From assembly GCF_000419525.1 (NCBI RefSeq), contig NZ_ATTE01000001.1:4276501-4340500 (forward strand): a DNA stretch of 64,000 nucleotides, read 5' to 3'. The notes under the pieces were generated by a model. It was not told where the DNA came from. It saw only the letters and a list, made by a program, of their open reading frames with translations, and ran no database searches. Each line of letters begins with the position of its first letter. Positions within the stretch are counted from its first letter, which is position 1. The stretch is from Leucothrix mucor DSM 2157. GTDB lineage: Bacteria > Pseudomonadota > Gammaproteobacteria > Thiotrichales > Thiotrichaceae. This document shows positions 1-64,000 of the stretch, in pieces. The position numbers and the translations under genes are program-made.

Positions 1-409
1 TGCAGGGTATTCCATCTTTAACGATGCCACCTTGCGTGACTATCAGCGTAAAAGCTCGCAATGGACGATCGGTAAAAACTTCGATGATACCGGCGCATTC
101 GGGCCGGAATTCGTGACTGCCGATGAGTTACCCGCTGGCGCGCATGGCTTAAATATCCAAACCCGTTTAAATGGTCAGGTGATGCAGGATGCCAACACCC
201 GTGACTTTATCTTCCCGATTGACGATCTGGTGGTGAAGCTGAGTGAGTGCATGACGCTGGAACCTGGCGACGTCATTGTGACCGGTACACCTGCTGGTGT
301 TGGTTATGCGCGCAACCCACCAGTGTTTATGAAAGCGGGGGATTTGTGTGAAGTTGAGATAGAAGGTATTGGGGTATTGAGTAATCCGGTCCAAGATGAA
401 GCGCGTTAA
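1..409 (+). CDS. Fumarylacetoacetate hydrolase family protein, 3' part
   Basis: Only the C-terminal 135 residues lie in the window. The reading frame is already open at base 2 (AGYSIFNDATLRDYQ), so the gene starts upstream, and the TTG at 32 is not a real start. The fragment carries the family's hallmark GDVIVTGTPAGVG near its end and the preceding segment with PIDDLV. Members of this family are metal-dependent hydrolases, isomerases or decarboxylases acting on 2-oxo acids from aromatic or sugar acid breakdown. The substrate cannot be told from this part. It is followed after 41 bp by a TRAP permease on the same strand, so the two may be co-transcribed, with the transporter possibly bringing in the precursor. 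Confidence 0.9.
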   Translation, partial: AGYSIFNDATLRDYQRKSSQWTIGKNFDDTGAFGPEFVTADELPAGAHGLNIQTRLNGQVMQDANTRDFIFPIDDLVVKLSECMTLEPGDVIVTGTPAGVGYARNPPVFMKAGDLCEVEIEGIGVLSNPVQDEAR

Positions 410-450
410 TTAGCGGTACCATTTTACGAACAGGGGTGAGGATTTTGACT

Positions 451-2322
451 ATGAAAAATATTGCGATCGCAGTCGCGGCTGGAATTCCGATTCTAAGCAT
501 TCTTTGGGCGTTAGATATCCCCCTGTTGCTGAATATGGAAGTGGCACGCATCCAGTTTTTGGCGGTGTTGTTTGGCTTGGCCGTGGCATTGGTGTTTCTA
601 TCAGGATTTGATAAAGCCAGCCCACGGGCACGGGTTATCAATCTGGTGGCGGCAGCGGGCTCATTAGTGGTCTTTAGTTGGGTCGGGCTTGAGTATCAGC
701 GCTTCTTAGATGACTTTGCCTACCTGACGACTGAGATGAAAGTCCTCGGTGCCATTACGGTATTGCTAACCTTAGAAGCCATTCGGCGCACCACGGGTTG
801 GATTCTGTTGTGCTTGGTGATGTTCTTTTTAGTTTATGCCTTATTTGGCGACTCGGTGCCTGCGCCATTAACCGGTACCAGCGTCACCAGTCAGGAGTTA
901 GCGGTTTACTTAGCCTTTGACCCGAATGCCTTGCTCGGCACGCCACTCAGCGTGGTGGCCACCATCGTTATTGTGTTTATCTTCTTCGGTAAAATCCTGG
1001 TGAAAACCGGTTGCGGTGAGTTCTTTATTGATCTTGCAATGGCGGGCATGGGTAAGAAGCGAGGCGGTGCAGCGAAAATCTCAATTGTTGGCTCGGCGCT
1101 GTTTGGTTCCATTTCCGGTAGTGCGGTTTCCAATGTGGTGACTACCGGTGTTATGACCATTCCTCTAATGAAGCGCTCCGGTTATAGCGGCACACAAGCT
1201 GGCGCGATTGAAGCGATTGCCTCAACCGGTGGTCAGCTGATGCCGCCGATCATGGGAGCTGCGGCCTTCTTAATGGCGCAGTCGCTGGAAATTCCATACT
1301 CCGAAGTCATTATGGCGGCGCTAATTCCAGCCTTGCTGTACTACATCTCAGTATTTATTCAGGTTGATTTGGTTGCAGCTCGCGATGATATCTCTGCCGC
1401 TGAAAGTGAGTACCGCCCGGTATCGCAAGTACTGCGCGAAGGCTGGCACTTCATTCTTCCCTTCGCAATTCTGTTGTATGCCATGTTTGCTTTAAATAGC
1501 TCAGCAGCGATGGCAGCACTTTACGGCACGGCAGCGATTGTGATTGGTGGCTTTATTCGTAGCTATCGGGGTCACAAACTGAGCCTGAGTAGCCTATTTG
1601 AATCACTGCCAGAAACCGGCAAATCAGTGGTTGAGTTGATCATGATTGTGGGTGGCGCAGGTCTGGTGATCGGCTTACTCAATATCTCATCCGGCGGCTT
1701 TGCCTTAACGCTGGCTCTGGTACAGCTGGGTAGCAGCAGTCTGGCGATTCTATTAATGGTCTCGGCAGGGGTGTGTATTTTGCTGGGCATGGGGATGCCA
1801 ACTTCGGGCGTGTATGTGTTGTTGGCGGCATTGGTTGCGCCTTCATTGATTGAGACGGGTATTGATCCAATGGCGGCTCACATGTTCATTCTGTACTTCG
1901 GGATGATGTCGATGATCACGCCACCGATCGCGCTGGCAGCCTTTGCTGCCGCGACCATTAGTGAAGAGCCGCCCATGAAAACCGGTTTAGAGGCCATGCG
2001 CCTTGGTTGGGTTGCCTATGTGGTGCCCATGTTATTTGTGTTCGCTCCTGCCTTAATTATGCGTGGAACGGCATTGGAAATATTCATTGCCTTTGCGGTA
2101 ACCGTGGCCGGGGTGTACTTCATCTCAGTCGCCATCGTTGGTTATTTTAAAAGCAAAGTCAGTACGTGGATTCGCTGGTCATTATTGATCGCTGGTGCCT
2201 TCGCCATGATGCCGGAGCAGCTGCTACAGCTAGGCTATTTGCCTGCCTTTGCCGCCGTCATTGCAGGTATTGGATTGCTGTTTATGATGAGGCGCCCAGC
2301 CGCGCCAATCATGAGCACGTAG
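451..2322 (+). CDS. TRAP transporter permease, 4TM/12TM fusion (TAXI type)
   Basis: This is a polytopic inner-membrane protein of 623 residues. It has an N-terminal block of hydrophobic helices (about residues 5-110, DctQ-like) joined to a DctM-like large subunit. Conserved DctM-type stretches are visible, for example GSISGSAVSNVVTTGVMTIP, GMGMPTSGVYVLLAAL and MITPPIALAAFAAATIS. I chose the ATG at 451 because GGGGTGAGG at 433-441 is a well placed ribosome binding site. An in-frame GTG at 436 would sit inside that site. TRAP transporters use ion gradients to import organic acids with a periplasmic receptor, and the receptor gene follows at 2378. It is shorter than the second fused permease at 30225 and has only a short C-terminal tail. 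Confidence 0.93.
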   Translation: MKNIAIAVAAGIPILSILWALDIPLLLNMEVARIQFLAVLFGLAVALVFLSGFDKASPRARVINLVAAAGSLVVFSWVGLEYQRFLDDFAYLTTEMKVLGAITVLLTLEAIRRTTGWILLCLVMFFLVYALFGDSVPAPLTGTSVTSQELAVYLAFDPNALLGTPLSVVATIVIVFIFFGKILVKTGCGEFFIDLAMAGMGKKRGGAAKISIVGSALFGSISGSAVSNVVTTGVMTIPLMKRSGYSGTQAGAIEAIASTGGQLMPPIMGAAAFLMAQSLEIPYSEVIMAALIPALLYYISVFIQVDLVAARDDISAAESEYRPVSQVLREGWHFILPFAILLYAMFALNSSAAMAALYGTAAIVIGGFIRSYRGHKLSLSSLFESLPETGKSVVELIMIVGGAGLVIGLLNISSGGFALTLALVQLGSSSLAILLMVSAGVCILLGMGMPTSGVYVLLAALVAPSLIETGIDPMAAHMFILYFGMMSMITPPIALAAFAAATISEEPPMKTGLEAMRLGWVAYVVPMLFVFAPALIMRGTALEIFIAFAVTVAGVYFISVAIVGYFKSKVSTWIRWSLLIAGAFAMMPEQLLQLGYLPAFAAVIAGIGLLFMMRRPAAPIMST

Positions 2323-2377
2323 TCCATTAATGATCTAATACAGGCTGCGACAGCGCAGCAAATTACAGGAGAAAATC

Positions 2378-3343
2378 ATGAACAAGCTAAGCAGAATATC
2401 AGCCGCCATCGCCTTAGGGTTTGGCTTAAGCGCTCAGGCGTTGGCGGAGACTTACACCGTTGGCACCAACCCTCAGGGCTCCTTGTTCTATTCTATGGGA
2501 ACCGCGCTCTCTAAAGTGATGGTGAATAAAACTGGTAAGCAATATCGGGTCTCACCGTATGCCGGTTCCTCAACCTTTATTCCAATGCTCAATGCGGGCC
2601 GCTTAGCGTTTGGCTTTGCCAATGGCGGCGAGGCGACCTTTGCGCATCAGGGGATTGGTAACTTTGCAAAACGTGCCAATGAAAACCTACGCTTAGTGGG
2701 CGTTGCGATTGCCACACAAACCTCCTTTGCAGTCCCGACGGAATCCACCGCTCAAACGGTTGAAGATCTGAGAGGGCTACGCTTGCCATCGGGTTATAAC
2801 TCGGGTCGTACCTTTTTCTATTATTCCAATGCGGCTTTAGCTTCTGGCGGCATGACGAGTGACGATACTAAGAAAGTGCCCATGCCAAACTTCGTTAAAG
2901 CTATCAATGCTTTAGGTGAAGATCGTGTGGATGCGGCTTTGGTGCCAATGAATGCCGGTGTGGGTAAAAAGGCCATGGCGACAATGAGTGATGGCTGGCG
3001 TTATATTTCAGTGAATGACACACCCGAAGCTAAAAAAGCGGTGGAAAGAAGCTTGCCTTCAGCGCGTATTGTGAGTGTGTCGCCCAGCGAAAGCCGAACC
3101 GGTGTCGTGGCTGATCCAACCAAAATGATTGAAGTGGATTTCTACTTATTAAGTGGTGCGCATGTGGCCGATGAGGTGGTCTACGAAATGGTGATGTCGA
3201 TGGTGGAGCATAAAGACGAATTAGGGAATGCCTTTGCCGCGTACAAGCGTTTTGATCCTAAGAAGATGGTTCAACCTAATGCCGTGCCTTACCACCCTGG
3301 TGCGATTAAAGCGTATAAAGAAATGGGGATTTGGCCTGAGTAA
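2378..3343 (+). CDS. TAXI family TRAP transporter solute-binding protein
   Basis: The protein has 321 residues with a clear Sec signal peptide (residues 1 to about 24, cleavage near QALAE). It then runs YTVGTNPQGSLFYSMGTAL, the typical N-terminus of TAXI receptors (TRAP-associated extracytoplasmic immunogenic type). An AGGAG site at about 2367 precedes the ATG. It should bind a small carboxylate in the periplasm and hand it to the fused permease encoded 55 bp upstream. The gene order, permease before receptor, is the reverse of the second TAXI locus at 29157. A strong hairpin terminator follows. Its ligand is unknown; malonate is a guess from the neighbouring malonate genes. Confidence 0.92.
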   Translation: MNKLSRISAAIALGFGLSAQALAETYTVGTNPQGSLFYSMGTALSKVMVNKTGKQYRVSPYAGSSTFIPMLNAGRLAFGFANGGEATFAHQGIGNFAKRANENLRLVGVAIATQTSFAVPTESTAQTVEDLRGLRLPSGYNSGRTFFYYSNAALASGGMTSDDTKKVPMPNFVKAINALGEDRVDAALVPMNAGVGKKAMATMSDGWRYISVNDTPEAKKAVERSLPSARIVSVSPSESRTGVVADPTKMIEVDFYLLSGAHVADEVVYEMVMSMVEHKDELGNAFAAYKRFDPKKMVQPNAVPYHPGAIKAYKEMGIWPE

Positions 3344-3377
3344 GCAGCCTGACCTTTAAAGCCGTAAGTTACCGCTA

Positions 3378-3413
3378 AAAAAGCCGGACTGTGATTAAGT
3401 AGTCCGGCTTTTT
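3378..3413 (+). terminator. Rho-independent terminator after TAXI receptor gene
   Basis: A perfect 13-bp stem (AAAAAGCCGGACT at 3378-3390 with its complement at 3401-3413) surrounds a 10-nt loop and ends in five T. The A-rich 5' side makes it able to work in both directions. It lies between the converging ends of the TAXI gene and the GlcG-like gene. Confidence 0.85.
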
Positions 3414-3443
3414 GTTATGTGCTGTTTAGTAGTGAGCCGGCGA

Positions 3444-3935
3444 TTAAAGGCCCGCGTCTTTCCAGTTATCGACTGGCTCATCGGGGTAGGGTATTAGCTT
3501 GGCGGCTTTAACCGCTTCGATCGCTGCAAACTCATCCTTATCCGAGGCATCGCCACTAATGCCGACTCCGCCAATCACTGTGCCATTGTCATCGCAAATC
3601 AATACGCCACCCGGAACCGGTACAAAGCGACCTTGCGAGGTTGCGGCCAATGCCGCTTGAAACGAAGGGCGGTCAGCCAGCCGATTGCGAATCGTGCGGC
3701 TGGAGATCCCCATGCCCAATGCGCCCCACGCCTTACCCATTGCAATATCGCCACGCATAATGCCTGAGCCATCTTCGCGTTTAAAGGCCAGCAAGTGGCC
3801 GCCGGTATCGAGTACGGCGACGGTCAGCGGCAACAAGCCATGCTCACGCCCGAGTCGTAATGCGTGATCGACAATCGCCGCTGCTGCGTCTAAGGGCAGT
3901 GCAACGTTCAGATGTTTAACGTAGTAGTCAGACAT
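3444..3935 (-). CDS. GlcG/HbpS family heme-binding-like protein (DUF336)
   Basis: This 163-residue protein matches the GlcG/HbpS (DUF336) family. It has the segment VLDTGGHLLAFKREDGSG, the central ISSRTIRNRL helix and the glycine-rich GGVGISGDASDKDE near the C-terminus. Members include HbpS, an extracellular heme-binding protein, and GlcG of glycolate operons, but most are uncharacterised. No signal peptide is visible, so a cytoplasmic location is likely. The ATG is preceded on the minus strand by GAGAGG. It is transcribed away from the malonate genes, sharing a 175-bp intergenic region with them. Genes of this family often sit beside organic-acid use operons, which fits here. Exact function is unknown. 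Confidence 0.85.
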   Translation of the reverse strand: MSDYYVKHLNVALPLDAAAAIVDHALRLGREHGLLPLTVAVLDTGGHLLAFKREDGSGIMRGDIAMGKAWGALGMGISSRTIRNRLADRPSFQAALAATSQGRFVPVPGGVLICDDNGTVIGGVGISGDASDKDEFAAIEAVKAAKLIPYPDEPVDNWKDAGL

Positions 3936-4007
3936 TGATAAACCTCTCTCATCAGTTTCATAGGATTCAAGTTGCGCTTGGCGAGAGTATATCGCGATCG
4001 CAATAAA

Positions 4008-4073
4008 CGATTATATTAAAAAAATTATAAAATAATCGATATTTAATTGTTATGAATGTTAAATATGTATAAT
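4008..4073 (+). promoter_or_regulatory. Candidate operator and promoter for malonate genes
   Basis: The AT-rich region between the GlcG-like gene and the decarboxylase gene holds a perfect 7-bp inverted repeat (CGATTAT at 4008-4014, ATAATCG at 4032-4038). Downstream are a TTGTTA (4047-4052) and a TATAAT (4068-4073), 15 bp apart, a slightly short but possible sigma-70 promoter. GntR-type regulators often control such operons, but no regulator gene is present here. Confidence 0.35.
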
Positions 4074-4110
4074 ATGGAAAGCATATCGGTAACTAAAGAG
4101 CGATTACAGC

Positions 4111-5445
4111 ATGTTCCAGTTTATTGACAGCAGAAAAGGATTCCTCGGCGACCTCCTAACCACAGTGACGGATATCGGGAGAAATCTTGATGCGGTTATT
4201 AAGCAGCAAGAAAAACCGCTACTGGAGCAATGTACGGCCTTACTCTCTAAGCAAGGTGAAGCCACCGGACTGGCACAAGCGCAACAGGCATTACGCCATT
4301 ATGCGCAGCTGAGCAGTGAAGAGAAATGCACTTTCTTTTATCATCTCCTCGAAAACTTTGGTGTCGATAAAGCCGCTTTAGATATTGCGATTGCCGACTG
4401 GCAAACCAATAAAACCGAATCCTCCGCGCGTACCTTGCACTTTGCCTGCGAGCCAATGAGTCAAAACTTATTGCGTCGCTTAAACCAAGCACCCAATGGC
4501 ACCTTAGCTTTGGTGAATATGCGGGCAGACCTGATTGGACTGATTCCTAAAAATCCTGCGCTCAAAGCTTTGGATAATGACTTTTCACATCTGTTTGGTT
4601 CTTGGTTTAATCGTGGATTTCTTAAGCTGGAATTGATGGATTGGAGTACGCCAGCGGAAGTGTTGGAGAAGGTCATCGCCTATGAAGCGGTTCATGAAAT
4701 CACTAGCTGGGAAGATTTGCGCCAACGGGCTGCTGCGCCAGATCGCCGTTTATATGGCTATTTCCATCCCGCGCTAGGTACTGAGCCATTAATCTTTGTG
4801 GAAGTGGCGCTGACGGATCATATCCCCGGTGCGATTTCGCCCATCCTTGCTAAGCAGCGTGAACAGCTACCGCCAGAAGAGGCGACTACGGCGGTGTTCT
4901 ATTCGATTTCAAACTGCCAAAAAGGCTTGAAGGGGATTTCATTTGGTAACTTCCTGATCAAGCAAGTGGTTGAAAGCTTGCGCCATGAATTTCCCAATCT
5001 GGAAACCTTTATCACGCTATCGCCAGTACCCGGATTTAGACGTTGGGCCAAGCAGCAGTTGGAAAAGCCGGATGCGGTCACCACTCCCCAGCACATTGAA
5101 TTAATTAAAGAGCTGGAGAATGCACCAGACCGCGAAGCCTTATGGGAGCTGACCAAAGACAACAAAGCGCTCAAGCACTTGGCGGCCACCTACTTGCTGA
5201 GCGCCCGCTCGCCTAGAGGCGGAGCGACTGATCCTGTATCCCGCTTTCATCTTGGAAATGGTGCGCGACTCGAAGATATCCACCTGCACGGCGACACTTC
5301 TGAGAACGGAATGAATAATGCCTGGGGCTTTATGGTGAACTACCAATACCAGATTAAGAGTATCGAGAAAAACCACGAAGCCTACATCAATAATGACGAA
5401 ATCATCGCCTCTCCGAAAGTGATGAGCCTTCTGAAAACACGTTAA
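4111..5445 (+). CDS. Malonyl-CoA decarboxylase
   Basis: The protein (444 residues) is a complete bacterial malonyl-CoA decarboxylase. It has a helical N-terminal domain (about residues 1-145) and a C-terminal acetyltransferase-like catalytic domain with the family stretches SPVPGFRRWAKQQL, VSRFHLGNGARLEDIH and NAWGFMVNYQYQI. It converts malonyl-CoA to acetyl-CoA and CO2 in the cytoplasm. It is followed after 14 bp by malonyl-CoA synthetase, so the pair converts malonate to acetyl-CoA, as in matAB operons. The Shine-Dalgarno sequence is weak (AAAGAGCG about 10 nt upstream). No mitochondrial or peroxisomal targeting extension is present, as expected for a bacterial enzyme. Confidence 0.95.
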   Translation: MFQFIDSRKGFLGDLLTTVTDIGRNLDAVIKQQEKPLLEQCTALLSKQGEATGLAQAQQALRHYAQLSSEEKCTFFYHLLENFGVDKAALDIAIADWQTNKTESSARTLHFACEPMSQNLLRRLNQAPNGTLALVNMRADLIGLIPKNPALKALDNDFSHLFGSWFNRGFLKLELMDWSTPAEVLEKVIAYEAVHEITSWEDLRQRAAAPDRRLYGYFHPALGTEPLIFVEVALTDHIPGAISPILAKQREQLPPEEATTAVFYSISNCQKGLKGISFGNFLIKQVVESLRHEFPNLETFITLSPVPGFRRWAKQQLEKPDAVTTPQHIELIKELENAPDREALWELTKDNKALKHLAATYLLSARSPRGGATDPVSRFHLGNGARLEDIHLHGDTSENGMNNAWGFMVNYQYQIKSIEKNHEAYINNDEIIASPKVMSLLKTR

Positions 5446-5459
5446 AAGGAACCAAGACA

Positions 5460-6983
5460 ATGTACGAAAACAACTTTCTAGCCAATCACTTACGTTCCGC
5501 TTCTGTCGGCCGCGAAGACCAGCCTTTCGCCGAAACGATTGAGGGTAGCGTGGTTTCTTATGCGGACTTCTTTAAAGGCGCAGAGCAGTTTGCCAGTGTG
5601 TTATTGAGCAAGGGCGTTAAGCCGAATGATCGCGTTGCGGTGCAGGTTGATAAGTCGATTGAAGTACTACAGCTGTATGTGGGAACGGTATTGGCAGGCG
5701 GCGTGTTTTTACCATTGAACACAGCCTATACCACCAGCGAGATTGCTTACTTTTTGGGTGATGCCACGCCGACGGTATTTGTCTGTCGAGGTGAAAACCG
5801 CGAGGCATTAGCCGCCGTTGCAAAAGAAGCGGGTGTGAGTGCATTAGAAACATTAAACGTCGATGGCTCTGGCAGTTTATCCGATGCCGCAAAACAGCAA
5901 ACGGATTCATTCACAGCAGTTGCTCGTGACGAAGATGATCTGGCGGCAATTCTGTATACCTCGGGCACCACTGGCCGTTCAAAAGGTGCAATGCTTTCAC
6001 ATAAAAACCTGTGGAGTAATGCCGACACGCTCAGAGAATATTGGCATTTTAACAATGATGATGTGCTGATTCATGCGCTGCCCATTTTCCACACGCACGG
6101 TTTGTTTGTGGCAATCAATGTCACGCTGGCGGCAGGCTCATCGCTGATCTTTATGACGGGCTTTGATATCAATGCGATTATGAACTCCATGACCAAAGCA
6201 ACGGTGCTGATGGGCGTGCCGACCTTTTATGTGCGCTTGCTGGGTCATCCGGATTTATCAGCCGATAGTGTTAAAAACATGCGCTTATTCGTATCCGGCT
6301 CTGCGCCATTACTCTCTGAAACGCATATGCAATGGTCAGAAAAAACCGGTACGGCGATTCTTGAGCGCTATGGCATGACCGAAACCAATATGAATACCTC
6401 AAACCCATATGAGGGTGATCGTCGCCCCGGCACGGTAGGCTATCCACTGCCGGGTGTTGAAGTGCGCATTACCGATGAAAAAACCGAAGCGCTACTTCCA
6501 GCCGGCGAGATTGGGTCAATCGAAGTGCGTGGCCCCAATGTGTTTCAGGGCTATTGGAAAATGCCGGAGAAAACTCGCGAAGAGCTGCGCGAGAATGGCT
6601 TTTTCCTGACCGGTGACTTGGGCATGATTGATGCGCAAGGTTATGTCTCGATTATTGGTCGCTCCAAGGATTTGATCATCACCGGCGGATACAATGTGTA
6701 TCCAAAAGAAATCGAAATCCTGATCGATGATATTGAAGGGGTGGAAGAGTCTGCGGTGATTGGTTTGCCACATCCTGATTTTGGCGAAGCGGTGACTGCG
6801 GTGATTGTGCGCCAACCCAATAGCACGATTAGCGAAGATGAGATCAAGCAGTTGTTGAATACCGATCTGGCTAAATACAAGCAACCTAAACAGCTGTTCT
6901 TTGTGGATGAGTTGCCCCGAAATGCGATGGGCAAAGTGCAGAAAAAAACACTGCGGGAAACCTATGAGCAGCGCGCCTCTTAA
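5460..6983 (+). CDS. matB: Malonyl-CoA synthetase (malonate-CoA ligase)
   Basis: This is a 507-residue acyl-adenylating enzyme, the usual MatB length. Visible motifs are the P-loop-like YTSGTTGRSKGAMLSH, the adenylate-binding ERYGMTETNMNT, the hinge region GRSKDLIITGGYNVYPKEIE, and the C-terminal catalytic lysine in PRNAMGKVQKKTLRE. The RYGMTETNMNTSNPY segment is typical of malonate-specific members. It makes malonyl-CoA from malonate, ATP and CoA, feeding the decarboxylase encoded just upstream. A good AAGGAACC site precedes the ATG. Functional assignment as MatB rests on these motifs and on the gene pair. Confidence 0.93.
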   Translation: MYENNFLANHLRSASVGREDQPFAETIEGSVVSYADFFKGAEQFASVLLSKGVKPNDRVAVQVDKSIEVLQLYVGTVLAGGVFLPLNTAYTTSEIAYFLGDATPTVFVCRGENREALAAVAKEAGVSALETLNVDGSGSLSDAAKQQTDSFTAVARDEDDLAAILYTSGTTGRSKGAMLSHKNLWSNADTLREYWHFNNDDVLIHALPIFHTHGLFVAINVTLAAGSSLIFMTGFDINAIMNSMTKATVLMGVPTFYVRLLGHPDLSADSVKNMRLFVSGSAPLLSETHMQWSEKTGTAILERYGMTETNMNTSNPYEGDRRPGTVGYPLPGVEVRITDEKTEALLPAGEIGSIEVRGPNVFQGYWKMPEKTREELRENGFFLTGDLGMIDAQGYVSIIGRSKDLIITGGYNVYPKEIEILIDDIEGVEESAVIGLPHPDFGEAVTAVIVRQPNSTISEDEIKQLLNTDLAKYKQPKQLFFVDELPRNAMGKVQKKTLRETYEQRAS

Positions 6984-7042
6984 TCTGAAAATTTAACAAA
7001 TCGCGGCTTACATCGCGTAATAAGAAGCACTACCATATCCCG

Positions 7043-8797
7043 ATGGACATTCTTATACGCGAATATGGCCGGATCATCTGGCAAAAGCGCTGGGCTGCGC
7101 TCATGGTATTCATCGGGATTACCGGTGGCATTGGCTTAGACATTCTGGCACCACTGATTTACAAGAACATTGCTAACGGATTGGCGCAGCCGTTTTCGCC
7201 TGAAATTCGGGCCATGCTGATTGAAAATTTGATGTGGCTGGGGGCGATCTTTGGCTCAGTTTGGGTGAGTTGGCGCTTGGTGGAATTTGGGATGATTCCG
7301 TTGGAAGCTGGTGGCCTGAATATTCTCGATAAGCGCTGTTTTGAGGTGTTACTCAAGCAGCGCTATACCTTCTTTGAAAGCAACTTTTCTGGCAGTTTGG
7401 TCAAGCAGGCTAACCGCTTTGTACGGGCCTATGAAACGATTGTCGATTGGATGATCTTTCAGCTATTCAGTAACTTACTCTCTATTACGCTAGCCTTTGT
7501 GATCTTCTGGTATCAGCAACCGGAGTTTGCCTGGTACTTCCTGATCTGGGCGGTCATCTTTATCACTTGGAGCGTGAGCTTCTCAATCTGGAAGTTGAAA
7601 TTTGATGAGCGGGTTGCGGTGTGGGACTCCAAACTCGGTGGCGCGTACTCTGACAGCATCAGCAATATCTTCATCGTTAAAAGCTTCGCACTGGAAAATG
7701 AAGAGCGAGAACACGTTGGCGAACTGGCGGATGAGATCTTCCGCAAACGCCGCATCGCTTGGATTTTGATGTTTATCTCGTTTGCGGTTCAGGGCATTCT
7801 GGCCTTTACCATTGAGCTAATTCTGATCTATTTGATGATTGGAAAATGGGAAGAAGGCAGTTTTGAGATCGGTGTATTTGTCTTGTTTCAGGCAATTCTG
7901 ATTAAACTGATCCATGGCCTATGGGACTTTGGACGTAACTTCCGGCACTTCTTTACCGCCATTGCCGATGCCAGTGAAATGGCTGAAGTGTTTCGCCAAA
8001 CTGAGCTGGAAGATGATAAGCCCGGTACGGCGGCCTATCCGGTTAGCGAAGGGCGCATTCAGTTTAATAACCTCAACTTCAATTACGCGGGTGCTGCAGG
8101 GCAAGCGACGGGCTTATTTGAGAACTTTAATCTGGACATTAAAGCCGGTGAAAAGATTGCACTGGTGGGGCATTCCGGCTCCGGGAAAACATCGCTGACC
8201 AAATTGCTGTTCCGGTTTATTAATCCACAAAGCGGCACCATTAGCATTGATGGGCATGACTTGCAGGGCTTTACGCTGGAGTCATTGCGCTCGCAAGTTT
8301 CGCTCATTCCACAACAGCCTGAGCTGTTTCACCGTAGCATTCGCGATAATATTTTACTGGGTAAAAACGTCAGTGAAGAAGCGCTGCGAGCCGTGGTTGA
8401 AAAGGCCGGGGCATTGGAGTTTATCGAGGCGATGCCGGATAAATTCGACACGTTAGTCGGTGAGCGCGGGGTGAAATTATCTGGTGGTGAAAAGCAGCGG
8501 GTGGCGATTGCCCGAGCCTTTTTAGATGACGCCAAAGTGGTGGTGTTGGATGAGGCGACTAGCGCGCTGGACTCGATTACTGAGCAGGAAATTCAACGGG
8601 CGCTGTTTAAATTAATTGAGGATAAAACTGCAATTGTGATTGCTCATCGCTTGGCGACTATTTTGCGTATGGATCGGATTATTGTATTGGATCATGGTGA
8701 GATTATTGAGCAAGGTACGCATGATGAGTTGCTGCAAAAGCAAGGCCGTTATTATCAGATGTGGCAACATCAAAGCGGTGATTTTTTTGGAGATTAA
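7043..8797 (+). CDS. ABC transporter, fused permease and ATP-binding protein (exporter)
   Basis: The protein (584 residues) is a half-size ABC exporter. A six-helix transmembrane domain spans about residues 15-310 and a nucleotide-binding domain about 340-575. The latter has Walker A GHSGSGKTS, Q-loop region SLIPQQPELFHR, signature LSGGEKQR, Walker B VVVLDEATSALDS and the switch histidine in IVIAHRLA. It should act as a homodimer in the inner membrane. The substrate is not evident, since the family includes lipid, peptide and drug exporters. It lies 59 bp after matB, with a weak hairpin between, and need not belong to the malonate operon. The start codon has no strong ribosome binding site. 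Confidence 0.9.
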   Translation: MDILIREYGRIIWQKRWAALMVFIGITGGIGLDILAPLIYKNIANGLAQPFSPEIRAMLIENLMWLGAIFGSVWVSWRLVEFGMIPLEAGGLNILDKRCFEVLLKQRYTFFESNFSGSLVKQANRFVRAYETIVDWMIFQLFSNLLSITLAFVIFWYQQPEFAWYFLIWAVIFITWSVSFSIWKLKFDERVAVWDSKLGGAYSDSISNIFIVKSFALENEEREHVGELADEIFRKRRIAWILMFISFAVQGILAFTIELILIYLMIGKWEEGSFEIGVFVLFQAILIKLIHGLWDFGRNFRHFFTAIADASEMAEVFRQTELEDDKPGTAAYPVSEGRIQFNNLNFNYAGAAGQATGLFENFNLDIKAGEKIALVGHSGSGKTSLTKLLFRFINPQSGTISIDGHDLQGFTLESLRSQVSLIPQQPELFHRSIRDNILLGKNVSEEALRAVVEKAGALEFIEAMPDKFDTLVGERGVKLSGGEKQRVAIARAFLDDAKVVVLDEATSALDSITEQEIQRALFKLIEDKTAIVIAHRLATILRMDRIIVLDHGEIIEQGTHDELLQKQGRYYQMWQHQSGDFFGD

Positions 8798-8817
8798 GAC
8801 AATTTTAGGTACGAGCT

Positions 8818-8843
8818 CTTGCAGGCATTTTATATCCTGCAAG
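8818..8843. other. Perfect 8-bp hairpin beside tandem repeat
   Basis: CTTGCAGG at 8818-8825 pairs with CCTGCAAG at 8836-8843 around a 10-nt AT-rich loop, 20 bp after the ABC exporter gene. No T-run follows. Instead the octamer array starts 2 bp later. It could help end transcription of the exporter gene. Confidence 0.6.
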
Positions 8844-8844
8844 G

Positions 8845-8963
8845 CTTTAGGGCTTTAGGGCTTTAGGGCTTTAGGGCTTTAGGGCTTTAGGGCTTTAGGG
8901 CTTTAGGGCTTTAGGGCTTTAGGGCTTTAGGGCTTTAGGGCTTTAGGGCTTTAGGGCTTTAGG
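8845..8963. repeat. 15-copy tandem array of the octamer CTTTAGGG
   Basis: Fourteen perfect head-to-tail copies of CTTTAGGG run from 8845 to 8956, followed by a last copy lacking its final G (8957-8963). The array fills most of the 169-bp gap between the converging ABC exporter and redoxin genes, 3 bp from the redoxin stop codon. The plus strand carries 14 GGG tracts separated by 5-nt CTTTA loops, a regular G-quadruplex pattern. An 8-bp unit is not a codon multiple, and no real gene covers the array. Copy number should change by slippage. Confidence 0.97.
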
Positions 8964-8966
8964 TGA

Positions 8967-9821
8967 CTAGGGCGACTTCGGAATCTCTCCAAACGCCTTA
9001 ACCACTTGTTCCATGACAAGCTCACTATCCGCACGTAGTCGGTAATCTTCTGACTGGTCAATCCACTGAACCACGCCATGCTCATCGACTAATAACGAGG
9101 TGGGAATGGCAATGGAACGGCGCTCCATTGAGGTTGGAAAGGGTAGGCCAAGCATGCTTTTTATCGTACTCGAAACACCCGCTAAGGCCTGAATATGTTC
9201 AATGCCATATTGGCGAATGACTTTTAATTCGGGGTCAGAAAGTAGCTTTAGGCTTAAGCCATCACGCTTTCGATGTGCTTTAGCATCGTCTATTTGATCA
9301 GAAGAAAGCGCGATAATTTTAATGCCGTACTTGGCTAACTCCGGTTGGATATCTTCTAGCATACCCAGCTCAACAGAGCAGTAGGGGCACCATGAGCCGC
9401 GATAGAATTTAATTAATAAGCGCTTACCATCAAGCTTATGACTGTTAAATGGCTTGCCTTCAAAAGTGGTTGTTTCAAAGGGCAGGATTTTGTCGCTGAC
9501 TTTAACGGTCATCAAACCCATTGGTTTGCACTTCTGCGCGCGCATATACAGCATTTTGAAGCTCAATAGCAGGGTGATGATTGAGATAACGGACACCATC
9601 AGAGCATAAAAAATGGGGCCGGAAATTACCAGAAATAGAGAGTACAGGGCCAGCGCGATAGCGACCGCAAGTGAGCCGGTCAGCCCGACGGGAACCACCG
9701 GCGTTCTGTCCCGTTTAACTTTGAGCATGTAAACCACAATGCCACTTATGCAAACGACTAAGCCGGATAATGCAAATCCTAGCGCCGTAATAATCATTTT
9801 TATTGCCTGAAAATAGCCCAA
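8967..9821 (-). CDS. Membrane-anchored AhpC/TSA-type redoxin
   Basis: The 284-residue protein has three hydrophobic helices in its first 90 residues, then a thioredoxin-fold domain of the AhpC/TSA (peroxiredoxin-like) type. The active site region is FYRGSWCPYCSVELGMLE, with a CxxC pair. The domain also shows IIALSSDQIDDAKAH and SLLVDEHGVVQWI, usual for this group. It probably reduces peroxides or keeps thiols reduced at the membrane. The side of the membrane on which the domain lies is not certain. It is a single gene, converging on the ABC exporter gene across the octamer array. Confidence 0.85.
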   Translation of the reverse strand: MGYFQAIKMIITALGFALSGLVVCISGIVVYMLKVKRDRTPVVPVGLTGSLAVAIALALYSLFLVISGPIFYALMVSVISIITLLLSFKMLYMRAQKCKPMGLMTVKVSDKILPFETTTFEGKPFNSHKLDGKRLLIKFYRGSWCPYCSVELGMLEDIQPELAKYGIKIIALSSDQIDDAKAHRKRDGLSLKLLSDPELKVIRQYGIEHIQALAGVSSTIKSMLGLPFPTSMERRSIAIPTSLLVDEHGVVQWIDQSEDYRLRADSELVMEQVVKAFGEIPKSP

Positions 9822-9951
9822 GTAAAAGATGTTATACCAAATAAACTCAGTGGCGATTGAAGTTTCGGATATTAGATGTAGTGGTTGAGCTTGTGATATT
9901 GAGAGTGATGTGTCTAAGCTAGAGTAATTTTCTAAGCGATTAGGAGTGGCA

Positions 9952-9984
9952 ATGTACTTCGACTATTTCGCAGCGTATTGCTAA
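9952..9984 (+). CDS. Possible 10-residue leader peptide
   Basis: A short open frame (MYFDYFAAYC) starts at an ATG 5-6 nt after TAGGAG (9941-9946), a better ribosome site than that of the downstream ATPase gene. It overlaps the first operator-like inverted repeat (9961-9990) and ends just before the second. It may be a chance frame. If real, its translation would disturb the first hairpin. Confidence 0.25.
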   Translation: MYFDYFAAYC

Positions 9985-10024
9985 ATAGTCTTGACAATTC
10001 CGCAATGCACTGCGAAATTGTCAA
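9961..10024. promoter_or_regulatory. Tandem pair of inverted repeats before the first DUF4143 ATPase gene
   Basis: Two long dyads lie end to end at 9961-9990 and 9991-10024. Aligned on their arms (9961-9990 and 9993-10022) they share 22 of 30 bases. The half-site is GACWATTYCGCA, mirrored after six spacer bases. The centres are 32 bp apart, about three helical turns, so a protein could occupy both on one face. The second dyad begins with TTGACA and ends 2 bp before the ATG at 10027. Confidence 0.8.
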
Positions 10025-10026
10025 TT

Positions 10027-11145
10027 ATGAAAAGAATTCAAGAAGCACTAGTAAAGAAAGATTTAGCTCGTAAAATGGTCTTCCTGACGGGCCCAAGGCA
10101 AGTTGGGAAAACTAGTCTTGCCAAAGCCATTGCCAAAGATTACAAATCCTCGGTATATCTGAACTACGATAGCTTGGATGATCGAAGAATAATTAATGAC
10201 TCCGCTTGGCTTCCCTCGACTCAGCTTCTCATTCTTGACGAGTTGCATAAAATGCCAGAGTGGAAAAACTACCTTAAAGGCTTGTATGATACTAAGCCTG
10301 AACACCTACAGATATTAGTAACCGGAAGCGCTAGGCTCGAAACTTTTCGTCAGAGTGGCGACTCGCTGGCGGGACGCTTTTTCAGGCACCGATTAAATCC
10401 CTTATCCCTTGCTGAAATTCCTGATGCTGATGAGCACTCTCTTGAGCTATTACTTGAGCGGGGAGGCTTCCCAGAGCCGTATTTAGCGGAAAACCTCGAA
10501 GACTCAAAGCGTTGGCGTTTACAGTATATCGATGGTCTGATCCGTACCGATATTCTTGATTTTGAGCAGGTTCACGACTTTCGGGCTATTCAACTAACCC
10601 TTGAGTTACTGCAAACTCGAGTAGGGTCACCGCTTTCCTATTCGAGCCTAGCGAGGGATGTTGGCGTTTCACCGAATACCATCAAGCGTTACATTGAAAT
10701 TTTTGAAGCGCTTTACATCATATTCAGAGTAACGCCGTACCACCGTAATATTGCCCGTTCTCTGCAAAAAGACGCGAAGATTTACTTCTTTGATAACGGC
10801 ATGGTGAAAGGCGATAACGGTATTAAGTTTGAGAACCTCGTTGCGATCAGTTTACTGAAACACCTGAATGCGATCGAAGACTATCAGGGCAAGCGCACCG
10901 CTTTAAGAATGTTGCGAACTAAAGAGCAAAAAGAAATCGACTTTGTGCTGGTCGTCGATGATGAGCCGGTGCAGATGCTTGAAATTAAATTGTCCGACCC
11001 CTCAGTGAGTCCTTCACTACGCTACTTCCATGAGAAATATAAGATTCCAGCGGTGCAGCTCGTCAAAAATCTACGGCATGAGCGCTTGGATGGTGGTATA
11101 GAAGTACGGCGTGCGTTTGATTACTTAGAGCAGTTAGAGCTGTAA
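10027..11145 (+). CDS. AAA-like ATPase with DUF4143 domain (COG1373 type), copy 1
   Basis: The protein has 372 residues from the ATG at 10027. An in-frame TTG at 9991 would place the operator inside the gene and is unlikely. Walker A is GPRQVGKTS (residues 22-30), Walker B LLILDELHK, followed by a VTGSAR sensor-like motif. A winged-helix-like segment (SYSSLARDVGVSPNTIKRYI) follows, then a C-terminal DUF4143 domain with a nuclease-like EIDFVLV...MLEIK signature. The family is common in bacteria and poorly understood. There is no Shine-Dalgarno sequence before the ATG. It resembles the copy at 62581 throughout, including ELHK followed by WKNYLKG. It is not in an operon, and its role is unknown. 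Confidence 0.88.
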   Translation: MKRIQEALVKKDLARKMVFLTGPRQVGKTSLAKAIAKDYKSSVYLNYDSLDDRRIINDSAWLPSTQLLILDELHKMPEWKNYLKGLYDTKPEHLQILVTGSARLETFRQSGDSLAGRFFRHRLNPLSLAEIPDADEHSLELLLERGGFPEPYLAENLEDSKRWRLQYIDGLIRTDILDFEQVHDFRAIQLTLELLQTRVGSPLSYSSLARDVGVSPNTIKRYIEIFEALYIIFRVTPYHRNIARSLQKDAKIYFFDNGMVKGDNGIKFENLVAISLLKHLNAIEDYQGKRTALRMLRTKEQKEIDFVLVVDDEPVQMLEIKLSDPSVSPSLRYFHEKYKIPAVQLVKNLRHERLDGGIEVRRAFDYLEQLEL

Positions 11146-11156
11146 CGTATCTGCCC

Positions 11157-11891
11157 TTAACTGCCCAACACACTCCGCAAAAACTCCTGAGTCCGCGCTT
11201 TCTTAGGGTTCGAGAAAATCATTTCCGGTGGACCTTCTTCCAGAATTTCACCCTTATCCAAAAAGCACACCTTATCCGCCAATTCCCGCGCAAAGCTCAT
11301 CTCATGAGTCGCCAGTACCATGGTCATGCCTTCGCGATGCAGCTGCCGTAATACATCCAGCACTTCAGCCACTAACTCAGGATCAAGCGCTGAGGTTATC
11401 TCGTCAAACAGCATCATTTTCGGCTTCATGGCGAGCGCCCGAATCACCGCTACGCGTTGCTGCTGACCACCGGATAATTGATCTGGATAGTTATCCATGC
11501 GATCACTCAAGCCGAAGCGTTTGAACAGCTCTTCAACTTCCGGCTGCAACTCTGCGCGACTGCGTTTGTGAATGCGGCGGGGTGCCAGCATGACATTCTC
11601 AATCGCCGTCATATGTGGGAATAGGTTATAGCTTTGAAACACAATACCAATTTGCTGGCGAATCGGCTGCGGGTCTAAACCCGGTACGGAAATATCATTG
11701 CCATCCAGCAAAATTTCGCCATCGTCGATATCTTCCAGCAGATTCATACAGCGCAGCAGGGTCGATTTACCCGAGCCGGATGCGCCGATCAGGCAGACCA
11801 TTTCGCCATCGTTAATGGTGAGATTAATGCCCGAGCACACTTTGCGCTCGCCGAAGCTTTTGTGAATATTGATCAGTTGTAACTTGCTCAT
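11157..11891 (-). CDS. Polar amino acid ABC transporter ATP-binding protein
   Basis: This is a 244-residue ATPase of the HisP/GlnQ class. It has Walker [10 protein letters not shown], signature [11 protein letters not shown], Walker [14 protein letters not shown] and the switch histidine in LATHEMSFA. The DEITSALDP form of the D-loop region is typical of amino acid importers. It energises the importer encoded with it, as the last gene of a three-gene set (receptor 13547, permease 12709, ATPase 11891) with short gaps. The substrate is likely an amino acid but is not determined. Confidence 0.93.
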
Positions 11892-11896
11892 AACGC

Positions 11897-12709
11897 TTAA
11901 CTTCGTGCTTGCTGTTGCTTAGCCATTAAACGATCGGCAAAGCGGGTGGCGGGAATGGTGACGATCAGGAAGATGACCGCAGCGGCAACATAGGGCGTGA
12001 AATTGGCATACAGCGATTTATACACACCGGCCTGACGCAGAATTTCGACCGGCCCAATAAATGACAGCAGCGCCACGTCCTTTTGCAGGGCGATAAACAT
12101 ATTCATATTGGCCGGCACCACGCGGCGAATCGCTTGCGGCAACACCACAAAGCGCATGGTATCGCTGGGGGATAAACCTAAGGATTCGGCGGCGGCCCGC
12201 TGCGAGCTATGCACTGACTCAATACCTGAGCGGAAAATCTCGGCCACGTAGGCCGAATAGGTGAGAATCAGCGCTAGCGAGCCCCAAATATAAGGGCTGT
12301 TCCATGGGCGCGGCAAGCCAAGCCCCGGCACACCAAAGCCAATCAGATAAACGATTAGCACTACCGGAATTCCGCGCAACACATCGGTATACACCGCTCC
12401 AAATAAACGCAGCGGGTAGAGCGCCGGTGAGCGTGCATCGCGACACAGTGCAATGAGCAACCCGAGAATGGCAATTAGCGGCGCGCACCACAGAAAGATC
12501 ATCACATCCAACATAAACGCTTCGAGTAATGTCGGGAAGGTTTTAATGAAAATCTCAGCGTTAAAAAAGCTCTTTTTAACCGCTTCCCAGCCTGGCGCTA
12601 GTGGGACCAGAAAATAGCACAGCGCCACCACTGCCATCGTACTAATGACGGCAATGATGGTGCTGCGTTGTTGCACACGTTTCGCGTGCGCCTGTCTTAA
12701 GGTTAGCAT
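11897..12709 (-). CDS. Polar amino acid ABC transporter permease
   Basis: The protein has 270 residues with about six membrane helices and the HisM/GlnP-type signature region. The coupling motif is in [20 protein letters not shown], followed by [20 protein letters not shown]. It forms the membrane channel, probably as a homodimer since only one permease gene is present. It starts 4 bp after the receptor gene stop and ends 5 bp before the ATPase gene, so the three are surely co-transcribed. Confidence 0.92.
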
Positions 12710-12713
12710 AGGT

Positions 12714-13547
12714 CTATTTGATTAGAGGAACACTGGTTGTTTGCTGCAGCCACTCAGCTTCGATGCTGGCCAATTTGCCATCGGCGATCATGGCTTCCAG
12801 CGCTTCGTTTACACAGTTTTTCAGCGGATTGCCTTCTGCGAATAACATGCCGAACTGGTCTGGATTTTCGCTGCGCTCTGCCGGGAATTGGCCAAGTACC
12901 ACGCCGTCATCCAATACCGCTGCACCTAAATAAAGTGCGGTCGGTAAGTCGAATAATGCGGCATCGATTTGATTCGCTTTCATTGCTGCAACCACGTCAT
13001 TATTGTCGTTGTATAACAGTGGTTTGTCGCTAGGCTCGATTAACGTGTTAATCATTGGTAGGCCAGTCGTGGCAGCACTCGCGCCCCACAGTAAACCTTT
13101 TAATGATTCCAGTTCTGGCTTAGCGCCTTTTTCTTGGATTGGCTTGCGAGTCAGTACGGCCATTGCGGCAGAGTAGTAAGGGATGGAGAAATCGACGACT
13201 TTTTCGCGGTCTTCAGTGATTGAGAACTGCTGTAAGTTGAAGTCAAAATTCTTGTCGCCAGGCTGGATAGAGGCATCGAAAGAGGCCGTGGTCCATTCTA
13301 CTTTATCTTTATCAAAACCCATGCGTGCAGCTACTTCGTAAGCCACGGCAGACTCAAAGCCTTTTCCTGTCGTTGGGTCGTTATCGATCATCCAAGGGAA
13401 GTAGGATGGGTTGCCAGTAGCAATGGTTAATACGCCATCTTTCAGGGTGTTACCTGCGGCGCAACTGTCGGCCGCAAAGGCTGAACCAGTGCTTAGGGCC
13501 AGGCCTAGACAAACGGCTGCGGTGCTAATTGATGATTTTAAGAACAT
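12714..13547 (-). CDS. Polar amino acid ABC transporter substrate-binding protein
   Basis: This periplasmic receptor has 277 residues from the ATG at 13547, with a signal peptide ending near STGSAFAADS. The family 3 solute-binding fold shows in GFESAVAYEVAARMG, the FSIPYYSAAMAVLTR segment, and a late IDAALFD motif. The start at 13547 has GGAG 7 nt upstream and puts the signal peptide first. A longer in-frame GTG start at 13634, itself near an AAGGAG, would add 29 residues before the signal peptide and is unlikely. Two cysteines near the start and end of the mature protein could form a disulfide. The bound amino acid is not predictable. Confidence 0.92.
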   Translation of the reverse strand: MFLKSSISTAAVCLGLALSTGSAFAADSCAAGNTLKDGVLTIATGNPSYFPWMIDNDPTTGKGFESAVAYEVAARMGFDKDKVEWTTASFDASIQPGDKNFDFNLQQFSITEDREKVVDFSIPYYSAAMAVLTRKPIQEKGAKPELESLKGLLWGASAATTGLPMINTLIEPSDKPLLYNDNNDVVAAMKANQIDAALFDLPTALYLGAAVLDDGVVLGQFPAERSENPDQFGMLFAEGNPLKNCVNEALEAMIADGKLASIEAEWLQQTTSVPLIK

Positions 13548-13643
13548 GTGAGACTCCGAGGCTGTAGAGAACGGGATATCGTTACCGATATGGTGAAGCT
13601 TGTCCAGAAGATTGAGCTGCTCCACAAAGGCCACTTACTCCTT

Positions 13644-14318
13644 TTAGATAGATTGAGTTCGATGTTTGCGAACCACCCGAAACGTAATATTAATCCGATC
13701 CTGCCCGAGTGTCGGATGATAGTCCGCCTTAATTGGCAGCACACCATGAAAGCACAATCGCGATACGCCACCCCAAACCACCACATCACCATGCGCTAGC
13801 GGGACTTTGACCGTCTTATCCGAACGCTGCATTCCGCCAAATAAAAACATGGCTGGCACGCCCAGTGAAACCGATACAATCGGCGCACTCAAATCCTGCT
13901 CATGCCGATCCTGATGCAATGACATTTTCGAGCCAGGTGCATAGCGGTTAATCATACAGCTATCTGGATGAAATTCAGAATACCCAGCCTCACGCGCAGC
14001 CTGCTGCCCAATTTCCCGAAGTACCGCTGGCATCTCTGGCCAGTCTCTGCCGGTTTGCGGATCTTGTCTTGCATAGCGATAACCTTGCGGGCCGCTCACC
14101 CAGCCTAAATCCCCACAACACGTAATCGCTGCGGACATTGTATAGCCGCCCGGCGTTTGAATATGCCGGAAGGGCGACTGCTCTGTGACTGTCTCAATCG
14201 CTGCAATAATCTCAGGCGCTTGAGCCACCGCATATTGGCGTAGGATTAGCGCATCCTCAGCAATCGTTTCAGTCCAGGTTTCGCCATTATGGCTAAGGTC
14301 AAATAAGTCTCCATTCAT
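13644..14318 (-). CDS. alkB: Alkylated DNA repair dioxygenase AlkB
   Basis: The protein matches AlkB, which removes methyl groups from 1-methyladenine and 3-methylcytosine by Fe(II)/2-oxoglutarate oxidation. The substrate segment SPFRHIQTPGGYTMSAAIT, the NRYAPGSKMSLHQDRHEQDL iron-binding HxD, the distal histidine in CFHGVLPIKA and the RINITFR arginines for 2-oxoglutarate are all visible. I chose the ATG at 14318 because MNGDLFDL lines up with the family N-terminus. An earlier ATG at 14354 adds 12 residues and neither has a good ribosome site. It lies 96 bp upstream of the amino acid transporter genes and appears to be an independent gene. Confidence 0.93.
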   Translation of the reverse strand: MNGDLFDLSHNGETWTETIAEDALILRQYAVAQAPEIIAAIETVTEQSPFRHIQTPGGYTMSAAITCCGDLGWVSGPQGYRYARQDPQTGRDWPEMPAVLREIGQQAAREAGYSEFHPDSCMINRYAPGSKMSLHQDRHEQDLSAPIVSVSLGVPAMFLFGGMQRSDKTVKVPLAHGDVVVWGGVSRLCFHGVLPIKADYHPTLGQDRINITFRVVRKHRTQSI

Positions 14319-14462
14319 GGTTCTGTTGTAACGCATTTTATGAATAAGCGCCATTCTACAAGTAAGATGTTGTGGTCATTGTTGGCTGAGCTTGCCTGCT
14401 AATGTTGCACTGCACACTGTTTGCTCTCATACTGCTTCGTGATTATTGACCAAGGGATTATG

Positions 14463-14499
14463 GCTTGAATCATTCTGCAACTTTCGCCATGATTCGAGC
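14463..14499. promoter_or_regulatory. Inverted repeat upstream of the phosphonate/selenate-type transporter
   Basis: GCTTGAATCAT (14463-14473) and ATGATTCGAGC (14489-14499) form an 11-bp inverted repeat with one mismatch and 15 bp between the arms. It lies 48 bp before the receptor gene start, in a 192-bp intergenic region with no gene. It could be an operator for the three transport genes. Confidence 0.45.
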
Positions 14500-14546
14500 T
14501 CAAAACCTCCCCTATTTACGACTAAAGCCACGGAGCTTGAAAGATA

Positions 14547-15440
14547 ATGATGATTTCCAAACGTTCGTTTGTTAAACGTGTGTTGTTAAGTGTAATAGCT
14601 GGTAGCTTGCTGGGTGCTGCAACGGTACAGGCAGATGAGCCAAGAACTTTATTCTTCTCTGCGATTCCTGATCAGGATGAGTCTCGTTTAATGGAGCGTT
14701 TTGGCAAAGTTGCCGATTATCTGACTGAGCGTTTAGGCGTTCCGGTTAAATACGTTCCAGTAAAATCGTATGCAGCCGCAGTGACTAGTTTCCGTAATGA
14801 TCAGCTGCAACTGGCATGGTTCGGTGGTTTATCTGGCGTGCAAGCGCGCATGGTAACGCCAGGTTCTCAAGCCATTGCACAAGGTGCTGAAGACCCGGTT
14901 TTCTACTCTTACCTTATCGCTCATAGCAGCACCGGCCTGAAAGCCTCTGATGATTTCCCAAAAGAAATCGCCGGTAAGACCTTTACCTTTGGGTCTAAAG
15001 GATCTACTTCTGGCCGTTTGATGCCTGAGTACTACATCCGTAAAAACTTAGATGAAAGCCCGGATGATGCATTTAAAAGCGTTGGTTTCAGTGGTAACCA
15101 TTCCCGCACGATCGAGCTAGTTGAAAGCGGTGCGTATGAAGTGGGCGCGGTGAACTATCAAGTGTGGGACACCATGCTGGCTGAAGATAAAATCGATACC
15201 GATCAAGTGTCTGTTATCTGGAAAACACCAGCATACCCTGATTACCAGTGGACTATCCGTGGTGATGTAGATGCGAGCTGGGGTGAAGGCTTCTCTGAAA
15301 AAGTGAAAACGGCACTGCTTGAAATGGATGCGCCAGAGTTACTGGAAGCGTTCCCACGTAGCAAGTTCATCAGCGCGAGCAATGAAGACTACCTGCCGAT
15401 TGAAGAAACAGCGAAGGCGATTGGCCTGCTGGACGAGTAA
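14547..15440 (+). CDS. PhnD/selenate-type ABC transporter substrate-binding protein
   Basis: The protein (297 residues) has a signal peptide (cleavage near ATVQADE) and a PhnD-like fold. Signs include FSAIPDQDESRL near the mature start, LAWFGGLSGVQAR in the first lobe, and TFTFGSKGSTSGRLMPEYY. The SAIPD start and the TFTFGSKGSTSGRLMP form resemble the group annotated as putative selenate transporters rather than classical phosphonate binders, but I cannot settle the ligand. GGAG at 14532 sets the start. It is the first of three genes (receptor, ATPase, fused permease) that nearly abut. No C-P lyase genes are nearby. Confidence 0.85.
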   Translation: MMISKRSFVKRVLLSVIAGSLLGAATVQADEPRTLFFSAIPDQDESRLMERFGKVADYLTERLGVPVKYVPVKSYAAAVTSFRNDQLQLAWFGGLSGVQARMVTPGSQAIAQGAEDPVFYSYLIAHSSTGLKASDDFPKEIAGKTFTFGSKGSTSGRLMPEYYIRKNLDESPDDAFKSVGFSGNHSRTIELVESGAYEVGAVNYQVWDTMLAEDKIDTDQVSVIWKTPAYPDYQWTIRGDVDASWGEGFSEKVKTALLEMDAPELLEAFPRSKFISASNEDYLPIEETAKAIGLLDE

Positions 15441-15446
15441 TCAACG

Positions 15447-16112
15447 ATGAGTGCTTCGGTATTGCTGGATTTGGTCAACGCCGAAGCGCGTTATCAGGAT
15501 AAGCTCGCGTTAAGCGGCATCAATTTGCGACTGTATCGGGGCCAGAAAGTGGCCTTGGTCGGTCGCAGTGGTTCCGGTAAATCGACCCTATTGCGGCTGA
15601 TTTACGAGAAATTACCCGATAATACGGCGCTAGTGCCTCAGGATGAGGGCTTGGTGCAAACGTTGTCGGTGTATCACAATGTGTATATGGGGCGGCTGAG
15701 CCAGCACGCTGCTTTATATAATCTCGCCAACTTGGTTAAGCCATTTAAGTCACACGTTGCTGAAGTGCGCGATGTGCTTGAGCGAGTGCAGCTGACAGAT
15801 AAATGCTTTGAACCGGTTGGTCAGTTATCTGGTGGTCAACGTCAGCGTACTGCGATTGCCCGTAGCTTGTATCAAGGCGGGGAATTGCTACTGGCCGATG
15901 AGCCCGTCTCGGCAGTCGATGAGCAACAATCCCGACGCATTCTGGAAGCGCTGTGTGATGACTTTCCTTCGGTCATTATGGCACTGCATGATACGACCTT
16001 GGCAGTGGCCTATTGCGACCGAGTGATTGGTCTGCAAGATGGCAAAATCATTCTGGATCAAGCCAGCAATGAGCTGAGTGCGGCCGACCTGTCGCAACTG
16101 TATGACGACTAA
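15447..16112 (+). CDS. PhnC-like ABC transporter ATP-binding protein
   Basis: The 221-residue ATPase has Walker A GRSGSGKST, signature LSGGQRQRTAI, Walker B LLLADEPVSAVDE and the histidine in IMALHDTT. The ADEPVSAVDE form is typical of PhnC-like phosphonate or oxyanion importers. It is shorter than most PhnC proteins (about 250) because the helical region after the Q-loop is compact. It follows the receptor gene by 6 bp and overlaps the permease gene by 11 bp, which implies translational coupling. Confidence 0.88.
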   Translation: MSASVLLDLVNAEARYQDKLALSGINLRLYRGQKVALVGRSGSGKSTLLRLIYEKLPDNTALVPQDEGLVQTLSVYHNVYMGRLSQHAALYNLANLVKPFKSHVAEVRDVLERVQLTDKCFEPVGQLSGGQRQRTAIARSLYQGGELLLADEPVSAVDEQQSRRILEALCDDFPSVIMALHDTTLAVAYCDRVIGLQDGKIILDQASNELSAADLSQLYDD

Positions 16113-17589
16113 ACCCCTATTTAAACACTCCGCGCGCTGGCACGTCAGTTGGTTATTCGTGTTGGTCGCTTTGGTGTGCGTGGCATTTGCCGATTTGAGT
16201 GTGACTACGCTGAACCCTTGGGGCGAGCTTGGGCGCTTTTTTGCGGGTTTATTCCCGCCATCATTTGAGGGTGTGGAAGCGCTGGGTAAAGCCTTACTGC
16301 AAACCATCGCCTTTGCCGTCTTAGGTGTTGGGCTGGGGAGCGTGGTTGGCTTTTTAGTCTCACTGATTTTTCATTGGCGTTGGGTTCGGGTGTTGTGCGC
16401 CTTGCTGCGTGCAGTGCATGAGCTGTTCTGGGCGCTGATTTTCCTGCAAATATTTGGTCTGCATCCACTAACCGGTTTGCTAGCGATCGGCATTCCGTAT
16501 ATGGCGACCTTCGCCAAGGTGTATGCGGAGATTTTGGAAGAGGGCGACCGCAGTGCTTTCGATGCGCTGAGCCGTCAAACGGGTTGGGTATCAGCCTTTT
16601 TCTATGCACGCCTGCCGGACCTGTGGGCGCATTTTAAAACCTATACCTCCTACCGATTAGAATGTGGCTTGCGCTCTAGTGCCGTACTTGGCTTTGTCGG
16701 CTTGCCAACCTTAGGCTATGCGCTGAGCACCGCCTTTATGGAAGGGCAATATGCGCAAGTTTGGGCCTTGTTACTGCTGTTCTATGCACTGATTGCCAGT
16801 ATCCGTTATTGGGTGCGGCTTGCGTTGCTGCCGATTTATGTGTTGATCGCGCCGTTTGTGATTAGCAATGATCACCACATTTCCATGGCTAATGTAACGC
16901 GCTTTTTTACTCAAGATATTATCCCGTCGCCCATTTTAAAAGGCGACTCGTTGGGCGATTTATGGAACTGGTTTGCCGACCTGTTTATGACGCAAGCCTT
17001 ACCCGGCCTGATCAATACCATCGTACTTAGCCAGATTGCACTGGTGGCAACCGGCTTACTGACATTGCTGTTTTTCCCAATGATCTCCGAGCAATTTTTT
17101 AACCGCTTCGGGCGCGGAATTGGTCATCTGTTTTTAGTGATGGTGCGCTCAACGCCGGAATACATTCTGGCCTTTATGCTGCTGCTATTGTGGGGCCCAT
17201 CCATGCTGCCAGCGATTGTGGCATTGGCACTGCACAATGCTGGCATTATCGGGCATTTAGTTGGCCGCTACAGTAATCATTTGAGCGTGCGGCAGGATGT
17301 GTCGAGTGGCTTAAACCGCTATAGCTATGAAGTACTGCCGCGCGTGTATGGGCAGTTTCTGGCGTTTCTGTTTTATCGCTGGGAGATTATCTTCCGTGAA
17401 ACCGCAATTCTTGGAATGCTGGGTGTGGCGACGTTGGGTTTCTATATTGATAGTGCGATTTCAGAGATTCGGCTAGATCGGGCGATGGTGCTGATTCTGA
17501 TTACAGCCTTGCTGAATGTGGCGGTGGATTCGTTATCGCGGTATATACGGTCGCGGTTGCGGTTGAATAGTTCGGTGGATATTCGATAG
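16102..17589 (+). CDS. PhnE-like ABC transporter permease, two domains fused
   Basis: The protein (495 residues) contains two PhnE-like permease halves in one chain. The first has its coupling region near YAEILEEGDRSAFDAL, the second near VVGRYSNH and LNRYSYEVLPRVYGQF. About a dozen hydrophobic segments are present. The ATG at 16102 lies inside the ATPase gene end (ATGACGACTAA overlap), which is preferred over an upstream in-frame codon at 16078. Most PhnE proteins are about 260-280 residues and work as dimers, so this looks like a gene fusion or duplication. It should form the inner-membrane channel with the upstream ATPase and receptor. Confidence 0.88.
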   Translation: MTTKPLFKHSARWHVSWLFVLVALVCVAFADLSVTTLNPWGELGRFFAGLFPPSFEGVEALGKALLQTIAFAVLGVGLGSVVGFLVSLIFHWRWVRVLCALLRAVHELFWALIFLQIFGLHPLTGLLAIGIPYMATFAKVYAEILEEGDRSAFDALSRQTGWVSAFFYARLPDLWAHFKTYTSYRLECGLRSSAVLGFVGLPTLGYALSTAFMEGQYAQVWALLLLFYALIASIRYWVRLALLPIYVLIAPFVISNDHHISMANVTRFFTQDIIPSPILKGDSLGDLWNWFADLFMTQALPGLINTIVLSQIALVATGLLTLLFFPMISEQFFNRFGRGIGHLFLVMVRSTPEYILAFMLLLLWGPSMLPAIVALALHNAGIIGHLVGRYSNHLSVRQDVSSGLNRYSYEVLPRVYGQFLAFLFYRWEIIFRETAILGMLGVATLGFYIDSAISEIRLDRAMVLILITALLNVAVDSLSRYIRSRLRLNSSVDIR

Positions 17590-17633
17590 CTTGAAAGGTT
17601 TAGTGAAAAATCCGCTGCCTCTAGAGGGATTGG

Positions 17634-17853
17634 TCATGAAGAAGCAACCCACTCCCGCCAATACTCCACCAAATAATGCGGCAAGTTAACCAGTTCATAG
17701 CTACTACTCTGAACCAACGACACTGCCTGCCGATCAGGCAATATATTAAAAAAAGCACACTGCAACAGGTCTGACTTCCGTGGTTTTACCGACTTGTCTG
17801 GCTCCCCGAATAGTGAGCAGCTTTCGTGAGCCTCGTTGGAACCAATTTTCCAT
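17634..17853 (-). pseudogene. Remnant of a COG1373-type ATPase gene (internal deletion plus frameshift)
   Basis: Reading the minus strand from the ATG at 17853 gives MENWFQRGSRKLLTIRGARQ then VGKTT, the start and Walker A of a COG1373 ATPase. The frame then shifts near 17780. The shifted frame continues SDLLQCAFFNILPDRQ and ends ELVNLPHYLVEYWREWVASS before a TGA at 17634-17636, which looks like the tail of such a protein. About 73 codons remain of an expected 370-400, so most of the middle is gone. An open frame on the opposite strand (17780-18115) is judged to be a chance frame. The family call for the tail is less certain than for the head. Confidence 0.6.
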
Positions 17854-17881
17854 ATATTTTATATGCTTGCGACTCTTACGA

Positions 17882-17935
17882 TGTAAAAGTTATAGGGTGT
17901 TTTGTGGCGTTTTTTGTAAAATCTATAGGGTGTTT
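17882..17935. promoter_or_regulatory. Pair of 21-bp direct repeats before the ATPase remnant
   Basis: Two 21-bp units at 17882-17902 and 17915-17935 are identical at 19 positions and start 33 bp apart. Read on the strand of the remnant, each is AAACACCCTATA, two variable bases, then TTTTACA. The near unit is centred about 39 bp before the ATG. The arrangement copies the paired sites before the two intact ATPase genes in the window. Confidence 0.75.
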
Positions 17936-18090
17936 GTGCTGAGTGGTGCTAATAAAGCCCCAAATGAGCCTGCTGTAGATACGGATAACGATGCGTCGAC
18001 GTCTGACGCAATTTTGAGGCAGGGTATTAATCGTCTGAAGTGTGCCCCATGTGAGTCATCCGGAAAACCAAGCATTTTCCAATATTTATG

Positions 18091-18122
18091 TGTAAACTCA
18101 AATCCTAAATTTTAGGTTTACA
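18091..18122. promoter_or_regulatory. Nested inverted repeat before the Fic gene
   Basis: CCTAAA-t-TTTAGG (18104-18116) sits inside an outer pair, TGTAAA (18091-18096) and TTTACA (18117-18122). It ends 10 bp before the Fic ATG at 18133. It is a plausible autoregulatory operator. The ribosome site of the Fic gene is poor. The 200 bp before it (17936-18090) hold nothing else I can identify. Confidence 0.4.
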
Positions 18123-18132
18123 GGCATTCCAG

Positions 18133-19488
18133 ATGGCAAGAATAAGAACCCCAAAGCCCTTCGAAGTATTATTAGCAGACTCCGATCTGGCACAGATCAC
18201 GCCGCTTTTAGGCAAATACGGCGCGACCAATCAAGATGGTCGATACCTGCATTGGGATAAATTCATCTGGCGGGTTGATAAAGGTGTCGATCCGACAACG
18301 GCTTGGCTGGCGACCAAAATTGCCAGAAAGGCGATCACCAAATTCATCCCTGAGCTGACCGCTTATAAAGACGCCGAAACCTTCAGTTATTGCATTCCGG
18401 ATTCCCTGTACGCACAGCTTCACCATATCGATAAAATTACTGGTGGCGGTCATGCCATTGGCGATGCGCCGTTTATTACCTCCGGTGAGAAAGGTCGTTA
18501 CCTCGTTAAAAGCCTGATGATGGAAGAGGCGATTACTTCATCCCAGCTCGAAGGCGCATCCACCACGCGCAAAGTGGCTAAGGAAATGCTGGAGACCAAC
18601 CGGCCACCGTCTGATAAGTCGGAGCAGATGATTTACAACAACTATCTGCTGCTGAAAAAAGCCGGTGAGCGGCGCGATGAAGAGTTGTCGATTGAGTTGA
18701 TTTTAGAGCTGCATGCCATCGCCACTTACAACGCGATTGAGAATGAAGCGGTGCCCGGCGAGTTTCGGGTAGATGACGATATCACGGTTAAAAACCTATA
18801 CAACGAAGTGGCGCATGAACCGCCCTCGCACGAAACGACTCAGGATCGGCTGGAGTCATTGTGCCGCTTTGCGAATGAAGATAATGACGGCCTGCACAGC
18901 AACCAGTTTATGCACCCATTGGTAAAGGCGATTGTGCTGCACTTTATGATTGGCTTTATTCACCCCTTTGGCGATGGTAACGGGCGGACGGCCAGAGCTT
19001 TGTTTTACTGGTTTATGCTGCGCTCGGGCTATTGGCTGTTTGAATACGTGTCGATTAGTAAGCTGATTCAGGAAAAGCGCAGCGATTACGATACGGCGTA
19101 TATTTACAGCGAAACCGATGAGTTTGATCTGACGTATTTTATCTACAATCAGGTGGGCGTTGTCACTAAAGCGGTGGATGCCTTGCATGCGCATATCGAC
19201 CGTAAAAAGCGTGAGTTTTATGAGTTTATGGAGTGGATTGAAAACAGTCCGGTCTCCAAGGTGTTAAAGCAGGGGCAGCTGGAAGTGCTGAAGGATGCGG
19301 TGAAGCATCCCGGTAAGATTTTCACCCCAAAGCAGTTGAGTATCGACTTTGATATTAATGAAAATACCGCGCGCTCTTACCTCAATAAATTGGTGGATGA
19401 AGACTTGTTGATGGCGACCAAAAGCAAAAAAGGCAAGGGCATACTGTATGTCGCCCCTGCCGATTTGCGTACGCGCTTAAAGCTTTAA
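18133..19488 (+). CDS. Fic family protein (probable AMPylator) with C-terminal winged helix
   Basis: The protein has 451 residues. The Fic core motif HPFGDGNGRTAR lies at residues 277-288, complete with catalytic histidine and the GNGR nucleotide-binding part. An inhibitory helix motif (SSQLEG, residues 136-141) precedes the core, as in class II Fic proteins that hold themselves inactive. The C-terminal 80 residues contain a winged-helix-like segment (FTPKQLSIDFDINENTARSY). Such enzymes usually transfer AMP to a protein target, often themselves or a DNA gyrase-type partner, but the target here is unknown. No separate antitoxin gene is present, which fits intramolecular inhibition. Confidence 0.92.
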   Translation: MARIRTPKPFEVLLADSDLAQITPLLGKYGATNQDGRYLHWDKFIWRVDKGVDPTTAWLATKIARKAITKFIPELTAYKDAETFSYCIPDSLYAQLHHIDKITGGGHAIGDAPFITSGEKGRYLVKSLMMEEAITSSQLEGASTTRKVAKEMLETNRPPSDKSEQMIYNNYLLLKKAGERRDEELSIELILELHAIATYNAIENEAVPGEFRVDDDITVKNLYNEVAHEPPSHETTQDRLESLCRFANEDNDGLHSNQFMHPLVKAIVLHFMIGFIHPFGDGNGRTARALFYWFMLRSGYWLFEYVSISKLIQEKRSDYDTAYIYSETDEFDLTYFIYNQVGVVTKAVDALHAHIDRKKREFYEFMEWIENSPVSKVLKQGQLEVLKDAVKHPGKIFTPKQLSIDFDINENTARSYLNKLVDEDLLMATKSKKGKGILYVAPADLRTRLKL

Positions 19489-19500
19489 AGCGAACTTAAC

Positions 19501-20115
19501 TCAGCGCATTTGTTTGGCGATTAAGGCGCTGAGTTTATACAGCACTTCGCTCTGTGCTTGCACATAGGCATTGTAATCTTTGCCTTTCACCGGCTGTGTG
19601 AGCGTGGTGTTTTCGATGCGAATTTCTTCACGGCCTTTCATTAAGCGCCAGCGAGCTTTCAGCGTGACTATGCCGCCAAGTTCGCCATCTAGTTGGTCAA
19701 TATCGATGCGCACATGGTAGTTTGGCTTAAAGGCAAATTTCCAAGGGTAGGGCTCGATATTTTCGGTGCCCAGCAAGCCAGAGAAATTATCAGTTAGCGT
19801 GCGGCTGAGGTCTTCTTGCAGCAAACCACCCCATTGATGCTGCTCCGCCATGGCAATTTCAGTGTCCGATTTGCGGGTAATAATCTGTGGTCTGCGCAGC
19901 AAGCGAGACATGCCAATCGGGCCGACGCCTACGCGTAAATTCGGATTAGCCACCGTACGATTAGTCACTGCACCCAAAGCTACCGGCGTTAGCGAATAAA
20001 AGCGTGTGCCGCCCAAACCGCCACCATCAGTTGTGCTACAAGCGCTCAACAATAAGCTCAGTGCCAAGGTCGAACCAATCACGCTCGTACGCTTTAGATT
20101 ATTGAAATATCCCAT
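19501..20115 (-). CDS. pqiC: PqiC-type outer membrane lipoprotein
   Basis: This 204-residue lipoprotein has a type II signal with lipobox LSAC (cysteine 26). The YbaY/PqiC (ABC-type auxiliary) domain follows, with RFYSLTPV after the lipobox and LRVGVGPIGMSRLLRRPQII, typical of this group. In E. coli, PqiC sits at the outer membrane at the end of the PqiAB lipid bridge. It is the last gene of a four-gene minus-strand operon, 2 bp after pqiB. It converges on the Fic gene with a 12-bp gap. Confidence 0.9.
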   Translation of the reverse strand: MGYFNNLKRTSVIGSTLALSLLLSACSTTDGGGLGGTRFYSLTPVALGAVTNRTVANPNLRVGVGPIGMSRLLRRPQIITRKSDTEIAMAEQHQWGGLLQEDLSRTLTDNFSGLLGTENIEPYPWKFAFKPNYHVRIDIDQLDGELGGIVTLKARWRLMKGREEIRIENTTLTQPVKGKDYNAYVQAQSEVLYKLSALIAKQMR

Positions 20116-20117
20116 GA

Positions 20118-22133
20118 TTACTTCCCTAAAATCAGTGAGTTTGGTTTGCGCTGCAAGGTATCGGCCAGTACTGAGAACGAGTTAGCGGCTTCGCTTAAGT
20201 CATTAATCAGCTGCTGGAAGCGGTACTGCATTGCGGAGTCTTCACTCAAAGTTGCGTTAATGCCGCGCTCTACTGTGTTGGTGGCTTTGTTGATACTGCC
20301 CAAGGTGTGGCTGGTATCTTTTTGTAAGGCGACGGCCGATTTGCCAATATTCTGCATCATCACGCGGGCATCAATCAGTGCTGTGCTCACGTCTTTTTGT
20401 AAGGTGGCCGCATTGCCCGTGAGTGAGGTTGCCGCTTTGCCCGCGCTTTGCATCATGACTCGCGCATCAATCATCGCGCGGCTGGCATCTTTTTCCAATA
20501 TGCCAGTGGATTTGGTGAGCTGGTTAGCCAGTCTGCGAATATCGACCAAGGCCACGCTAATGTCTTTTTGCAGCGTGCCAGCGGTGCCTGTTAATGCCGT
20601 TGCCGCTTTGCCAGCGCTCTGCATCATCACGCGGGCATCAATCATGGTTTTACTGGCATCACCCAGCGTAGTTTGCAGTGTTTTGGCGGTGTTGCTGGCT
20701 TCTTTTAGCAGCGTCATCACTTCACCAGAAACCCCACGGCGCGCCAGTTCAGCCGTAATGGTGTCGATGCTTTTGGTGGTTGAAGCCAAGTTACCGAGGA
20801 TGTTTTTAACATCTTTGGATTCCATCAGTGCGGTAGCGCTACGAATCGCCGTATTCAGTTCTTTGGTGATTTCTGTTGGATCAAATTCGGTGATTGAGCC
20901 CGCCGCTTTGGTGGTTGGGAAAATCACTGGGAATCCGCTATCCAATCTCGCGAGCGTGATATGGTCAGCTTCATCTGGCTTCATGATCAGTGCAATAAAC
21001 TTGGCACCGGTGATCAGGCTTTCCTGACGGATTTGTGCGCGTAGGCCTTTTTCTACCAAACCTTGCAGAAGCTTTTCAGATTCGATGCGGCTGCCGGTCG
21101 GCGAGAGCTGGTCGGTATACAAAGAAACGTCGAGCTTAGTGCGAATGCTAAAGTCGTCAGGACTCTGGGATAGCGATATTTTCTCAACTTGCCCCAATTT
21201 TATGCCTTGGAATTTAATGGGTGCGCCAATTCTCAATCCTTGCAGTGTGTCGCCAAAGTACAGGCTATAGAGCAGCTTGTTGTCATTAATGGTGTCTTCG
21301 CGAGCCAGCTTGAAGTTGTCATATAGCTTGAAAGCGGTTTTGCCATTCACCGGATATCCTGCACGATGAAAGTCCGTGCTGAATGAGATCCCGCCGATAA
21401 GTAATGAAGTCAGTGATTCTAATCGAGCTGTTACGCCCACGGTCGAGATATCCAGCTCAAAGCCACTGGAGTTCCAAAAGCGCGAGTTGGTGCGAATTTT
21501 TTCGTGATACGGTGCGAAGATAAATACGTTTACGTCAATTTTTTCGCTATCAGGATTGAGCTTGTAGCCCGTGACTTCTCCAACTTTGATCTGTCGATAA
21601 TGCACCGGAGAGCCGATATCCAACGAGCCTAAGCGCTCGGTCGTGAGCACAAACGACTGCCCATCTTCATTAATGCTGATGTTCGGTGCTTCGGAGAGGC
21701 CATCATAGTAATAGAGCGCTTTACCCGGTGGGCCAGGCTCCATGCCGATGTTAACGCCAGAGAGTAAGGTTTGTAGTCCGCTAATGCCGCGCAATGTAAC
21801 CCGAGGTTTTACAATCCAGAACTGGGTGTCCGGCCCGAGGTTTGCTTCCATGTCATTATAGATTTCGACCGTGGCGCGCACTTCTTTAAGGTCGGGCGAT
21901 AAGCCCACTTTACGCACAATGCCGACTTCCACATCTTTATAGCGGATGATGGTTTTACGTGGCTCGATACCGGCGGCTTTATCAAAGCTAATGACCACCA
22001 TGGTGCCGCGTTCGGTATAATATTTATACGCTAGCCAGCCACCAATTAATGCAGCAATTAAGGGAATCAACCAGATTAGCGAGAAGCGAGGTTTAGCCAT
22101 TACCTGCGCGGTTGGTACAGAATTATTACTCAT
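20118..22133 (-). CDS. pqiB: PqiB-type MCE lipid-transport protein with repeated coiled-coil tail
   Basis: The protein (671 residues) has one N-terminal membrane helix (about residues 18-37) and three MCE domains (first near GTMVVISFDKAAGIEPRKT). A long helical tail follows, as in PqiB, whose MCE hexamer forms a lipid tunnel across the periplasm. It is about 125 residues longer than E. coli PqiB. The extra length is in the tail, where a unit beginning MIDARVMMQSAGKAAT is repeated 57 residues apart, with a partial third copy (bases 20645 to about 20350). The ATG at 22133 is preceded by GAGGGG and overlaps the upstream gene by 8 bp. Confidence 0.92.
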   Translation of the reverse strand: MSNNSVPTAQVMAKPRFSLIWLIPLIAALIGGWLAYKYYTERGTMVVISFDKAAGIEPRKTIIRYKDVEVGIVRKVGLSPDLKEVRATVEIYNDMEANLGPDTQFWIVKPRVTLRGISGLQTLLSGVNIGMEPGPPGKALYYYDGLSEAPNISINEDGQSFVLTTERLGSLDIGSPVHYRQIKVGEVTGYKLNPDSEKIDVNVFIFAPYHEKIRTNSRFWNSSGFELDISTVGVTARLESLTSLLIGGISFSTDFHRAGYPVNGKTAFKLYDNFKLAREDTINDNKLLYSLYFGDTLQGLRIGAPIKFQGIKLGQVEKISLSQSPDDFSIRTKLDVSLYTDQLSPTGSRIESEKLLQGLVEKGLRAQIRQESLITGAKFIALIMKPDEADHITLARLDSGFPVIFPTTKAAGSITEFDPTEITKELNTAIRSATALMESKDVKNILGNLASTTKSIDTITAELARRGVSGEVMTLLKEASNTAKTLQTTLGDASKTMIDARVMMQSAGKAATALTGTAGTLQKDISVALVDIRRLANQLTKSTGILEKDASRAMIDARVMMQSAGKAATSLTGNAATLQKDVSTALIDARVMMQNIGKSAVALQKDTSHTLGSINKATNTVERGINATLSEDSAMQYRFQQLINDLSEAANSFSVLADTLQRKPNSLILGK
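20350..20645 (-). repeat. Internal repeat in pqiB tail (171-bp period)
   Basis: Within the pqiB coding sequence two near-identical coding units lie 171 bp (57 codons) apart, each beginning MIDARVMMQSAGKAAT. A shorter third unit carries IDARVMMQNIGKSAV. The phase keeps the heptad-like helical pattern. In-frame recombination between the units could lengthen or shorten the tail. Confidence 0.7.
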
Positions 22134-22758
22134 TTTCTTGCCCCTCAAAGGCATCCCAGATCAAACGGGGATCAAAGCTGTGGGCGGCAAACATGGTTAG
22201 AATGACAACGGCGGCAAACGACAATGCACCCAAGCCCGGGGTGACAGTGGCGGCATTACCAAATTGGACTAATGCCACTAAAATACCGATTACAAAAATA
22301 TCGATCATACTCCAGCGCCCGATAAACTCCGTAATCCGATATAACTGAGTACGTTGGCGAGCCCGCCAACGGATTCGAAGTTGAACACTAATTAACAAAC
22401 CAAGCAGGGTGAGCAGCTTGGCAATGGGAATAAAAATACTGGCCACAAAGATCAGTAGCGCTAAGGGCCACATACCACCATTCATTAAGCTGATCACGCC
22501 CGACATAATATTTTCAGGTGTGCCATCGCCCCAGTAAACCACCGTCATAATCGGCAGCAGGTTCGCGGGGATGTACAGAATAATGGCGGCAATCACCATT
22601 GCCCACGTGCGGTTTAGGCTGTCCGGAATACGCGAATGAATTACTGAGCCGCAAACCACACAATGCAGCTCCTGATCATCACTCAGAGTCTCTGGTGGTT
22701 TATTTAAACTGTGGCAAAAATGACACGATACCAAACCGGCCTGCCGTGCGGTGGTCAT
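22126..22758 (-). CDS. pqiA: PqiA domain protein (second half of a split PqiA)
   Basis: The 210-residue protein matches one half of E. coli PqiA. It has a zinc-ribbon-like CHFC...CVVC pair at about residues 13-38 followed by four membrane helices. E. coli PqiA is one chain of two such halves; here each half is its own gene. It overlaps the preceding half by 4 bp (ATGA) and the pqiB start by 8 bp, so translation is coupled. It is an inner-membrane partner of PqiB in lipid transport or envelope stress response. Confidence 0.88.
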   Translation of the reverse strand: MTTARQAGLVSCHFCHSLNKPPETLSDDQELHCVVCGSVIHSRIPDSLNRTWAMVIAAIILYIPANLLPIMTVVYWGDGTPENIMSGVISLMNGGMWPLALLIFVASIFIPIAKLLTLLGLLISVQLRIRWRARQRTQLYRITEFIGRWSMIDIFVIGILVALVQFGNAATVTPGLGALSFAAVVILTMFAAHSFDPRLIWDAFEGQENE

Positions 22759-23387
22759 AGGCGCGCCCGAAATTCATCCCAGACATCGTCCGGATTTAGC
22801 GTCAGGCTGAGCGTGGTCAGTGTGATAATTAGCAAAATAAAGGCGTACAGCGAGATTCCTGTCACTACTTCAGCGACATCCACCAGTTTGACGGCAGCGA
22901 CAATTAAGGCCAGCAGAAACACTTCCAGCATCCCCCAAGCATCGGTACTGCGCAAAAAGCGAAATAGCGGTGCGATATTGGGCGTGATGCGTTTAATGCG
23001 AATCATGGTGAGTACATAAATCGTCCCGGACAGACTCATCAACGGAAACAAAATAGTAGTGAATAACATCAGCAGTGCCAGAAACGGCATCTCGGCATTC
23101 AGCAGCGCCAAAGTCGCGGAAAATAGGGTACCGTGCTGTGAAATCCCCAATGCTTTCAATGAGATCAGCGGGAACATGTTGGCGATGACAAACAGAATCA
23201 AACCGGTAATAGCGAAGGCTAAACTGCGGTCTAGCGAGTTGCTATGGCAACGCTTAAGCAAAGCGCCGCAGCGTATGCAGCGGGCCACTTCACCGTGTTT
23301 AAGTGTGGGGATGTCTTGCAGCAGGTCGCACTCATGGCAAGCCCGCGCCGTCTGGTAGTCCAGTTCCCCTAATATCTCTCGCGTCAT
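22755..23387 (-). CDS. pqiA: PqiA domain protein (first half of a split PqiA)
   Basis: This is a 210-residue protein from the ATG at 23387. A TTG at 23423 also opens the frame but is less likely. The zinc-ribbon-like CHECD...CIRCG pair at about residues 17-42 is followed by four membrane helices (SLAFAITGLILFVIANMFPL first). It corresponds to the N-terminal half of PqiA and heads the pqi operon of four genes. Its start lies 94 bp after the glucokinase gene stop on the same strand, so readthrough from glk is possible. No strong ribosome site is visible. Confidence 0.87.
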   Translation of the reverse strand: MTREILGELDYQTARACHECDLLQDIPTLKHGEVARCIRCGALLKRCHSNSLDRSLAFAITGLILFVIANMFPLISLKALGISQHGTLFSATLALLNAEMPFLALLMLFTTILFPLMSLSGTIYVLTMIRIKRITPNIAPLFRFLRSTDAWGMLEVFLLALIVAAVKLVDVAEVVTGISLYAFILLIITLTTLSLTLNPDDVWDEFRARL

Positions 23388-23481
23388 GTTTGTCTGTTGA
23401 TCATAAGTGTGTGTTTTTTGCAACAGTCTAGCACAACGCGAATCTAAAGCGAGATTACCTGCTAAATGGTGTTTTTATACA

Positions 23482-24474
23482 CTATCCGCGATGGTGGCTG
23501 ATGCCGAGTTTCTCAAAGCGGGCATCCAAGGCATAGCTTGCGCCTAATAATGCGGGCTGTTTTGCCTGAATAATATAAATAGGAATGGCGCTCAGGTAGT
23601 CAGTAAAGCGGCCCTTGTGATTAAAGGAATCACGGAAGCCGGACTTCACAAAATACTCGCCAAGCTTTGGCACAATGCCGCCGCCGATATACACACCGCC
23701 AGTACTGCCTAAAGTGATTGCCAGATTACCTGCGACTACGCCCATCCAATGACAGAACAGCTGCATTAATTCCATACACTGCGAGCAGCTTTCATTGATG
23801 GCGCGCTCGGTAATCTCTGCGGGTGTGAGGCCAAGGTCTGGCGTGCCATCCAGCAAGCAGATAATTTGATAAGCTTCTTCAATACCCGTACCCGATAACA
23901 GACGTTCGGCAGACATGTGGCCATAGCGATTGTTAAATTCATCAAAGATCGCCAGCTCGCGAGCAGTAGTTGCGCCAACGGTCACGTGCCCGCCTTCGCC
24001 TTGAAGGGGATACAAACCTGCTGCAGAGCGAATCAAACCAGAAACGCCTAAGCCTGTGCCAGCACCCAGCAGTGCAATTGCGCCATCAGGGTTCGCTTTG
24101 CCGCCGCCAAGTTGCTGTAAGTCATCGGCTTGTAACAAAGGAATGGATAAGGCTAGACCGGTAAAGTCATTCACTACTTTTAAATGGTGTAGCTGAAAGT
24201 GCTCAGCGACTTCTTCGATGCTAAAGCCCCAGTCACGATTAGTCAGCTGGACACGGTCGCCGGTTACGGGTGTGGCCACCGCAATCGAGAGCTGAGTAAA
24301 TTGGGCAGCAGGCACCAGCGATAAATAGTGCTCGATACAATCAATCAAGCCAGAAAAATCGCCAACTGACAATGTATGAATGTGTTCGGGAATTGCGCCG
24401 GTACTTGCTATCGACGCCAAACGGATATTAGTACCACCAAGGTCTGCCACGATGGCAGTTGTATTCTTTTTCAT
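23482..24474 (-). CDS. glk: Glucokinase (ROK-independent Glk type)
   Basis: The protein has 330 residues, the length of bacterial Glk. The phosphate-binding motif VADLGGTNIRLA is at residues 9-20, the catalytic aspartate is in VNDFTGLALSI, and ALLGAGTGLGVSGLI and GEGGHVTVG are present. It phosphorylates glucose to glucose-6-phosphate in the cytoplasm, which would feed the Entner-Doudoroff genes found at 39748-42297. It lies 75 bp after the DMT transporter gene on the same strand. No HexR-like box is visible in that gap. Confidence 0.93.
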   Translation of the reverse strand: MKKNTTAIVADLGGTNIRLASIASTGAIPEHIHTLSVGDFSGLIDCIEHYLSLVPAAQFTQLSIAVATPVTGDRVQLTNRDWGFSIEEVAEHFQLHHLKVVNDFTGLALSIPLLQADDLQQLGGGKANPDGAIALLGAGTGLGVSGLIRSAAGLYPLQGEGGHVTVGATTARELAIFDEFNNRYGHMSAERLLSGTGIEEAYQIICLLDGTPDLGLTPAEITERAINESCSQCMELMQLFCHWMGVVAGNLAITLGSTGGVYIGGGIVPKLGEYFVKSGFRDSFNHKGRFTDYLSAIPIYIIQAKQPALLGASYALDARFEKLGISHHRG

Positions 24475-24549
24475 GTCCAGTCCTGATTTGCCACAACGGG
24501 TTCTGTATTGAGCTGATTCTACGGGAAAACGGGCGTAATGGGTAATCCG

Positions 24550-25449
24550 CTATCGGCGGCTTCTTAGTTTCATTTGTTGCAAGGCGAGGCCGCTTAAAAT
24601 CAATCCCAGTCCCCATAGTGTAGAACTTAAAATGGGTTCTTGCAGCATTACGCTAATAATCACCAAGGACAGCAGGGGAGAGATGAAAATCAGGTTAGCG
24701 ATACTGGCCGTACTGTTAGTGAGGCGCATGGCCGTGAGCCAGAAGATGAAGCTTAATCCCATTTCAAACACACCGACATAAACGGCTCCGGCGACACCCT
24801 GCCAAGGCACCGCAGTAAGTTGTCCGGTCATCGCGCAGTAAAGCAGAGTGAGTGGCAGTGCAAAGCTGAAGTTTAAAAACAAATTCGAGATCGCATCGCC
24901 AGTCTGGCGGGTATTTAAAATCCAGTACAGCGCCCAGATTACTGTGCTAACCAGAGCAAGAATAACGCCTTTTAAATTGCCAAAGTTAAGGCCGAAGACA
25001 TCGCCACGCGTGGCAATCACCAACACGCCGCTGTAGCACACTAAGGCTGCTACCGCTTCCATCGGCTTTAGCTTATGGCCAAGCATAGGGATCGCCAGCA
25101 AGGTCATGGTGAGCGCCCAAGTGTAGTTTAGGATTTGCGCTTCTTGTGCCGGCAGTAAGTCGTAAGCTTGAAATAAAATCAGGTAATACAGCAGGGGATT
25201 TAATGCGCCAAACAATAACGATTGTTTATATGTATGGCGAGCGCCTTGCAGGGTGCTTTTTAGGCGCTTCTTCCAGAGCAGGACCAGCAGTAAAAATATC
25301 CAAGAGCTCAGGCTGGCATACAGCAGTAATTGCGCAGGGCTTAAGTACTCAAGGCTGAGTTTGAATGCGGTGGCAACGGTGGACCAGCATAATACTGCGG
25401 CAAGGCCAAATGCATAGGCACGTCCCTGATTTTTGACTTGAGTGGTCAC
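24550..25449 (-). CDS. EamA/DMT family permease
   Basis: The protein (299 residues) has ten hydrophobic segments arranged as two EamA repeats, each about 140 residues. Examples are AYAFGLAAVLCWSTVATAFKL at the start and LISPLLSLVIISVMLQEPIL in the second repeat. The family exports amino acids, metabolites or drugs; the substrate here is unknown. It starts 250 bp from a divergent CoA-binding protein gene. Confidence 0.88.
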   Translation of the reverse strand: MTTQVKNQGRAYAFGLAAVLCWSTVATAFKLSLEYLSPAQLLLYASLSSWIFLLLVLLWKKRLKSTLQGARHTYKQSLLFGALNPLLYYLILFQAYDLLPAQEAQILNYTWALTMTLLAIPMLGHKLKPMEAVAALVCYSGVLVIATRGDVFGLNFGNLKGVILALVSTVIWALYWILNTRQTGDAISNLFLNFSFALPLTLLYCAMTGQLTAVPWQGVAGAVYVGVFEMGLSFIFWLTAMRLTNSTASIANLIFISPLLSLVIISVMLQEPILSSTLWGLGLILSGLALQQMKLRSRR

Positions 25450-25699
25450 GAGGATTCCTGATGTTTAAATAGTGGCTTCGGGGTCGCTGAAGTGTATCTG
25501 CAGTGTAGAGCCATCAACAAGTAATGCCCAGTGCAGTTTGCTTCAAGTTTCAGCCGCGGGCTGATTATAATGACTTTTGCAAATTGCCCAATGAAATTCT
25601 GCCATCAGTTGGTGAAAAGTTTCCAGATAGGCAGTGTTTTAACAGAGTACTTTGTGCATTACTATCCACCAATACACTTCAATTAACACAGGCCGAACC

Positions 25700-26095
25700 A
25701 TGAGCACCGATCAAGAAATCCAGCAGATTTTAAAGGATACCAAAACCATTGCCGTGGTCGGCATCTCTCACAAACCTCACCGCGCGAGTTATCAGGTGGC
25801 GAAGTTTCTGATTGAAAAGGGCTATACCGTGATTCCGGTCAACCCAAAGTATGAAGAAGTACTCGGCCAGGCCTGTTATGCCAAGCTGGAAGATATTCCG
25901 GTAGACGTGGATATGGTGGATTGCTTCCGCCGCTCCGAAGAAATTGTCCCGATTGCCGAGTCAGCGATTCGCATTGGTGCGAAAGTATTGTGGATGCAGT
26001 TAGGCGTTGAGAATGATGATGCCGCTGAAATGGCAAAATCTGCGGGCATGCAAGTCGTGGTGAATCGCTGCCCGAAGATTGATTATCGCGGTTAA
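25700..26095 (+). CDS. CoA-binding domain protein (YccU-like)
   Basis: This small protein of 131 residues matches the CoA_binding (Rossmann-type) family. It starts with TIAVVGISHKPHRASYQVA and continues with GYTVIPVNPKYEEVLGQ and VDMVDCFRRSEEIVPI. E. coli YccU is a member, and the biological role is unknown. I chose the ATG at 25700. An in-frame ATG at 25652 would add 16 residues of poor family match. It converges on the PLP decarboxylase gene with a 4-bp overlap of stop regions. Confidence 0.88.
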   Translation: MSTDQEIQQILKDTKTIAVVGISHKPHRASYQVAKFLIEKGYTVIPVNPKYEEVLGQACYAKLEDIPVDVDMVDCFRRSEEIVPIAESAIRIGAKVLWMQLGVENDDAAEMAKSAGMQVVVNRCPKIDYRG

Positions 26096-27507
26096 GCGCT
26101 AAGCCGGTCACCAATACGAATTACCGCATCCACCAGTATGTCCATATCGGATTCTTGGGTGCGGTGGTTGGTAATATTGACCCGAATCGCCAGCTCGCCA
26201 TGGAGTAGGGTCGTGGAAGGCACTGCGACACCGGTTTCCTGTAGCTCAAACACAATTTCTTCATTCAACTCGTTCATATCAGTTGTGTCAGAGCGATAGC
26301 GGAAGCAATTAATATTCAAAGGCACAGGGGCGAGAGACTCCAATTTTGGCTCCGCTTCCACACGCTTGGCTAAATAACGTGCCAGCTCAATATTGCGGTC
26401 AATCGAAGCGCCCAGCGCATCGGTGCCATGTTCGGCTAGATGCGCCCAGATCTTTAATGCATGAAAACCACGGCTGAGTTCCGGGCCATAATCCACGGCC
26501 CAAAAATCGCCGCCAGCCAAGCCACGTGATTTACTGTTGAGGTATTCCGCGCGATCGGAGAATGATTTGCGATGTGCCTGCTCATCTTTAAACAATACGC
26601 AGCCTGCGGAGTAATTCACCTGTAGCCATTTGTGGAAATCAAAGGCGAGTGAATCAGCGCGTGCCACGCCGGTTAAGCGGTCTTTCGCATATTTACTTAA
26701 GCGAGCGGTTGCGCCAAATGCGCCATCGACGTGAAACCAGAGGTTTTCAGTCTCAGCAATATCGGCAATCCCTTCCAAGTCATCAATCGCGCCCATATTA
26801 ACAGCACCAGCGGTACCCACTACGCAGAAGGGTTGCAGGCCATCGGTGCGGTCAGTATTAATTTGCTGTTGGAGCGCGGTAAGGTCCATTTCGAAGTCTT
26901 GGTTACAGGGCACTACTCGCAGCTGCTCTGAACCAATTCCTAGCATATCAAAGGCACGCTTTACGCAGGAATGTGCTTGTGCCGAGGTGTAGCCAATCAA
27001 ATGGCTATTCGCAATACCCGTTTTCGAAACGCCTTCCAGTGCTTGGTCACGCGCCACTTTTAGCGCAATGATGGTGGCGAGAGAGGTGCCGGAAACCACT
27101 AGGCCAGAGGCTGCCTCGCCAAAGCCCATCATGTCAGCACACCAGCGAATCACCTGACGCTCGACTACGGGCGCAATATGGTCGCGGCCACCGGCATTGA
27201 CATTCATCGAGGCGGCGATAATTTCCGCTAGTACGCCGCTGGGCGCGCCCGCACCATGTACCCAGCCAAAAAAGCGTGGATGCGTATTGCCAACCCCATA
27301 AGGCATGATTTGAGTGAGTAAGGACTCGGTGTCGGAGCCTTCTCTCGGTATCTCCCGATTAAATTCCTCCCGAAGTGTATCGGGTAGTGGATTCCAGACG
27401 CGTCCTTCGCTGGCTGTCAGCATTTTATCCAGACTGGCATCCAGCAAACGGTGGGCTTGTGCCCGAAAAGCGTCCCAGTCTTTCGGGTCGAGATCACCTT
27501 GGCTCAT
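26092..27507 (-). CDS. Group II PLP-dependent amino acid decarboxylase
   Basis: The enzyme (471 residues) is of the glutamate/aromatic amino acid decarboxylase fold. The PLP lysine lies in DSLAFDFHKWLQVNYSAGC, the PLP-stacking histidine region in HVDGAFGATARLSKYA, and the active site entry in GWVHGAGAPSGVLAE. It decarboxylates an amino acid in the cytoplasm; which one is not clear (aromatic, aspartate or diaminobutyrate are possible). It lies 50 bp after a class III aminotransferase gene on the same strand, so both probably serve one pathway. Confidence 0.9.
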   Translation of the reverse strand: MSQGDLDPKDWDAFRAQAHRLLDASLDKMLTASEGRVWNPLPDTLREEFNREIPREGSDTESLLTQIMPYGVGNTHPRFFGWVHGAGAPSGVLAEIIAASMNVNAGGRDHIAPVVERQVIRWCADMMGFGEAASGLVVSGTSLATIIALKVARDQALEGVSKTGIANSHLIGYTSAQAHSCVKRAFDMLGIGSEQLRVVPCNQDFEMDLTALQQQINTDRTDGLQPFCVVGTAGAVNMGAIDDLEGIADIAETENLWFHVDGAFGATARLSKYAKDRLTGVARADSLAFDFHKWLQVNYSAGCVLFKDEQAHRKSFSDRAEYLNSKSRGLAGGDFWAVDYGPELSRGFHALKIWAHLAEHGTDALGASIDRNIELARYLAKRVEAEPKLESLAPVPLNINCFRYRSDTTDMNELNEEIVFELQETGVAVPSTTLLHGELAIRVNITNHRTQESDMDILVDAVIRIGDRLSA

Positions 27508-27557
27508 AGTTTGTCCTTATCTAGGGTTGGCAATTGGTTGGTAATCGCGGGATGGGG

Positions 27558-28883
27558 TTAAGCCGGTAAGCTTAGCTTAATGGCGGTCGACAACTTTCCA
27601 ACTAACTCATCAATTTGCGCAGGCTCTATAATGAAAGGCGGTGCCAGTAATACATGGTCGCCGTTTTCACCGTCGATAGTGCCGCTCATAGGGTAGCAAA
27701 TCAAGCCTTCTGCAAAAGCCGCTGATTTTATCTTTTTAGCCAGCTGATGACGCGTTTCAAACGGTGTTTTGGTGTCACGATCAGCCACTAATTCAATGCC
27801 TTGGAATAAGCCACGTCCGCGAATGTCACCAATGTGTGGGTGGTCGCCAAATTCAGCTCGTAGGGCTTTATCTAATAGCGCACCCATCTCATTCACGCGT
27901 GCGATTAAATTGCGATCGAGCAAGCTATTGAGTACAGCTAAGCTAGCGGCGCAGGCAGTGGCATGTCCCATATACGTATGGCCGTGCTGGAAGAAGCCTG
28001 AGCCATTTTCGATTGCACTGTAAATCGTGTCAGTACACATCATTGCACCAATGGGTTGATAACCTGCACCTAAGCCTTTGGCAACGGTGACGATATCGGG
28101 TGAAATGCCATCTTGTTCGCAGGCAAATAAACTACCGGTACGACCCATGCCGCACATGACTTCATCCAGAATCAGCAGGACGCCGTATTGATCGCAAATT
28201 TCACGAATGCGTTTGAAGTAGCCTTCAACAGCAGGTACGGCACCGGCGGTTGCGCCAACCACCGGTTCTGCTAAAAAGGCGACGACGGTATCTGGCCCTA
28301 AGCGCAGTAATTCTTGCTCTAACTCATTTGCCACACGCTGACCGTATTCAAAACTGGTTTCATCGCTGCGTTGATCGCGGTAAGCATAGCAAGGGGAGAT
28401 GTGAGTGGTATCAATCATCATCGGTTTGAATGGCTTACGACGCCATTCGTTACCACCGGTTGCCAGCGCCCCGAGTGTATTGCCGTGATAGCTTTGACGC
28501 CTGGCAATTAATTTGGTGCGTTGTGGTTGACCAATTTCCAGAAAATACTGACGGGCTAATTTGATGGCTGCTTCAACGGCTTCGGAGCCGCCAGACACAA
28601 AGTAAACCCGATCAATGCCGGCCGGTGCGTTTTCAATCAGTAAATCAGCCAGTACTTCCGCAGGTTCTGAGGTGAAAAAGCCCGTGTGAGCAAATGGCAT
28701 GGCATCGATTTGTGCGTGAATGGCCGCTTTTACCGCAGGGTCACTATGCCCTAAACACGACACCGCCGCTCCGCCTGAACCATCCAGATAGCGCTTACCA
28801 TTAGCATCAATCAAATAGCATCCGTCACCCGCTACCGCAGTGGGAAGTGCGGATTTAGTGTGACGTGGAAAAACGTGGTTCAT
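27558..28883 (-). CDS. Class III aminotransferase
   Basis: The protein has 441 residues. The class III fold is clear from VYFVSGGSEAVEAAIKLARQ, the substrate pocket YHGNTLGALATGGN, LILDEVMCGMGRTGSLF and the PLP lysine in DIVTVAKGLGAGYQPIGAMM. Such enzymes move amino groups between omega-amino compounds and pyruvate or 2-oxoglutarate. It is the first gene of a pair with the decarboxylase. A promoter reading left lies at about 28921-28948. The start region NHVFPRHTKSALPT is not typical of diaminobutyrate transaminase, so I do not name a substrate. Confidence 0.9.
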   Translation of the reverse strand: MNHVFPRHTKSALPTAVAGDGCYLIDANGKRYLDGSGGAAVSCLGHSDPAVKAAIHAQIDAMPFAHTGFFTSEPAEVLADLLIENAPAGIDRVYFVSGGSEAVEAAIKLARQYFLEIGQPQRTKLIARRQSYHGNTLGALATGGNEWRRKPFKPMMIDTTHISPCYAYRDQRSDETSFEYGQRVANELEQELLRLGPDTVVAFLAEPVVGATAGAVPAVEGYFKRIREICDQYGVLLILDEVMCGMGRTGSLFACEQDGISPDIVTVAKGLGAGYQPIGAMMCTDTIYSAIENGSGFFQHGHTYMGHATACAASLAVLNSLLDRNLIARVNEMGALLDKALRAEFGDHPHIGDIRGRGLFQGIELVADRDTKTPFETRHQLAKKIKSAAFAEGLICYPMSGTIDGENGDHVLLAPPFIIEPAQIDELVGKLSTAIKLSLPA

Positions 28884-28920
28884 GGGGTATCTGCCTGAAA
28901 AAAGGAGTTATAAAGTATTC

Positions 28921-28948
28921 ATAATACGTTCATTTCATCTTTTGACAA
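28921..28948 (-). promoter_or_regulatory. Candidate promoter for the aminotransferase-decarboxylase pair
   Basis: On the minus strand, TTGTCA (28943-28948) and TATTAT (28921-28926) are spaced 16 bp, close to sigma-70 consensus. They lie about 40 bp upstream of the aminotransferase ATG at 28883. Confidence 0.45.
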
Positions 28949-29022
28949 GCATTGTGACAAGTGTAACAATCGATTAAGATTTATCAAGGAATCTGGACTG
29001 AGCACCGTCACACCTCCTGATC

Positions 29023-29049
29023 TTGCAGGCGTTAATTTTAGGGTATAGT
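29023..29049 (+). promoter_or_regulatory. Candidate promoter for the second TAXI receptor gene
   Basis: TTGCAG (29023-29028) and TATAGT (29044-29049) lie 15 bp apart, about 110 bp before the receptor ATG at 29157. The spacing is slightly short. The 273-bp divergent region has no gene. Confidence 0.3.
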
Positions 29050-29156
29050 GACTACGCGTGATCCCGCAATTAGGATCATTTATAAAAAAAATAATCAGTT
29101 TCACTGGGTTTACACCAGAATCATTTTATCGTTTTTTGAAGGAGAGAAAAGAACCT

Positions 29157-30128
29157 ATGATTAAGTTTAAGCATTTGGTAATGGGCGGTGCATTGGCGTT
29201 GACTGTCGGCGCAACAGCTCAAGCAGCTGATCAGCAATTTATTTCAATCGGAACCGGTGGCGTAACCGGCGTTTACTACCCAACAGGTGGTGCAATCTGC
29301 CGTTTGGTAAACAAGGGTCGTAAAGAGCACGGTATTCGTTGTTCTGCAGAGTCAACGGGTGGTTCAGTTTATAACATCAACACTATTCGCTCTGGTGAGT
29401 TGGAGTTCGGTGTTGCTCAGTCAGATTGGCAGTACCATGCATACAATGGTACTTCAAAGTTTGAAGAAGCGGGTAAGTTCGACAAGCTACGTGCTATGTT
29501 CTCTGTTCACCCAGAGCCGTTCACATTGGTTGTTCGTGCAGATAGCGGTATCAAGACATTTCAAGACCTGAAGGGCAAGCGTGTAAACGTGGGTAACCCA
29601 GGTTCTGGCCAGCGTGCGACCACTGAAGTTGCAATGGAAGCATTTGGCATGAAGATGGATGACCTGTCTTTGGCTGCTGAGCTGAAAGGTTCAGAAATGT
29701 CTCAAGCAATTTGTGATAACAAGATCGATGCAATGATCTATACAATCGGTCATCCTGCAGCAGCAATCACTGAAGCGACTAATACCTGTGATGTGAAGCT
29801 GATCAACGTTAGCGGTCCTGAGATCGATAAGCTGGTTGCTGATAACCCGTTCTATCGCGTTGCGACTATCCCAGGTGGCATGTACAAGGGCACAGATGAA
29901 GAAATCACTACCTTTGGTGTTGGTGCAACCTTCGTAAGCTCTAGCGATGTACCAGAAGAGATTGGTTACATTGTTGCTAAAGCGGTATTCGATAACATCG
30001 ATGACTTCAGAAAGTTACACCCTGCGTTTGCTAACCTGAAAGAAAGCGAGATGATCAAAGACGGTCTGTCTGCTCCAATTCATGATGGCGCGATGAAGTA
30101 CTACAAAGAGCGCAAGTGGGTTGAATGA
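29157..30128 (+). CDS. TAXI family TRAP transporter solute-binding protein, second copy
   Basis: The protein has 323 residues with a signal peptide ending near GATAQAAD, then FISIGTGGVTGVYYPTGGAI, the hallmark start of TAXI receptors. GSVYNINTIRSGELEFGVAQ and GKRVNVGNPGSGQRATTE are further family stretches. The ATG at 29157 follows AAGGAG at 29139-29144. An upstream ATG-like opening at 29058 is not used, since the signal peptide starts here. A strong hairpin before the permease gene would let the receptor be made in excess. It is only distantly similar to the receptor at 2378. Confidence 0.93.
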   Translation: MIKFKHLVMGGALALTVGATAQAADQQFISIGTGGVTGVYYPTGGAICRLVNKGRKEHGIRCSAESTGGSVYNINTIRSGELEFGVAQSDWQYHAYNGTSKFEEAGKFDKLRAMFSVHPEPFTLVVRADSGIKTFQDLKGKRVNVGNPGSGQRATTEVAMEAFGMKMDDLSLAAELKGSEMSQAICDNKIDAMIYTIGHPAAAITEATNTCDVKLINVSGPEIDKLVADNPFYRVATIPGGMYKGTDEEITTFGVGATFVSSSDVPEEIGYIVAKAVFDNIDDFRKLHPAFANLKESEMIKDGLSAPIHDGAMKYYKERKWVE

Positions 30129-30158
30129 TCCCAGCTCTAGTTTGACATAAGGTACACC

Positions 30159-30185
30159 AAATACAGCCCGTTACGGGCTGTATTT
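30159..30185 (+). terminator. Strong hairpin between TAXI receptor and permease genes
   Basis: A perfect 12-bp stem (AAATACAGCCCG at 30159-30170 and its complement at 30174-30185) has a 3-nt loop. Only a few T follow. It is likely a partial terminator or an mRNA-stabilising hairpin that raises receptor over permease output. Confidence 0.65.
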
Positions 30186-30224
30186 GTTTCAAAATCAGTA
30201 TCATGTTTTAACAGGGAGTTGTTT

Positions 30225-32873
30225 ATGTCTACACAAGACGAGCGGTCAGCCGTTGAGGCAATAGACCATAGTCAGCCCGACTTGGCGGCCTTTGAAGCGG
30301 CCGACAGTGGTGGGCGCAAAGCGACCGGTGTGGCTGGCACCGTCGTGGTGGTTATGGCCTTTATTTGGTCGTTGTTTCAGTTATATATTTCCTCAAGTGT
30401 GCCGTATTGGGTCACTGAAAACTTTGGCTTTAATGCCGTTTTTAATAGTTCTGAAAGTCGGGTTATTCACTTGGCTTTTGCCATGGCGTTGACCATGCTC
30501 TCTTATCCGTTATTCAAAAATAGCCCCAAAGACCGCGTGCCGGTGTATGACTGGGTATTGGCGGCGATTGGAGCATCCACCTGTTTTTACCTGATCTTCT
30601 TTAAGCTGGATATCGCTACACGTGCAGGTTTGCCAACCACCGCTGATTTGATTATGTCGGCGGTTGGTTTAATTGCGTTGGCGATTGCGGTGTATCGCGC
30701 ATTGGGTCTGCCAATGCTGATTGTGGCAGGTGTATTCGTATTCTACGTATTCTTTGGTCATCTGAGCTGGATGCCTGAAGCAGTGCAGTGGAAGGGCGCG
30801 TCATTCGGTAAAGCGATGTGGCATTACTGGATGCAAGGGGAAGGGGTGTTTGGTGTTGCCCTAAGTGTTTCCGCTTCGATGATCTTCCTGTTTGTATTGT
30901 TTGGTGCGTTGCTGGAACGAGCGGGTGCAGGTAACTACTTTATCAAGTTGGCCTTTGGTCTGTTAGGTCACCTACGTGGTGGTCCGGCTAAAGCGGCAGT
31001 TATCGCCTCTGCCTTAAGTGGTATCTACTCTGGCTCGTCAATTGCTAACGTAGTCACCACCGGTACGTTCACCATTCCATTGATGAAGCGTACTGGCTTT
31101 AGTGCTGAAAAGGCGGGTGCGGTAGAGGTTGCCTCATCCACCAATGGACAGCTGACGCCACCAGTTATGGGTGCAGCCGCCTTCCTGATTTCAGAATTCA
31201 CCGGTATTAGCTATCCGGAAATCATTAAGCACGCCATGTTACCGGCGTTGATTTCTTATATTGCACTGGTTTATATCGTGCATTTGGAAGCGCTTAAGCT
31301 GAACTTGCGAGGTATGGAGCGTCCACCAAGCCACTTGAATGCGATGCAGAAAATGATCGGCTTCCTGTTTGGCTTTATCAGCTTTATGTTGATGGGTGCC
31401 ATTGTGTACTGGGGCTTGGGCTGGATCAAAGTAGCTTATCCTGGCATGACCATTTGGGGTGCTGCAGGAATCTTCCTAGTCGTATATTTGGTTCTGATTG
31501 CGCTGGCTGCAAAACGTCCTGATCTGGAAGTTGATGATCCAAATGCTGAACTGATCACCTTGCCAAAACCGGGTGAGGTGGCCATGACCGGCTTGTACTT
31601 TGTACTGCCAATCATTGTATTGCTGTGGTGCATTTTGATCGAGCGTCTATCACCATCGCTGTCGGCTTTCTGGGCCAGTGTGGCAATGATCTTCGTGGTA
31701 CTGACTCAGCACATGCTGAAGTCATTCTTCCGCGGCAAGATTGCCATTGTTAGCGACCTTTGGTTAGGTCTGTGTGACTTCTGGGAAGGTATGGTCTCCG
31801 GCGCACGCAGTATGATGCCAATCGGTGTTGCAACTGCAGTTGCCGGTATCATTATCGGAACAGTCTCGCTAACGGGTGCTCATCAGGTCGTGGGTGAATT
31901 CGTTGAATTCCTATCCGGCGGTAATTTGATTCTGATGCTGTTCTTAGTGGCAGTGATGAGTCTGATTCTGGGTATGGGTCTGCCAACAACGGCTAACTAC
32001 ATTGTTGTGTCATCGCTGATGGCGCCAGTAATCGTTACCGTGGGCGCACAATCTGGACTGGTCGTGCCATTAGTGGCCGTTCACATGTTCGTGTTCTACT
32101 TCGGTATTTTGGCGGATGATACGCCTCCGGTTGGTTTGGCAGCATTTGCGGCCTCAGCGATTTCGGGTGGAGATCCAATCAAGACTGGTTTGCAGGGCTT
32201 TGCCTACGATATCCGGACCGCGCTGTTGCCGTTCCTGTTTATCTTCAATACCGAGCTACTGTTGATCGATGTGACCTGGTACAAAGCGATCTTTGTGTTC
32301 ATTGTCGGTACGGTGGCGATGCTGTTATTCGCCGCTGCGACTCAGGGTTACTTCATGGCTAAAAGCCGGATTTGGGAGACTGTGGCACTGGTGCTGATTG
32401 CCTTTACCTTATTCCGTCCGGGCTACTGGTTGGATCAGGTTGATCCGCCGTACCTTGAAAAAGATGGTACTCAGGTGGTTCAACTTGCCGAAGCCAATGG
32501 GGTTGGTAAGCCGCTTCGTATGGAGATCACCGGACCTGATTTTGATGATGTCGATAAAATGACACAAATCACCATCATGGCTAACTTAGGTGCCGAGGGC
32601 GATGGCCTTGCTAAGTTGAGTGGTGCGGGCCTCACGGTCATGGAAGAAGATGGCATCGCAAAACTGGATGAGCCGATGGCTGGAACGCCATTCTTTAATA
32701 CGCTTCAGATGTTTGATTTTTACGCGGATGAGCCGGTTAAGGTTAATCGCGTTGATATCCCTGCTGAGCGTATCGCTAAGGAAGTGTTCTATTTCCCCGC
32801 ATTGCTATTGCTAGCTCTGGTGGTGTTTTTCCAGCGACGTAGACAGACTCAGCCTGCATTTTGGGGTAAGTAA
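30225..32873 (+). CDS. TRAP transporter permease, 4TM/12TM fusion with C-terminal DUF3394-like part
   Basis: This is a large inner-membrane protein of 882 residues. A hydrophilic N-terminus of about 40 residues is followed by DctQ-like helices and a DctM-like domain with GSSIANVVTTGTFTIPLMK, LILGMGLPTTANYIVVSSLM and ADDTPPVGLAAFAASAISGG. A further soluble segment of about 120 residues (DUF3394-like) ends in one more membrane helix. The ATG at 30225 follows GGGAG by 6 nt. It works with the receptor encoded upstream to import a carboxylate by ion symport. It is longer than the permease at 451 because of the C-terminal domain. Confidence 0.92.
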   Translation: MSTQDERSAVEAIDHSQPDLAAFEAADSGGRKATGVAGTVVVVMAFIWSLFQLYISSSVPYWVTENFGFNAVFNSSESRVIHLAFAMALTMLSYPLFKNSPKDRVPVYDWVLAAIGASTCFYLIFFKLDIATRAGLPTTADLIMSAVGLIALAIAVYRALGLPMLIVAGVFVFYVFFGHLSWMPEAVQWKGASFGKAMWHYWMQGEGVFGVALSVSASMIFLFVLFGALLERAGAGNYFIKLAFGLLGHLRGGPAKAAVIASALSGIYSGSSIANVVTTGTFTIPLMKRTGFSAEKAGAVEVASSTNGQLTPPVMGAAAFLISEFTGISYPEIIKHAMLPALISYIALVYIVHLEALKLNLRGMERPPSHLNAMQKMIGFLFGFISFMLMGAIVYWGLGWIKVAYPGMTIWGAAGIFLVVYLVLIALAAKRPDLEVDDPNAELITLPKPGEVAMTGLYFVLPIIVLLWCILIERLSPSLSAFWASVAMIFVVLTQHMLKSFFRGKIAIVSDLWLGLCDFWEGMVSGARSMMPIGVATAVAGIIIGTVSLTGAHQVVGEFVEFLSGGNLILMLFLVAVMSLILGMGLPTTANYIVVSSLMAPVIVTVGAQSGLVVPLVAVHMFVFYFGILADDTPPVGLAAFAASAISGGDPIKTGLQGFAYDIRTALLPFLFIFNTELLLIDVTWYKAIFVFIVGTVAMLLFAAATQGYFMAKSRIWETVALVLIAFTLFRPGYWLDQVDPPYLEKDGTQVVQLAEANGVGKPLRMEITGPDFDDVDKMTQITIMANLGAEGDGLAKLSGAGLTVMEEDGIAKLDEPMAGTPFFNTLQMFDFYADEPVKVNRVDIPAERIAKEVFYFPALLLLALVVFFQRRRQTQPAFWGK

Positions 32874-32896
32874 TCCCTTAAGTTAAATGGCTGAAT

Positions 32897-32944
32897 AAGC
32901 CCCGATCGTCTGAGTGCTTTAGCGCAGGTGGTCGGGGCTTTTTT
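32897..32944 (+). terminator. Rho-independent terminator after TRAP permease gene
   Basis: AAGCCCCGA (32897-32905) pairs with TCGGGGCTT (32932-32940) and is followed by a T-run to 32944. The 26-nt loop can itself fold. Confidence 0.8.
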
Positions 32945-33084
32945 GTGCCCTCAAATTTAGCGGCTTATGGCTTAATCCCTTATTTTTAATGTACTTAGAT
33001 TGATATAGTGACCGATTATATTTCTTCAATGCCTATAAATGTGCTAGTTTTTATGCAAAGATGAACGGGCACTTATAAGTTTTT

Positions 33085-33125
33085 TTGATGAATTCACAGG
33101 GGTGATTTGAAGCATGATTCATCAA
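33085..33125. promoter_or_regulatory. Inverted repeat upstream of the diguanylate cyclase gene
   Basis: TTGATGAAT (33085-33093) and ATTCATCAA (33117-33125) form a perfect 9-bp inverted repeat around 23 bp that include AGGGGTGA. It lies 40 bp before the ATG at 33165. It could be an operator or an mRNA hairpin. The rest of this 220-bp region is AT-rich without a gene. Confidence 0.4.
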
Positions 33126-33164
33126 TTAAATAACCACTTTAATCACCTTAGATAAGTCAGCGCG

Positions 33165-34832
33165 ATGGATAATAATAAATGGCCGCTCGCTAAAATTACC
33201 TTTATTGCACTACTGTGTTTGCAGGTTGTAACGGTGGGTCTAATTCTCTTAATTAGTCATCTCTGGAATGAAGAAGCGTTCCTGAAACACGTCCGTGTGC
33301 TTATGGATTCTGTTGCTAACCAGTCGAATCAAAGTGTTGAGGGCCTACTAGACCCCGCTGAAAGAGCGCTTGAGCTAGCACAGTTTGTGGTTAAGTCTGG
33401 CGTGATTACTCCGGAGAAAGCTGGAAATCTTGAGCCTTATCTACTCAGTGTCCTTAAAAATAACCCTAATCTTTCCAGCCTGAATTTTGGCTGGAATAAT
33501 GGCGATTTGTTGGCAGTAAGCCGCTTGGGTGGGTGGAATGATCCTCCATTCACGAGTCAGTTTATTACGGCATCTGCAACGCCAGAAGAGGGTAACCGTA
33601 CCACCACCTCTCGGCAGGACTCATTTGAGACCATTAGCCAAACAACCGATGGAGTTGTTTACGATGTGCGAGATGAGGCGTGGTTCAAAAATGCCAAAGA
33701 GGGCAAGTGGGAATGGACGCCCCCTTCATACAACTTGCCAAAACCTAGAGTGACTGTTTCGGCCCCAATTTTTGCTCCCTCGGGTGACAAGCTGGGTGTA
33801 TTGGCCGTGAGTATTTCGATTGATAACCTTTCCGATAATTTAAACAGAAATGATTTAAGCCCGAATAGCTCAGCCTTAGTTGCGAATGATGAAAACCATT
33901 TGATCTCACATTCTGACCGTGAAGTGGGTCTGGCTGATGAGAATGATATGTCGCGCTTTGAGATAGCGGGCTTCGGTGATGATGGCATTGTCTATGCGCT
34001 AAAAGCGTTGTATGCCAATGGCGACAAGTTCGTTTCAAAAGAAATTCGGCGGGTGACTTATGACTTTCATGGGGAAACCTATCATGCTGTATTTCACTCC
34101 TATACCAAGTCTGGTTTGGATTGGACTGTGGTTATTATGGCGCCGGAAAGTGACTTTATTCACGGTATTCGTAGTGCTCAAAATCGGCAGATTTTAATTG
34201 TGGTTTCCTTAAGCTTTTTGATTACCCTAATTGCATTTATGGTTGCGTTGAGGTTTTTAAAGCCAGTGGACGAACTTCAGGAGAGCATCCTAAGAAACCA
34301 GCTGACAGGGCTTTATAACCGACGTGCTTTGGATACTTTAGGCAATGGCATGATACTGGAGGCGCGTCGTAAAGAGTTATCGGTATCCGTGGCGATGATT
34401 GATATTGATCGCTTTAAGCGCATTAATGATACCTACGGCCATCCGGTGGGCGATGAAGTCTTGGTTACCATTAGCCAGCGCATGCAAAACGTATTGAAGA
34501 AGACTGATATTTTAGTGCGCTATGGTGGTGAAGAGTTTGCGTTGATGATGGTTGGCGCTAACTTAAGTGAGGCCCGCCAAATTTGTGAGCGCATTCGGGT
34601 GGCGGTTGCGGCTGATCCGGTATTGACCGAAGCCGGCGCGATACAGGTTAGTGTGAGTATTGGTGTGCAGGAAATTCCGGAGTTTGAAGAAGAGTTTGCC
34701 TCATCTTTAAGTTTGGCGGATCAGGCTTTGTTTGTGGCAAAACGATCGGGCCGTAACCAAGTGTGTGACCCTTCTGATTTAGATCGTCCGGAGCCTACTA
34801 AAGCAAGTGCTTCTAAGCCGGTCAGTGCTTAG
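33165..34832 (+). CDS. Diguanylate cyclase with periplasmic Cache-type sensor
   Basis: The protein has 555 residues: a membrane helix at about 10-30, a periplasmic double-Cache-like sensor to about 340, a second helix, then a GGDEF domain (about 385-545). The catalytic motif is GGEEF (residues 454-458), with RFKRINDTYGHPVGDEVL before it, so it should make cyclic di-GMP. The usual product-inhibition RxxD upstream of the motif reads KKTD here, so feedback control may be absent. The tail is short and rich in serine, lysine and alanine. It stands alone and overlaps the convergent MBL gene by 4 bp at its end. Confidence 0.92.
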   Translation: MDNNKWPLAKITFIALLCLQVVTVGLILLISHLWNEEAFLKHVRVLMDSVANQSNQSVEGLLDPAERALELAQFVVKSGVITPEKAGNLEPYLLSVLKNNPNLSSLNFGWNNGDLLAVSRLGGWNDPPFTSQFITASATPEEGNRTTTSRQDSFETISQTTDGVVYDVRDEAWFKNAKEGKWEWTPPSYNLPKPRVTVSAPIFAPSGDKLGVLAVSISIDNLSDNLNRNDLSPNSSALVANDENHLISHSDREVGLADENDMSRFEIAGFGDDGIVYALKALYANGDKFVSKEIRRVTYDFHGETYHAVFHSYTKSGLDWTVVIMAPESDFIHGIRSAQNRQILIVVSLSFLITLIAFMVALRFLKPVDELQESILRNQLTGLYNRRALDTLGNGMILEARRKELSVSVAMIDIDRFKRINDTYGHPVGDEVLVTISQRMQNVLKKTDILVRYGGEEFALMMVGANLSEARQICERIRVAVAADPVLTEAGAIQVSVSIGVQEIPEFEEEFASSLSLADQALFVAKRSGRNQVCDPSDLDRPEPTKASASKPVSA

Positions 34833-36211
34833 TCTTCGATCGGCACCAATTTACGTTTTACCAGCCCTAATCTACCCGTCTTAACCGCATTGCGCCGGAT
34901 TCCACGATAGGGGGCAATGTAGTACAAATCCCCGTTTTCGCCAACCTGATGGCTCGGTACGCCGACTGAAGCCGCCAACTTGCCATGTGCTCGTAAGTGC
35001 GCGGGCTCACCGTGTACCGGAATGGCCATATCCGGCTTAACCCAGCGGTACATATTCTTAAGCTCATCAATCGCAGGATGCCCCGAGGCATGAATTGGTT
35101 GCTCAGTGCTCTCTTGTGTGACCACGGTCACCTGCATGGCTTCTAAGCGGTCAATCAGCTCCTGAATAGCTTCTTCATTGCCCGGAATCGCGCGCGAGCT
35201 AAAAATAACGGTATCGCCAGGTTCCAGCGCTAAATCAAAGAAATTGTCATGACTTAAGCGGTAGAGCGCCGTGCGTGGTTCGCCCTGACTACCCGTAGCA
35301 ACCGCCAATACGGTTTGCTTCGGCAAATAGCACAGGTAGTTGGCATCAACCAGATTACTTTGCTGACTCCAGACCTGAGAGGCCTTGGCTGCCGAGGCCA
35401 TATTAATCATTGAGCGGCCGAGTAAAGCAAAGTGCCGGTCACATTCCCCAGCAATATCATATAGCGTTTTAAGGCGAGCCAAGTTACTACCAAAGCAAGT
35501 AACAACCACGCGACCCGGCGCATTTTCAATAATACTTTTAAGGCCATCATGCAGTGAGGCTTCAGAGATTGAATGACCTGCGACATTGGCGGTTGTCGAG
35601 TCGCAAATCATGGCATTCATGCCTTCCTCGCCGAGTGCCTGATAGTGCTCGGCTTGGTAACCATTACCAATCACCGGAGCAGGATCTAACTTCCAGTCGG
35701 CAGTATGAAAAATCTTGGCAACCGGTGTGCGGATGGCGAGCGCAAAAGCATCTGGAATGGAATGCGTTAGAGGCACCCATTGCACATCAAACTTGCCGAT
35801 TTGATGGCGTATTTCAGGATCAACCACATGAATCGGAACTTTGCGATGCAGGCCGACCTCCTGCAATTTACGAGTGAGGATCTCAGCCGTAAAGCGCGTG
35901 GTATAGATCGGGCATTTCAGTATTTCCCATAGATACGGCACCGCGCCGACATGATCTTCATGAGCGTGGGTAATAATCAGCGCAACTAAGGATTCGCGGC
36001 GAGAGGCAATAAATTCAGGGTCAGCCATTTGCACTGGTGGGGCAGAAGCGGGAAGGCCGAGTGCTTTTTCTTCTTCAGTTGGTTTGGCAAAGGTAATGCC
36101 ACAATCAACCATCAGCCATTGGCCGTCATGGCCATAGAGATTCATATTCATGCCGATTTCGCCCGTTCCACCAAGGGGTAAAAACCAAAAATCGGATGCT
36201 TCAGGAATCAT
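34829..36211 (-). CDS. Ribonuclease J-like MBL-fold hydrolase
   Basis: This metallo-beta-lactamase fold protein has 460 residues from the ATG at 36211. The metal-binding HAHEDHVGAVPYL, LPLGGTGEIGMNMNLYG at the start and the late histidine in PVHGEPAHLRAHGKL match the RNase J/beta-CASP family. The central part carries the beta-CASP insert with VATGSQGEPRTALYRLS. RNase J is both an endo- and a 5'-exoribonuclease in Gram-positives. The role of such homologues in gammaproteobacteria, which have RNase E, is unclear. The protein lacks the roughly 100-residue C-terminal domain of full RNase J. Confidence 0.88.
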   Translation of the reverse strand: MIPEASDFWFLPLGGTGEIGMNMNLYGHDGQWLMVDCGITFAKPTEEEKALGLPASAPPVQMADPEFIASRRESLVALIITHAHEDHVGAVPYLWEILKCPIYTTRFTAEILTRKLQEVGLHRKVPIHVVDPEIRHQIGKFDVQWVPLTHSIPDAFALAIRTPVAKIFHTADWKLDPAPVIGNGYQAEHYQALGEEGMNAMICDSTTANVAGHSISEASLHDGLKSIIENAPGRVVVTCFGSNLARLKTLYDIAGECDRHFALLGRSMINMASAAKASQVWSQQSNLVDANYLCYLPKQTVLAVATGSQGEPRTALYRLSHDNFFDLALEPGDTVIFSSRAIPGNEEAIQELIDRLEAMQVTVVTQESTEQPIHASGHPAIDELKNMYRWVKPDMAIPVHGEPAHLRAHGKLAASVGVPSHQVGENGDLYYIAPYRGIRRNAVKTGRLGLVKRKLVPIED

Positions 36212-36369
36212 ATCGGCTCTATTAATCGTTATTTTAAGGGGGCTTATGGTAGCGCAGAATCGGTTGTCTCTGATAATTAAATAGTGAAAAGATAGACAGT
36301 TCGTCACCCTGCGTTAAATAATGCTAGGCAAAATAACTGAATATTTACCGTCTTTTATCGGAGAGCTCC

Positions 36370-37164
36370 ATGAAATCATCCTTACTGGTTCTGTGTAGTA
36401 CCTTAGTACTCGCCAGTTGCTCCACACCTACACCTCATTACAAGTCAATCGCAGAGCTAAAAGCGGCGGGCCATTATGGCAGGGTACACCACTGGAAAGA
36501 GCATAATAAAAAACCACACGACATAACTGTAAAAATGCCGGCGAATGCCTCGATTATCGTGTCAGATTTTCACAGTCGCATTGGTGCTAATGGATTACCG
36601 CGTGGTGGTGGACATCGGGGCATGGACATCTATCATGACACGGGTACGCCCATTATTGCGGCGGCTGACGGCGTCGTGAAGAAGGCCGAAACGGGCAGCT
36701 GCTGGGGGCCAACAGTATTGATTTACCATGGCAAGACTGAGGCAGGTAAACCACTTTATGGTCTATATGCTCATATGCAAAATATCTCGGTAAAAGTCGG
36801 ACAGAAAGTGAAGCGTGGCGAGCAAATCGCAGAAATGGGACCAGACATTTTCAATAGCTGTGGCGGTGGAATGCACCATCTGCATTTTCAGGCATCGCAC
36901 GATCCGGACGGCATTCCAATCGGTTGGGGCTGGTCCTACTTTGTGGGTGATGGCTGGAATGCGCCGAACCCTCACAAATTCTGGGCAAATGGCCCCGGGC
37001 AGGTAACCTGCTATGAGCCAGGTCGTAAATATAAAGATGGTACATTTACTTTCCCACTGCGCTGCGATGGCGGGAACCAGAAAAAACCGGTGTTGTTAAC
37101 TAAACTGAGCAAGCCTGCAGCGCAACCAGAAGCGGCTGAAAAGGTTGCTACCAAGTCAAACTAA
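36370..37164 (+). CDS. M23 family peptidase-like lipoprotein
   Basis: The 264-residue protein has a lipoprotein signal with lipobox LASC (cysteine 17). The LytM/M23 domain has the metal-binding HRGMDIYHD and HHLHFQ (H-x-H), with LYGLYAHMQNISVKVGQKVK in between. Both zinc-ligand motifs are present, so it may be an active peptidoglycan endopeptidase rather than an EnvC-like activator. The C-terminal 60 residues are polar. It starts with a GGAGAGCTCC ribosome region. It lies opposite the RNase J-like gene and is followed by an aldehyde dehydrogenase gene 90 bp later. Confidence 0.88.
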   Translation: MKSSLLVLCSTLVLASCSTPTPHYKSIAELKAAGHYGRVHHWKEHNKKPHDITVKMPANASIIVSDFHSRIGANGLPRGGGHRGMDIYHDTGTPIIAAADGVVKKAETGSCWGPTVLIYHGKTEAGKPLYGLYAHMQNISVKVGQKVKRGEQIAEMGPDIFNSCGGGMHHLHFQASHDPDGIPIGWGWSYFVGDGWNAPNPHKFWANGPGQVTCYEPGRKYKDGTFTFPLRCDGGNQKKPVLLTKLSKPAAQPEAAEKVATKSN

Positions 37165-37254
37165 GCCTGTCCCCTTGTTTTTTTGAATGGCTATTCAATA
37201 AAAACCCGATTAGTATATTTGGCACTCTCTAGAAGACACAGTAAAGGAAGTCCC

Positions 37255-38688
37255 GTGGTTAAAGTACAGCAGTTTTATATCAATGGAGCATGGGTTAACC
37301 CAGCTCAGGAAAACACCCCATTTGCCGTGATCAACCCAGCAACTGAGCAGTCAGTGGCTGATTTGGCAATGGGCGGCAGTGCCGATGTCGATGCAGCGGT
37401 TGCGGCGGCGAAGGCTGCGTTTCCAGCGTATTCACAAAGCTCGGTCGACGAGCGTGTGACGTTGTTGGAAAACCTGTTGGCCGTTTACCGCCGTCGTTTC
37501 AATGAAATGGCAGAGTTGATGACGCTGGAAATGGGCGCACCGGTTGATTACAGCCGTGAAGTGCAGACTGCTGCCGGTGAAGGCCATATTGAGCAAGCGA
37601 TTAAGGTGCTTAAGTCTTTCGAATTTGAAAAGCGTATGGAAGATGATTGCACGGTCGCCAAAGAAGCCATTGGTGTGTGTAGTTTGATTACGCCTTGGAA
37701 CTGGCCCATTAATCAGGTTGTGATTAAAGTGGCTCCGGCGCTGGCGGCGGGTTGCACCATGGTCTTAAAGCCGAGCGAACTGTCTCCGTTATCCGCACTG
37801 TTGTTTGCTGAAATGATTGATGAAGCAGGCTACCCCGCTGGCGTGTTCAACCTGTTAAATGGTGATGGGCCAAACGTTGGAGCACCACTATCAACGCATC
37901 CGGATGTGGACTGCGTATCGTTCACAGGTTCAACGCGTGCCGGTGTGTTGATTGCCGCTGCTGCAGCGCCATCTGTTAAGCGAGTTAGCCAAGAGTTGGG
38001 CGGCAAGTCACCCAACGTGATTTTGCCAGGTGCTGATTTGAAAGCGGCGGTTGAGCATGGTGTTGATTTCTGTTTCGGTAATGTTGGCCAGTCCTGTGAT
38101 GCGCCATCACGCATGTTAGTGCATCGCGATCAGTATGAAGAAGCGGTGAGCATTGCTAAAGCCTTTGCGGAGTCGGTTAAAGTGGGCAACCCACTGGAGC
38201 ATGGCGATCACATGGGGCCGGTGATCAGCGAAGTGCAATTCGACAAAATCCAAGCGCTGATTCAGGTTGGCATTGACGAAGGTGCGCGTCTGGTTATCGG
38301 TGGCGTTGGCAAGCCAGCAGGCTTTGAGACCGGCTACTATGTGAAGCCTACGGTATTTGCGGATGTGAATAATCAAATGGTAATCGCGCGTGATGAAATC
38401 TTCGGCCCGGTACTGGCGATGATTCCTTACGACACGGTTGATGAAGCGATTGAGATTGCCAATGACACGGTGTATGGCTTAGCGGCTTGTGTGTCTGGCG
38501 GTGATCGCGAGCAGATTGATTATGTGGTTCGCCGCTTACGGGCGGGTAGCGTTAGCGTCAATGGTCATTATCAGGGCTATGCGTCACCATTTGGTGGTTA
38601 CAAGCAGTCTGGAAATGGTCGCGAGGGTGGTATTTACGGGCTTGAGGAATTCCTCGAAACCAAAACCATCGCTTGGCTGGAAGACTAA
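37255..38688 (+). CDS. NAD(P)-dependent aldehyde dehydrogenase
   Basis: The enzyme has 477 residues from a GTG at 37255, which follows AAAGGAAG by 4-5 nt. An open frame reaches further upstream (37183) but lacks family similarity there. The fold shows ITPWNWPINQVVIKVAPALA, the GxTxxG cofactor loop in FTGSTRAG, the general base in SQELGGKSPNVI and the catalytic cysteine 281 in VGQSCDAPS. Substrate is not clear. It converges on hexR across a hairpin. Confidence 0.93.
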   Translation: MVKVQQFYINGAWVNPAQENTPFAVINPATEQSVADLAMGGSADVDAAVAAAKAAFPAYSQSSVDERVTLLENLLAVYRRRFNEMAELMTLEMGAPVDYSREVQTAAGEGHIEQAIKVLKSFEFEKRMEDDCTVAKEAIGVCSLITPWNWPINQVVIKVAPALAAGCTMVLKPSELSPLSALLFAEMIDEAGYPAGVFNLLNGDGPNVGAPLSTHPDVDCVSFTGSTRAGVLIAAAAAPSVKRVSQELGGKSPNVILPGADLKAAVEHGVDFCFGNVGQSCDAPSRMLVHRDQYEEAVSIAKAFAESVKVGNPLEHGDHMGPVISEVQFDKIQALIQVGIDEGARLVIGGVGKPAGFETGYYVKPTVFADVNNQMVIARDEIFGPVLAMIPYDTVDEAIEIANDTVYGLAACVSGGDREQIDYVVRRLRAGSVSVNGHYQGYASPFGGYKQSGNGREGGIYGLEEFLETKTIAWLED

Positions 38689-38689
38689 A

Positions 38690-38716
38690 ACGGCTTGATC
38701 AAATTTAATCAGCCGT
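38690..38716 (-). terminator. Probable terminator for hexR
   Basis: Read leftwards, ACGGCTGAT (38716-38708) pairs with ATCAAGCCGT (38699-38690) with one bulged base and an 8-nt loop. It is followed by TTTT on the minus strand. It lies 27 bp after the hexR stop and just after the aldehyde dehydrogenase stop on the other strand. Confidence 0.5.
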
Positions 38717-38742
38717 GACATAAGGGGAATGCAGCGCCAGTT

Positions 38743-39588
38743 TTAGCGCGCTGCTTTCTCCGGATATTTATGTGATAAGGAGGTGCTGGCTTTAGATAAT
38801 TTCTGAGTCAGCGCTTCTTCCTGAGTCATCGCAACCGCAATGGCTAAGATATCTAAAATCACCAACTGCGATATTCGCGACTTAATCGGCGCGTAATAAT
38901 CGCTATCTTCCTGCACATCCAGTGCTAAAACGATATCCGACATTTCTGCGAGTGGCGAATGACTGGCAGTAATCGCGATAGTGGTTACGCCTGCGGCTTT
39001 GGCCAAGGTCACACTCTGCAATAAATCATCCGAAGCACCCGAGCGACTAATTGTCACGACCACCGCGCCTGGTTCTAATAGCGCTGCAGAGACATTGTGA
39101 ATGTAAGGATCGCTATAGGAAACCACCGGCGTTCCGAGTCGGAAAAACTTCTGCTGCGCATCCGCAGCGACAATGCCTGAGCCACCCTGACCATAGAATT
39201 CAATCCGCGTCGCATCCTTTAAAGCAGCCGCTGCGTGCTCTAAGGCAACGGCATCCAACTTGTTACGAGTTTCACTTAAACTAGCCATCGCGCCATCAAT
39301 AATTTTATGTCCGACCTTTAATGGCGAGTCATTCGGTGTAATATCAACGAGTAAGTGCTTGTGTTCTTTGGGGAGTGTTTGCGCCAGCTTGAGCTTAAAG
39401 TCTTTATAACCGTTAAAGCCCATCGAGCGGCAAAAACGAATAACCGTTGGTTCGCTAACGCCAATGTCACTGGATAATTGTGCTATGTGCTGATCAATTG
39501 TGAGGTTGGGATTTTGCAGTACGTATTCTGCTACCCGGCGCTCTGCTTTGCTTAGATCAGGTAATGCGAGTTCAATATGGGTCAACAT
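38743..39588 (-). CDS. hexR: HexR-type RpiR family transcriptional regulator
   Basis: The protein has 281 residues with an N-terminal RpiR-type helix-turn-helix (DIGVSEPTVIRFCRSMGFNG, about residues 45-64) and a C-terminal SIS sugar-phosphate-binding domain (about 125-255, with FYGQGGSGIVA and VTISRSGASDDLLQ). HexR represses central carbon genes in gammaproteobacteria and is released by 2-keto-3-deoxy-6-phosphogluconate. It is transcribed away from edd, and the 159-bp gap holds two HexR-like palindromes. One lies 40 bp upstream of its own start, suggesting self-control. Confidence 0.92.
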   Translation of the reverse strand: MLTHIELALPDLSKAERRVAEYVLQNPNLTIDQHIAQLSSDIGVSEPTVIRFCRSMGFNGYKDFKLKLAQTLPKEHKHLLVDITPNDSPLKVGHKIIDGAMASLSETRNKLDAVALEHAAAALKDATRIEFYGQGGSGIVAADAQQKFFRLGTPVVSYSDPYIHNVSAALLEPGAVVVTISRSGASDDLLQSVTLAKAAGVTTIAITASHSPLAEMSDIVLALDVQEDSDYYAPIKSRISQLVILDILAIAVAMTQEEALTQKLSKASTSLSHKYPEKAAR

Positions 39589-39627
39589 AATGATGGTTGC
39601 TCTATCAGTAGCCAGTGATGGTTTTTA

Positions 39628-39642
39628 AGTAATTAAATTACA
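39628..39642. promoter_or_regulatory. HexR-like operator, hexR side
   Basis: AGTAATTAAATTACA is a 14-of-15 match to the palindrome TGTAATTAAATTACA that I recall as the HexR consensus; only the first base differs. It lies 40 bp before the hexR start codon. Confidence 0.7.
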
Positions 39643-39699
39643 AAAATAACGCCTTGAAGGGTGCTAAGCGGTATCAGTGCGCTTGTGTTAGTTAGTTTA

Positions 39700-39714
39700 T
39701 GTAGTTAAACTACA
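39700..39714. promoter_or_regulatory. HexR-like operator, edd side
   Basis: TGTAGTTAAACTACA is a perfect 15-bp palindrome of the HexR type, 34 bp before the edd start codon. Its centre is 72 bp from the first box. Confidence 0.8.
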
Positions 39715-39747
39715 TAATAAATACATTATGCAGGGGAGTCAAACATC

Positions 39748-41568
39748 ATGACAACGCTAAATCCAGTGGTCAAAAAAGTAACTGACCGAATTCGTAGTCG
39801 CAGTGCAGAATCCCGCGGCCGTTATCTTGAACGGATGGAGCAGGCAAGCCATCACACCGGTCGTCATGGCTTGGGTTGTACTAACCTAGCTCATGGGCTG
39901 GCCGCCGCGCCAGCGGGCGACAAAATCATACTCCGACAGGAGCGTCCGGCCAACCTTGGTATCGTGACTTCTTATAACGACATGCTGTCGGCCCACGCGC
40001 CGTATGGCCGTTATCCCGACTTTATTAAAGAAGCTGCCCGTAAAATTGGCGCGGTTGCACAGGTTGCAGGTGCCACTCCGGCTATGTGCGATGGTGTCAC
40101 ACAGGGTGAGCCTGGCATGGAGCTGTCACTATTCAGTCGCGACCTAATCGCGATGAGTGCCGGAATTGCCTTATCTCACAACGTATTTGATGGCGCGATG
40201 TACCTTGGTATCTGCGATAAAATCGTACCGGGCTTATTGATTGGCGCACTGCGCTTTGGTCATCTGCCAGCGATTTTTGTGCCTTCTGGCCCAATGGCTA
40301 CCGGCATCAGCAATAGCGATAAAGCGAAGGTTCGCCAGCTGTATGCAGAAGGCAAAGCCGGTCGCGAAGAGTTGCTGGAATCTGAGCTAGCTGCGTATCA
40401 CAGTGAAGGAACTTGTACTTTCTACGGTACCGCCAACAGTAACCAAATGCTGATGGAAATCATGGGATTACACGTTCCGGGTTCGGCCTTTGTACCACCA
40501 CACGGCAGCTTGCGCGATGACTTAACCAATCGTGCAGTTGAGCAGTTGTTAGCCATGACGAAAAGTCGCGGTAACTACAAGCCATTGAGTGATATTATAG
40601 ACGAGCGCGCGGTTGTAAACGGCATGATCGGTTTGATGGCAACGGGTGGTTCAACTAACCACACCATCCACTTGGTCGCGATTGCACGCGCTGCGGGTAT
40701 TTTAATCGACTGGAATGACTTCAGCGAGCTGTCAGCGGTTGTGCCATTGATTGCTAAAGTGTACCCGAATGGTCAGGCTGACATTAACCAATTCCATGCC
40801 GCTGGTGGCGTGGGTGCGGTGATTCGTGAATTGCTGCGCGTTGGTTTGTTGCATGAAGATGTAGAGACCGTTAGCGGCCACGGCTTGAGCGCTTATGCTC
40901 AGGAGCCTTACCTGAATGAAGGTAAGCTGGAGTGGCGTGATTCGCCAGCGCCGGGTGATGCACTGGAGATTTTATCCACGGTTGAAGCGCCGTTCCGCGC
41001 TGAAGGTGGTATCAAATTGCTGGAAGGCAATTTGGGCCGTGCGGTAACTAAGATCTCTGCTGTGAGTGAGGATAAGTGGCTGATTGAAGCACCTTGCCGA
41101 ATCTTCGATACCCAAGAAGATGCACAGGCTGCGTTTAAAGCCGGTGAGTTGGATAAAGATGTCATTGTTGTGGTGCGCTTCCAAGGGCCAAAAGCCAATG
41201 GTATGCCTGAGCTACACAAGTTGATGCCGATGTTGGGTGTACTGCAAGACCGTGGACATCGTGTTGCCTTAGTCACTGATGGACGCTTGTCTGGCGCTTC
41301 CGGTAAAGTACCGACGGCGATTCACCTGACACCAGAGTGTAAAGCGGGTGGTGAGTTGTCTAAATTGTTGGATGGTGACGTAGTTCGCTTAGACTGCGAA
41401 CACGGAACTGTATCAGCCTTAGTTGATGCAGACATCTGGGCCGAGCGTCCTTCACATACTACGCCGTCAGTCGACTCTGGCTATGGCATGGGACGTGAAC
41501 TGTTCTCTGCCTTCCGCCACAGTGTTGGCGATGCAGAGCAGGGCGCCTGCACTTTTGATGCAGACTAA
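39748..41568 (+). CDS. edd: Phosphogluconate dehydratase
   Basis: The protein has 606 residues, the length of Edd. Family stretches include [34 protein letters not shown], the iron-sulfur region [36 protein letters not shown], and [19 protein letters not shown]. It removes water from 6-phosphogluconate to give KDPG, the first Entner-Doudoroff step, with a [4Fe-4S] cluster. Its start has AGGGGAG upstream. It is followed after 84 bp by eda and is very probably repressed by HexR at the 39700 box. Confidence 0.96.
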
Positions 41569-41597
41569 TCGCTGATTTAACATGCTAAGCTAAATCG

Positions 41598-41618
41598 CAG
41601 CCTCCATATTGGGGGCTG
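41598..41618 (+). other. Hairpin between edd and eda
   Basis: CAGCCTCC (41598-41605) can pair with GGGGGCTG (41611-41618) with one wobble pair and a 5-nt loop. No T-run follows, so it is more likely an mRNA-processing or stability element than a terminator. Confidence 0.4.
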
Positions 41619-41652
41619 TGTTCACACGCTAATTATTGAGGAAACGGATATA

Positions 41653-42297
41653 ATGAAAACTGATGTATTTGCTGCACTGGGTAATAATCCTGTCATACCA
41701 GTATTGGTTGTTGAAGATGTTGAGCATGCAGTTCCAATGGCGAAAGCACTGGTCGCTGGTGGTTTAACGGCATTGGAAGTCACTCTGCGTACTAAGTCAG
41801 CACTATCCGTCATCGAGCGCATTGCTAACGAAGTGCCAGAGGCAATCATTGGCGTGGGCACGGTGGTTCGCCCTGAGCAGTTTGAGCAAGTGAAAGCAGC
41901 GGGTGCTAAGTTTGTGGTTAGCCCAGGCTTAACACCAACGTTGGCCCAAGCGGCACGTGATTCTGAGATGCCTTTCCTGCCAGGCGCTGTAACGGCTTCT
42001 GAGATTATTGCGGCGATGGAACTTGGTATTTTTGATCTGAAATTTTTCCCTGCCGGCACTTCAGGCGGAGCGGCTGCGTTAAAAGGTTTCTCAACCGTAT
42101 TCTCTGACGTACGCTTTTGCCCAACCGGCGGCGTAAAGCCAGATAATATGGCAGACTATTTATCGCTGCCAAACGTTGCGACAGTGGGCGGCACATGGCT
42201 GGTTACAGCTGACTTGCTGAACAATGGCAACTGGGATGAAATTACCCGTTTGGCTGCACAAGCTAAAGCACAGGCTGAGGCTATCTTAGCGGCGTAA
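41653..42297 (+). CDS. eda: KDPG/KHG aldolase
   Basis: The protein (214 residues) is a class I aldolase of the Eda family. It has PVLVVEDVEHAVPMAKALVA, the general-acid glutamate in LEVTLRTKSA, the GVGTVVRPEQ segment, and the Schiff-base lysine in FDLKFFPAG. It splits KDPG into pyruvate and glyceraldehyde-3-phosphate, completing the Entner-Doudoroff route with the enzyme from the upstream gene. The start ATG follows GAGGAAACGG. Confidence 0.95.
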   Translation: MKTDVFAALGNNPVIPVLVVEDVEHAVPMAKALVAGGLTALEVTLRTKSALSVIERIANEVPEAIIGVGTVVRPEQFEQVKAAGAKFVVSPGLTPTLAQAARDSEMPFLPGAVTASEIIAAMELGIFDLKFFPAGTSGGAAALKGFSTVFSDVRFCPTGGVKPDNMADYLSLPNVATVGGTWLVTADLLNNGNWDEITRLAAQAKAQAEAILAA

Positions 42298-42322
42298 AGG
42301 CTTCAATCAATAGGGAAAGTGT

Positions 42323-43345
42323 ATGATTAAGACGGCGGTTATTGGTCACGGATTTTCGGCAAAAACGTTTCATCTGCCATTTCTGACGATTCTTGCTGAT
42401 TTTCAAATCAGCGCGATTAGCTCTAGTCAGGGCGATGCGGTGGCGGTTAACTATCCGGATGCAACGGTCTACCCGACTGCTGAAGACTTAATCCTAAATA
42501 GTGACGCGGAGCTGGTGATTATTACCTCACCCAATGTCACACACTTCCCCTTGGCAAAACTGGCACTCCAGCAGCAAAAACACGTGCTGCTGGAGAAGCC
42601 ATTTGTGACTACCGTGGCAGAAGGCGAAGAACTCATTGCGCTGGCCGAGCAGCAAGATCGCTTGCTGACGGTGTATCAAAACCGCCGTTGGGACTCTGAC
42701 TTTCTGACGCTAAAAATGCTGATCGAATCCGGAAAACTGGGTGAGATTCGTTATTTCTCCTCACACTTTGATCGCTTCCGGCCTAACAAGCGAGACCGCT
42801 GGCGAGAACTGCCGGGTGCTGGAACGGGCATCTGGTATGACCTTGGGCCACATTTAGTGGATCAGACTTTGTGTTTATTTGGTATGCCGCAGTCTTTAAC
42901 CGGCCGCTGCTTAGCCATGCGTGAAGGCTGTGAAGTGGTCGATTATTTTGATGTGACCTTGCACTACCCTGATAAGGAAGTTTCACTGCACTCTGGGCCA
43001 TTTACGCCTGAACCCAATCCTCGCTTTACCTTGCAAGGCACTGCTGGAAGTTTTTTGAAATACGGGCTTGATCCGCAAGAGCCGCGCTTAATTGATGGTG
43101 TGTTACCCGTGAAAGACAGCTGGGCTGCAGAGACTAAAGCGCAATATGGTACGCATTATACGGAAGATGCTAAAACAGTGATTCCTTCGGTATTAGGCGG
43201 CTATCAGCACTTTTTTATAGCCTTGGCTAAAGCGATTCGTGGCGAAGGGGCAAACCCCGTACCCGCGACTGAAGCGCTGCAAGGGATAAAAATTATTGAG
43301 GCTGCTTTGCAAAGTAGTGAACAAGGGCGGCGCATCGACCTTTGA
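42323..43345 (+). CDS. Gfo/Idh/MocA family oxidoreductase
   Basis: The protein has 340 residues with an N-terminal NAD(P)-binding Rossmann domain (TAVIGHGFSAKTFHLPFL) and the family's EKP motif in HVLLEKPFVTTVAEGEEL, followed by VYQNRRWDSDFLTLK. It resembles E. coli YdgJ. It probably oxidises or reduces a sugar or polyol derivative. It begins 25 bp after eda with AGGGAAAG upstream, so it could be read with the Entner-Doudoroff genes. Confidence 0.9.
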   Translation: MIKTAVIGHGFSAKTFHLPFLTILADFQISAISSSQGDAVAVNYPDATVYPTAEDLILNSDAELVIITSPNVTHFPLAKLALQQQKHVLLEKPFVTTVAEGEELIALAEQQDRLLTVYQNRRWDSDFLTLKMLIESGKLGEIRYFSSHFDRFRPNKRDRWRELPGAGTGIWYDLGPHLVDQTLCLFGMPQSLTGRCLAMREGCEVVDYFDVTLHYPDKEVSLHSGPFTPEPNPRFTLQGTAGSFLKYGLDPQEPRLIDGVLPVKDSWAAETKAQYGTHYTEDAKTVIPSVLGGYQHFFIALAKAIRGEGANPVPATEALQGIKIIEAALQSSEQGRRIDL

Positions 43346-43480
43346 GGCAGTAAGCTACTCAGTACTCAAGTGATTAGCGGATGCTTATTCAATATTTGCC
43401 GGTGAGCGCTGCAATTGCGTTTTTCAGGGTACTTGACCAATTAGCCCGTCACCACGCAGAATCTCGATTCTCTTGTTTAA

Positions 43481-44533
43481 ATGACGCCCGCCATGAGCAC
43501 TGTAACGCCGATCACCCAATTAAAACCTGCAGATACCCGTGCTGAGTGGAAGCAATCCTTAGCCAATTTATTGCGTGATCCCGATGAGTTATGCGATTTG
43601 CTGCACCTGCAGGGTGACGATAGAAAAGCGGTTCATGACGCTTGTGAGAGCTTCGCCTTACGCATACCCCGCCCCTATCTGGCGCGTATTAAGCCCAACG
43701 ATTTGAATGACCCTTTATTGCTGCAAGCCTTGCCGCAAGCTGCTGAGCTGATTGAAACGCCGGGCTATGTCACTGATCCCTTAGAAGAAGTGGAATTTAC
43801 CCCCGCACCTGGCTTGCTGCATAAATATCAGGGGCGCGTGTTACTGGTATTGAATGGCAGCTGTGCGATTAATTGCCGCTACTGCTTTCGTCGGCACTTC
43901 CCGTATCAAGAGCATCAGATTGGCGCGGAACATTGGCAGCAAATTCGCGACTACATCGCCGCTGATCCCAGTATCAATGAAGTGATTTTAAGTGGTGGTG
44001 ACCCCATGACGTCAAATGATCGCGTGCTGGCCAAGCGTTGCGCTGATCTGGCGGCGATTGAACATGTACAAACCCTGCGAATTCATACCCGCTTGCCGAT
44101 TGTTATTCCTTCGCGAATTAACGAAGAATGCCTCAGTTGGATGCGGGAAACACGCCTGAAATTGGTGATGGTAATTCATGCAAACCATGCGCAAGAGTTT
44201 GATGAGTCGGTACGTGACGCGCTGGCAAGCCTTGCTAACGCGGGTGTGCTGCTGCTCAATCAAAGCGTATTGCTTCGTGGGGTGAATGATAGCGTTGGGG
44301 CACTGGAAGCCTTGAGCCGACGACTATTGGCTTGTGGCGTGTTGCCGTATTACCTGCATTTACCCGATGCCGTGCAGGGCACCGCGCACTTTGATGTGAG
44401 CGAGAGCCGCGCGCGTGAATTACGCGATGAACTGCAGGCTAAGGTGGCAGGATATTTAGTGCCGAAGTTTGTGCGGGAACTGCCGCATGGCGAGAGCAAA
44501 ACGGTATTAAGTGAAGTATCGGGTATTGATTGA
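43481..44533 (+). CDS. epmB: EF-P beta-lysylation protein EpmB (KamA-like radical SAM aminomutase)
   Basis: The protein (350 residues) closely matches E. coli EpmB over its length. It has the radical-SAM cysteines CAINCRYCFRRHFPY, ILSGGDPMTSNDRVL, RIHTRLPIVIPSRI, and GVLLLNQSVLLRGVNDS before the PLP-binding region. EpmB converts lysine to beta-lysine, which EpmA attaches to elongation factor P. A second ATG at 43493 could be the start. Neither has a clear ribosome site. The partner genes epmA and efp are not in the window, though they may lie elsewhere. Confidence 0.93.
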   Translation: MTPAMSTVTPITQLKPADTRAEWKQSLANLLRDPDELCDLLHLQGDDRKAVHDACESFALRIPRPYLARIKPNDLNDPLLLQALPQAAELIETPGYVTDPLEEVEFTPAPGLLHKYQGRVLLVLNGSCAINCRYCFRRHFPYQEHQIGAEHWQQIRDYIAADPSINEVILSGGDPMTSNDRVLAKRCADLAAIEHVQTLRIHTRLPIVIPSRINEECLSWMRETRLKLVMVIHANHAQEFDESVRDALASLANAGVLLLNQSVLLRGVNDSVGALEALSRRLLACGVLPYYLHLPDAVQGTAHFDVSESRARELRDELQAKVAGYLVPKFVRELPHGESKTVLSEVSGID

Positions 44534-44610
44534 GTTAGTGTTGACCAGCGTCGACACTCAGCTCAAGCTTTTGCCTGAGCGCAAACAACTAAAAAGAATT
44601 CGGTGAGCCT

Positions 44611-45525
44611 ATGACTAGCTACATTAAAAAATTAAACGATAAAGGCCTGATCAACGACATTCCTGATCATTTGGAATCGGGCGTGCAATACGAAGTCATT
44701 ATGGGCTCGATGGCTTATGGGGTCAGCAATGACAGCTCCGATATGGATATTTATGGCTTCACCATTCCGCCAAAAGAGTTTGTATTCCCGCAACTTCGCG
44801 GTGAAATACCGGGATTTGACGACTTTTCACTGAATTTTGAGCAATACCAGAAACACCATATTATGGATGCCTCGGCGCTTGGCGGCAAAGGTCGGGAGTA
44901 TGATCTCACCATCTTTTCTATTGTGAAATTCTTCCGACTGCTGATGGATAATAATCCGAATATTGTCGATAGCTTATTTGTACCCGAGCGTTGCGTGCTG
45001 CACTCCACGGCGGTTGGTGACATGGTGCGTGCGCAGCGTAGCTTGTTTTTACATAAGGGTTGCTGGGCGAAATTTAAGGGCTATGCCTATGGCCAAATGC
45101 ATAAAATTCGCACCAAAAATCCGGAAGGTAAACGCAAAGCTTTGGTGGATGAGTTTGGCTATGACGTGAAGTTTGCCTACCATGTGGTGCGGTTGCTGGG
45201 TGAGGTTGAGCAGCTGCTGGTGATTCATGATATGGACCTGACGCGCAATGCAGAGCAGCTGAAATCGATACGTCGGGGTGAATGGCCGCTGCAAAAACTG
45301 GAGAGTTACTTTGCGCGTAAAGAGGCGGACTTGGAGGGTGTTTATATCACCAGCTCATTGCCGGATAAGCCTAATGTGGCGGCGATCAGGAATTTGCTGA
45401 TGCAGTGTTTGGAGCAGCATTTTGGCTCGTTGAGTGAAGTGGTTAGCCGGACTAGTCATGCGGATTTGGCGTTGCAGGAGATTCAGGCGGTTATTCGGAA
45501 GTATGAGGGGGGATTTTCTACTTAA
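44611..45525 (+). CDS. Predicted nucleotidyltransferase-like protein (COG3541 type)
   Basis: The protein has 304 residues. The nucleotidyltransferase pocket shows as MGSMAYGVSNDSSDMDIYGF (GS...DxD, residues 31-50). The remainder, with FFRLLMDNNPNIVDSLFVP and VKFAYHVVRLLGEVEQLL, matches a family of predicted nucleotidyltransferases often found beside phage or mobile genes. It has no known substrate. A GGTGAGCC precedes the ATG. Its last 4 bp overlap the convergent antitoxin gene. Confidence 0.8.
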   Translation: MTSYIKKLNDKGLINDIPDHLESGVQYEVIMGSMAYGVSNDSSDMDIYGFTIPPKEFVFPQLRGEIPGFDDFSLNFEQYQKHHIMDASALGGKGREYDLTIFSIVKFFRLLMDNNPNIVDSLFVPERCVLHSTAVGDMVRAQRSLFLHKGCWAKFKGYAYGQMHKIRTKNPEGKRKALVDEFGYDVKFAYHVVRLLGEVEQLLVIHDMDLTRNAEQLKSIRRGEWPLQKLESYFARKEADLEGVYITSSLPDKPNVAAIRNLLMQCLEQHFGSLSEVVSRTSHADLALQEIQAVIRKYEGGFST

Positions 45526-45767
45526 TCATCCAGCGGCGCATCAAAATCGTCACTCATTTCGATTTGGCCTCGGTTTAGCCCTGCGACACGTGCTTTTGCT
45601 TGCTTGGGTAGCTTCAATTCAAAAGGAATTGCTTTATGCATTTCCACCTGTTTCAGGAACATGGTGATAGCTTGGGCTGTAGTGATGCCCAAGTCGCTGA
45701 AGATAGCGTCAGTTTCTGCTTTTAGGGCAGGGTCAATTCTCATGGTAATAACAGTTGATTTGCTCAT
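45522..45767 (-). CDS. RelB/DinJ family antitoxin, without a toxin partner
   Basis: The 81-residue protein has a ribbon-helix-helix start (STVITMRIDPALKAETDAIF) followed by DLGITTAQAITMFLKQVE, typical of DinJ/RelB. The next segment AIPFELKLPK is usual for this family. The usual toxin (RelE or YafQ) would follow on the minus strand, but the DNA there codes for the nucleotidyltransferase on the other strand. So it is an orphan antitoxin or pairs with a toxin elsewhere. The ATG has AGATCTCC nearby. Confidence 0.87.
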   Translation of the reverse strand: MSKSTVITMRIDPALKAETDAIFSDLGITTAQAITMFLKQVEMHKAIPFELKLPKQAKARVAGLNRGQIEMSDDFDAPLDD

Positions 45768-45854
45768 GTGTAGATCTCCGTGAGTTGTATTCAGGTCGAA
45801 TTAGATCGAAAGCAGCAATGTAAATCAGTTTTCTAGAAGTACTAGCCCTTTAAA

Positions 45855-46433
45855 TTAGCCTAAATAAGCCTCTTTAAAATGCCGACGGCACAGCGATACA
45901 TAGCGATCATTACCACCAATCTCAACCTGCGAACCTTCCTGAATTGCATCGCCATGTTCATCAACGCGCACCACCATCGTGGCCTTAGTGCCGCAGTGAC
46001 AAATGGTCTTTAGTTCTTCAAGCGTATCGGCCCAAGCCAGCAGCCACTTACTTCCGGGGAATAATTGCCCCTGAAAATCGGTGCGAATGCCATAACACAG
46101 CACCGGAATACTCAGCTGGTCACAGACATCAGTTAGTTGCCAAACCTGCTCCTTACTCAAAAACTGAGCTTCATCTACCAGCACGCAATGAATAGGCGTA
46201 CTAAAATGATGATCCGCCACCATCTCAAACAAGTTATCACCTTCATGAAACAGCGATGCTTCTTGCGACAGCCCGATTCGCGAGGTGACTTTGCCACGCT
46301 CAAAACGATCATCAAACGCTGCCGTTAGCAATAAGGTATCCATGCCACGCTCGCGATAGTTAAAGCTGGATTGCAGCAAGGTCGTCGATTTACCTGCGTT
46401 CATGGTGGAGTAGTAGAAATAGAGTTTGGCCAT
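45855..46433 (-). CDS. tdk: Thymidine kinase
   Basis: The protein has 192 residues, the size of type II thymidine kinases. The P-loop is in [20 protein letters not shown], the DNA-binding-like [13 protein letters not shown] (Walker B), the lasso [16 protein letters not shown] and a zinc-like [13 protein letters not shown]. It makes dTMP from thymidine. It lies 34 bp after the DUF4276 gene on the same strand. Confidence 0.95.
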
Positions 46434-46466
46434 GTTGTTTACGTATCGGTAGAATTGTTGAATTAT

Positions 46467-47105
46467 TTATTCTGGCTTAGTCGGCGCAGTTCCAAGAGAC
46501 TCCAGCCAGCTGAGCCATTCGTGAAAGTTGGGACACGCTTCTCGTATGCGTTGAACGCCAATGCTGTCAGCAATAATTGGCCCGTGTTCAACCTTACAGT
46601 ATTGTTTACCAAAGATTGCTTCTAAGCGCTTTGAGGGGGCTGTTTCTTTGCTGTTATTTATTGCTTCGGGATTGTCAAATTCATCGCGAATCATCTGGAG
46701 TTGCTGATGCTTCTCATCATTCCAGGCATCCTGAACCCATTCAAACTCATTCACATCTGTGAATAACAGCCCTTCAAATTCATACATCTGCACATAAGGT
46801 CTGAATTGCTGTGTTATATCTTGATTCTTAAATAGTGCTTGTACTGCTGTAAGTATTTCACTTTCCAGCGCTTCACGACTTGTTGCGTTATTGTTTTTAA
46901 ATCCGTAGAAGTCTACAAAGGTTGTTATGTATTGGACGCTTTTTATGCTTCCGCGAACGAAGCGGGCAATTCGCTGCGTGGATACATTGCCGCCTAATAG
47001 CTCCGCATAAATATAAATACTTGATGTTTGTAGTAGTGGCGCTAAACATTCATCAACGAAGGCTTTTTCTGTTTGCCCTTCGCAAAGGATGCAAACCCGA
47101 ATCAT
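46467..47105 (-). CDS. DUF4276 family protein, TOPRIM-like
   Basis: The protein has 212 residues from the ATG at 47105; a longer frame to 47135 lies inside the ATPase gene. It starts IRVCILCEGQTEKAFVDE, matching the EGxTE motif of TOPRIM-like nucleases. A later TFVDFYGFKNN supplies the acidic residue, and MYEFEGLLFTDVNEFE is typical of DUF4276. It overlaps the upstream ATPase gene by 4 bp (ATGA). I infer that it may cut nucleic acid under control of the ATPase, as in OLD-like and related defence pairs, but no such activity is known for this gene. Confidence 0.8.
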   Translation of the reverse strand: MIRVCILCEGQTEKAFVDECLAPLLQTSSIYIYAELLGGNVSTQRIARFVRGSIKSVQYITTFVDFYGFKNNNATSREALESEILTAVQALFKNQDITQQFRPYVQMYEFEGLLFTDVNEFEWVQDAWNDEKHQQLQMIRDEFDNPEAINNSKETAPSKRLEAIFGKQYCKVEHGPIIADSIGVQRIREACPNFHEWLSWLESLGTAPTKPE

Positions 47106-48193
47106 GGTTGCCCTCCAAGCACATTGCTTAGCCACAATTCCGATACAGAAAAATCATCGTCTAGCCAGTCTTGATATTGTTCTTTATTGAGTTTGCGTAA
47201 GCGAGTTGCGCCACCTTCCTGATCAGCGACAACAAGATTATCCAGCTCAAAACAGTTCACCATAAACGGGGACTGGGTGGCGAGAATGATTTGATGCCGT
47301 TCAGCGACTCGCTCGATCATCGCAGCAACCAAAGTAATTGCACTGGGGTGTAAGCCTAGTTCTGGCTCATCCAATAAGATTACATCCGGCAGCATATCGC
47401 TGGGTAAATTCAGTAGCGTGATTAAGGAGAAAAGTCGCAGGGAACCATCGGATGTCAGGTGTGCCCCCATCACTTTATCACCCTGCTTATGTCGCCAGCG
47501 CAGCATGACTTTTCCATGCTGTGGCTCCAGAACAAAGCGATCGAACGTTGGCAGTAAGCGGCTTATTTGTTTTTCAATCAGCTTTAGGCGCTTGGGTTCG
47601 TTTTCGGATAGGTTTAACAAAATAGGAGCTAGGTTGCCGCCATCTGAGTTTAGGAGGATATTATTGCTGGTATCTTGCAGCTTTTTTATGGCAGCATGTT
47701 TGGAAGTATCATGAAATTGATAAACTCGGCAGCCATCCAGAAAATTTGAGACAAACAGAACCTCATGTTTTTCTGGATAAGGAAGATCATCCTCTGAGTC
47801 GCTAGCGCGTTTGCTGTTTTTTAGCCGATACCTTTCGTTTTGTATATAAAGTGTGTCCGGGCTGGCGACATGCATGCCGAAATCGTAGATACAGATTTCG
47901 TCACTATCATATGCTGCGATGGTTACAGAGCCACGAATTTCATTGCTGACACGCGCACCCATGAATAGCTGATCATCAGCACCACCTTCGCGAATTACCC
48001 ATTCGCCAAGGTCACCCCCTCGTTTAACCCAAGTGATTAAGTCAAAGAAACGGATAAAATTGGATTTTCCCGCACCATTTGCACCTATCAGCACTGTGAG
48101 AGGAGATAGGTCGACTTTTACATCCTTGAGGTTGCGAAATCCTGAGATTTCAATATGACTGAGGTAACGCTGAACCTCTGCTTCTGACTTCAT
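47102..48193 (-). CDS. AAA ATPase (ABC/SMC-like) paired with DUF4276
   Basis: The protein (363 residues) is an ATPase of the SMC/RecF-like type. It has ISGFRNLKDVKVDLSPLTVL before the Walker A GANGAGKSN (about residues 36-44). A late LTSDGSLRLFSLITLLNL signature-like region is followed by Walker B DVILLDEPELGLHPSA and IILATQSPFMVNCFELD. No coiled-coil arms are long. Such ATPases are often found with a nuclease partner, here DUF4276, and act against phage or plasmids. The upstream region shows no clear promoter. Confidence 0.87.
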   Translation of the reverse strand: MKSEAEVQRYLSHIEISGFRNLKDVKVDLSPLTVLIGANGAGKSNFIRFFDLITWVKRGGDLGEWVIREGGADDQLFMGARVSNEIRGSVTIAAYDSDEICIYDFGMHVASPDTLYIQNERYRLKNSKRASDSEDDLPYPEKHEVLFVSNFLDGCRVYQFHDTSKHAAIKKLQDTSNNILLNSDGGNLAPILLNLSENEPKRLKLIEKQISRLLPTFDRFVLEPQHGKVMLRWRHKQGDKVMGAHLTSDGSLRLFSLITLLNLPSDMLPDVILLDEPELGLHPSAITLVAAMIERVAERHQIILATQSPFMVNCFELDNLVVADQEGGATRLRKLNKEQYQDWLDDDFSVSELWLSNVLGGQP

Positions 48194-48495
48194 TGAATGC
48201 TACCGTTGTATACACGAACGCTTAGACCCAATTGTAGCAGAATTAATCCTGACAAATACTCCCTCGAGAGCTTTCAATGGAAGCCTGAAAAACCTTCTGG
48301 CGACACTCATAGCTTTTAGTCCTGGAAGTTTTTTGTCGAGAAGTTATCTTAACCTTTCCACTAGGCAACACTCCTCATACTGAAAGAGTAGGACGCAACC
48401 CTCCTGACCACCAAGCTAAGTATTGAATAACGATAGATTGTTATTATCTATAATTGGCAGTAGGAGGTTTGCCTGACTTGAGCTCCTCGTCTGAA
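48194..48495. other. Intergenic region, 302 bp
   Basis: It separates the ATPase start from the hydroxyacyl-CoA dehydrogenase gene end, both on the minus strand. I find no gene or RNA. A small hairpin, ATAGAT (48433-48438) with ATCTAT (48446-48451), lies in AT-rich DNA and might mark the 3' end of the dehydrogenase transcript. Confidence 0.5.
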
Positions 48496-50922
48496 CTAGT
48501 TACGAACCGGCTTACCCGCATCCAACATGCTATTAATCCGCTCACGCGTTCCGGCAGTTGCCGCCAACCTCAAGAACGAACTACGCTCCGCATCAAACAG
48601 ATCCTGCTCCGTACACAGCGTACCGGCTGCAACTTCACCACCGGTTACAATCCGCGCCATTTCCGTTCCAACGACCACATCATGCGGCGTAAACATGCCT
48701 TTTGCATGATGATCCTTCAGCCACTTCACCATCTCATGGAGTACCGCTTCACCTGGCATCGACAGCGTAGGGCGATCAAAGCCTAGCTGGCCGTCACTGT
48801 TCCCCGCAACCGCCTGATCAATGGCTTCAAACGCTTTGCCATACAAACGATCGCGATTCATTTCAAAGCGATCATTCGGGCGTAGCATGGCTAGTTTCTG
48901 CGCCAAAATCGGTGAGCTGGCAATCCGGCCATAGCCCAAGCTCATAAACGCTTTCCATGAGGCTTTGGTAATGTCATCGCCGCAACCGAGCTGATCAATC
49001 CAGCGATACAGGGTTTCTTTACAGCCACCGCCGCCCGGTACTACACCGACCAACGATTCCACTAAGCCCATTACGGAATTGGAGTGGCAAATCACTTGCT
49101 TGGAATGCAGCACCACTTCAAAGCCACCACCCAGCGACATGCCTGAAGGCGCAGTAACAACGGGGAAATCAGCCGTTGCCATGCTATGTACGGTTTGCTG
49201 GAAGTGGGCGAGGAAAGCATCCAAGCCATCCATATCTTCCTTGCGGAAAAACTCGCGCACACCATTCAAATTCACACCACAGGAAAAGTGCTGAGCGTCG
49301 TTATGAATGATCAGACCACGTAAGCCTTGTGCCGGAACTTGCGCAATGGCATCGGCTAGCAATTCCATGGAGTCAGCATCTAAGGCATTGGCTTTGCTGT
49401 GAAATTCGACCAGCGCGACATCATCAATGTTGTACCAACTGGCAACGGCATTTTCGTTAACTGGCTTGAGTGTCTGGCGTTTTTCAGTAAAGCGCACCAC
49501 GCCTTCAGGTCGGGTGATGGCTTTCCAGACTTTGCCCGCTTGCAGGGCTTGAAGCTCGGCCTGGTCATTAGCGTTAGGGGTGCTAGCAGTTGCATCGTCA
49601 GTAGCATTGTCTGGTGAACTTACCCGATAAAAACTAGAACCTGCTGCTTCACGTAAAAATGCCGGTACTTCAATACCATCCGCATCCAAGCGCGCAATGA
49701 AGTTATCCACGCCAATGGCATCGATCATTTCAAACGGGCCTTGAATCCAGTTATAACCCAGTTTCATGGCATCATCGACGGGTACCGGATCATCCCCAAC
49801 TTCAGGAATCAGCGAGGCGGCATAGGTGAGGGTGCGCGATAGCACGCGCCATGCAAACTGTCCGTATAAGCCATCATCTTCCAGTAAAAGGTGCAAACCT
49901 TCCGCCTCAGCACGCTCAGCTAATGGCAGCGTTAAGCGTGGCGATTCAATGTATTCACCGCTGGCAAAGTCCAGCACATAACGTGTGTTGGTGGCTTCAT
50001 CGGTGCGGTAAAACCCTTTGCCTTGCTTATTACCGGTTTGGCCATTAGCGATCATTTCGCTCATTAGTGGCACAACGGCCGCTTCAGCATGGAAAGCATC
50101 GCCATCAGGCAGAATATTCACCAAGCTCTGTACCACATCCGACATCAAATCAATGCCGATCAGGTCATACAGGCCAAACACACCGGTCTTTGGAATCCCC
50201 ATTGGGCGGCCAAATAAGGCATCTGCCTCAGCGGGCTTTAGGCCCAAATCCAATGCCGCATGCAGCGCACATTGAATGGCATACACACCCACGCGATTAC
50301 CCAAAAAGCCCGGTGTATCGGCACAGTTCACCACGCCTTTACCGAGATTCTGCTCGCAGAAGGCATCCAGCACATCAATCACTGCCGGATCGGTATGTTC
50401 GCCGCGTACCAATTCCAGCAGGCGCATAAAGCGCACAGGATTAAAGAAGTGCGTAATGGCAAAACGCTTCTGAAACGCTTCTGGCATATCCTCAACCAGC
50501 AATTTGATGGGAATCGTTGAGGTATTGGAGGTGATAATCGCCTGATCGTGGCAAGTGTCATTTAGCCTTTGATAGAGTGCTTTCTTAATATCTAAGCGCT
50601 CAACCACAGCCTCGGCGACCCAATCGGAATCGGCCAGCTGGTGAAAATCATCCCGAATATTGCCAAGGTGGATATTGGCTTCAGCCGCTTCACTCATTAG
50701 GCCCGGTGAATCGGGATCACGCAGGCGTTGTAAACCGCGCTCTGCCACGGCATTTACACTTAAAGGATTGCCTTCGGCATCGGTGCCGTCATCGGTTGGC
50801 AGGTCTAATAGCCAAACCTCAACGCCCGCATTGGCCACTTGTCCGGCAATGCCTGCACCCATGGTGCCAGCGCCAATTACAGCGACTTTTTTGATTTCCA
50901 TCGTCATATCTTGTTCACTCAT
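48496..50922 (-). CDS. 3-hydroxyacyl-CoA dehydrogenase / enoyl-CoA hydratase fusion (FadN-like)
   Basis: The protein has 808 residues, as in B. subtilis FadN. The NAD-binding domain begins VAVIGAGTMGAGIAGQVANA. The 3HCDH signature is in ITHFFNPVRFMRLLELVRG and TPGFLGNRVGVYA. A second dehydrogenase C-terminal-like segment follows, and an enoyl-CoA hydratase/crotonase domain (about 500-700, with ALDADSMELLADAI and SGMSLGGGFEVVLH). This reverses the domain order of FadB. It serves beta-oxidation of fatty or other acids. It lies 18 bp after a hydrolase gene, in a set with metY. Confidence 0.93.
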   Translation of the reverse strand: MSEQDMTMEIKKVAVIGAGTMGAGIAGQVANAGVEVWLLDLPTDDGTDAEGNPLSVNAVAERGLQRLRDPDSPGLMSEAAEANIHLGNIRDDFHQLADSDWVAEAVVERLDIKKALYQRLNDTCHDQAIITSNTSTIPIKLLVEDMPEAFQKRFAITHFFNPVRFMRLLELVRGEHTDPAVIDVLDAFCEQNLGKGVVNCADTPGFLGNRVGVYAIQCALHAALDLGLKPAEADALFGRPMGIPKTGVFGLYDLIGIDLMSDVVQSLVNILPDGDAFHAEAAVVPLMSEMIANGQTGNKQGKGFYRTDEATNTRYVLDFASGEYIESPRLTLPLAERAEAEGLHLLLEDDGLYGQFAWRVLSRTLTYAASLIPEVGDDPVPVDDAMKLGYNWIQGPFEMIDAIGVDNFIARLDADGIEVPAFLREAAGSSFYRVSSPDNATDDATASTPNANDQAELQALQAGKVWKAITRPEGVVRFTEKRQTLKPVNENAVASWYNIDDVALVEFHSKANALDADSMELLADAIAQVPAQGLRGLIIHNDAQHFSCGVNLNGVREFFRKEDMDGLDAFLAHFQQTVHSMATADFPVVTAPSGMSLGGGFEVVLHSKQVICHSNSVMGLVESLVGVVPGGGGCKETLYRWIDQLGCGDDITKASWKAFMSLGYGRIASSPILAQKLAMLRPNDRFEMNRDRLYGKAFEAIDQAVAGNSDGQLGFDRPTLSMPGEAVLHEMVKWLKDHHAKGMFTPHDVVVGTEMARIVTGGEVAAGTLCTEQDLFDAERSSFLRLAATAGTRERINSMLDAGKPVRN

Positions 50923-50940
50923 AAAATTCGTTGGTGAGTT

Positions 50941-51723
50941 TTACGCGCGGATAAAATCCCGTAATGCCCGCAGGCACTCTTTTGGCGCTTCAACTGGCAG
51001 CATGTGGCCGTATTCCGGTAGCACAGTGACTTTGGCATCTAATATTTTTGCCAATGCCTGACCCGCTTTTAAGGGCGTCATTTTGTCTTTGCCAGCCAAA
51101 ATCAGACAGCTCGGAATATCCAATGCCGCTGCGGCTTCATCGCCACCGCTGTAGTTGGCGCAGGCTTTTAAGTCGGTGGCTAGTGGATTGCCTGACATAA
51201 TTTGTCGGCCAATTGCGATAGGCTGCATGCCGGGAACCGCGCTAATGCCGTACTGCGCCGCAGGGCCAAAACCCCATTGCAGCATCATATCGGCTGCTTT
51301 AGCCGCGGACTTTTCAGCCGTTTCAACTAACGCAGGGTTGACCGGAATGGCTGCTGCCGTGCCGATACCGCTTAGGCTAGTGACCTTCTCAGGTGTTTGC
51401 TTAGCCAGTTCCAACGCGGTTAAAAAGCCTTGTGAATGACCAACGACATGTGCGCTTGAAACGCCGGCTGCATCCATAAAATCAGACAGCCATGCGCCCA
51501 TCGCTTCAATGCTTTCCAATGGCTCGCCTTCGGATAAGCTATGCCCCGGAAAGTCTGGCGCTAATACGGAGAAGCCGTGGAAGGCAAACCAGCGTGTCTG
51601 CAAGGCCCATGCGCGGTGGTCCATGCCGCTGCCGTGTAAAAATAGTACGGTTGGCAGTGTGTTATCAAACGGCTTGCCGCCAGTCGCTGCGTAGGTCTGA
51701 ATGCCGTTAACTTGTAAGTCCAT
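50941..51723 (-). CDS. Alpha/beta hydrolase
   Basis: The enzyme (260 residues) has LFLHGSGMDHRAWALQTRWF at the start, the nucleophile elbow VVGHSQGFLTALE (serine), and acid and histidine in LILAGKDKMTP and PEYGHMLPVEAP. It could be an esterase or thioesterase. Its ATG overlaps the stop of metY by 1 bp (TAATG), so the two are translationally coupled. The fatty-acid enzyme gene follows 18 bp later. Confidence 0.9.
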   Translation of the reverse strand: MDLQVNGIQTYAATGGKPFDNTLPTVLFLHGSGMDHRAWALQTRWFAFHGFSVLAPDFPGHSLSEGEPLESIEAMGAWLSDFMDAAGVSSAHVVGHSQGFLTALELAKQTPEKVTSLSGIGTAAAIPVNPALVETAEKSAAKAADMMLQWGFGPAAQYGISAVPGMQPIAIGRQIMSGNPLATDLKACANYSGGDEAAAALDIPSCLILAGKDKMTPLKAGQALAKILDAKVTVLPEYGHMLPVEAPKECLRALRDFIRA

Positions 51724-53030
51724 TAGCCTGCCTCCGCCACACGTTGCGCTGCCCTGAGAGCACCGGCAAAGTCTGCTTTAATGTCTTTAATATCCTCGAT
51801 ACCGACGGATACGCGGATCATGTCTTCGCTAATGCCAGCCGCTTCCATTTGTTCCGTGCTCAAGCGGGAGTGGGTGGTGCTACCGGGGTGTAATACCAAG
51901 GTGCGCGAATCGCCGACATTGGCTAAGTTGGAGCCAAGCTGTAGCGCATTGATAAAGGCTGCACCGGCCGGGCGACCGCCTTTTACCCCAAAGCACAGCA
52001 TGGAGCCAGCACCTTTCGGGAATAGCCGCTTCGCTACGTCATTAGTTGGATTAGTTGCTAAATCCGGATGGTTGACCCAGGACACCGCGTCCTGCTCGAC
52101 TAGCCAATTCATTAGCTCATGCGCGTTTTCAACATGTTGGCGCATGCGCAGATTCAGGGTTTCGATACCTTGCAGCAGCAAAAAGGCACTGTGCGGGCTC
52201 ATGGCTGCGCCTAAATCACGCATGGATTCTGCACGCATACGCATGGCTAATGCCGAAGGGCCGAACTCTTCCCAGAATTTAATCCCGTGAAATGGAGCAT
52301 AAGGCTCTGTCAGTTCAGGGAAGCGACCGCTCTTCTTCCAGTCAAAGTTTCCGCCATCAACCACAACGCCACCTACTGCAACACCGTGTCCACCCATCCA
52401 TTTAGTGGCTGAATGAACGACTACATTTACGCCATGCTCAATCGGGCGGCATAGGCTAGGGGTTGCGAAGGTTGCATCAATCACGACCGGTAAGCCATGT
52501 GCATGGGCTGTGCCACAAATCGCGTCAAGATCAGCGACTTCCAAACCGGGGTTTCCGATGGATTCGCAGAACACCATTTTAGTGTTGTCTTGAATCGCTG
52601 CGGCAACTGCATCCTGATCGTTAATGGCAACAAAGGTGCAATCAATGCCGAGGCGTTTCAGGGTATGGCGCAGCAGGGTGGCGGTGGAGCCGTAAATCTG
52701 TGCGGAGGAAACGATATGATCACCCGCCGAACACAGGGTGATAAAGGTCATATACAGCGCGCTCATGCCCGATGCGGTACAAATCGCACCGCTGCCGCCT
52801 TCTAAAGCGGCAATCCGCTGCTCCAGAACGGCGACGGTTGGGTTGGTGATGCGGCTATAAATATGCCCACCTTGCTCAACATTGAACAGCGATGAGGCTT
52901 CATCGACATCATCGAATACATAAGAGGTGGTTTGGTAGATGGGGACAGCCCGCGAGCCATGGTCACTTTCTGGCTGGTAGCCAGTGTGCAGGGCGATAGT
53001 GTCGGGTTGTAAATAAGATGAACGGCTCAT
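51723..53030 (-). CDS. metY: O-acetylhomoserine sulfhydrylase family PLP enzyme
   Basis: The protein has 435 residues and belongs to the Cys/Met metabolism PLP class. The pyridoxal lysine is in NVVVHSATKWMGGHGVAVGG; VYQTTSYVFD-like IYQTTSYVFDDVDEASSLFN and LEQRIAALEGGSGAICTASG precede it. The length and HGVAVGG favour the MetY group, which makes homocysteine from O-acetylhomoserine and sulfide. I do not see a methionine regulatory box upstream. Coupling with a hydrolase and a beta-oxidation enzyme is odd for a methionine gene. Confidence 0.88.
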   Translation of the reverse strand: MSRSSYLQPDTIALHTGYQPESDHGSRAVPIYQTTSYVFDDVDEASSLFNVEQGGHIYSRITNPTVAVLEQRIAALEGGSGAICTASGMSALYMTFITLCSAGDHIVSSAQIYGSTATLLRHTLKRLGIDCTFVAINDQDAVAAAIQDNTKMVFCESIGNPGLEVADLDAICGTAHAHGLPVVIDATFATPSLCRPIEHGVNVVVHSATKWMGGHGVAVGGVVVDGGNFDWKKSGRFPELTEPYAPFHGIKFWEEFGPSALAMRMRAESMRDLGAAMSPHSAFLLLQGIETLNLRMRQHVENAHELMNWLVEQDAVSWVNHPDLATNPTNDVAKRLFPKGAGSMLCFGVKGGRPAGAAFINALQLGSNLANVGDSRTLVLHPGSTTHSRLSTEQMEAAGISEDMIRVSVGIEDIKDIKADFAGALRAAQRVAEAG

Positions 53031-53275
53031 GCGTTAATTTCCATTTTTTGCTTGTCGGCGGCAAGGATTATTAGACCGCTTGTTTAGCAATGTCAAAAAG
53101 AAATTTGGCAAGCGTTTGTAAAATCGCCCGAGGCGCTGTTTTGTTTGCGCTGAGACCTGCTATCTGTAATTCAGAGCCATTAACGGTCGTGCTGCGGGCA
53201 ATTAAATCAAGCTTGAATAATCCTGTGTTAATCAGCCGTTAAGGCTGCAGATGCGCAATAATCAGGAATAACAGC

Positions 53276-54304
53276 ATGGTTTTATCAGTTCAATACTTGC
53301 GAGGTTTGGCGGCGTTTATGGTGCTGCTGGAGCATGTCGGCTTAAAGAGTTCGCAATATTCTGGCAATGTGTTGTCCAGCTGGCATGTCGGTGGCGCGGG
53401 TGTGGATTTATTTTTCCTGATTTCCGGCTTTATTATGTGCCACACCACGGCTGAGAAGCATCAAACGGCGGGCGCATCCCGTCAATTTTTCTGGCGTCGA
53501 ATTACCCGCATTATTCCCCTTTATTGGCTGGTCACTTGTTTGGCCTTAATCGTTTATCTGATTATGCCGGGGCAGGTAAATAGTACCAGCGGTGGCACTG
53601 ACTTAATCGCCTCCTACTTTCTATTACCTTCAGAGCAGTCTTATCTGGTCGCTAATGGCTGGACGCTGCGTTATGAGTTTCTGTTTTATGCCATCTTTAT
53701 GTTGGGCCTGTGGTTTAGTCGAGGTCTTGGCAATGTAGTAGTGATCGGCTTGTTAGTCTTCGCTGCGGGGTTTGGTTTCTGGCAGCCACAAAGCGGCGTA
53801 TGGGCGAAGTTTGTCACTGACCAGCTATTGCTGGAATTTGCCTGCGGTATGCTGCTGTATCACTACGCGCAATATGCAACGCGCTTGCCGATGATGCTAT
53901 TAATGTCGATGGTGGGCGTTGGTCTTGGCGCGTTACTGGCTGTCAACCAAGGTGTCCAAACGGGAATTCGAGTGGTTGATTTTGGCTTGCCGATGTTACT
54001 GATTATGGGTGGTGCGTTAGGTTTGGAACAAGAACTACAGCAACGCCCGATCAACTTCCTGAAAAGTTTGGGTGATTCCTCCTACGCGATGTACCTCATT
54101 CATCCGTTTGCTTTAGCGGGCGGCGCGATGGTGTTGGGCAAGTTAGGCTTAAGCCATGTGCTTGGCGGTTGGTTATTTGTATCAGTGTTATTAGTAGGCT
54201 CTGTGGTTGCTGGTTATTTACTATATCAGTTTGTGGAAAAGCCAATGACGCGCTTCCTGCATAAGCGCCCGGTGGCAACGGATTTAAAGCAGCAAAACGC
54301 CTGA
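53276..54304 (+). CDS. Acyltransferase family 3 membrane protein (OafA/YrhL-like)
   Basis: The protein has 342 residues with about ten hydrophobic segments. The conserved start is VQYLRGLAAFMVLLEHVG with the active-site histidine. DLFFLISGFIMCHTTAEK and the RRITRIIPLYWLVT arginines follow, as usual for membrane O-acyltransferases that modify surface polysaccharides. AGGA about 8 nt upstream sets the start. It lies 245 bp from the divergent metY gene and has no polysaccharide genes beside it. Confidence 0.9.
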   Translation: MVLSVQYLRGLAAFMVLLEHVGLKSSQYSGNVLSSWHVGGAGVDLFFLISGFIMCHTTAEKHQTAGASRQFFWRRITRIIPLYWLVTCLALIVYLIMPGQVNSTSGGTDLIASYFLLPSEQSYLVANGWTLRYEFLFYAIFMLGLWFSRGLGNVVVIGLLVFAAGFGFWQPQSGVWAKFVTDQLLLEFACGMLLYHYAQYATRLPMMLLMSMVGVGLGALLAVNQGVQTGIRVVDFGLPMLLIMGGALGLEQELQQRPINFLKSLGDSSYAMYLIHPFALAGGAMVLGKLGLSHVLGGWLFVSVLLVGSVVAGYLLYQFVEKPMTRFLHKRPVATDLKQQNA

Positions 54305-54453
54305 CTATATCTGCGAGCTGTACCACTAATTGGCCATAAGTCTAAGAGGCAGCAATAATAATGCTACCGCTGCGCGGGTCAATTTGAATTTGCTTAAGCA
54401 TTGCTCTAAGGTTGCGGTAATTATAAAAATTACACAACTTCTGAGAACTCACC

Positions 54454-55389
54454 GTGACCCAATCCGCCCAAGAACTCATACAGCGCGCATCGTCCCAGCT
54501 TAATAAAGTTATTCTGGGCAAACCCAATCAAGTTCGCTTGGCATTAACCGCATTATTGGCGGGTGGTCATTTGCTGCTGGAAGACTTGCCCGGGATGGGT
54601 AAAACCACGCTGGCACATGGCTTGGCCAATGTCTTTGGTTTGCAATACAAGCGGGTGCAGTTCACTAGTGATTTATTACCGGCGGATGTGATTGGTGCGA
54701 CGGTATTTGATGCCAAGCAAGGCCAGTTTAATTTCCGACCCGGCCCCATTTTTAGCCAGATATTTTTAGCCGACGAATTAAACCGTGCCACGCCGCGTGC
54801 GCAGAGTGCGTTGCTGGAAGCGATGGAAGAGCGTCAGGTCAGTATTGATGGTGAAAGCCATATGCTACCGAAGCCGTTTTTCGTGATTGCCACTCAGAAC
54901 CCGCAAAGTCAGTCCGGTACCTTCCCATTGCCAGAGTCGCAACTTGATCGCTTTTTGCTTCGGGTCTCATTGGGCTATCCTGATCCGGCGGCAGAGCGTG
55001 AATTGCTACAAGGCCGCCATGGCCGTGGCTCACTCGGTGCGATGATTAGTTGCATTAGCCAAGAGCAATTGGAACAAATTCAGGCGCAAGTTCCACGCAT
55101 TAAAATGACCGATGCTTTGCTGGATTACGTGCAGCGCTTAGTCGCGCAAACCCGCGAACGCGATTTATGTTTATTAGGCTTGTCGCCACGTGGCGCATTG
55201 GCCTTAGTGCATAGCGCACAAAGTTGGGCACTGATTCAAGGTCGTGATCATGTTCTGCCTGAAGATGTGCAGGCGGTGTTTGTTGCCGTGGCAGGGCATC
55301 GCTTGGTGGGTCGCAAAGAAACCCAAGGTGATCAGTTGGCCAGACACATTCTCAATCAGGTCGACGTGGTCGGGGGAGTGCGTGTTTAA
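54454..55389 (+). CDS. MoxR family AAA+ ATPase
   Basis: The protein (311 residues, GTG start) has Walker A DLPGMGKTTL, the MoxR stretch VQFTSDLLPADVIGATVFD, Walker B IFLADELNRATPRAQSALLE and sensor 1 in FFVIATQNPQSQSGTFPLP. It acts as a chaperone-like ATPase. It heads a MoxR-DUF58-transglutaminase set, a common arrangement in bacteria. Its end overlaps the DUF58 start by 8 bp. Confidence 0.93.
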   Translation: MTQSAQELIQRASSQLNKVILGKPNQVRLALTALLAGGHLLLEDLPGMGKTTLAHGLANVFGLQYKRVQFTSDLLPADVIGATVFDAKQGQFNFRPGPIFSQIFLADELNRATPRAQSALLEAMEERQVSIDGESHMLPKPFFVIATQNPQSQSGTFPLPESQLDRFLLRVSLGYPDPAAERELLQGRHGRGSLGAMISCISQEQLEQIQAQVPRIKMTDALLDYVQRLVAQTRERDLCLLGLSPRGALALVHSAQSWALIQGRDHVLPEDVQAVFVAVAGHRLVGRKETQGDQLARHILNQVDVVGGVRV

Positions 55390-56347
55390 CTTCAAGCAAT
55401 GGGCAGATCGGCGTTTGCCCAAGGCCAAGCAAGTTACCTTGTCGCAGAAGAAAATCTTCATTGTGCCGAGCAAGGTCAGCCTCGCGCTCATTGTTATGAT
55501 TGTGGTGCTGTTTTTGCTGGGCATCAACTTTCAAAACTCATTGGTGTATGGCGTTTGCTTCTGGCTGATTGCCTTACTGGTGATCAATATCCTGTACACC
55601 TACCGTAACCTTGCGGGCTTAACGATTAAAGCCATCGCTGCCGAACCCTGCTTTGCGGGTGAAAAAATGGTATTAGAGCTGGAAGTCTCTCGTCCCTTTA
55701 AGCAGCGCAAAAGTGCGATCTACTTTGGCTGGAAAAACGAAGACTTGGTTGAGCTGAATTTGCAGGAGCAACAATCCACCCGCATTAAACTCTCCCACAC
55801 CACTCAAAAGCGCGGCCGTTTTATGCCACCACGCATTGATGTATTTACCCGTTTTCCAACTGGCTTAAATACTGCGTGGTCCTACGTTACGATGGATATT
55901 GAAGCGGTGGTTTACCCCGAACCCATTGAGCAGCCACGCCATAACAAAGCCCAAAATAGCGGCGATGAAACGGAGGATGGCGTAGAAATTTCCGGCGGTA
56001 CCAGCGACTTTGCAGGCATTCGGGATTATCAGGCAGGGGACTCGCCCAAGCACATTCACTGGGGGCAATATGCCAAAACCGGTGAGTTATACACCAAGTC
56101 CTTTGTGGATTATGAAAGCCACGAGTCTTGGTTAGATTGGGATGCCTTGAATATTTCCGGCATTGAGCCGCGCTTATCGCATTTATCCGCGATGGTGCTG
56201 GCCTTTGATGCTGATCAAAAACAATTTGGATTAAAAATTCCCGGAACGCTGATTCAGCCCGGAAGCGGTGCCACGCACAAAACCCGCTGTCTCACGGCCT
56301 TAGCGCTTTATGGTTTGCCAGAACAGGATGCGACCGATGCTGGATAA
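55382..56347 (+). CDS. DUF58 domain protein
   Basis: The protein has 321 residues from a GTG at 55382 within the MoxR gene end; an open frame upstream (from 55244) is not used. Two membrane helices near residues 30-75 are followed by a soluble DUF58 region with the family motif GIRDYQAGDSPKHIHWGQYA. It is the usual partner of MoxR ATPases and probably binds to membrane or periplasmic partners. It overlaps the transglutaminase gene start by 11 bp. Confidence 0.9.
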   Translation: MFNFKQWADRRLPKAKQVTLSQKKIFIVPSKVSLALIVMIVVLFLLGINFQNSLVYGVCFWLIALLVINILYTYRNLAGLTIKAIAAEPCFAGEKMVLELEVSRPFKQRKSAIYFGWKNEDLVELNLQEQQSTRIKLSHTTQKRGRFMPPRIDVFTRFPTGLNTAWSYVTMDIEAVVYPEPIEQPRHNKAQNSGDETEDGVEISGGTSDFAGIRDYQAGDSPKHIHWGQYAKTGELYTKSFVDYESHESWLDWDALNISGIEPRLSHLSAMVLAFDADQKQFGLKIPGTLIQPGSGATHKTRCLTALALYGLPEQDATDAG

Positions 56348-58376
56348 AGATTATCAGTTGTCACGACAGGTGACTTATCGGGGAATGATTTGGCTATTGG
56401 CGGCGCAATTAGTGGTCATGCTGCCATTCGCATTTTATCTGCCCATTTGGTTGATTCCGGTGATGTTGGCGTCGACGTATTGGCGGATTCGCGTGATTAA
56501 AGGGCATTCTGCGCAGCCGGGCTTAACCACGCGTATGCTGGTGGTGGCACTTGGTGGATTAGGCGTGTTAATCAGTGGCATGCCCTTGGTGTCGCTGGAT
56601 GCCATGGTGTCATTTTTGCTATTGGGATTTGCCTTTAAATCGCTGGAAGTGATTAGCCAGCGCGATGCGTTAGTTGTGATTTTTATTGGCTATTTCTTAG
56701 TTGCAATCCAGTTTCTATTTAATCAGTCGATTCTCGCTGGCGCTTATGGCGTGCTATCGATGATTGTGTTGACCGGTGCGCTAATCGCCAATCAACAATC
56801 CCCTGCGCAACAGCTTAGCCAAAACGCTACTCGCTCCAGTTTGAAAATGGCCAGCTTTATGCTGATTCAATGCCTGCCGCTGATGATTTTGGTGTTTGTA
56901 TTTATGCCGCGCTTTTCGCCGTTATGGGCGATTCCAAGTTTTGATACCCAAGCAAAAACCGGCATGACTGATCGCATGTCACCGGGCGATATTGCGGATT
57001 TAAGTAAGTCAGATGAGTTGGCATTTCGGGTGAGCTTTAAAGGCCGCAAGCCAACTTCGGATGAAATGTACTGGCGCGGCTTGGTGTTAAACAATTTTGA
57101 TGGCAAAACTTGGCAGCAGTTTGATGAGCAATATGACAGCCGTGAATTACGACTTAGGCTCTCGTACAGCCAACCTTGGCAGCTATCGCAGGTTGAGATT
57201 ACCGGCGAGCCAATCGAATATGAAACACTGTATGAGAAAACCGGTCGGCCATGGCTGTTTAGCCTAACCCCAACGGTCGCTGCGGAAGGTGATTTGCGTT
57301 TATTCGGCGATTATCGGGCCATGGCTAATAGCGATATTCAAGCGCCATTGCTGGTAAAAGCCGTCGCTTATCCGGATGCGAAGCGTGATCTTGAGTTAAC
57401 CAAAAATGCCCGCCGCGCTGCTTTGCAATTACCGCCAACTGGCGATCCACGAACGCGTGCATTAGCTCGTGAACTGCGTGATTCGGTCAGTACCGAACAA
57501 GAATATGTGGAGTTGGTTTCAAAGCGCTTCACTGATCAAGCCTACTTTTACACGTTACGCCCAACACTTTTAGGCGATACCGACACTATCGATAAGTTCC
57601 TATTCGATACTATGCGTGGTTTTTGCTCGCACTATGCCGGCAGCTTTGTCTTTATGATGCGCGCAGTCGGAATTCCGGCACGAGTTGTAGTCGGTTATCT
57701 CGGCGGCAAATGGAATCAAAATGGTGACTACCTTTCAGTCCATCAGTTTGATGCCCATGCCTGGACTGAAGTCTGGCTGGAAGGCGAGGGCTGGAGACGG
57801 GTTGACCCAACCGCAATGGTGGCACCTAGTCGCGTTGAAGGTGGCTTAGAAGCCGCGTTGGAATACGAAGGCTCGTTTTTAGAAGATAAATTATTCTCCG
57901 CTCACAAGATGAAGTGGCTGGATGGCATCCGTCAAAAACTGGACTCCATACAGTACGGCTGGCGACGTTGGGTGCTGGGCTACGATGGCGAATCGCAGGC
58001 TAATTTACTGAAATCGATTTTGGATAAAATGTCGTCAGTACCTTTGGCGGTGCTGGTGGGTGGATTATTTGCCGGTATTTTCCTGCTGTGGTTTGTACTG
58101 CTAGGCATGATGAATCGGCGCAATTACGAAGCCTATGAGCATCAGCTCTACCGCAAGTTTTGCGCGCGACTAGCCAAGCTCGGCATTTCACGTGAAACGC
58201 AGCAAACCCCATCGGAGTTCTCCGCTCTGGCTAGTGAAAAATTACCAGAAAAAGCCGAAGCGATACAAGCGTTTACCGCCTGCTATCAGCAGCTGTGCTA
58301 TGTGCCGCGTGGCACCGGTAAATCGGATCAAACGGTCCGTGAAATGAAGCGCTTGTTACGAGTTTTGGGTGCCTGA
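56337..58376 (+). CDS. TgpA-type membrane transglutaminase-like protein
   Basis: The protein has 679 residues from the ATG at 56337; an ATG at 56328 is an alternative. Five or six N-terminal membrane helices are followed by a soluble transglutaminase domain with catalytic cysteine 430 (MRGFCSHYAGSFVFMM), histidine (FDAHAWTEVWL) and aspartate (RVDPTAM). A late membrane helix near 570 precedes a DUF4129-like end. The group includes P. aeruginosa TgpA. It completes the MoxR-DUF58 set. Confidence 0.92.
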   Translation: MLDKDYQLSRQVTYRGMIWLLAAQLVVMLPFAFYLPIWLIPVMLASTYWRIRVIKGHSAQPGLTTRMLVVALGGLGVLISGMPLVSLDAMVSFLLLGFAFKSLEVISQRDALVVIFIGYFLVAIQFLFNQSILAGAYGVLSMIVLTGALIANQQSPAQQLSQNATRSSLKMASFMLIQCLPLMILVFVFMPRFSPLWAIPSFDTQAKTGMTDRMSPGDIADLSKSDELAFRVSFKGRKPTSDEMYWRGLVLNNFDGKTWQQFDEQYDSRELRLRLSYSQPWQLSQVEITGEPIEYETLYEKTGRPWLFSLTPTVAAEGDLRLFGDYRAMANSDIQAPLLVKAVAYPDAKRDLELTKNARRAALQLPPTGDPRTRALARELRDSVSTEQEYVELVSKRFTDQAYFYTLRPTLLGDTDTIDKFLFDTMRGFCSHYAGSFVFMMRAVGIPARVVVGYLGGKWNQNGDYLSVHQFDAHAWTEVWLEGEGWRRVDPTAMVAPSRVEGGLEAALEYEGSFLEDKLFSAHKMKWLDGIRQKLDSIQYGWRRWVLGYDGESQANLLKSILDKMSSVPLAVLVGGLFAGIFLLWFVLLGMMNRRNYEAYEHQLYRKFCARLAKLGISRETQQTPSEFSALASEKLPEKAEAIQAFTACYQQLCYVPRGTGKSDQTVREMKRLLRVLGA

Positions 58377-58413
58377 TCAGGGTGGCTCATACCTTGTTTT
58401 CCGTGATAAATAC

Positions 58414-58536
58414 GTTGAATGACTGATTAGTATTATTTATTTGAATAATATTTAATACGAATGACTTGCCCTCTGGTATTTTGTGGGAATTACCCCGTAT
58501 ACTGAAATGCAGTCAACTGATTGTCAGTCATTCAAC
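58414..58536. promoter_or_regulatory. Distant 13-bp inverted repeat upstream of ABC operon
   Basis: GTTGAATGACTGA (58414-58426) and its exact complement TCAGTCATTCAAC (58524-58536) lie 97 bp apart. A CAGTCAACTG just before the right arm adds a partial further copy. They frame an AT-rich region with an imperfect dyad (58432-58460). Between them, TATACT at about 58499 is a candidate -10 element. This could be a DNA-looping operator pair for the transporter at 58604. Confidence 0.5.
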
Positions 58537-58603
58537 TGTAACAATCGCCTGATACTGTCTCCCGTCACTTAACGTTCCAACAGCTATTTCACGGAGATTC
58601 CAA

Positions 58604-59707
58604 ATGTTTAGACCCCAGAAGACATTACTATCCCTAACGATTGCAACAGCACTGTTTTCAACAGTTGCATCGGCTGCGGATCTTGCTGAGCTAGAAGCAG
58701 CGGCTAAGAAAGAAGGTATGTTAACGACCATTGCGCTGCCACACAGCTGGTGTGGATACGACGGTGTAATCGCCGGATTCAAAGCAAAATATCCAGACAT
58801 TGAAGTCAACGAACTAAACCCTGATGCAGGCTCTGCTGATGAGTTGGAAGCTATTCGCGCAAACAAAGATAACAAAGGCCCTCAAGCGCCAGACGTGATT
58901 GATGTCGGCTTCTCATTTGGTCCTGCGGCTAAAGAAGAAAACTTGCTGATGCCTTACAAGGTATCAACCTGGGATACGATTCCGGATAACGTGAAAGATG
59001 CGGACGGCTACTGGTATGGCGACTACTACGGCGTACTGTCGTTTGCGGTAAACAAAGATATTATTGATGAGTCGCCTCAGGATTGGGCGGACTTGTTAAA
59101 GCCTGAATTTGCCAATAGCGTTGCCCTGGCGGGTGATCCTCGTGCGTCTAACCAAGCGATTCTGGGCGTGTATGCGGCTGGTTTGTCAGCCGGTGCAGAG
59201 GGTGGTACAGCAGTCGGTGAAGCGGGCGTAGACTTCTTCGCAAAAATGAATAAATCCGGCAACTTTGTCCCCGTCATTGGTAAGACAGGCACCATCGCGC
59301 AGGGCGCAACGCCGATCGTTGTACAGTGGGATTACAATGCACTGTCGGGCCGCGATACGCTGAAAGGCAATCCTCCGGTTGATGTTGTGGTACCAAAATC
59401 CGGCGTTGTTGCGGGTGTGTATGTACAAGCAATCAGCGCTTATGCGCCACATCCAAATGCGGCTAAGTTGTGGATGGAGTACCTGTACTCCGATGAAGGC
59501 CAGTTGGCATGGTTGAAAGGTTATTGTCACCCAATCCGTTTCAACAATCTGGCAGCGGATAACAAAATTCCTCAGGAATTAATGGATGCATTGCCACCAG
59601 CGGCTGCTTATGAAAAAGCCGTATTCCCATCCCTTGAAGACCAAGCTGCGGCGAAAGACGTGATTGGCGCGAAGTGGGATTCCACCGTTGGAGCGAACGT
59701 TCAGTAA
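58604..59707 (+). CDS. ABC transporter substrate-binding protein (iron/polyamine/aminoethylphosphonate type)
   Basis: The protein has 367 residues with a signal peptide ending near TVASAAD, then LAELEAAAKKEGMLTTIALP. The GYWYGDYYGVLSFAVNKDII segment and VVQWDYNALSGRD match the type 2 periplasmic-binding family of ferric, thiosulfate or 2-aminoethylphosphonate receptors. The start has CGGAGATTCC upstream. No ligand can be named. It heads a four-gene transporter that has both permeases and an ATPase. Confidence 0.88.
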   Translation: MFRPQKTLLSLTIATALFSTVASAADLAELEAAAKKEGMLTTIALPHSWCGYDGVIAGFKAKYPDIEVNELNPDAGSADELEAIRANKDNKGPQAPDVIDVGFSFGPAAKEENLLMPYKVSTWDTIPDNVKDADGYWYGDYYGVLSFAVNKDIIDESPQDWADLLKPEFANSVALAGDPRASNQAILGVYAAGLSAGAEGGTAVGEAGVDFFAKMNKSGNFVPVIGKTGTIAQGATPIVVQWDYNALSGRDTLKGNPPVDVVVPKSGVVAGVYVQAISAYAPHPNAAKLWMEYLYSDEGQLAWLKGYCHPIRFNNLAADNKIPQELMDALPPAAAYEKAVFPSLEDQAAAKDVIGAKWDSTVGANVQ

Positions 59708-60592
59708 ATGAGTAATACGATCACGGCATCCCAGCCAATAAAACGCAGACGGATATCGCTGGCTTGGCTGGGTGTCGTGCCGTTTCTGATTTTTGCTTTT
59801 ATGTTCATGTTGTTACCGACATTGAACATTGTGTTTGGCGCATTTCAGAATCCGGCAGGGGAGTTTACCCTCGACAACCTGCGCAACCTCTTTGAACCCT
59901 CAATCATGGCTTCCTACTGGATCAGTATCCGGATTAGTGTCGCCTCAGCCTTTTTGGGCTGCGTGATTGGTTTCTTGATTGCGCTGGCCGTCGTTTTAGG
60001 TGGCTTACCCGCTTGGATTCGCTCGCCAATTATGACGTTTTCGGGTGTGGCCTCAAACTTTGCCGGTGTTCCGCTGGCCTTTGCGTTTCTGGCAACACTG
60101 GGTCGTTTGGGCTTGGTTACGGTTTTGTTGAAGGACTGGTTCGGCATCAATATCTACGCCATGGGCTTTAATCTCTTAAGCTTTTGGGGATTAACGCTGA
60201 CCTATCTGTTTTTTCAGATACCGCTCATGATTTTGATTATTACGCCGGCACTGGACAGTTTGAAAAAGGAATGGAAAGAAGCCGCCTCCATTCTCGGTGC
60301 CAGCAATGCGCAATACTGGCGGATGGTGGCATTACCCATTCTCTGGCCTTCGCTGCTTGGTACTTTTGCACTGTTATTTGCCAATGCCTTTGGCGCGGTG
60401 GCCACCGCTTATGCACTGACTGGCAGCTCAATGTCGATTGTGCCGATTTTACTATTTGCGCAAATCCGTGGTGACGTACTGCAAGACCCACACTTAGGCT
60501 ACGCATTAGCCTTCGGTATGATCATGATTACCGGCGTCGCTAATCTCATTTACATCTGGATGCGGTCGCGCAGTGAGCGGTGGATGAAGTGA
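59708..60592 (+). CDS. ABC transporter permease, first
   Basis: The protein has 294 residues with six membrane helices and the EAA loop EWKEAASILGASNAQYWRMV of the PotB/PhnT-like class. It starts at once after the receptor stop and overlaps the second permease start. Confidence 0.9.
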   Translation: MSNTITASQPIKRRRISLAWLGVVPFLIFAFMFMLLPTLNIVFGAFQNPAGEFTLDNLRNLFEPSIMASYWISIRISVASAFLGCVIGFLIALAVVLGGLPAWIRSPIMTFSGVASNFAGVPLAFAFLATLGRLGLVTVLLKDWFGINIYAMGFNLLSFWGLTLTYLFFQIPLMILIITPALDSLKKEWKEAASILGASNAQYWRMVALPILWPSLLGTFALLFANAFGAVATAYALTGSSMSIVPILLFAQIRGDVLQDPHLGYALAFGMIMITGVANLIYIWMRSRSERWMK

Positions 60593-61377
60593 TGCGGCAA
60601 AAGTTTTGGTCATGGCTGGCGTTAGGCTTAGGCATTCTCTATTTTGGTTTACCGCTGCTGGGCACGCTGGAGTTTTCCCTGCGCATGCGCCGTGGCGAAT
60701 ACAGTCTGGATGCCTACTGGGTCATCCTCAGCGATCCACGTTTTCAGGCGACTTTTAGTTATTCGGTGATGATGGCGCTGGCAACCATTTTGATGGGTGT
60801 GCTGCTAGTCGTGCCGACGGCTTACTGGGTGCGTTTGAAGCTGCCGCGCTGGCGTCCGGTGATTGAATTCATTACGCTACTGCCATTGGTTATTCCGCCG
60901 ATCGTTGTCGTGTTTGGTTATATCCGGCTCTATAACACCTCCTCGATACTGCCGCTAACAGGCAGTGCAATAGGGACCGATTTGTTGATGATGTTCGGCT
61001 ACACCGTGTTGGCATTGCCGTATATGTATCGCGCGGTAGACACCGGTTTGCGCAGTATTGATGTGGGCACGCTAACCGAAGCCGCCGAGAGTTTAGGCGC
61101 TAGCAAGTTCACCATTATGCGCAAAATCATTTTGCCAAATGTATTGGTGGCGGTGCTGTCCGGAGCCTTCCTGACCTTTGCCATCGTGATCGGTGAATTT
61201 GTATTGGCAGCGCTGTTAAACCGTCCGGCATTCGGACCATTTATGCAATTAATCGGCGCAAACCGTGCCTATGAACCTGCAGCATTGGCCGTGATTGCCT
61301 TTGCCATTACCTGGCTCTGCATGGGGCTGATTCAATTAGTGACACGTTTTCAGAAACACACACAACCAGAGCGCTAG
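60592..61377 (+). CDS. ABC transporter permease, second
   Basis: The protein (261 residues) has six membrane helices and the EAA loop TLTEAAESLGASKFTIMRKI. I use the ATG at 60592 (TGATG overlap with the preceding stop). An in-frame ATG at 60580 is a possible alternative and adds four residues. With the first permease it forms a heterodimeric channel. Confidence 0.9.
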   Translation: MRQKFWSWLALGLGILYFGLPLLGTLEFSLRMRRGEYSLDAYWVILSDPRFQATFSYSVMMALATILMGVLLVVPTAYWVRLKLPRWRPVIEFITLLPLVIPPIVVVFGYIRLYNTSSILPLTGSAIGTDLLMMFGYTVLALPYMYRAVDTGLRSIDVGTLTEAAESLGASKFTIMRKIILPNVLVAVLSGAFLTFAIVIGEFVLAALLNRPAFGPFMQLIGANRAYEPAALAVIAFAITWLCMGLIQLVTRFQKHTQPER

Positions 61378-61382
61378 TGAGT

Positions 61383-62447
61383 ATGGGATTTCTTGAAATT
61401 AAGGGCCTGCAAAAGGATTTTGGTGATAACCGAGTCGTCGATGACTTCAATTTGGATGTCACGCGTGGTGAGTTCATCTCGTTCTTAGGCCCCAGTGGTT
61501 GTGGTAAAACGACCGTACTGCGCATGATTGCCGGATTTGAAACGCCTACGCAGGGCCAAATTCATATCGACGGGCAAGACGTGGTCAACCTGAAACCGAA
61601 TCAGCGCAATATCGGCATGGTGTTTCAGTCTTACGCACTGTTTCCAAATATGACCGTAGCGCAGAACGTGGCCTTTGGTCTAAAGGTTGCCGGCAAAAGT
61701 AAAGCTGAAACCAATGAGACGGTTGCTGAAATGCTGGCAATGATTCGTTTGGAAGAGCTGGGTTCTCGTTATCCTTATCAGTTATCGGGTGGACAGCAGC
61801 AGCGGATTGCCTTGGCGCGTGCGCTGGCGGTAAAGCCTAAGCTGTTGTTATTGGATGAGCCGCTCTCCGCTCTGGATGCCAAAATTCGGGTATCGCTGCG
61901 TGAAGAGATTCGCTCAATTCAGCAAAAGCTGGGCATCACCACGATTTTCGTCACCCACGATCAGGAAGAGGCATTGTCGATGTCTGACCGGATTGTGGTG
62001 GTTAATGCCGGAAAGGCTGATCAAACCGGTACGCCGTTTGAGATTTATAATAAGCCTAGTACTCGCTTTGTGGCCTCTTTTGTGGGAACCATTAATGTGC
62101 TGACTGGCACCGTGAGCGATGCGGCCAAAGGCGTGGTTGAGCTTAATGGCGAAGTGTTGTCGCTTGGTCAAAACTTAGCTAACCATAGCAATGGCGATAG
62201 CATTTCACTGGCGTTACGGCCGGAAGTGGTGTCTTTAGGCGCTGCGCCCAATAAGCCGATACAGCTGAAAGGGATTGTGCAGCAAGTAGGGTTCTTGGGG
62301 TCGGTTATTCGTGTGCAGATCGCGATTGGCGATAATCTGTTATCGCTGGATAGTTTCAATCAGCCATCCGTGCCACCGCCAGTGGTTGGTGAGCAGGCTA
62401 CGGTTTCGTTTGCGGCTGATGATTTGCTGGCTTTAGAAGGCGAATAG
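61383..62447 (+). CDS. ABC transporter ATP-binding protein (PotA/FbpC-like)
   Basis: The ATPase (354 residues) has Walker A GPSGCGKTT, signature [11 protein letters not shown], Walker B LLLLDEPLSALDA, the histidine in IFVTHDQEEAL, and a C-terminal TOBE domain (about 270-350). It starts at ATG 61383; a GTG at 61377 that overlaps the preceding stop is also possible. The substrate class is that of the receptor at 58604. Confidence 0.92.
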   Translation: MGFLEIKGLQKDFGDNRVVDDFNLDVTRGEFISFLGPSGCGKTTVLRMIAGFETPTQGQIHIDGQDVVNLKPNQRNIGMVFQSYALFPNMTVAQNVAFGLKVAGKSKAETNETVAEMLAMIRLEELGSRYPYQLSGGQQQRIALARALAVKPKLLLLDEPLSALDAKIRVSLREEIRSIQQKLGITTIFVTHDQEEALSMSDRIVVVNAGKADQTGTPFEIYNKPSTRFVASFVGTINVLTGTVSDAAKGVVELNGEVLSLGQNLANHSNGDSISLALRPEVVSLGAAPNKPIQLKGIVQQVGFLGSVIRVQIAIGDNLLSLDSFNQPSVPPPVVGEQATVSFAADDLLALEGE

Positions 62448-62580
62448 CTTTCTGCTAGGTGTTCTCAGCTATTCAAGACTTGGGCGCAGGTCATCTGGCC
62501 CATTGGAGTTTTCAGCATTAAGTGATAGCGACGGTGTATACGTTTAGCTATCAAGAGTAGTGGCGAGTGTTTGTGAAGGT

Positions 62581-63798
62581 TTACACCAAACACATCAATA
62601 AAGTCTCAGCCGGTACCTTAACCGGTTGTTTAATCGCAAAACAGTCCGCCTCAACATACGGCATATCCAGCCCCACCTGAAATGCATATTCCGCGCCGGT
62701 TTTCTCCTGAAACCATTGCAAATGCTTACTCAATGCTGCCTTTCCTGAGCTTTTTACCTCAATCAACATCCAGGGTTTATTATTTTTGCTAACTAGGAAG
62801 TCGACTTCTTTCTGATCTTTGGTTCTTAAATAGTGAAGCTGATAATCACCCCAGCCACTGTCCGTCCACCAATGAACCGCTTTGAGCAAATGGCTGGCAA
62901 TCAGATTTTCATTACGCGCGCCAATATCTTGCACCTGAGACCAATCCCAAAGATACACTTTAGGCTCTTTACGCAAAGCAGTAGTGATATTTTCAAACCA
63001 AGGACGCACCCGAAAGGCGTAATAAAAGCTTTCCAATAGCGTCATCCAGCGCCTAACCGTATCCACACTAACACTCAATTGCTTTGCTAGGGTACTGTAG
63101 CGGATTACCTGTCCTGACTGATCACGGAGTAGGCTGGCCAAGACATCCAGCTGTGCAATGTCCTGCACCTGATTCATGTCCCGAATATCTTCGTAAATAA
63201 GCTGTTGCTGGCGTAATTGCTGCCAGCGGTTATAGAAACGCGTATCAGCTTTTACAAACGGCTCGGGAAATCCGCCAAATTTAAGCAGTTGCTCCAAGGC
63301 TTGGCTATCTGGTTTTTGTGGCATCTGCAATAAGACATCCCGGTCAAAGTCCGCACTCACCTCGCGCAAGCTTAGTGGGTGCATACGATAGTGAAAATAT
63401 CGACCCATAAGGCTATCGCCACCTTTGCGAAAGGTATCCATTCTGGCGCTTTCGGTCACCAATATCGCCAGCTCTTTTTCATAAACATCGAAAAAGCCTT
63501 TCAGATAGTTTTTCCAGTCCTTAAATTTATGCAGCTCATCAAAAGCGACCAAACTGCGTTCACTACGCAACTCCTGAAGTCCCAGCTGATTGATTAATTC
63601 GGAGTCGATCGTATTGCTCACACTCTCTAAAATCCATTGGCGGTGTTGACGGTTATCCCAGTTGAAATAATGCCCTTTGGCGTCTGTAATGGTATGCGCG
63701 AGCGTTGTTTTGCCAACTTGTCTGGGGCCAGACACAAATAGCATTTGTCGCTGCTCCAGCAAATCGGTTTTTATGGTGTCGGTATAGAAGCGATGCAT
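62581..63798 (-). CDS. AAA-like ATPase with DUF4143 domain (COG1373 type), copy 2
   Basis: The protein has 405 residues. Walker A is GPRQVGKTT (residues 24-32), Walker B LVAFDELHK, then VTESARMDTF, a winged-helix-like YSTLAKQLSVSVDTVRRWMT, and the C-terminal nuclease-like EVDFLVS...MLIEVK. It resembles the copy at 10027 in length and motifs but is clearly distinct in sequence. It lies downstream of a broken ATPase fragment and convergent with the ABC transporter. The ribosome site is weak. Two TTACGA-type palindromes lie just upstream. Confidence 0.88.
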   Translation of the reverse strand: MHRFYTDTIKTDLLEQRQMLFVSGPRQVGKTTLAHTITDAKGHYFNWDNRQHRQWILESVSNTIDSELINQLGLQELRSERSLVAFDELHKFKDWKNYLKGFFDVYEKELAILVTESARMDTFRKGGDSLMGRYFHYRMHPLSLREVSADFDRDVLLQMPQKPDSQALEQLLKFGGFPEPFVKADTRFYNRWQQLRQQQLIYEDIRDMNQVQDIAQLDVLASLLRDQSGQVIRYSTLAKQLSVSVDTVRRWMTLLESFYYAFRVRPWFENITTALRKEPKVYLWDWSQVQDIGARNENLIASHLLKAVHWWTDSGWGDYQLHYLRTKDQKEVDFLVSKNNKPWMLIEVKSSGKAALSKHLQWFQEKTGAEYAFQVGLDMPYVEADCFAIKQPVKVPAETLLMCLV

Positions 63799-63823
63799 AA
63801 TTTTGACCAGTTGTTTCTAATTA

Positions 63824-63873
63824 TTTTACGACGAATCGTAAAAAAAGAAAGATTATTTTACGATGCGTCGTAA
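63824..63873. promoter_or_regulatory. Tandem palindromes before the second DUF4143 ATPase gene
   Basis: TTTTACGA-cgaa-TCGTAAAA (63824-63843) and TTACGA-tgcg-TCGTAA (63858-63873) have centres 32 bp apart. On the gene strand both continue into TCGTAAAATAAT, so they also align as direct repeats (18 of 22 bases equal). They lie 26 and 60 bp before the ATG at 63798. The core differs from that at 9961. Confidence 0.8.
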
Positions 63874-63917
63874 GTTAGTCAAAAAATCCTGTGAGATATA
63901 AGCATCCAGTTAATACC

Positions 63918-64000
63918 TCATGCGAAAGGATTATCTCGATAAAACTCCTGAAACTCGTCAATGATCAGGACAAAGTGCTGCGTTTTAGCCATTTCCATCA
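63918..64000 (-). pseudogene. Truncated ATPase fragment, 3' end at window edge
   Basis: The minus strand reads MEMAKTQHFVLIIDEFQEF then YRDNPFA and stops at TGA (63918-63920). VLIIDEFQEF is a Walker B-like motif of COG1672-type AAA ATPases, which normally continue for 200 or more residues. Only 27 codons are in view and the gene start is outside the window, so this is either a pseudogene with a lost 3' part or a frameshifted one. Confidence 0.45.

Follow-up and report, generated by a model that had tools for sequence, protein, structure and literature searches.

The ATPase genes and their products

The window analysed, a stretch of 64,000 nucleotides of the Leucothrix mucor genome, holds two intact genes for ATPases of the DUF4143/COG1373 type and the remnant of a third. 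The first gene lies on the forward strand (10027..11145) and encodes a protein of 372 aa, the second on the reverse strand (62581..63798) and encodes one of 405 aa. In both proteins AAA_14 is followed by DUF4143, both domains exceeding the curated Pfam cut-offs, and both match the PADLOC profile PDC-S01 (residues 3–348 of 372, E 7.3e-58; residues 6–373 of 405, E 7.3e-55).

For the 372-aa protein, Pfam, PDC-S01, alignments A1 and A2 and an AlphaFold2 model (pLDDT 91.8) together suggest a layout of AAA_14 (15–131), a helical part, a predicted winged helix (about 185–237) and a PD-(D/E)XK-like nuclease (about 250–346), the limits of the last two having been set by eye from predicted secondary structure. 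A winged-helix-like segment had already been proposed in the first-pass annotation. E269, D305, E319 and K321 are invariant in alignments of 11 and of 30 sequences; they form the E…D…ExK pattern of PD-(D/E)XK enzymes, and the alpha-beta-beta-beta-alpha-beta order of predicted elements fits by eye. The protein is thus predicted to combine an AAA domain, a winged helix and a candidate nuclease.

As far as the available part of PMC12988326 goes, PDC-S01, in which an ATPase is joined to a PD-(D/E)XK member, is the fourth most common defence over all prokaryotes, and most such candidates await validation. The literature consulted places DUF4143 (PDC-S01) genes with the most frequent defence candidates in bacteria and archaea, and the family is presumed to act against viruses. 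Operators, promoters and self-regulation go unmentioned there; the PDC-S01 genes of the window have operator-like sites. No account of operators or control of DUF4143/COG1373 genes was found in the accessible portions of the literature, which included PMC4406477, PMC3861447, PMC12988326 and PMC13356809.

Paired sites upstream of the window genes

Upstream of the gene at 10027, a 30-bp imperfect inverted repeat (9961..9990, forward strand, GACTATTTCGCAGCGTATTGCTAAATAGTC) is followed at a lag of 32 bp by a second imperfect dyad (9993..10022, forward strand, GACAATTCCGCAATGCACTGCGAAATTGTC), and the two are identical at 22/30 bases. The second dyad extends from within a TTGACA that resembles a −35 element to 4 bp short of the ATG; a full sigma-70 promoter was absent here in a consensus scan. 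The gene starting at 63798 is preceded on the reverse strand by site 1 (63852..63873, TTACGACGCATCGTAAAATAAT) and site 2 (63820..63841, TTACGATTCGTCGTAAAATAAT), again at a lag of 32 bp, with a 16-bp dyad as the core. Site 1 covers the spacer and the −10 of a promoter-like TTGACT-16-TAAAAT (63882–63855), a match no better than chance (1 found; shuffles mean 0.7). At each intact locus, 100 dinucleotide shuffles of the upstream sequence all stayed below the observed repeat or dyad score, p 0.01 being the floor of this test. In the 5.19-Mb genome the pattern of the 10027 pair, at up to 3 mismatches, finds this pair only, and that of the 63798 pair finds just three matches elsewhere, each with 3 mismatches; for these two operators, the ones examined in this respect, the site is private to its locus within the genome.

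The decayed locus is arranged similarly, with repeat 1 at 17915..17935 (reverse strand, starting at 17935, AAACACCCTATAGATTTTACA) and repeat 2 downstream of it at 17882..17902 (reverse strand, starting at 17902, AAACACCCTATAACTTTTACA), at a lag of 33 bp. The remnant itself (17740..17871, reverse strand) is an N-terminus with a P-loop, found by tblastn with the relatives L010, L154 and L155, to which it is 45–58% identical over 33–44 residues. Its start had been put at 17853; similarity to the intact relatives begins upstream of this, at about 17871. Within the clade of the remnant, the lag is 33 in L010, L154 and L155 and 32 in L159 and L063, four of these five repeating weakly (scores 10–11).

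The paired upstream sites at the ATPase loci are therefore confirmed, and the spacing of 32, 32 and 33 bp given in the first-pass annotation was recovered exactly, as was the dyad nature of the sites at the two intact loci. The within-pair identities held at 22/30 for the 10027 gene and 19/21 for the remnant, but the 18/22 given for the 63798 gene became 19/22 on recount. Both intact genes carry repeated or dyad sites at their own promoter or start, as expected of self-regulated operators, and such sites occur in excess in the family.

The pattern across the DUF4143 family

The pattern extends beyond the window. Of 224 family genes found, 221 were scored, representing 117 of 119 clusters; ORFs below 120 aa, profile matches beginning past position 20 or without P-loop or start codon, proteins identical over the first 150 residues and upstream stretches shorter than 180 bases had been excluded before counting, and start codons were set by profile position, so that the region may shift by some tens of bases. 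A search of other family members for an excess of 32-bp pairs over shuffled and other promoters, the check initially proposed, bore the expectation out: a strong 32-bp repeat lies just upstream in 20 of 117 non-redundant genes from many phyla, where shuffles predict 0.08. A lag-32 score of at least 12 was reached by none of 205 control genes, taken from 15 stretches of 20 kb of the same genome, and by 1/214 and 0/57 3′ flanks.

Counting any significant upstream repeat or dyad, 66/117 family genes qualify as against 13/114 3′ flanks and 7/205 controls, and the remaining 51/117 have none. A second set from viral contigs, plasmids and further genomes gave 31/60 as against 10/57, with lag 32 rare (2/60); the first set is tilted towards this lag, 15 of its 22 lag-32 genes coming from 80 loci that had been ordered by similarity to the window protein. 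Six of 12 plasmid members (Bandiella, Thermus, Sphingobium, Shinella and two Mesorhizobium) are without significant repeat or dyad. Three arrangements of sites occur, namely the 32-bp pair, direct repeats at 22/23 bp and one large dyad, and many dyads end a few bases from the ATG. As a rule for the family, the spacing of 32–33 bp holds in part: the 32-bp excess is real, but it is confined to three clades, other clades having 22/23-bp repeats or a large dyad; the 51/117 genes without a significant site count against such a rule as well.

The Leucothrix genome itself illustrates this variety. It has 15 DUF4143 matches, three of which (L009, L011, L012) failed the gene criteria, the upstream scan of L011 showing nothing; nine of the other 12 have a significant repeat or dyad, the spacing of 32 bp being found only at the two window loci. 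A single large dyad lies close to the start of L001, L003, L004 and L005, repeats of 22 bp precede L002 and L007, L013 has a repeat at 34 (p 0.04), L010 weak repeats at 33 (p 0.06) and L008 none. L006 has its significant inverted repeat at −153 to −80, and this could be a feature of another kind.

Spacing, site sequence and protein clade

The 32- and 22-bp spacings are distributed according to protein clade. On a tree of 172 rows (proteins of 320–560 aa, from the 177 genes used for k-mer counts), the 32 class has 21 rows, every one of them in three clades that make up 46 rows (P 1.4e-14, for clades picked after the tree was seen). On this FastTree tree, which has many weak branches, the 32 class requires 14 changes against a shuffled minimum of 16, the 22 class 8 against 16 and dyads 42 against 43; support for clade-bound spacing is strong for the 22 class, modest for the 32 class and marginal for dyads. 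Even the 23 sub-threshold members of the window's clade have a mean score of 6.65 at lag 32, compared with 3.4–4.3 at lags 28–36.

The base sequences of the three pairs had been called unrelated, which stands within the window, but two shared dialects, GACTATT/AGTCTTGACT and CCTTGCAA/TTTACA, recur across the family (ATCCTTGCAAATT is an example of one of them). TTGAC occurs upstream of 59/177 genes (30.8 expected), and the dyads of L059, L062 and L083 are centred on AGTC-TTGACT. Operator similarity grows with overall protein identity; no particular link to the winged helix was detected, the standardised weights being 0.18 for AAA, 0.06 for the middle part, 0.15 for the winged helix and 0.21 for the nuclease. 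For asking whether paralogues of one genome have less similar operators, there were 43 same-genome pairs at 40–90% identity, of which only 4 are at 55% or above.

Self-repression and its alternatives

Taken together, the sites are probably cis-operators of single-gene self-regulating units, each ATPase repressing itself from its own operator. The original proposal of own operator and self-repression is thereby partly supported; binding, repression and trigger are what we infer from the DNA. According to this model, the unit would consist of a single gene, encoding an AAA+ ATPase with winged helix and PD-(D/E)XK-like domain (PDC-S01), and a private operator at its promoter and start codon, to which the protein would bind as a dimer or higher oligomer, in a geometry fixed for the clade: tandem dyads at 32 bp, direct repeats at 22/23 bp or a single large dyad. 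Occupancy of the operator would block the −35/−10 or the start region and keep the gene repressed, until a trigger, for example invading DNA or nucleotide state, releases the protein, upon which expression would rise and the nuclease would be freed. We propose that each clade keeps a set distance from subunit to subunit and therefore hands its spacing down, whereas the bases of the operator can drift or be exchanged, which would let many paralogues share one cell without cross-talk. Besides the upstream excess, the clade-bound spacing, the private window operators, the frequency of TTGAC and the co-transfer described below, the predicted fold and the symmetric arm changes of three clusters speak for this model; the genes without a significant site, the lack of symmetric changes in four clusters, the missing consensus promoter at 10027 and the good folding of the leader RNA speak against it.

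The dyads might instead act as RNA, the ATPase mRNA being controlled, in its translation or its termination, by hairpins in the 5′ leader. As RNA, the leaders of both window genes fold far better than shuffled sequences do (z −5.1 and −4.2), the position of many dyads near the ATG would suit such a role, and of seven clusters looked at, three (9, 2 and 0) have symmetric arm changes, with 4, 4 and 3 pairs changed on both sides, while none were seen in clusters 26, 14, 22 and 35. We nevertheless regard this as unlikely: the repeats of the 22/23-bp class are direct, mean repeat scores peak at lags of 22/23, 32 and 44, close to whole helical turns of DNA, and at several loci promoter-like hexamers lie, as judged by eye, within the dyad, so that the 5′ arm would escape transcription.

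The sites might also serve mobility, as ends or recognition points at which the nuclease/ATPase acts to insert or duplicate the unit. Operator and gene have indeed been transferred together in some cases: among 31 copy pairs of at least 90% identity, 5 have operator and gene in common with both flanks differing, and a further 14 lose similarity on one side, near the outer edge of the operator (6) or the stop codon (8). One genome (G007) has an uninterrupted site where three others (G040, G048, G055) hold the gene between the same neighbours (in G059 the flanks are split), and in G040 a host stretch of 31 bp stands on both sides of the gene, 29/31 identical. However, both flanks are shared in 12/31 pairs, such a long target repeat was found at one site only, and capture by other machinery would give the same picture. 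Nor is a matching site at the 3′ end the rule: of 90 genes sampled from 215, 84 score below 13 when operator and 3′ region are compared, and the 6 that score at least 13 (1/90 among re-paired controls) include some with other causes. An active role of the protein in its own spread thus seems quite improbable. For the 10027 gene a clean empty site was not found, G003 retaining the right-hand gene with other genes beside it. A transposon with terminal inverted repeats was likewise rejected, the repeats not being matched at both ends of the unit in 84/90 genes; L101 is an exception.

A host regulator rather than the encoded protein might use the sites, which lie at promoters and starts where a host repressor could silence such genes; this is very unlikely, as each window operator is found at one locus in 5.19 Mb, the three 3-mismatch matches of the second apart, and spacing tracks the clade of the encoded protein over many phyla. 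It is scarcely credible that the proteins are replication initiators like archaeal Orc1/Cdc6 or plasmid Rep, binding repeats (iterons) beside their own gene: AAA plus winged helix, DNA-bound Aeropyrum Orc1 as best fold match (E 2.2e-7) and 22-bp iteron-like arrays in the family speak for it, but the TM-score of this match is low (0.35), the nuclease-like active site is conserved, and several relatives have 15 to 27 matches per genome, scattered along the chromosome.

Relation to other systems

Orc1/Cdc6 and iteron initiators, the former combining AAA+ with a winged helix, have repeated sites adjoining their genes; PDC-S01 units differ from them in the nuclease domain, the many dispersed copies and the private sites. 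Autorepressed toxin-antitoxin operons are another parallel, being mobile, present as many paralogues per genome and controlled from palindromes in their own promoter that the operon product binds; in PDC-S01 units the ATPase, DNA-binding and nuclease parts are found in one predicted protein instead. A toxin-antitoxin operon was considered for the loci themselves and rejected, no partner gene being evident in the ORF list at the window loci or, by eye, in 11/12 plasmid records; in one plasmid record (H2) the family gene itself is annotated in two pieces.

Related to PDC-S01 is PDC-S27 (ATPase_2, PF01637, with DUF234), which also comprises single-gene ATPase-nucleases with dyads before the start. 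Its sites differ from those of PDC-S01 in sequence and in spacing, being single dyads except for one tandem at 55 bp. The 7 best-matching of 11 scored PF01637 genes (L375–L381), 5 of which are close kin, have an inverted repeat scoring at least 10 shortly upstream (p 0.01–0.05); L375 and L376 match PDC-S27, and ATPase_2 plus DUF234 is found in L375, L376 and L379. Among the other four, an inverted repeat precedes L385 (p 0.02) and, weakly, L383 (p 0.08), but not L388 and L389. Of 31 unrelated Fic genes, with start codons assigned by simpler rules as for the ATPase_2 genes, 11 are preceded by significant repeats or dyads, so such sites alone fail to single out the DUF4143 family; the lags of the strong Fic direct repeats include 34, 40–42 and 71–72, and none is at 32.

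Significance

More tentatively, and with considerable doubt, PDC-S01 and PDC-S27 might be seen as self-addressed units, in which a private DNA address before the gene both parks and silences an ATPase-nuclease, the address sequence evolving fast in lock-and-key fashion and its geometry (22/23 bp, 32 bp or one dyad) being set by the oligomer of the clade; should the address be lost, as when a second copy is excluded or an invader titrates or degrades it, the nuclease would be freed. In that case a defence or addiction element made of a single gene would have its operator as off-switch and sensor alike. Should the encoded protein prove to be the repressor, the gene of an AAA+ nuclease would be under the sequence-specific control of its own product. 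The repeat or dyad before more than half of the surveyed genes provides a handle on the family, as bait DNA for complexes and in promoter reporters for the trigger, and the coupled protein and DNA specificities would be a natural set from which to learn a recognition code.

Paired sites in the genome of Leucothrix mucor

The first-pass annotation had described paired sites about 32 bp apart before all three DUF4143/COG1373 ATPase loci of the window and suggested that each ATPase represses itself through them; the pairs are present at all three loci, with small corrections only. Upstream of the intact gene starting at 10027 (+) the two sites are spaced by 32 bp and identical at 22/30 bases, and those of the decayed locus (-) by 33 bp with 19/21, both as described; at the second intact gene (start 63798, -) the spacing of 32 bp stood and the identity was revised from 18/22 to 19/22. 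The genome of 5.19 Mb contains 15 DUF4143 matches, 13 of them over the cut-off, and 9 of the 12 family genes passing the criteria are preceded by a direct repeat or dyad unmatched by any of 100 shuffles. Among these nine, the 32-bp pairs are those of the two window loci; arrays of 22 bp precede L002 and L007, and a single large dyad lies near the start of L001, L003, L004 and L005. The long inverted repeat of L006 (-153 to -80, score 18, arms with GGCGGTCAGGTATTAAC) differs from the other operators, is located well upstream of the start, and may be something other than an operator; near the start of this gene is a smaller dyad, ATATTTAAAG..TTTAAATAT. Repeats are weak in L010 (at 33) and L013 (at 34), and by the same scoring L008 has no upstream repeat or dyad. 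The decayed window gene is closest to L010, L154 and L155, whose 33-bp repeats are weak as well (scores 10–11). With up to three mismatches allowed, the 10027 operator is found in the genome at its own locus only, that of 63798 at its own locus and at three places with three mismatches.

The window proteins consist of Pfam domains AAA_14 and DUF4143 and match PADLOC PDC-S01, counted among the most abundant candidate defences in the available portions of two papers (PMC12988326; PMC13356809), which do not mention operators for it. An AlphaFold2 model (30-row alignment, pLDDT 91.8) comprises an AAA domain, a helical part, a winged helix and a PD-(D/E)XK-like core; E269, D305, E319 and K321 do not vary in either alignment. 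By E-value, DNA-bound Orc1 ranks first among the PDB matches, followed by RuvB, clamp-loader, Orc and STAND proteins, with query TM-scores of 0.22–0.44 among the 50 matches listed; as modelled, the protein would belong to the same AAA class, without a close solved relative among these matches.

Site architecture and spacing across the family

Family genes were found with a profile built from the proteins of the L. mucor genome (A1), and 170 bases upstream plus 10 downstream of each start were searched for the highest-scoring ungapped direct repeat (lags, that is, distances between copies, of 18–80) and the best inverted repeat; a score reached by none of 100 dinucleotide shuffles was taken as significant. 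The first set comprised 221 genes, drawn from relatives of the window's genome, from other Pseudomonadota and from many phyla, which clustering at 60% identity reduced to 117. Significant sites lay upstream of 66/117 genes, versus 13/114 for their 3′ flanks and 7/205 for other genes of the window's genome. Among the 38 genes with a best lag scoring at least 12, this lag was 32 in 20 and 23 in five; lags 20, 22 and 44 had two genes each and seven other lags one each. Shuffles of the 117 stretches predict 0.08 genes with lag 32, and the controls had it in 0/205 genes and 1/214 3′ flanks (all of the first set); thus, the 32-bp pairs are in excess beyond the window. This set, which includes the best 80 of 539 relatives, is skewed to window-like proteins: of the 22 lag-32 genes in all 221, 15 come from these 80 loci and the other seven (two in the window) do not. 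In a second set (60 genes from viral contigs, plasmids and further genomes) 31/60 upstream regions were significant versus 10/57 3′ flanks, and at scores of at least 11 the lag was 22/23 in ten genes and 32 in just two; the 32-bp spacing is therefore a trait of some clades, not of the family.

Three architectures recur. Dyads in tandem, their centres separated by 32 bp, are found in the window's clade (its members come from Omnitrophota, Bacteriovorax, Desulfobulbaceae, Verrucomicrobia, Spirochaetes and a Rhabdochlamydia plasmid) and in two further clades, a recurrent form being GACTATT...AATAGTC-TTGACTATT...AATAGTC preceding ATG. Direct repeats of 22/23 bp, often TTTACAATTRGACG, reach about six copies by eye, and single dyads, often ATCCTTGCAAATT...AATTTGCAAGGAT, in some cases end at or over the start codon. 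The words TCTTGAC, CCTTGCA and AATAGTC are each found upstream of 17–19 of 177 genes (1.6–2.0 expected). On a FastTree tree of 172 proteins (58 of 169 inner branches open), 21 rows were classed by threshold as 32, 20 as 22, 67 as dyad and 64 as none. Every one of the 21 rows of class 32 lies within three clades totalling 46 rows (P 1.4e-14, the clades having been picked after the tree was seen), and 16 of the 20 of class 22 within one clade of 24. Classes 32, 22 and dyad change 14, 8 and 42 times on the tree, versus minima of 16, 16 and 43 over 200 label shuffles. Even the 23 genes of the window's clade (37 genes) that are below threshold have a mean lag-32 score of 6.65, versus 3.4–4.3 for the neighbours within lags 28–36.

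Proposed recognition of the sites

The observation of the first-pass annotation is thus borne out and generalised, and its interpretation is supported in part: the best reading, a probable one, is autorepression from a private operator. Clade-bound geometry with variable sequence would be expected if an oligomer of the encoded protein reads the sites, and symmetric changes in both arms, seen in 3 of 7 clusters, point the same way. An RNA hairpin instead of a DNA operator, the less likely reading, would likewise give symmetric arm changes and is compatible with the RNA folding results. For covariation of operator and winged helix, the result was negative or uninformative. With regard to release from autorepression, one study reports that in the strain that has Argonaute, expression of TT_P0211 (AAA_14 + DUF4143) of Thermus thermophilus HB27 is 6.6-fold higher with plasmid DNA, and that in the Argonaute deletion no gene changes by more than 4-fold (PMC4406477). 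As the Thermus gene scored here (L365, from an HB8 plasmid record) is not identified as TT_P0211 and has no significant upstream repeat, this induction is a lead only.

Probable transfer of operator and gene

Sequence comparison suggests that operator and gene arrived together at least once, as indicated by copy pairs diverging at both ends, a duplicated stretch and an uninterrupted site. Five of 31 copy pairs of at least 90% identity diverge at both ends near the unit, between -42 and -117 on the upstream side and between -30 and +18 around the stop codon, one being L005/L172 (94% identical, -42 to +18); similarity is lost only on the left in six, only on the right in eight, and both flanks are common to 12. 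In genome G040 (L188), 31 bases of the 3′ end of the left gene (883–913) recur at that of the ATPase gene (2140–2170; 29/31 identical), and in G007 (L263) the site is uninterrupted, a 302-base joined query matching full-length at 95% identity. Precise loss of the unit in G007 is less favoured than insertion, for which the duplicated 31-base stretch argues.

A single clear case of matching sites at both ends was seen among those looked at: in an Akkermansiaceae contig (L101) the dyad CGGAAAAT..ATTTTCCGA lies at 2880–2915, before the ATPase gene (2935–4116), and again at 4124–4159, 7 bases past its stop codon. Two close copies are rare in the L. mucor genome, G003, G040 and G048 (15–27 DUF4143 matches), with four same-genome pairs of at least 55% identity among those sampled; close copies may exclude each other, although the sampling favours best matches. 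The 10027 protein matches 374 PLSDB plasmids, and 5 of 12 plasmid records examined (L363–L374) have a toxin-antitoxin, AbiE, Fic or integrase gene no more than about 1.2 kb away.

Sites in other families

In the window (39588–39748), divergent genes for an RpiR/SIS regulator and a dehydratase (ILVD/EDD) share dyads like TTATGTAGTTTAACTACATAA 72 bp apart, which resemble a HexR box and would be an ordinary arrangement of regulator and target. Like the PDC-S01 family, the related PDC-S27 (ATPase_2 + DUF234) has dyads before the start: among 11 ATPase_2-type matches scored, the seven strongest (L375–L381, five of them close kin) all have an inverted repeat there (p 0.01–0.05), and L375 has a tandem at 55 bp. 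Fic genes of the relatives (such as L292, L296, L290, L304 and L299, and L278, L293 and L297), the intended control family, have significant upstream repeats or dyads of their own in 11/31 genes, the strong direct repeats having lags of 34, 40–42 and 71–72 bp. The 32-bp geometry is absent from the strong repeats of the Fic and ATPase_2 genes inspected. Because Fic and PDC-S27 genes have upstream sites too, carrying self-sites at the promoter may be a broader trait of mobile genes that stand alone; what is new is not autorepression as such, but private operators across the family with a geometry bound to clades.
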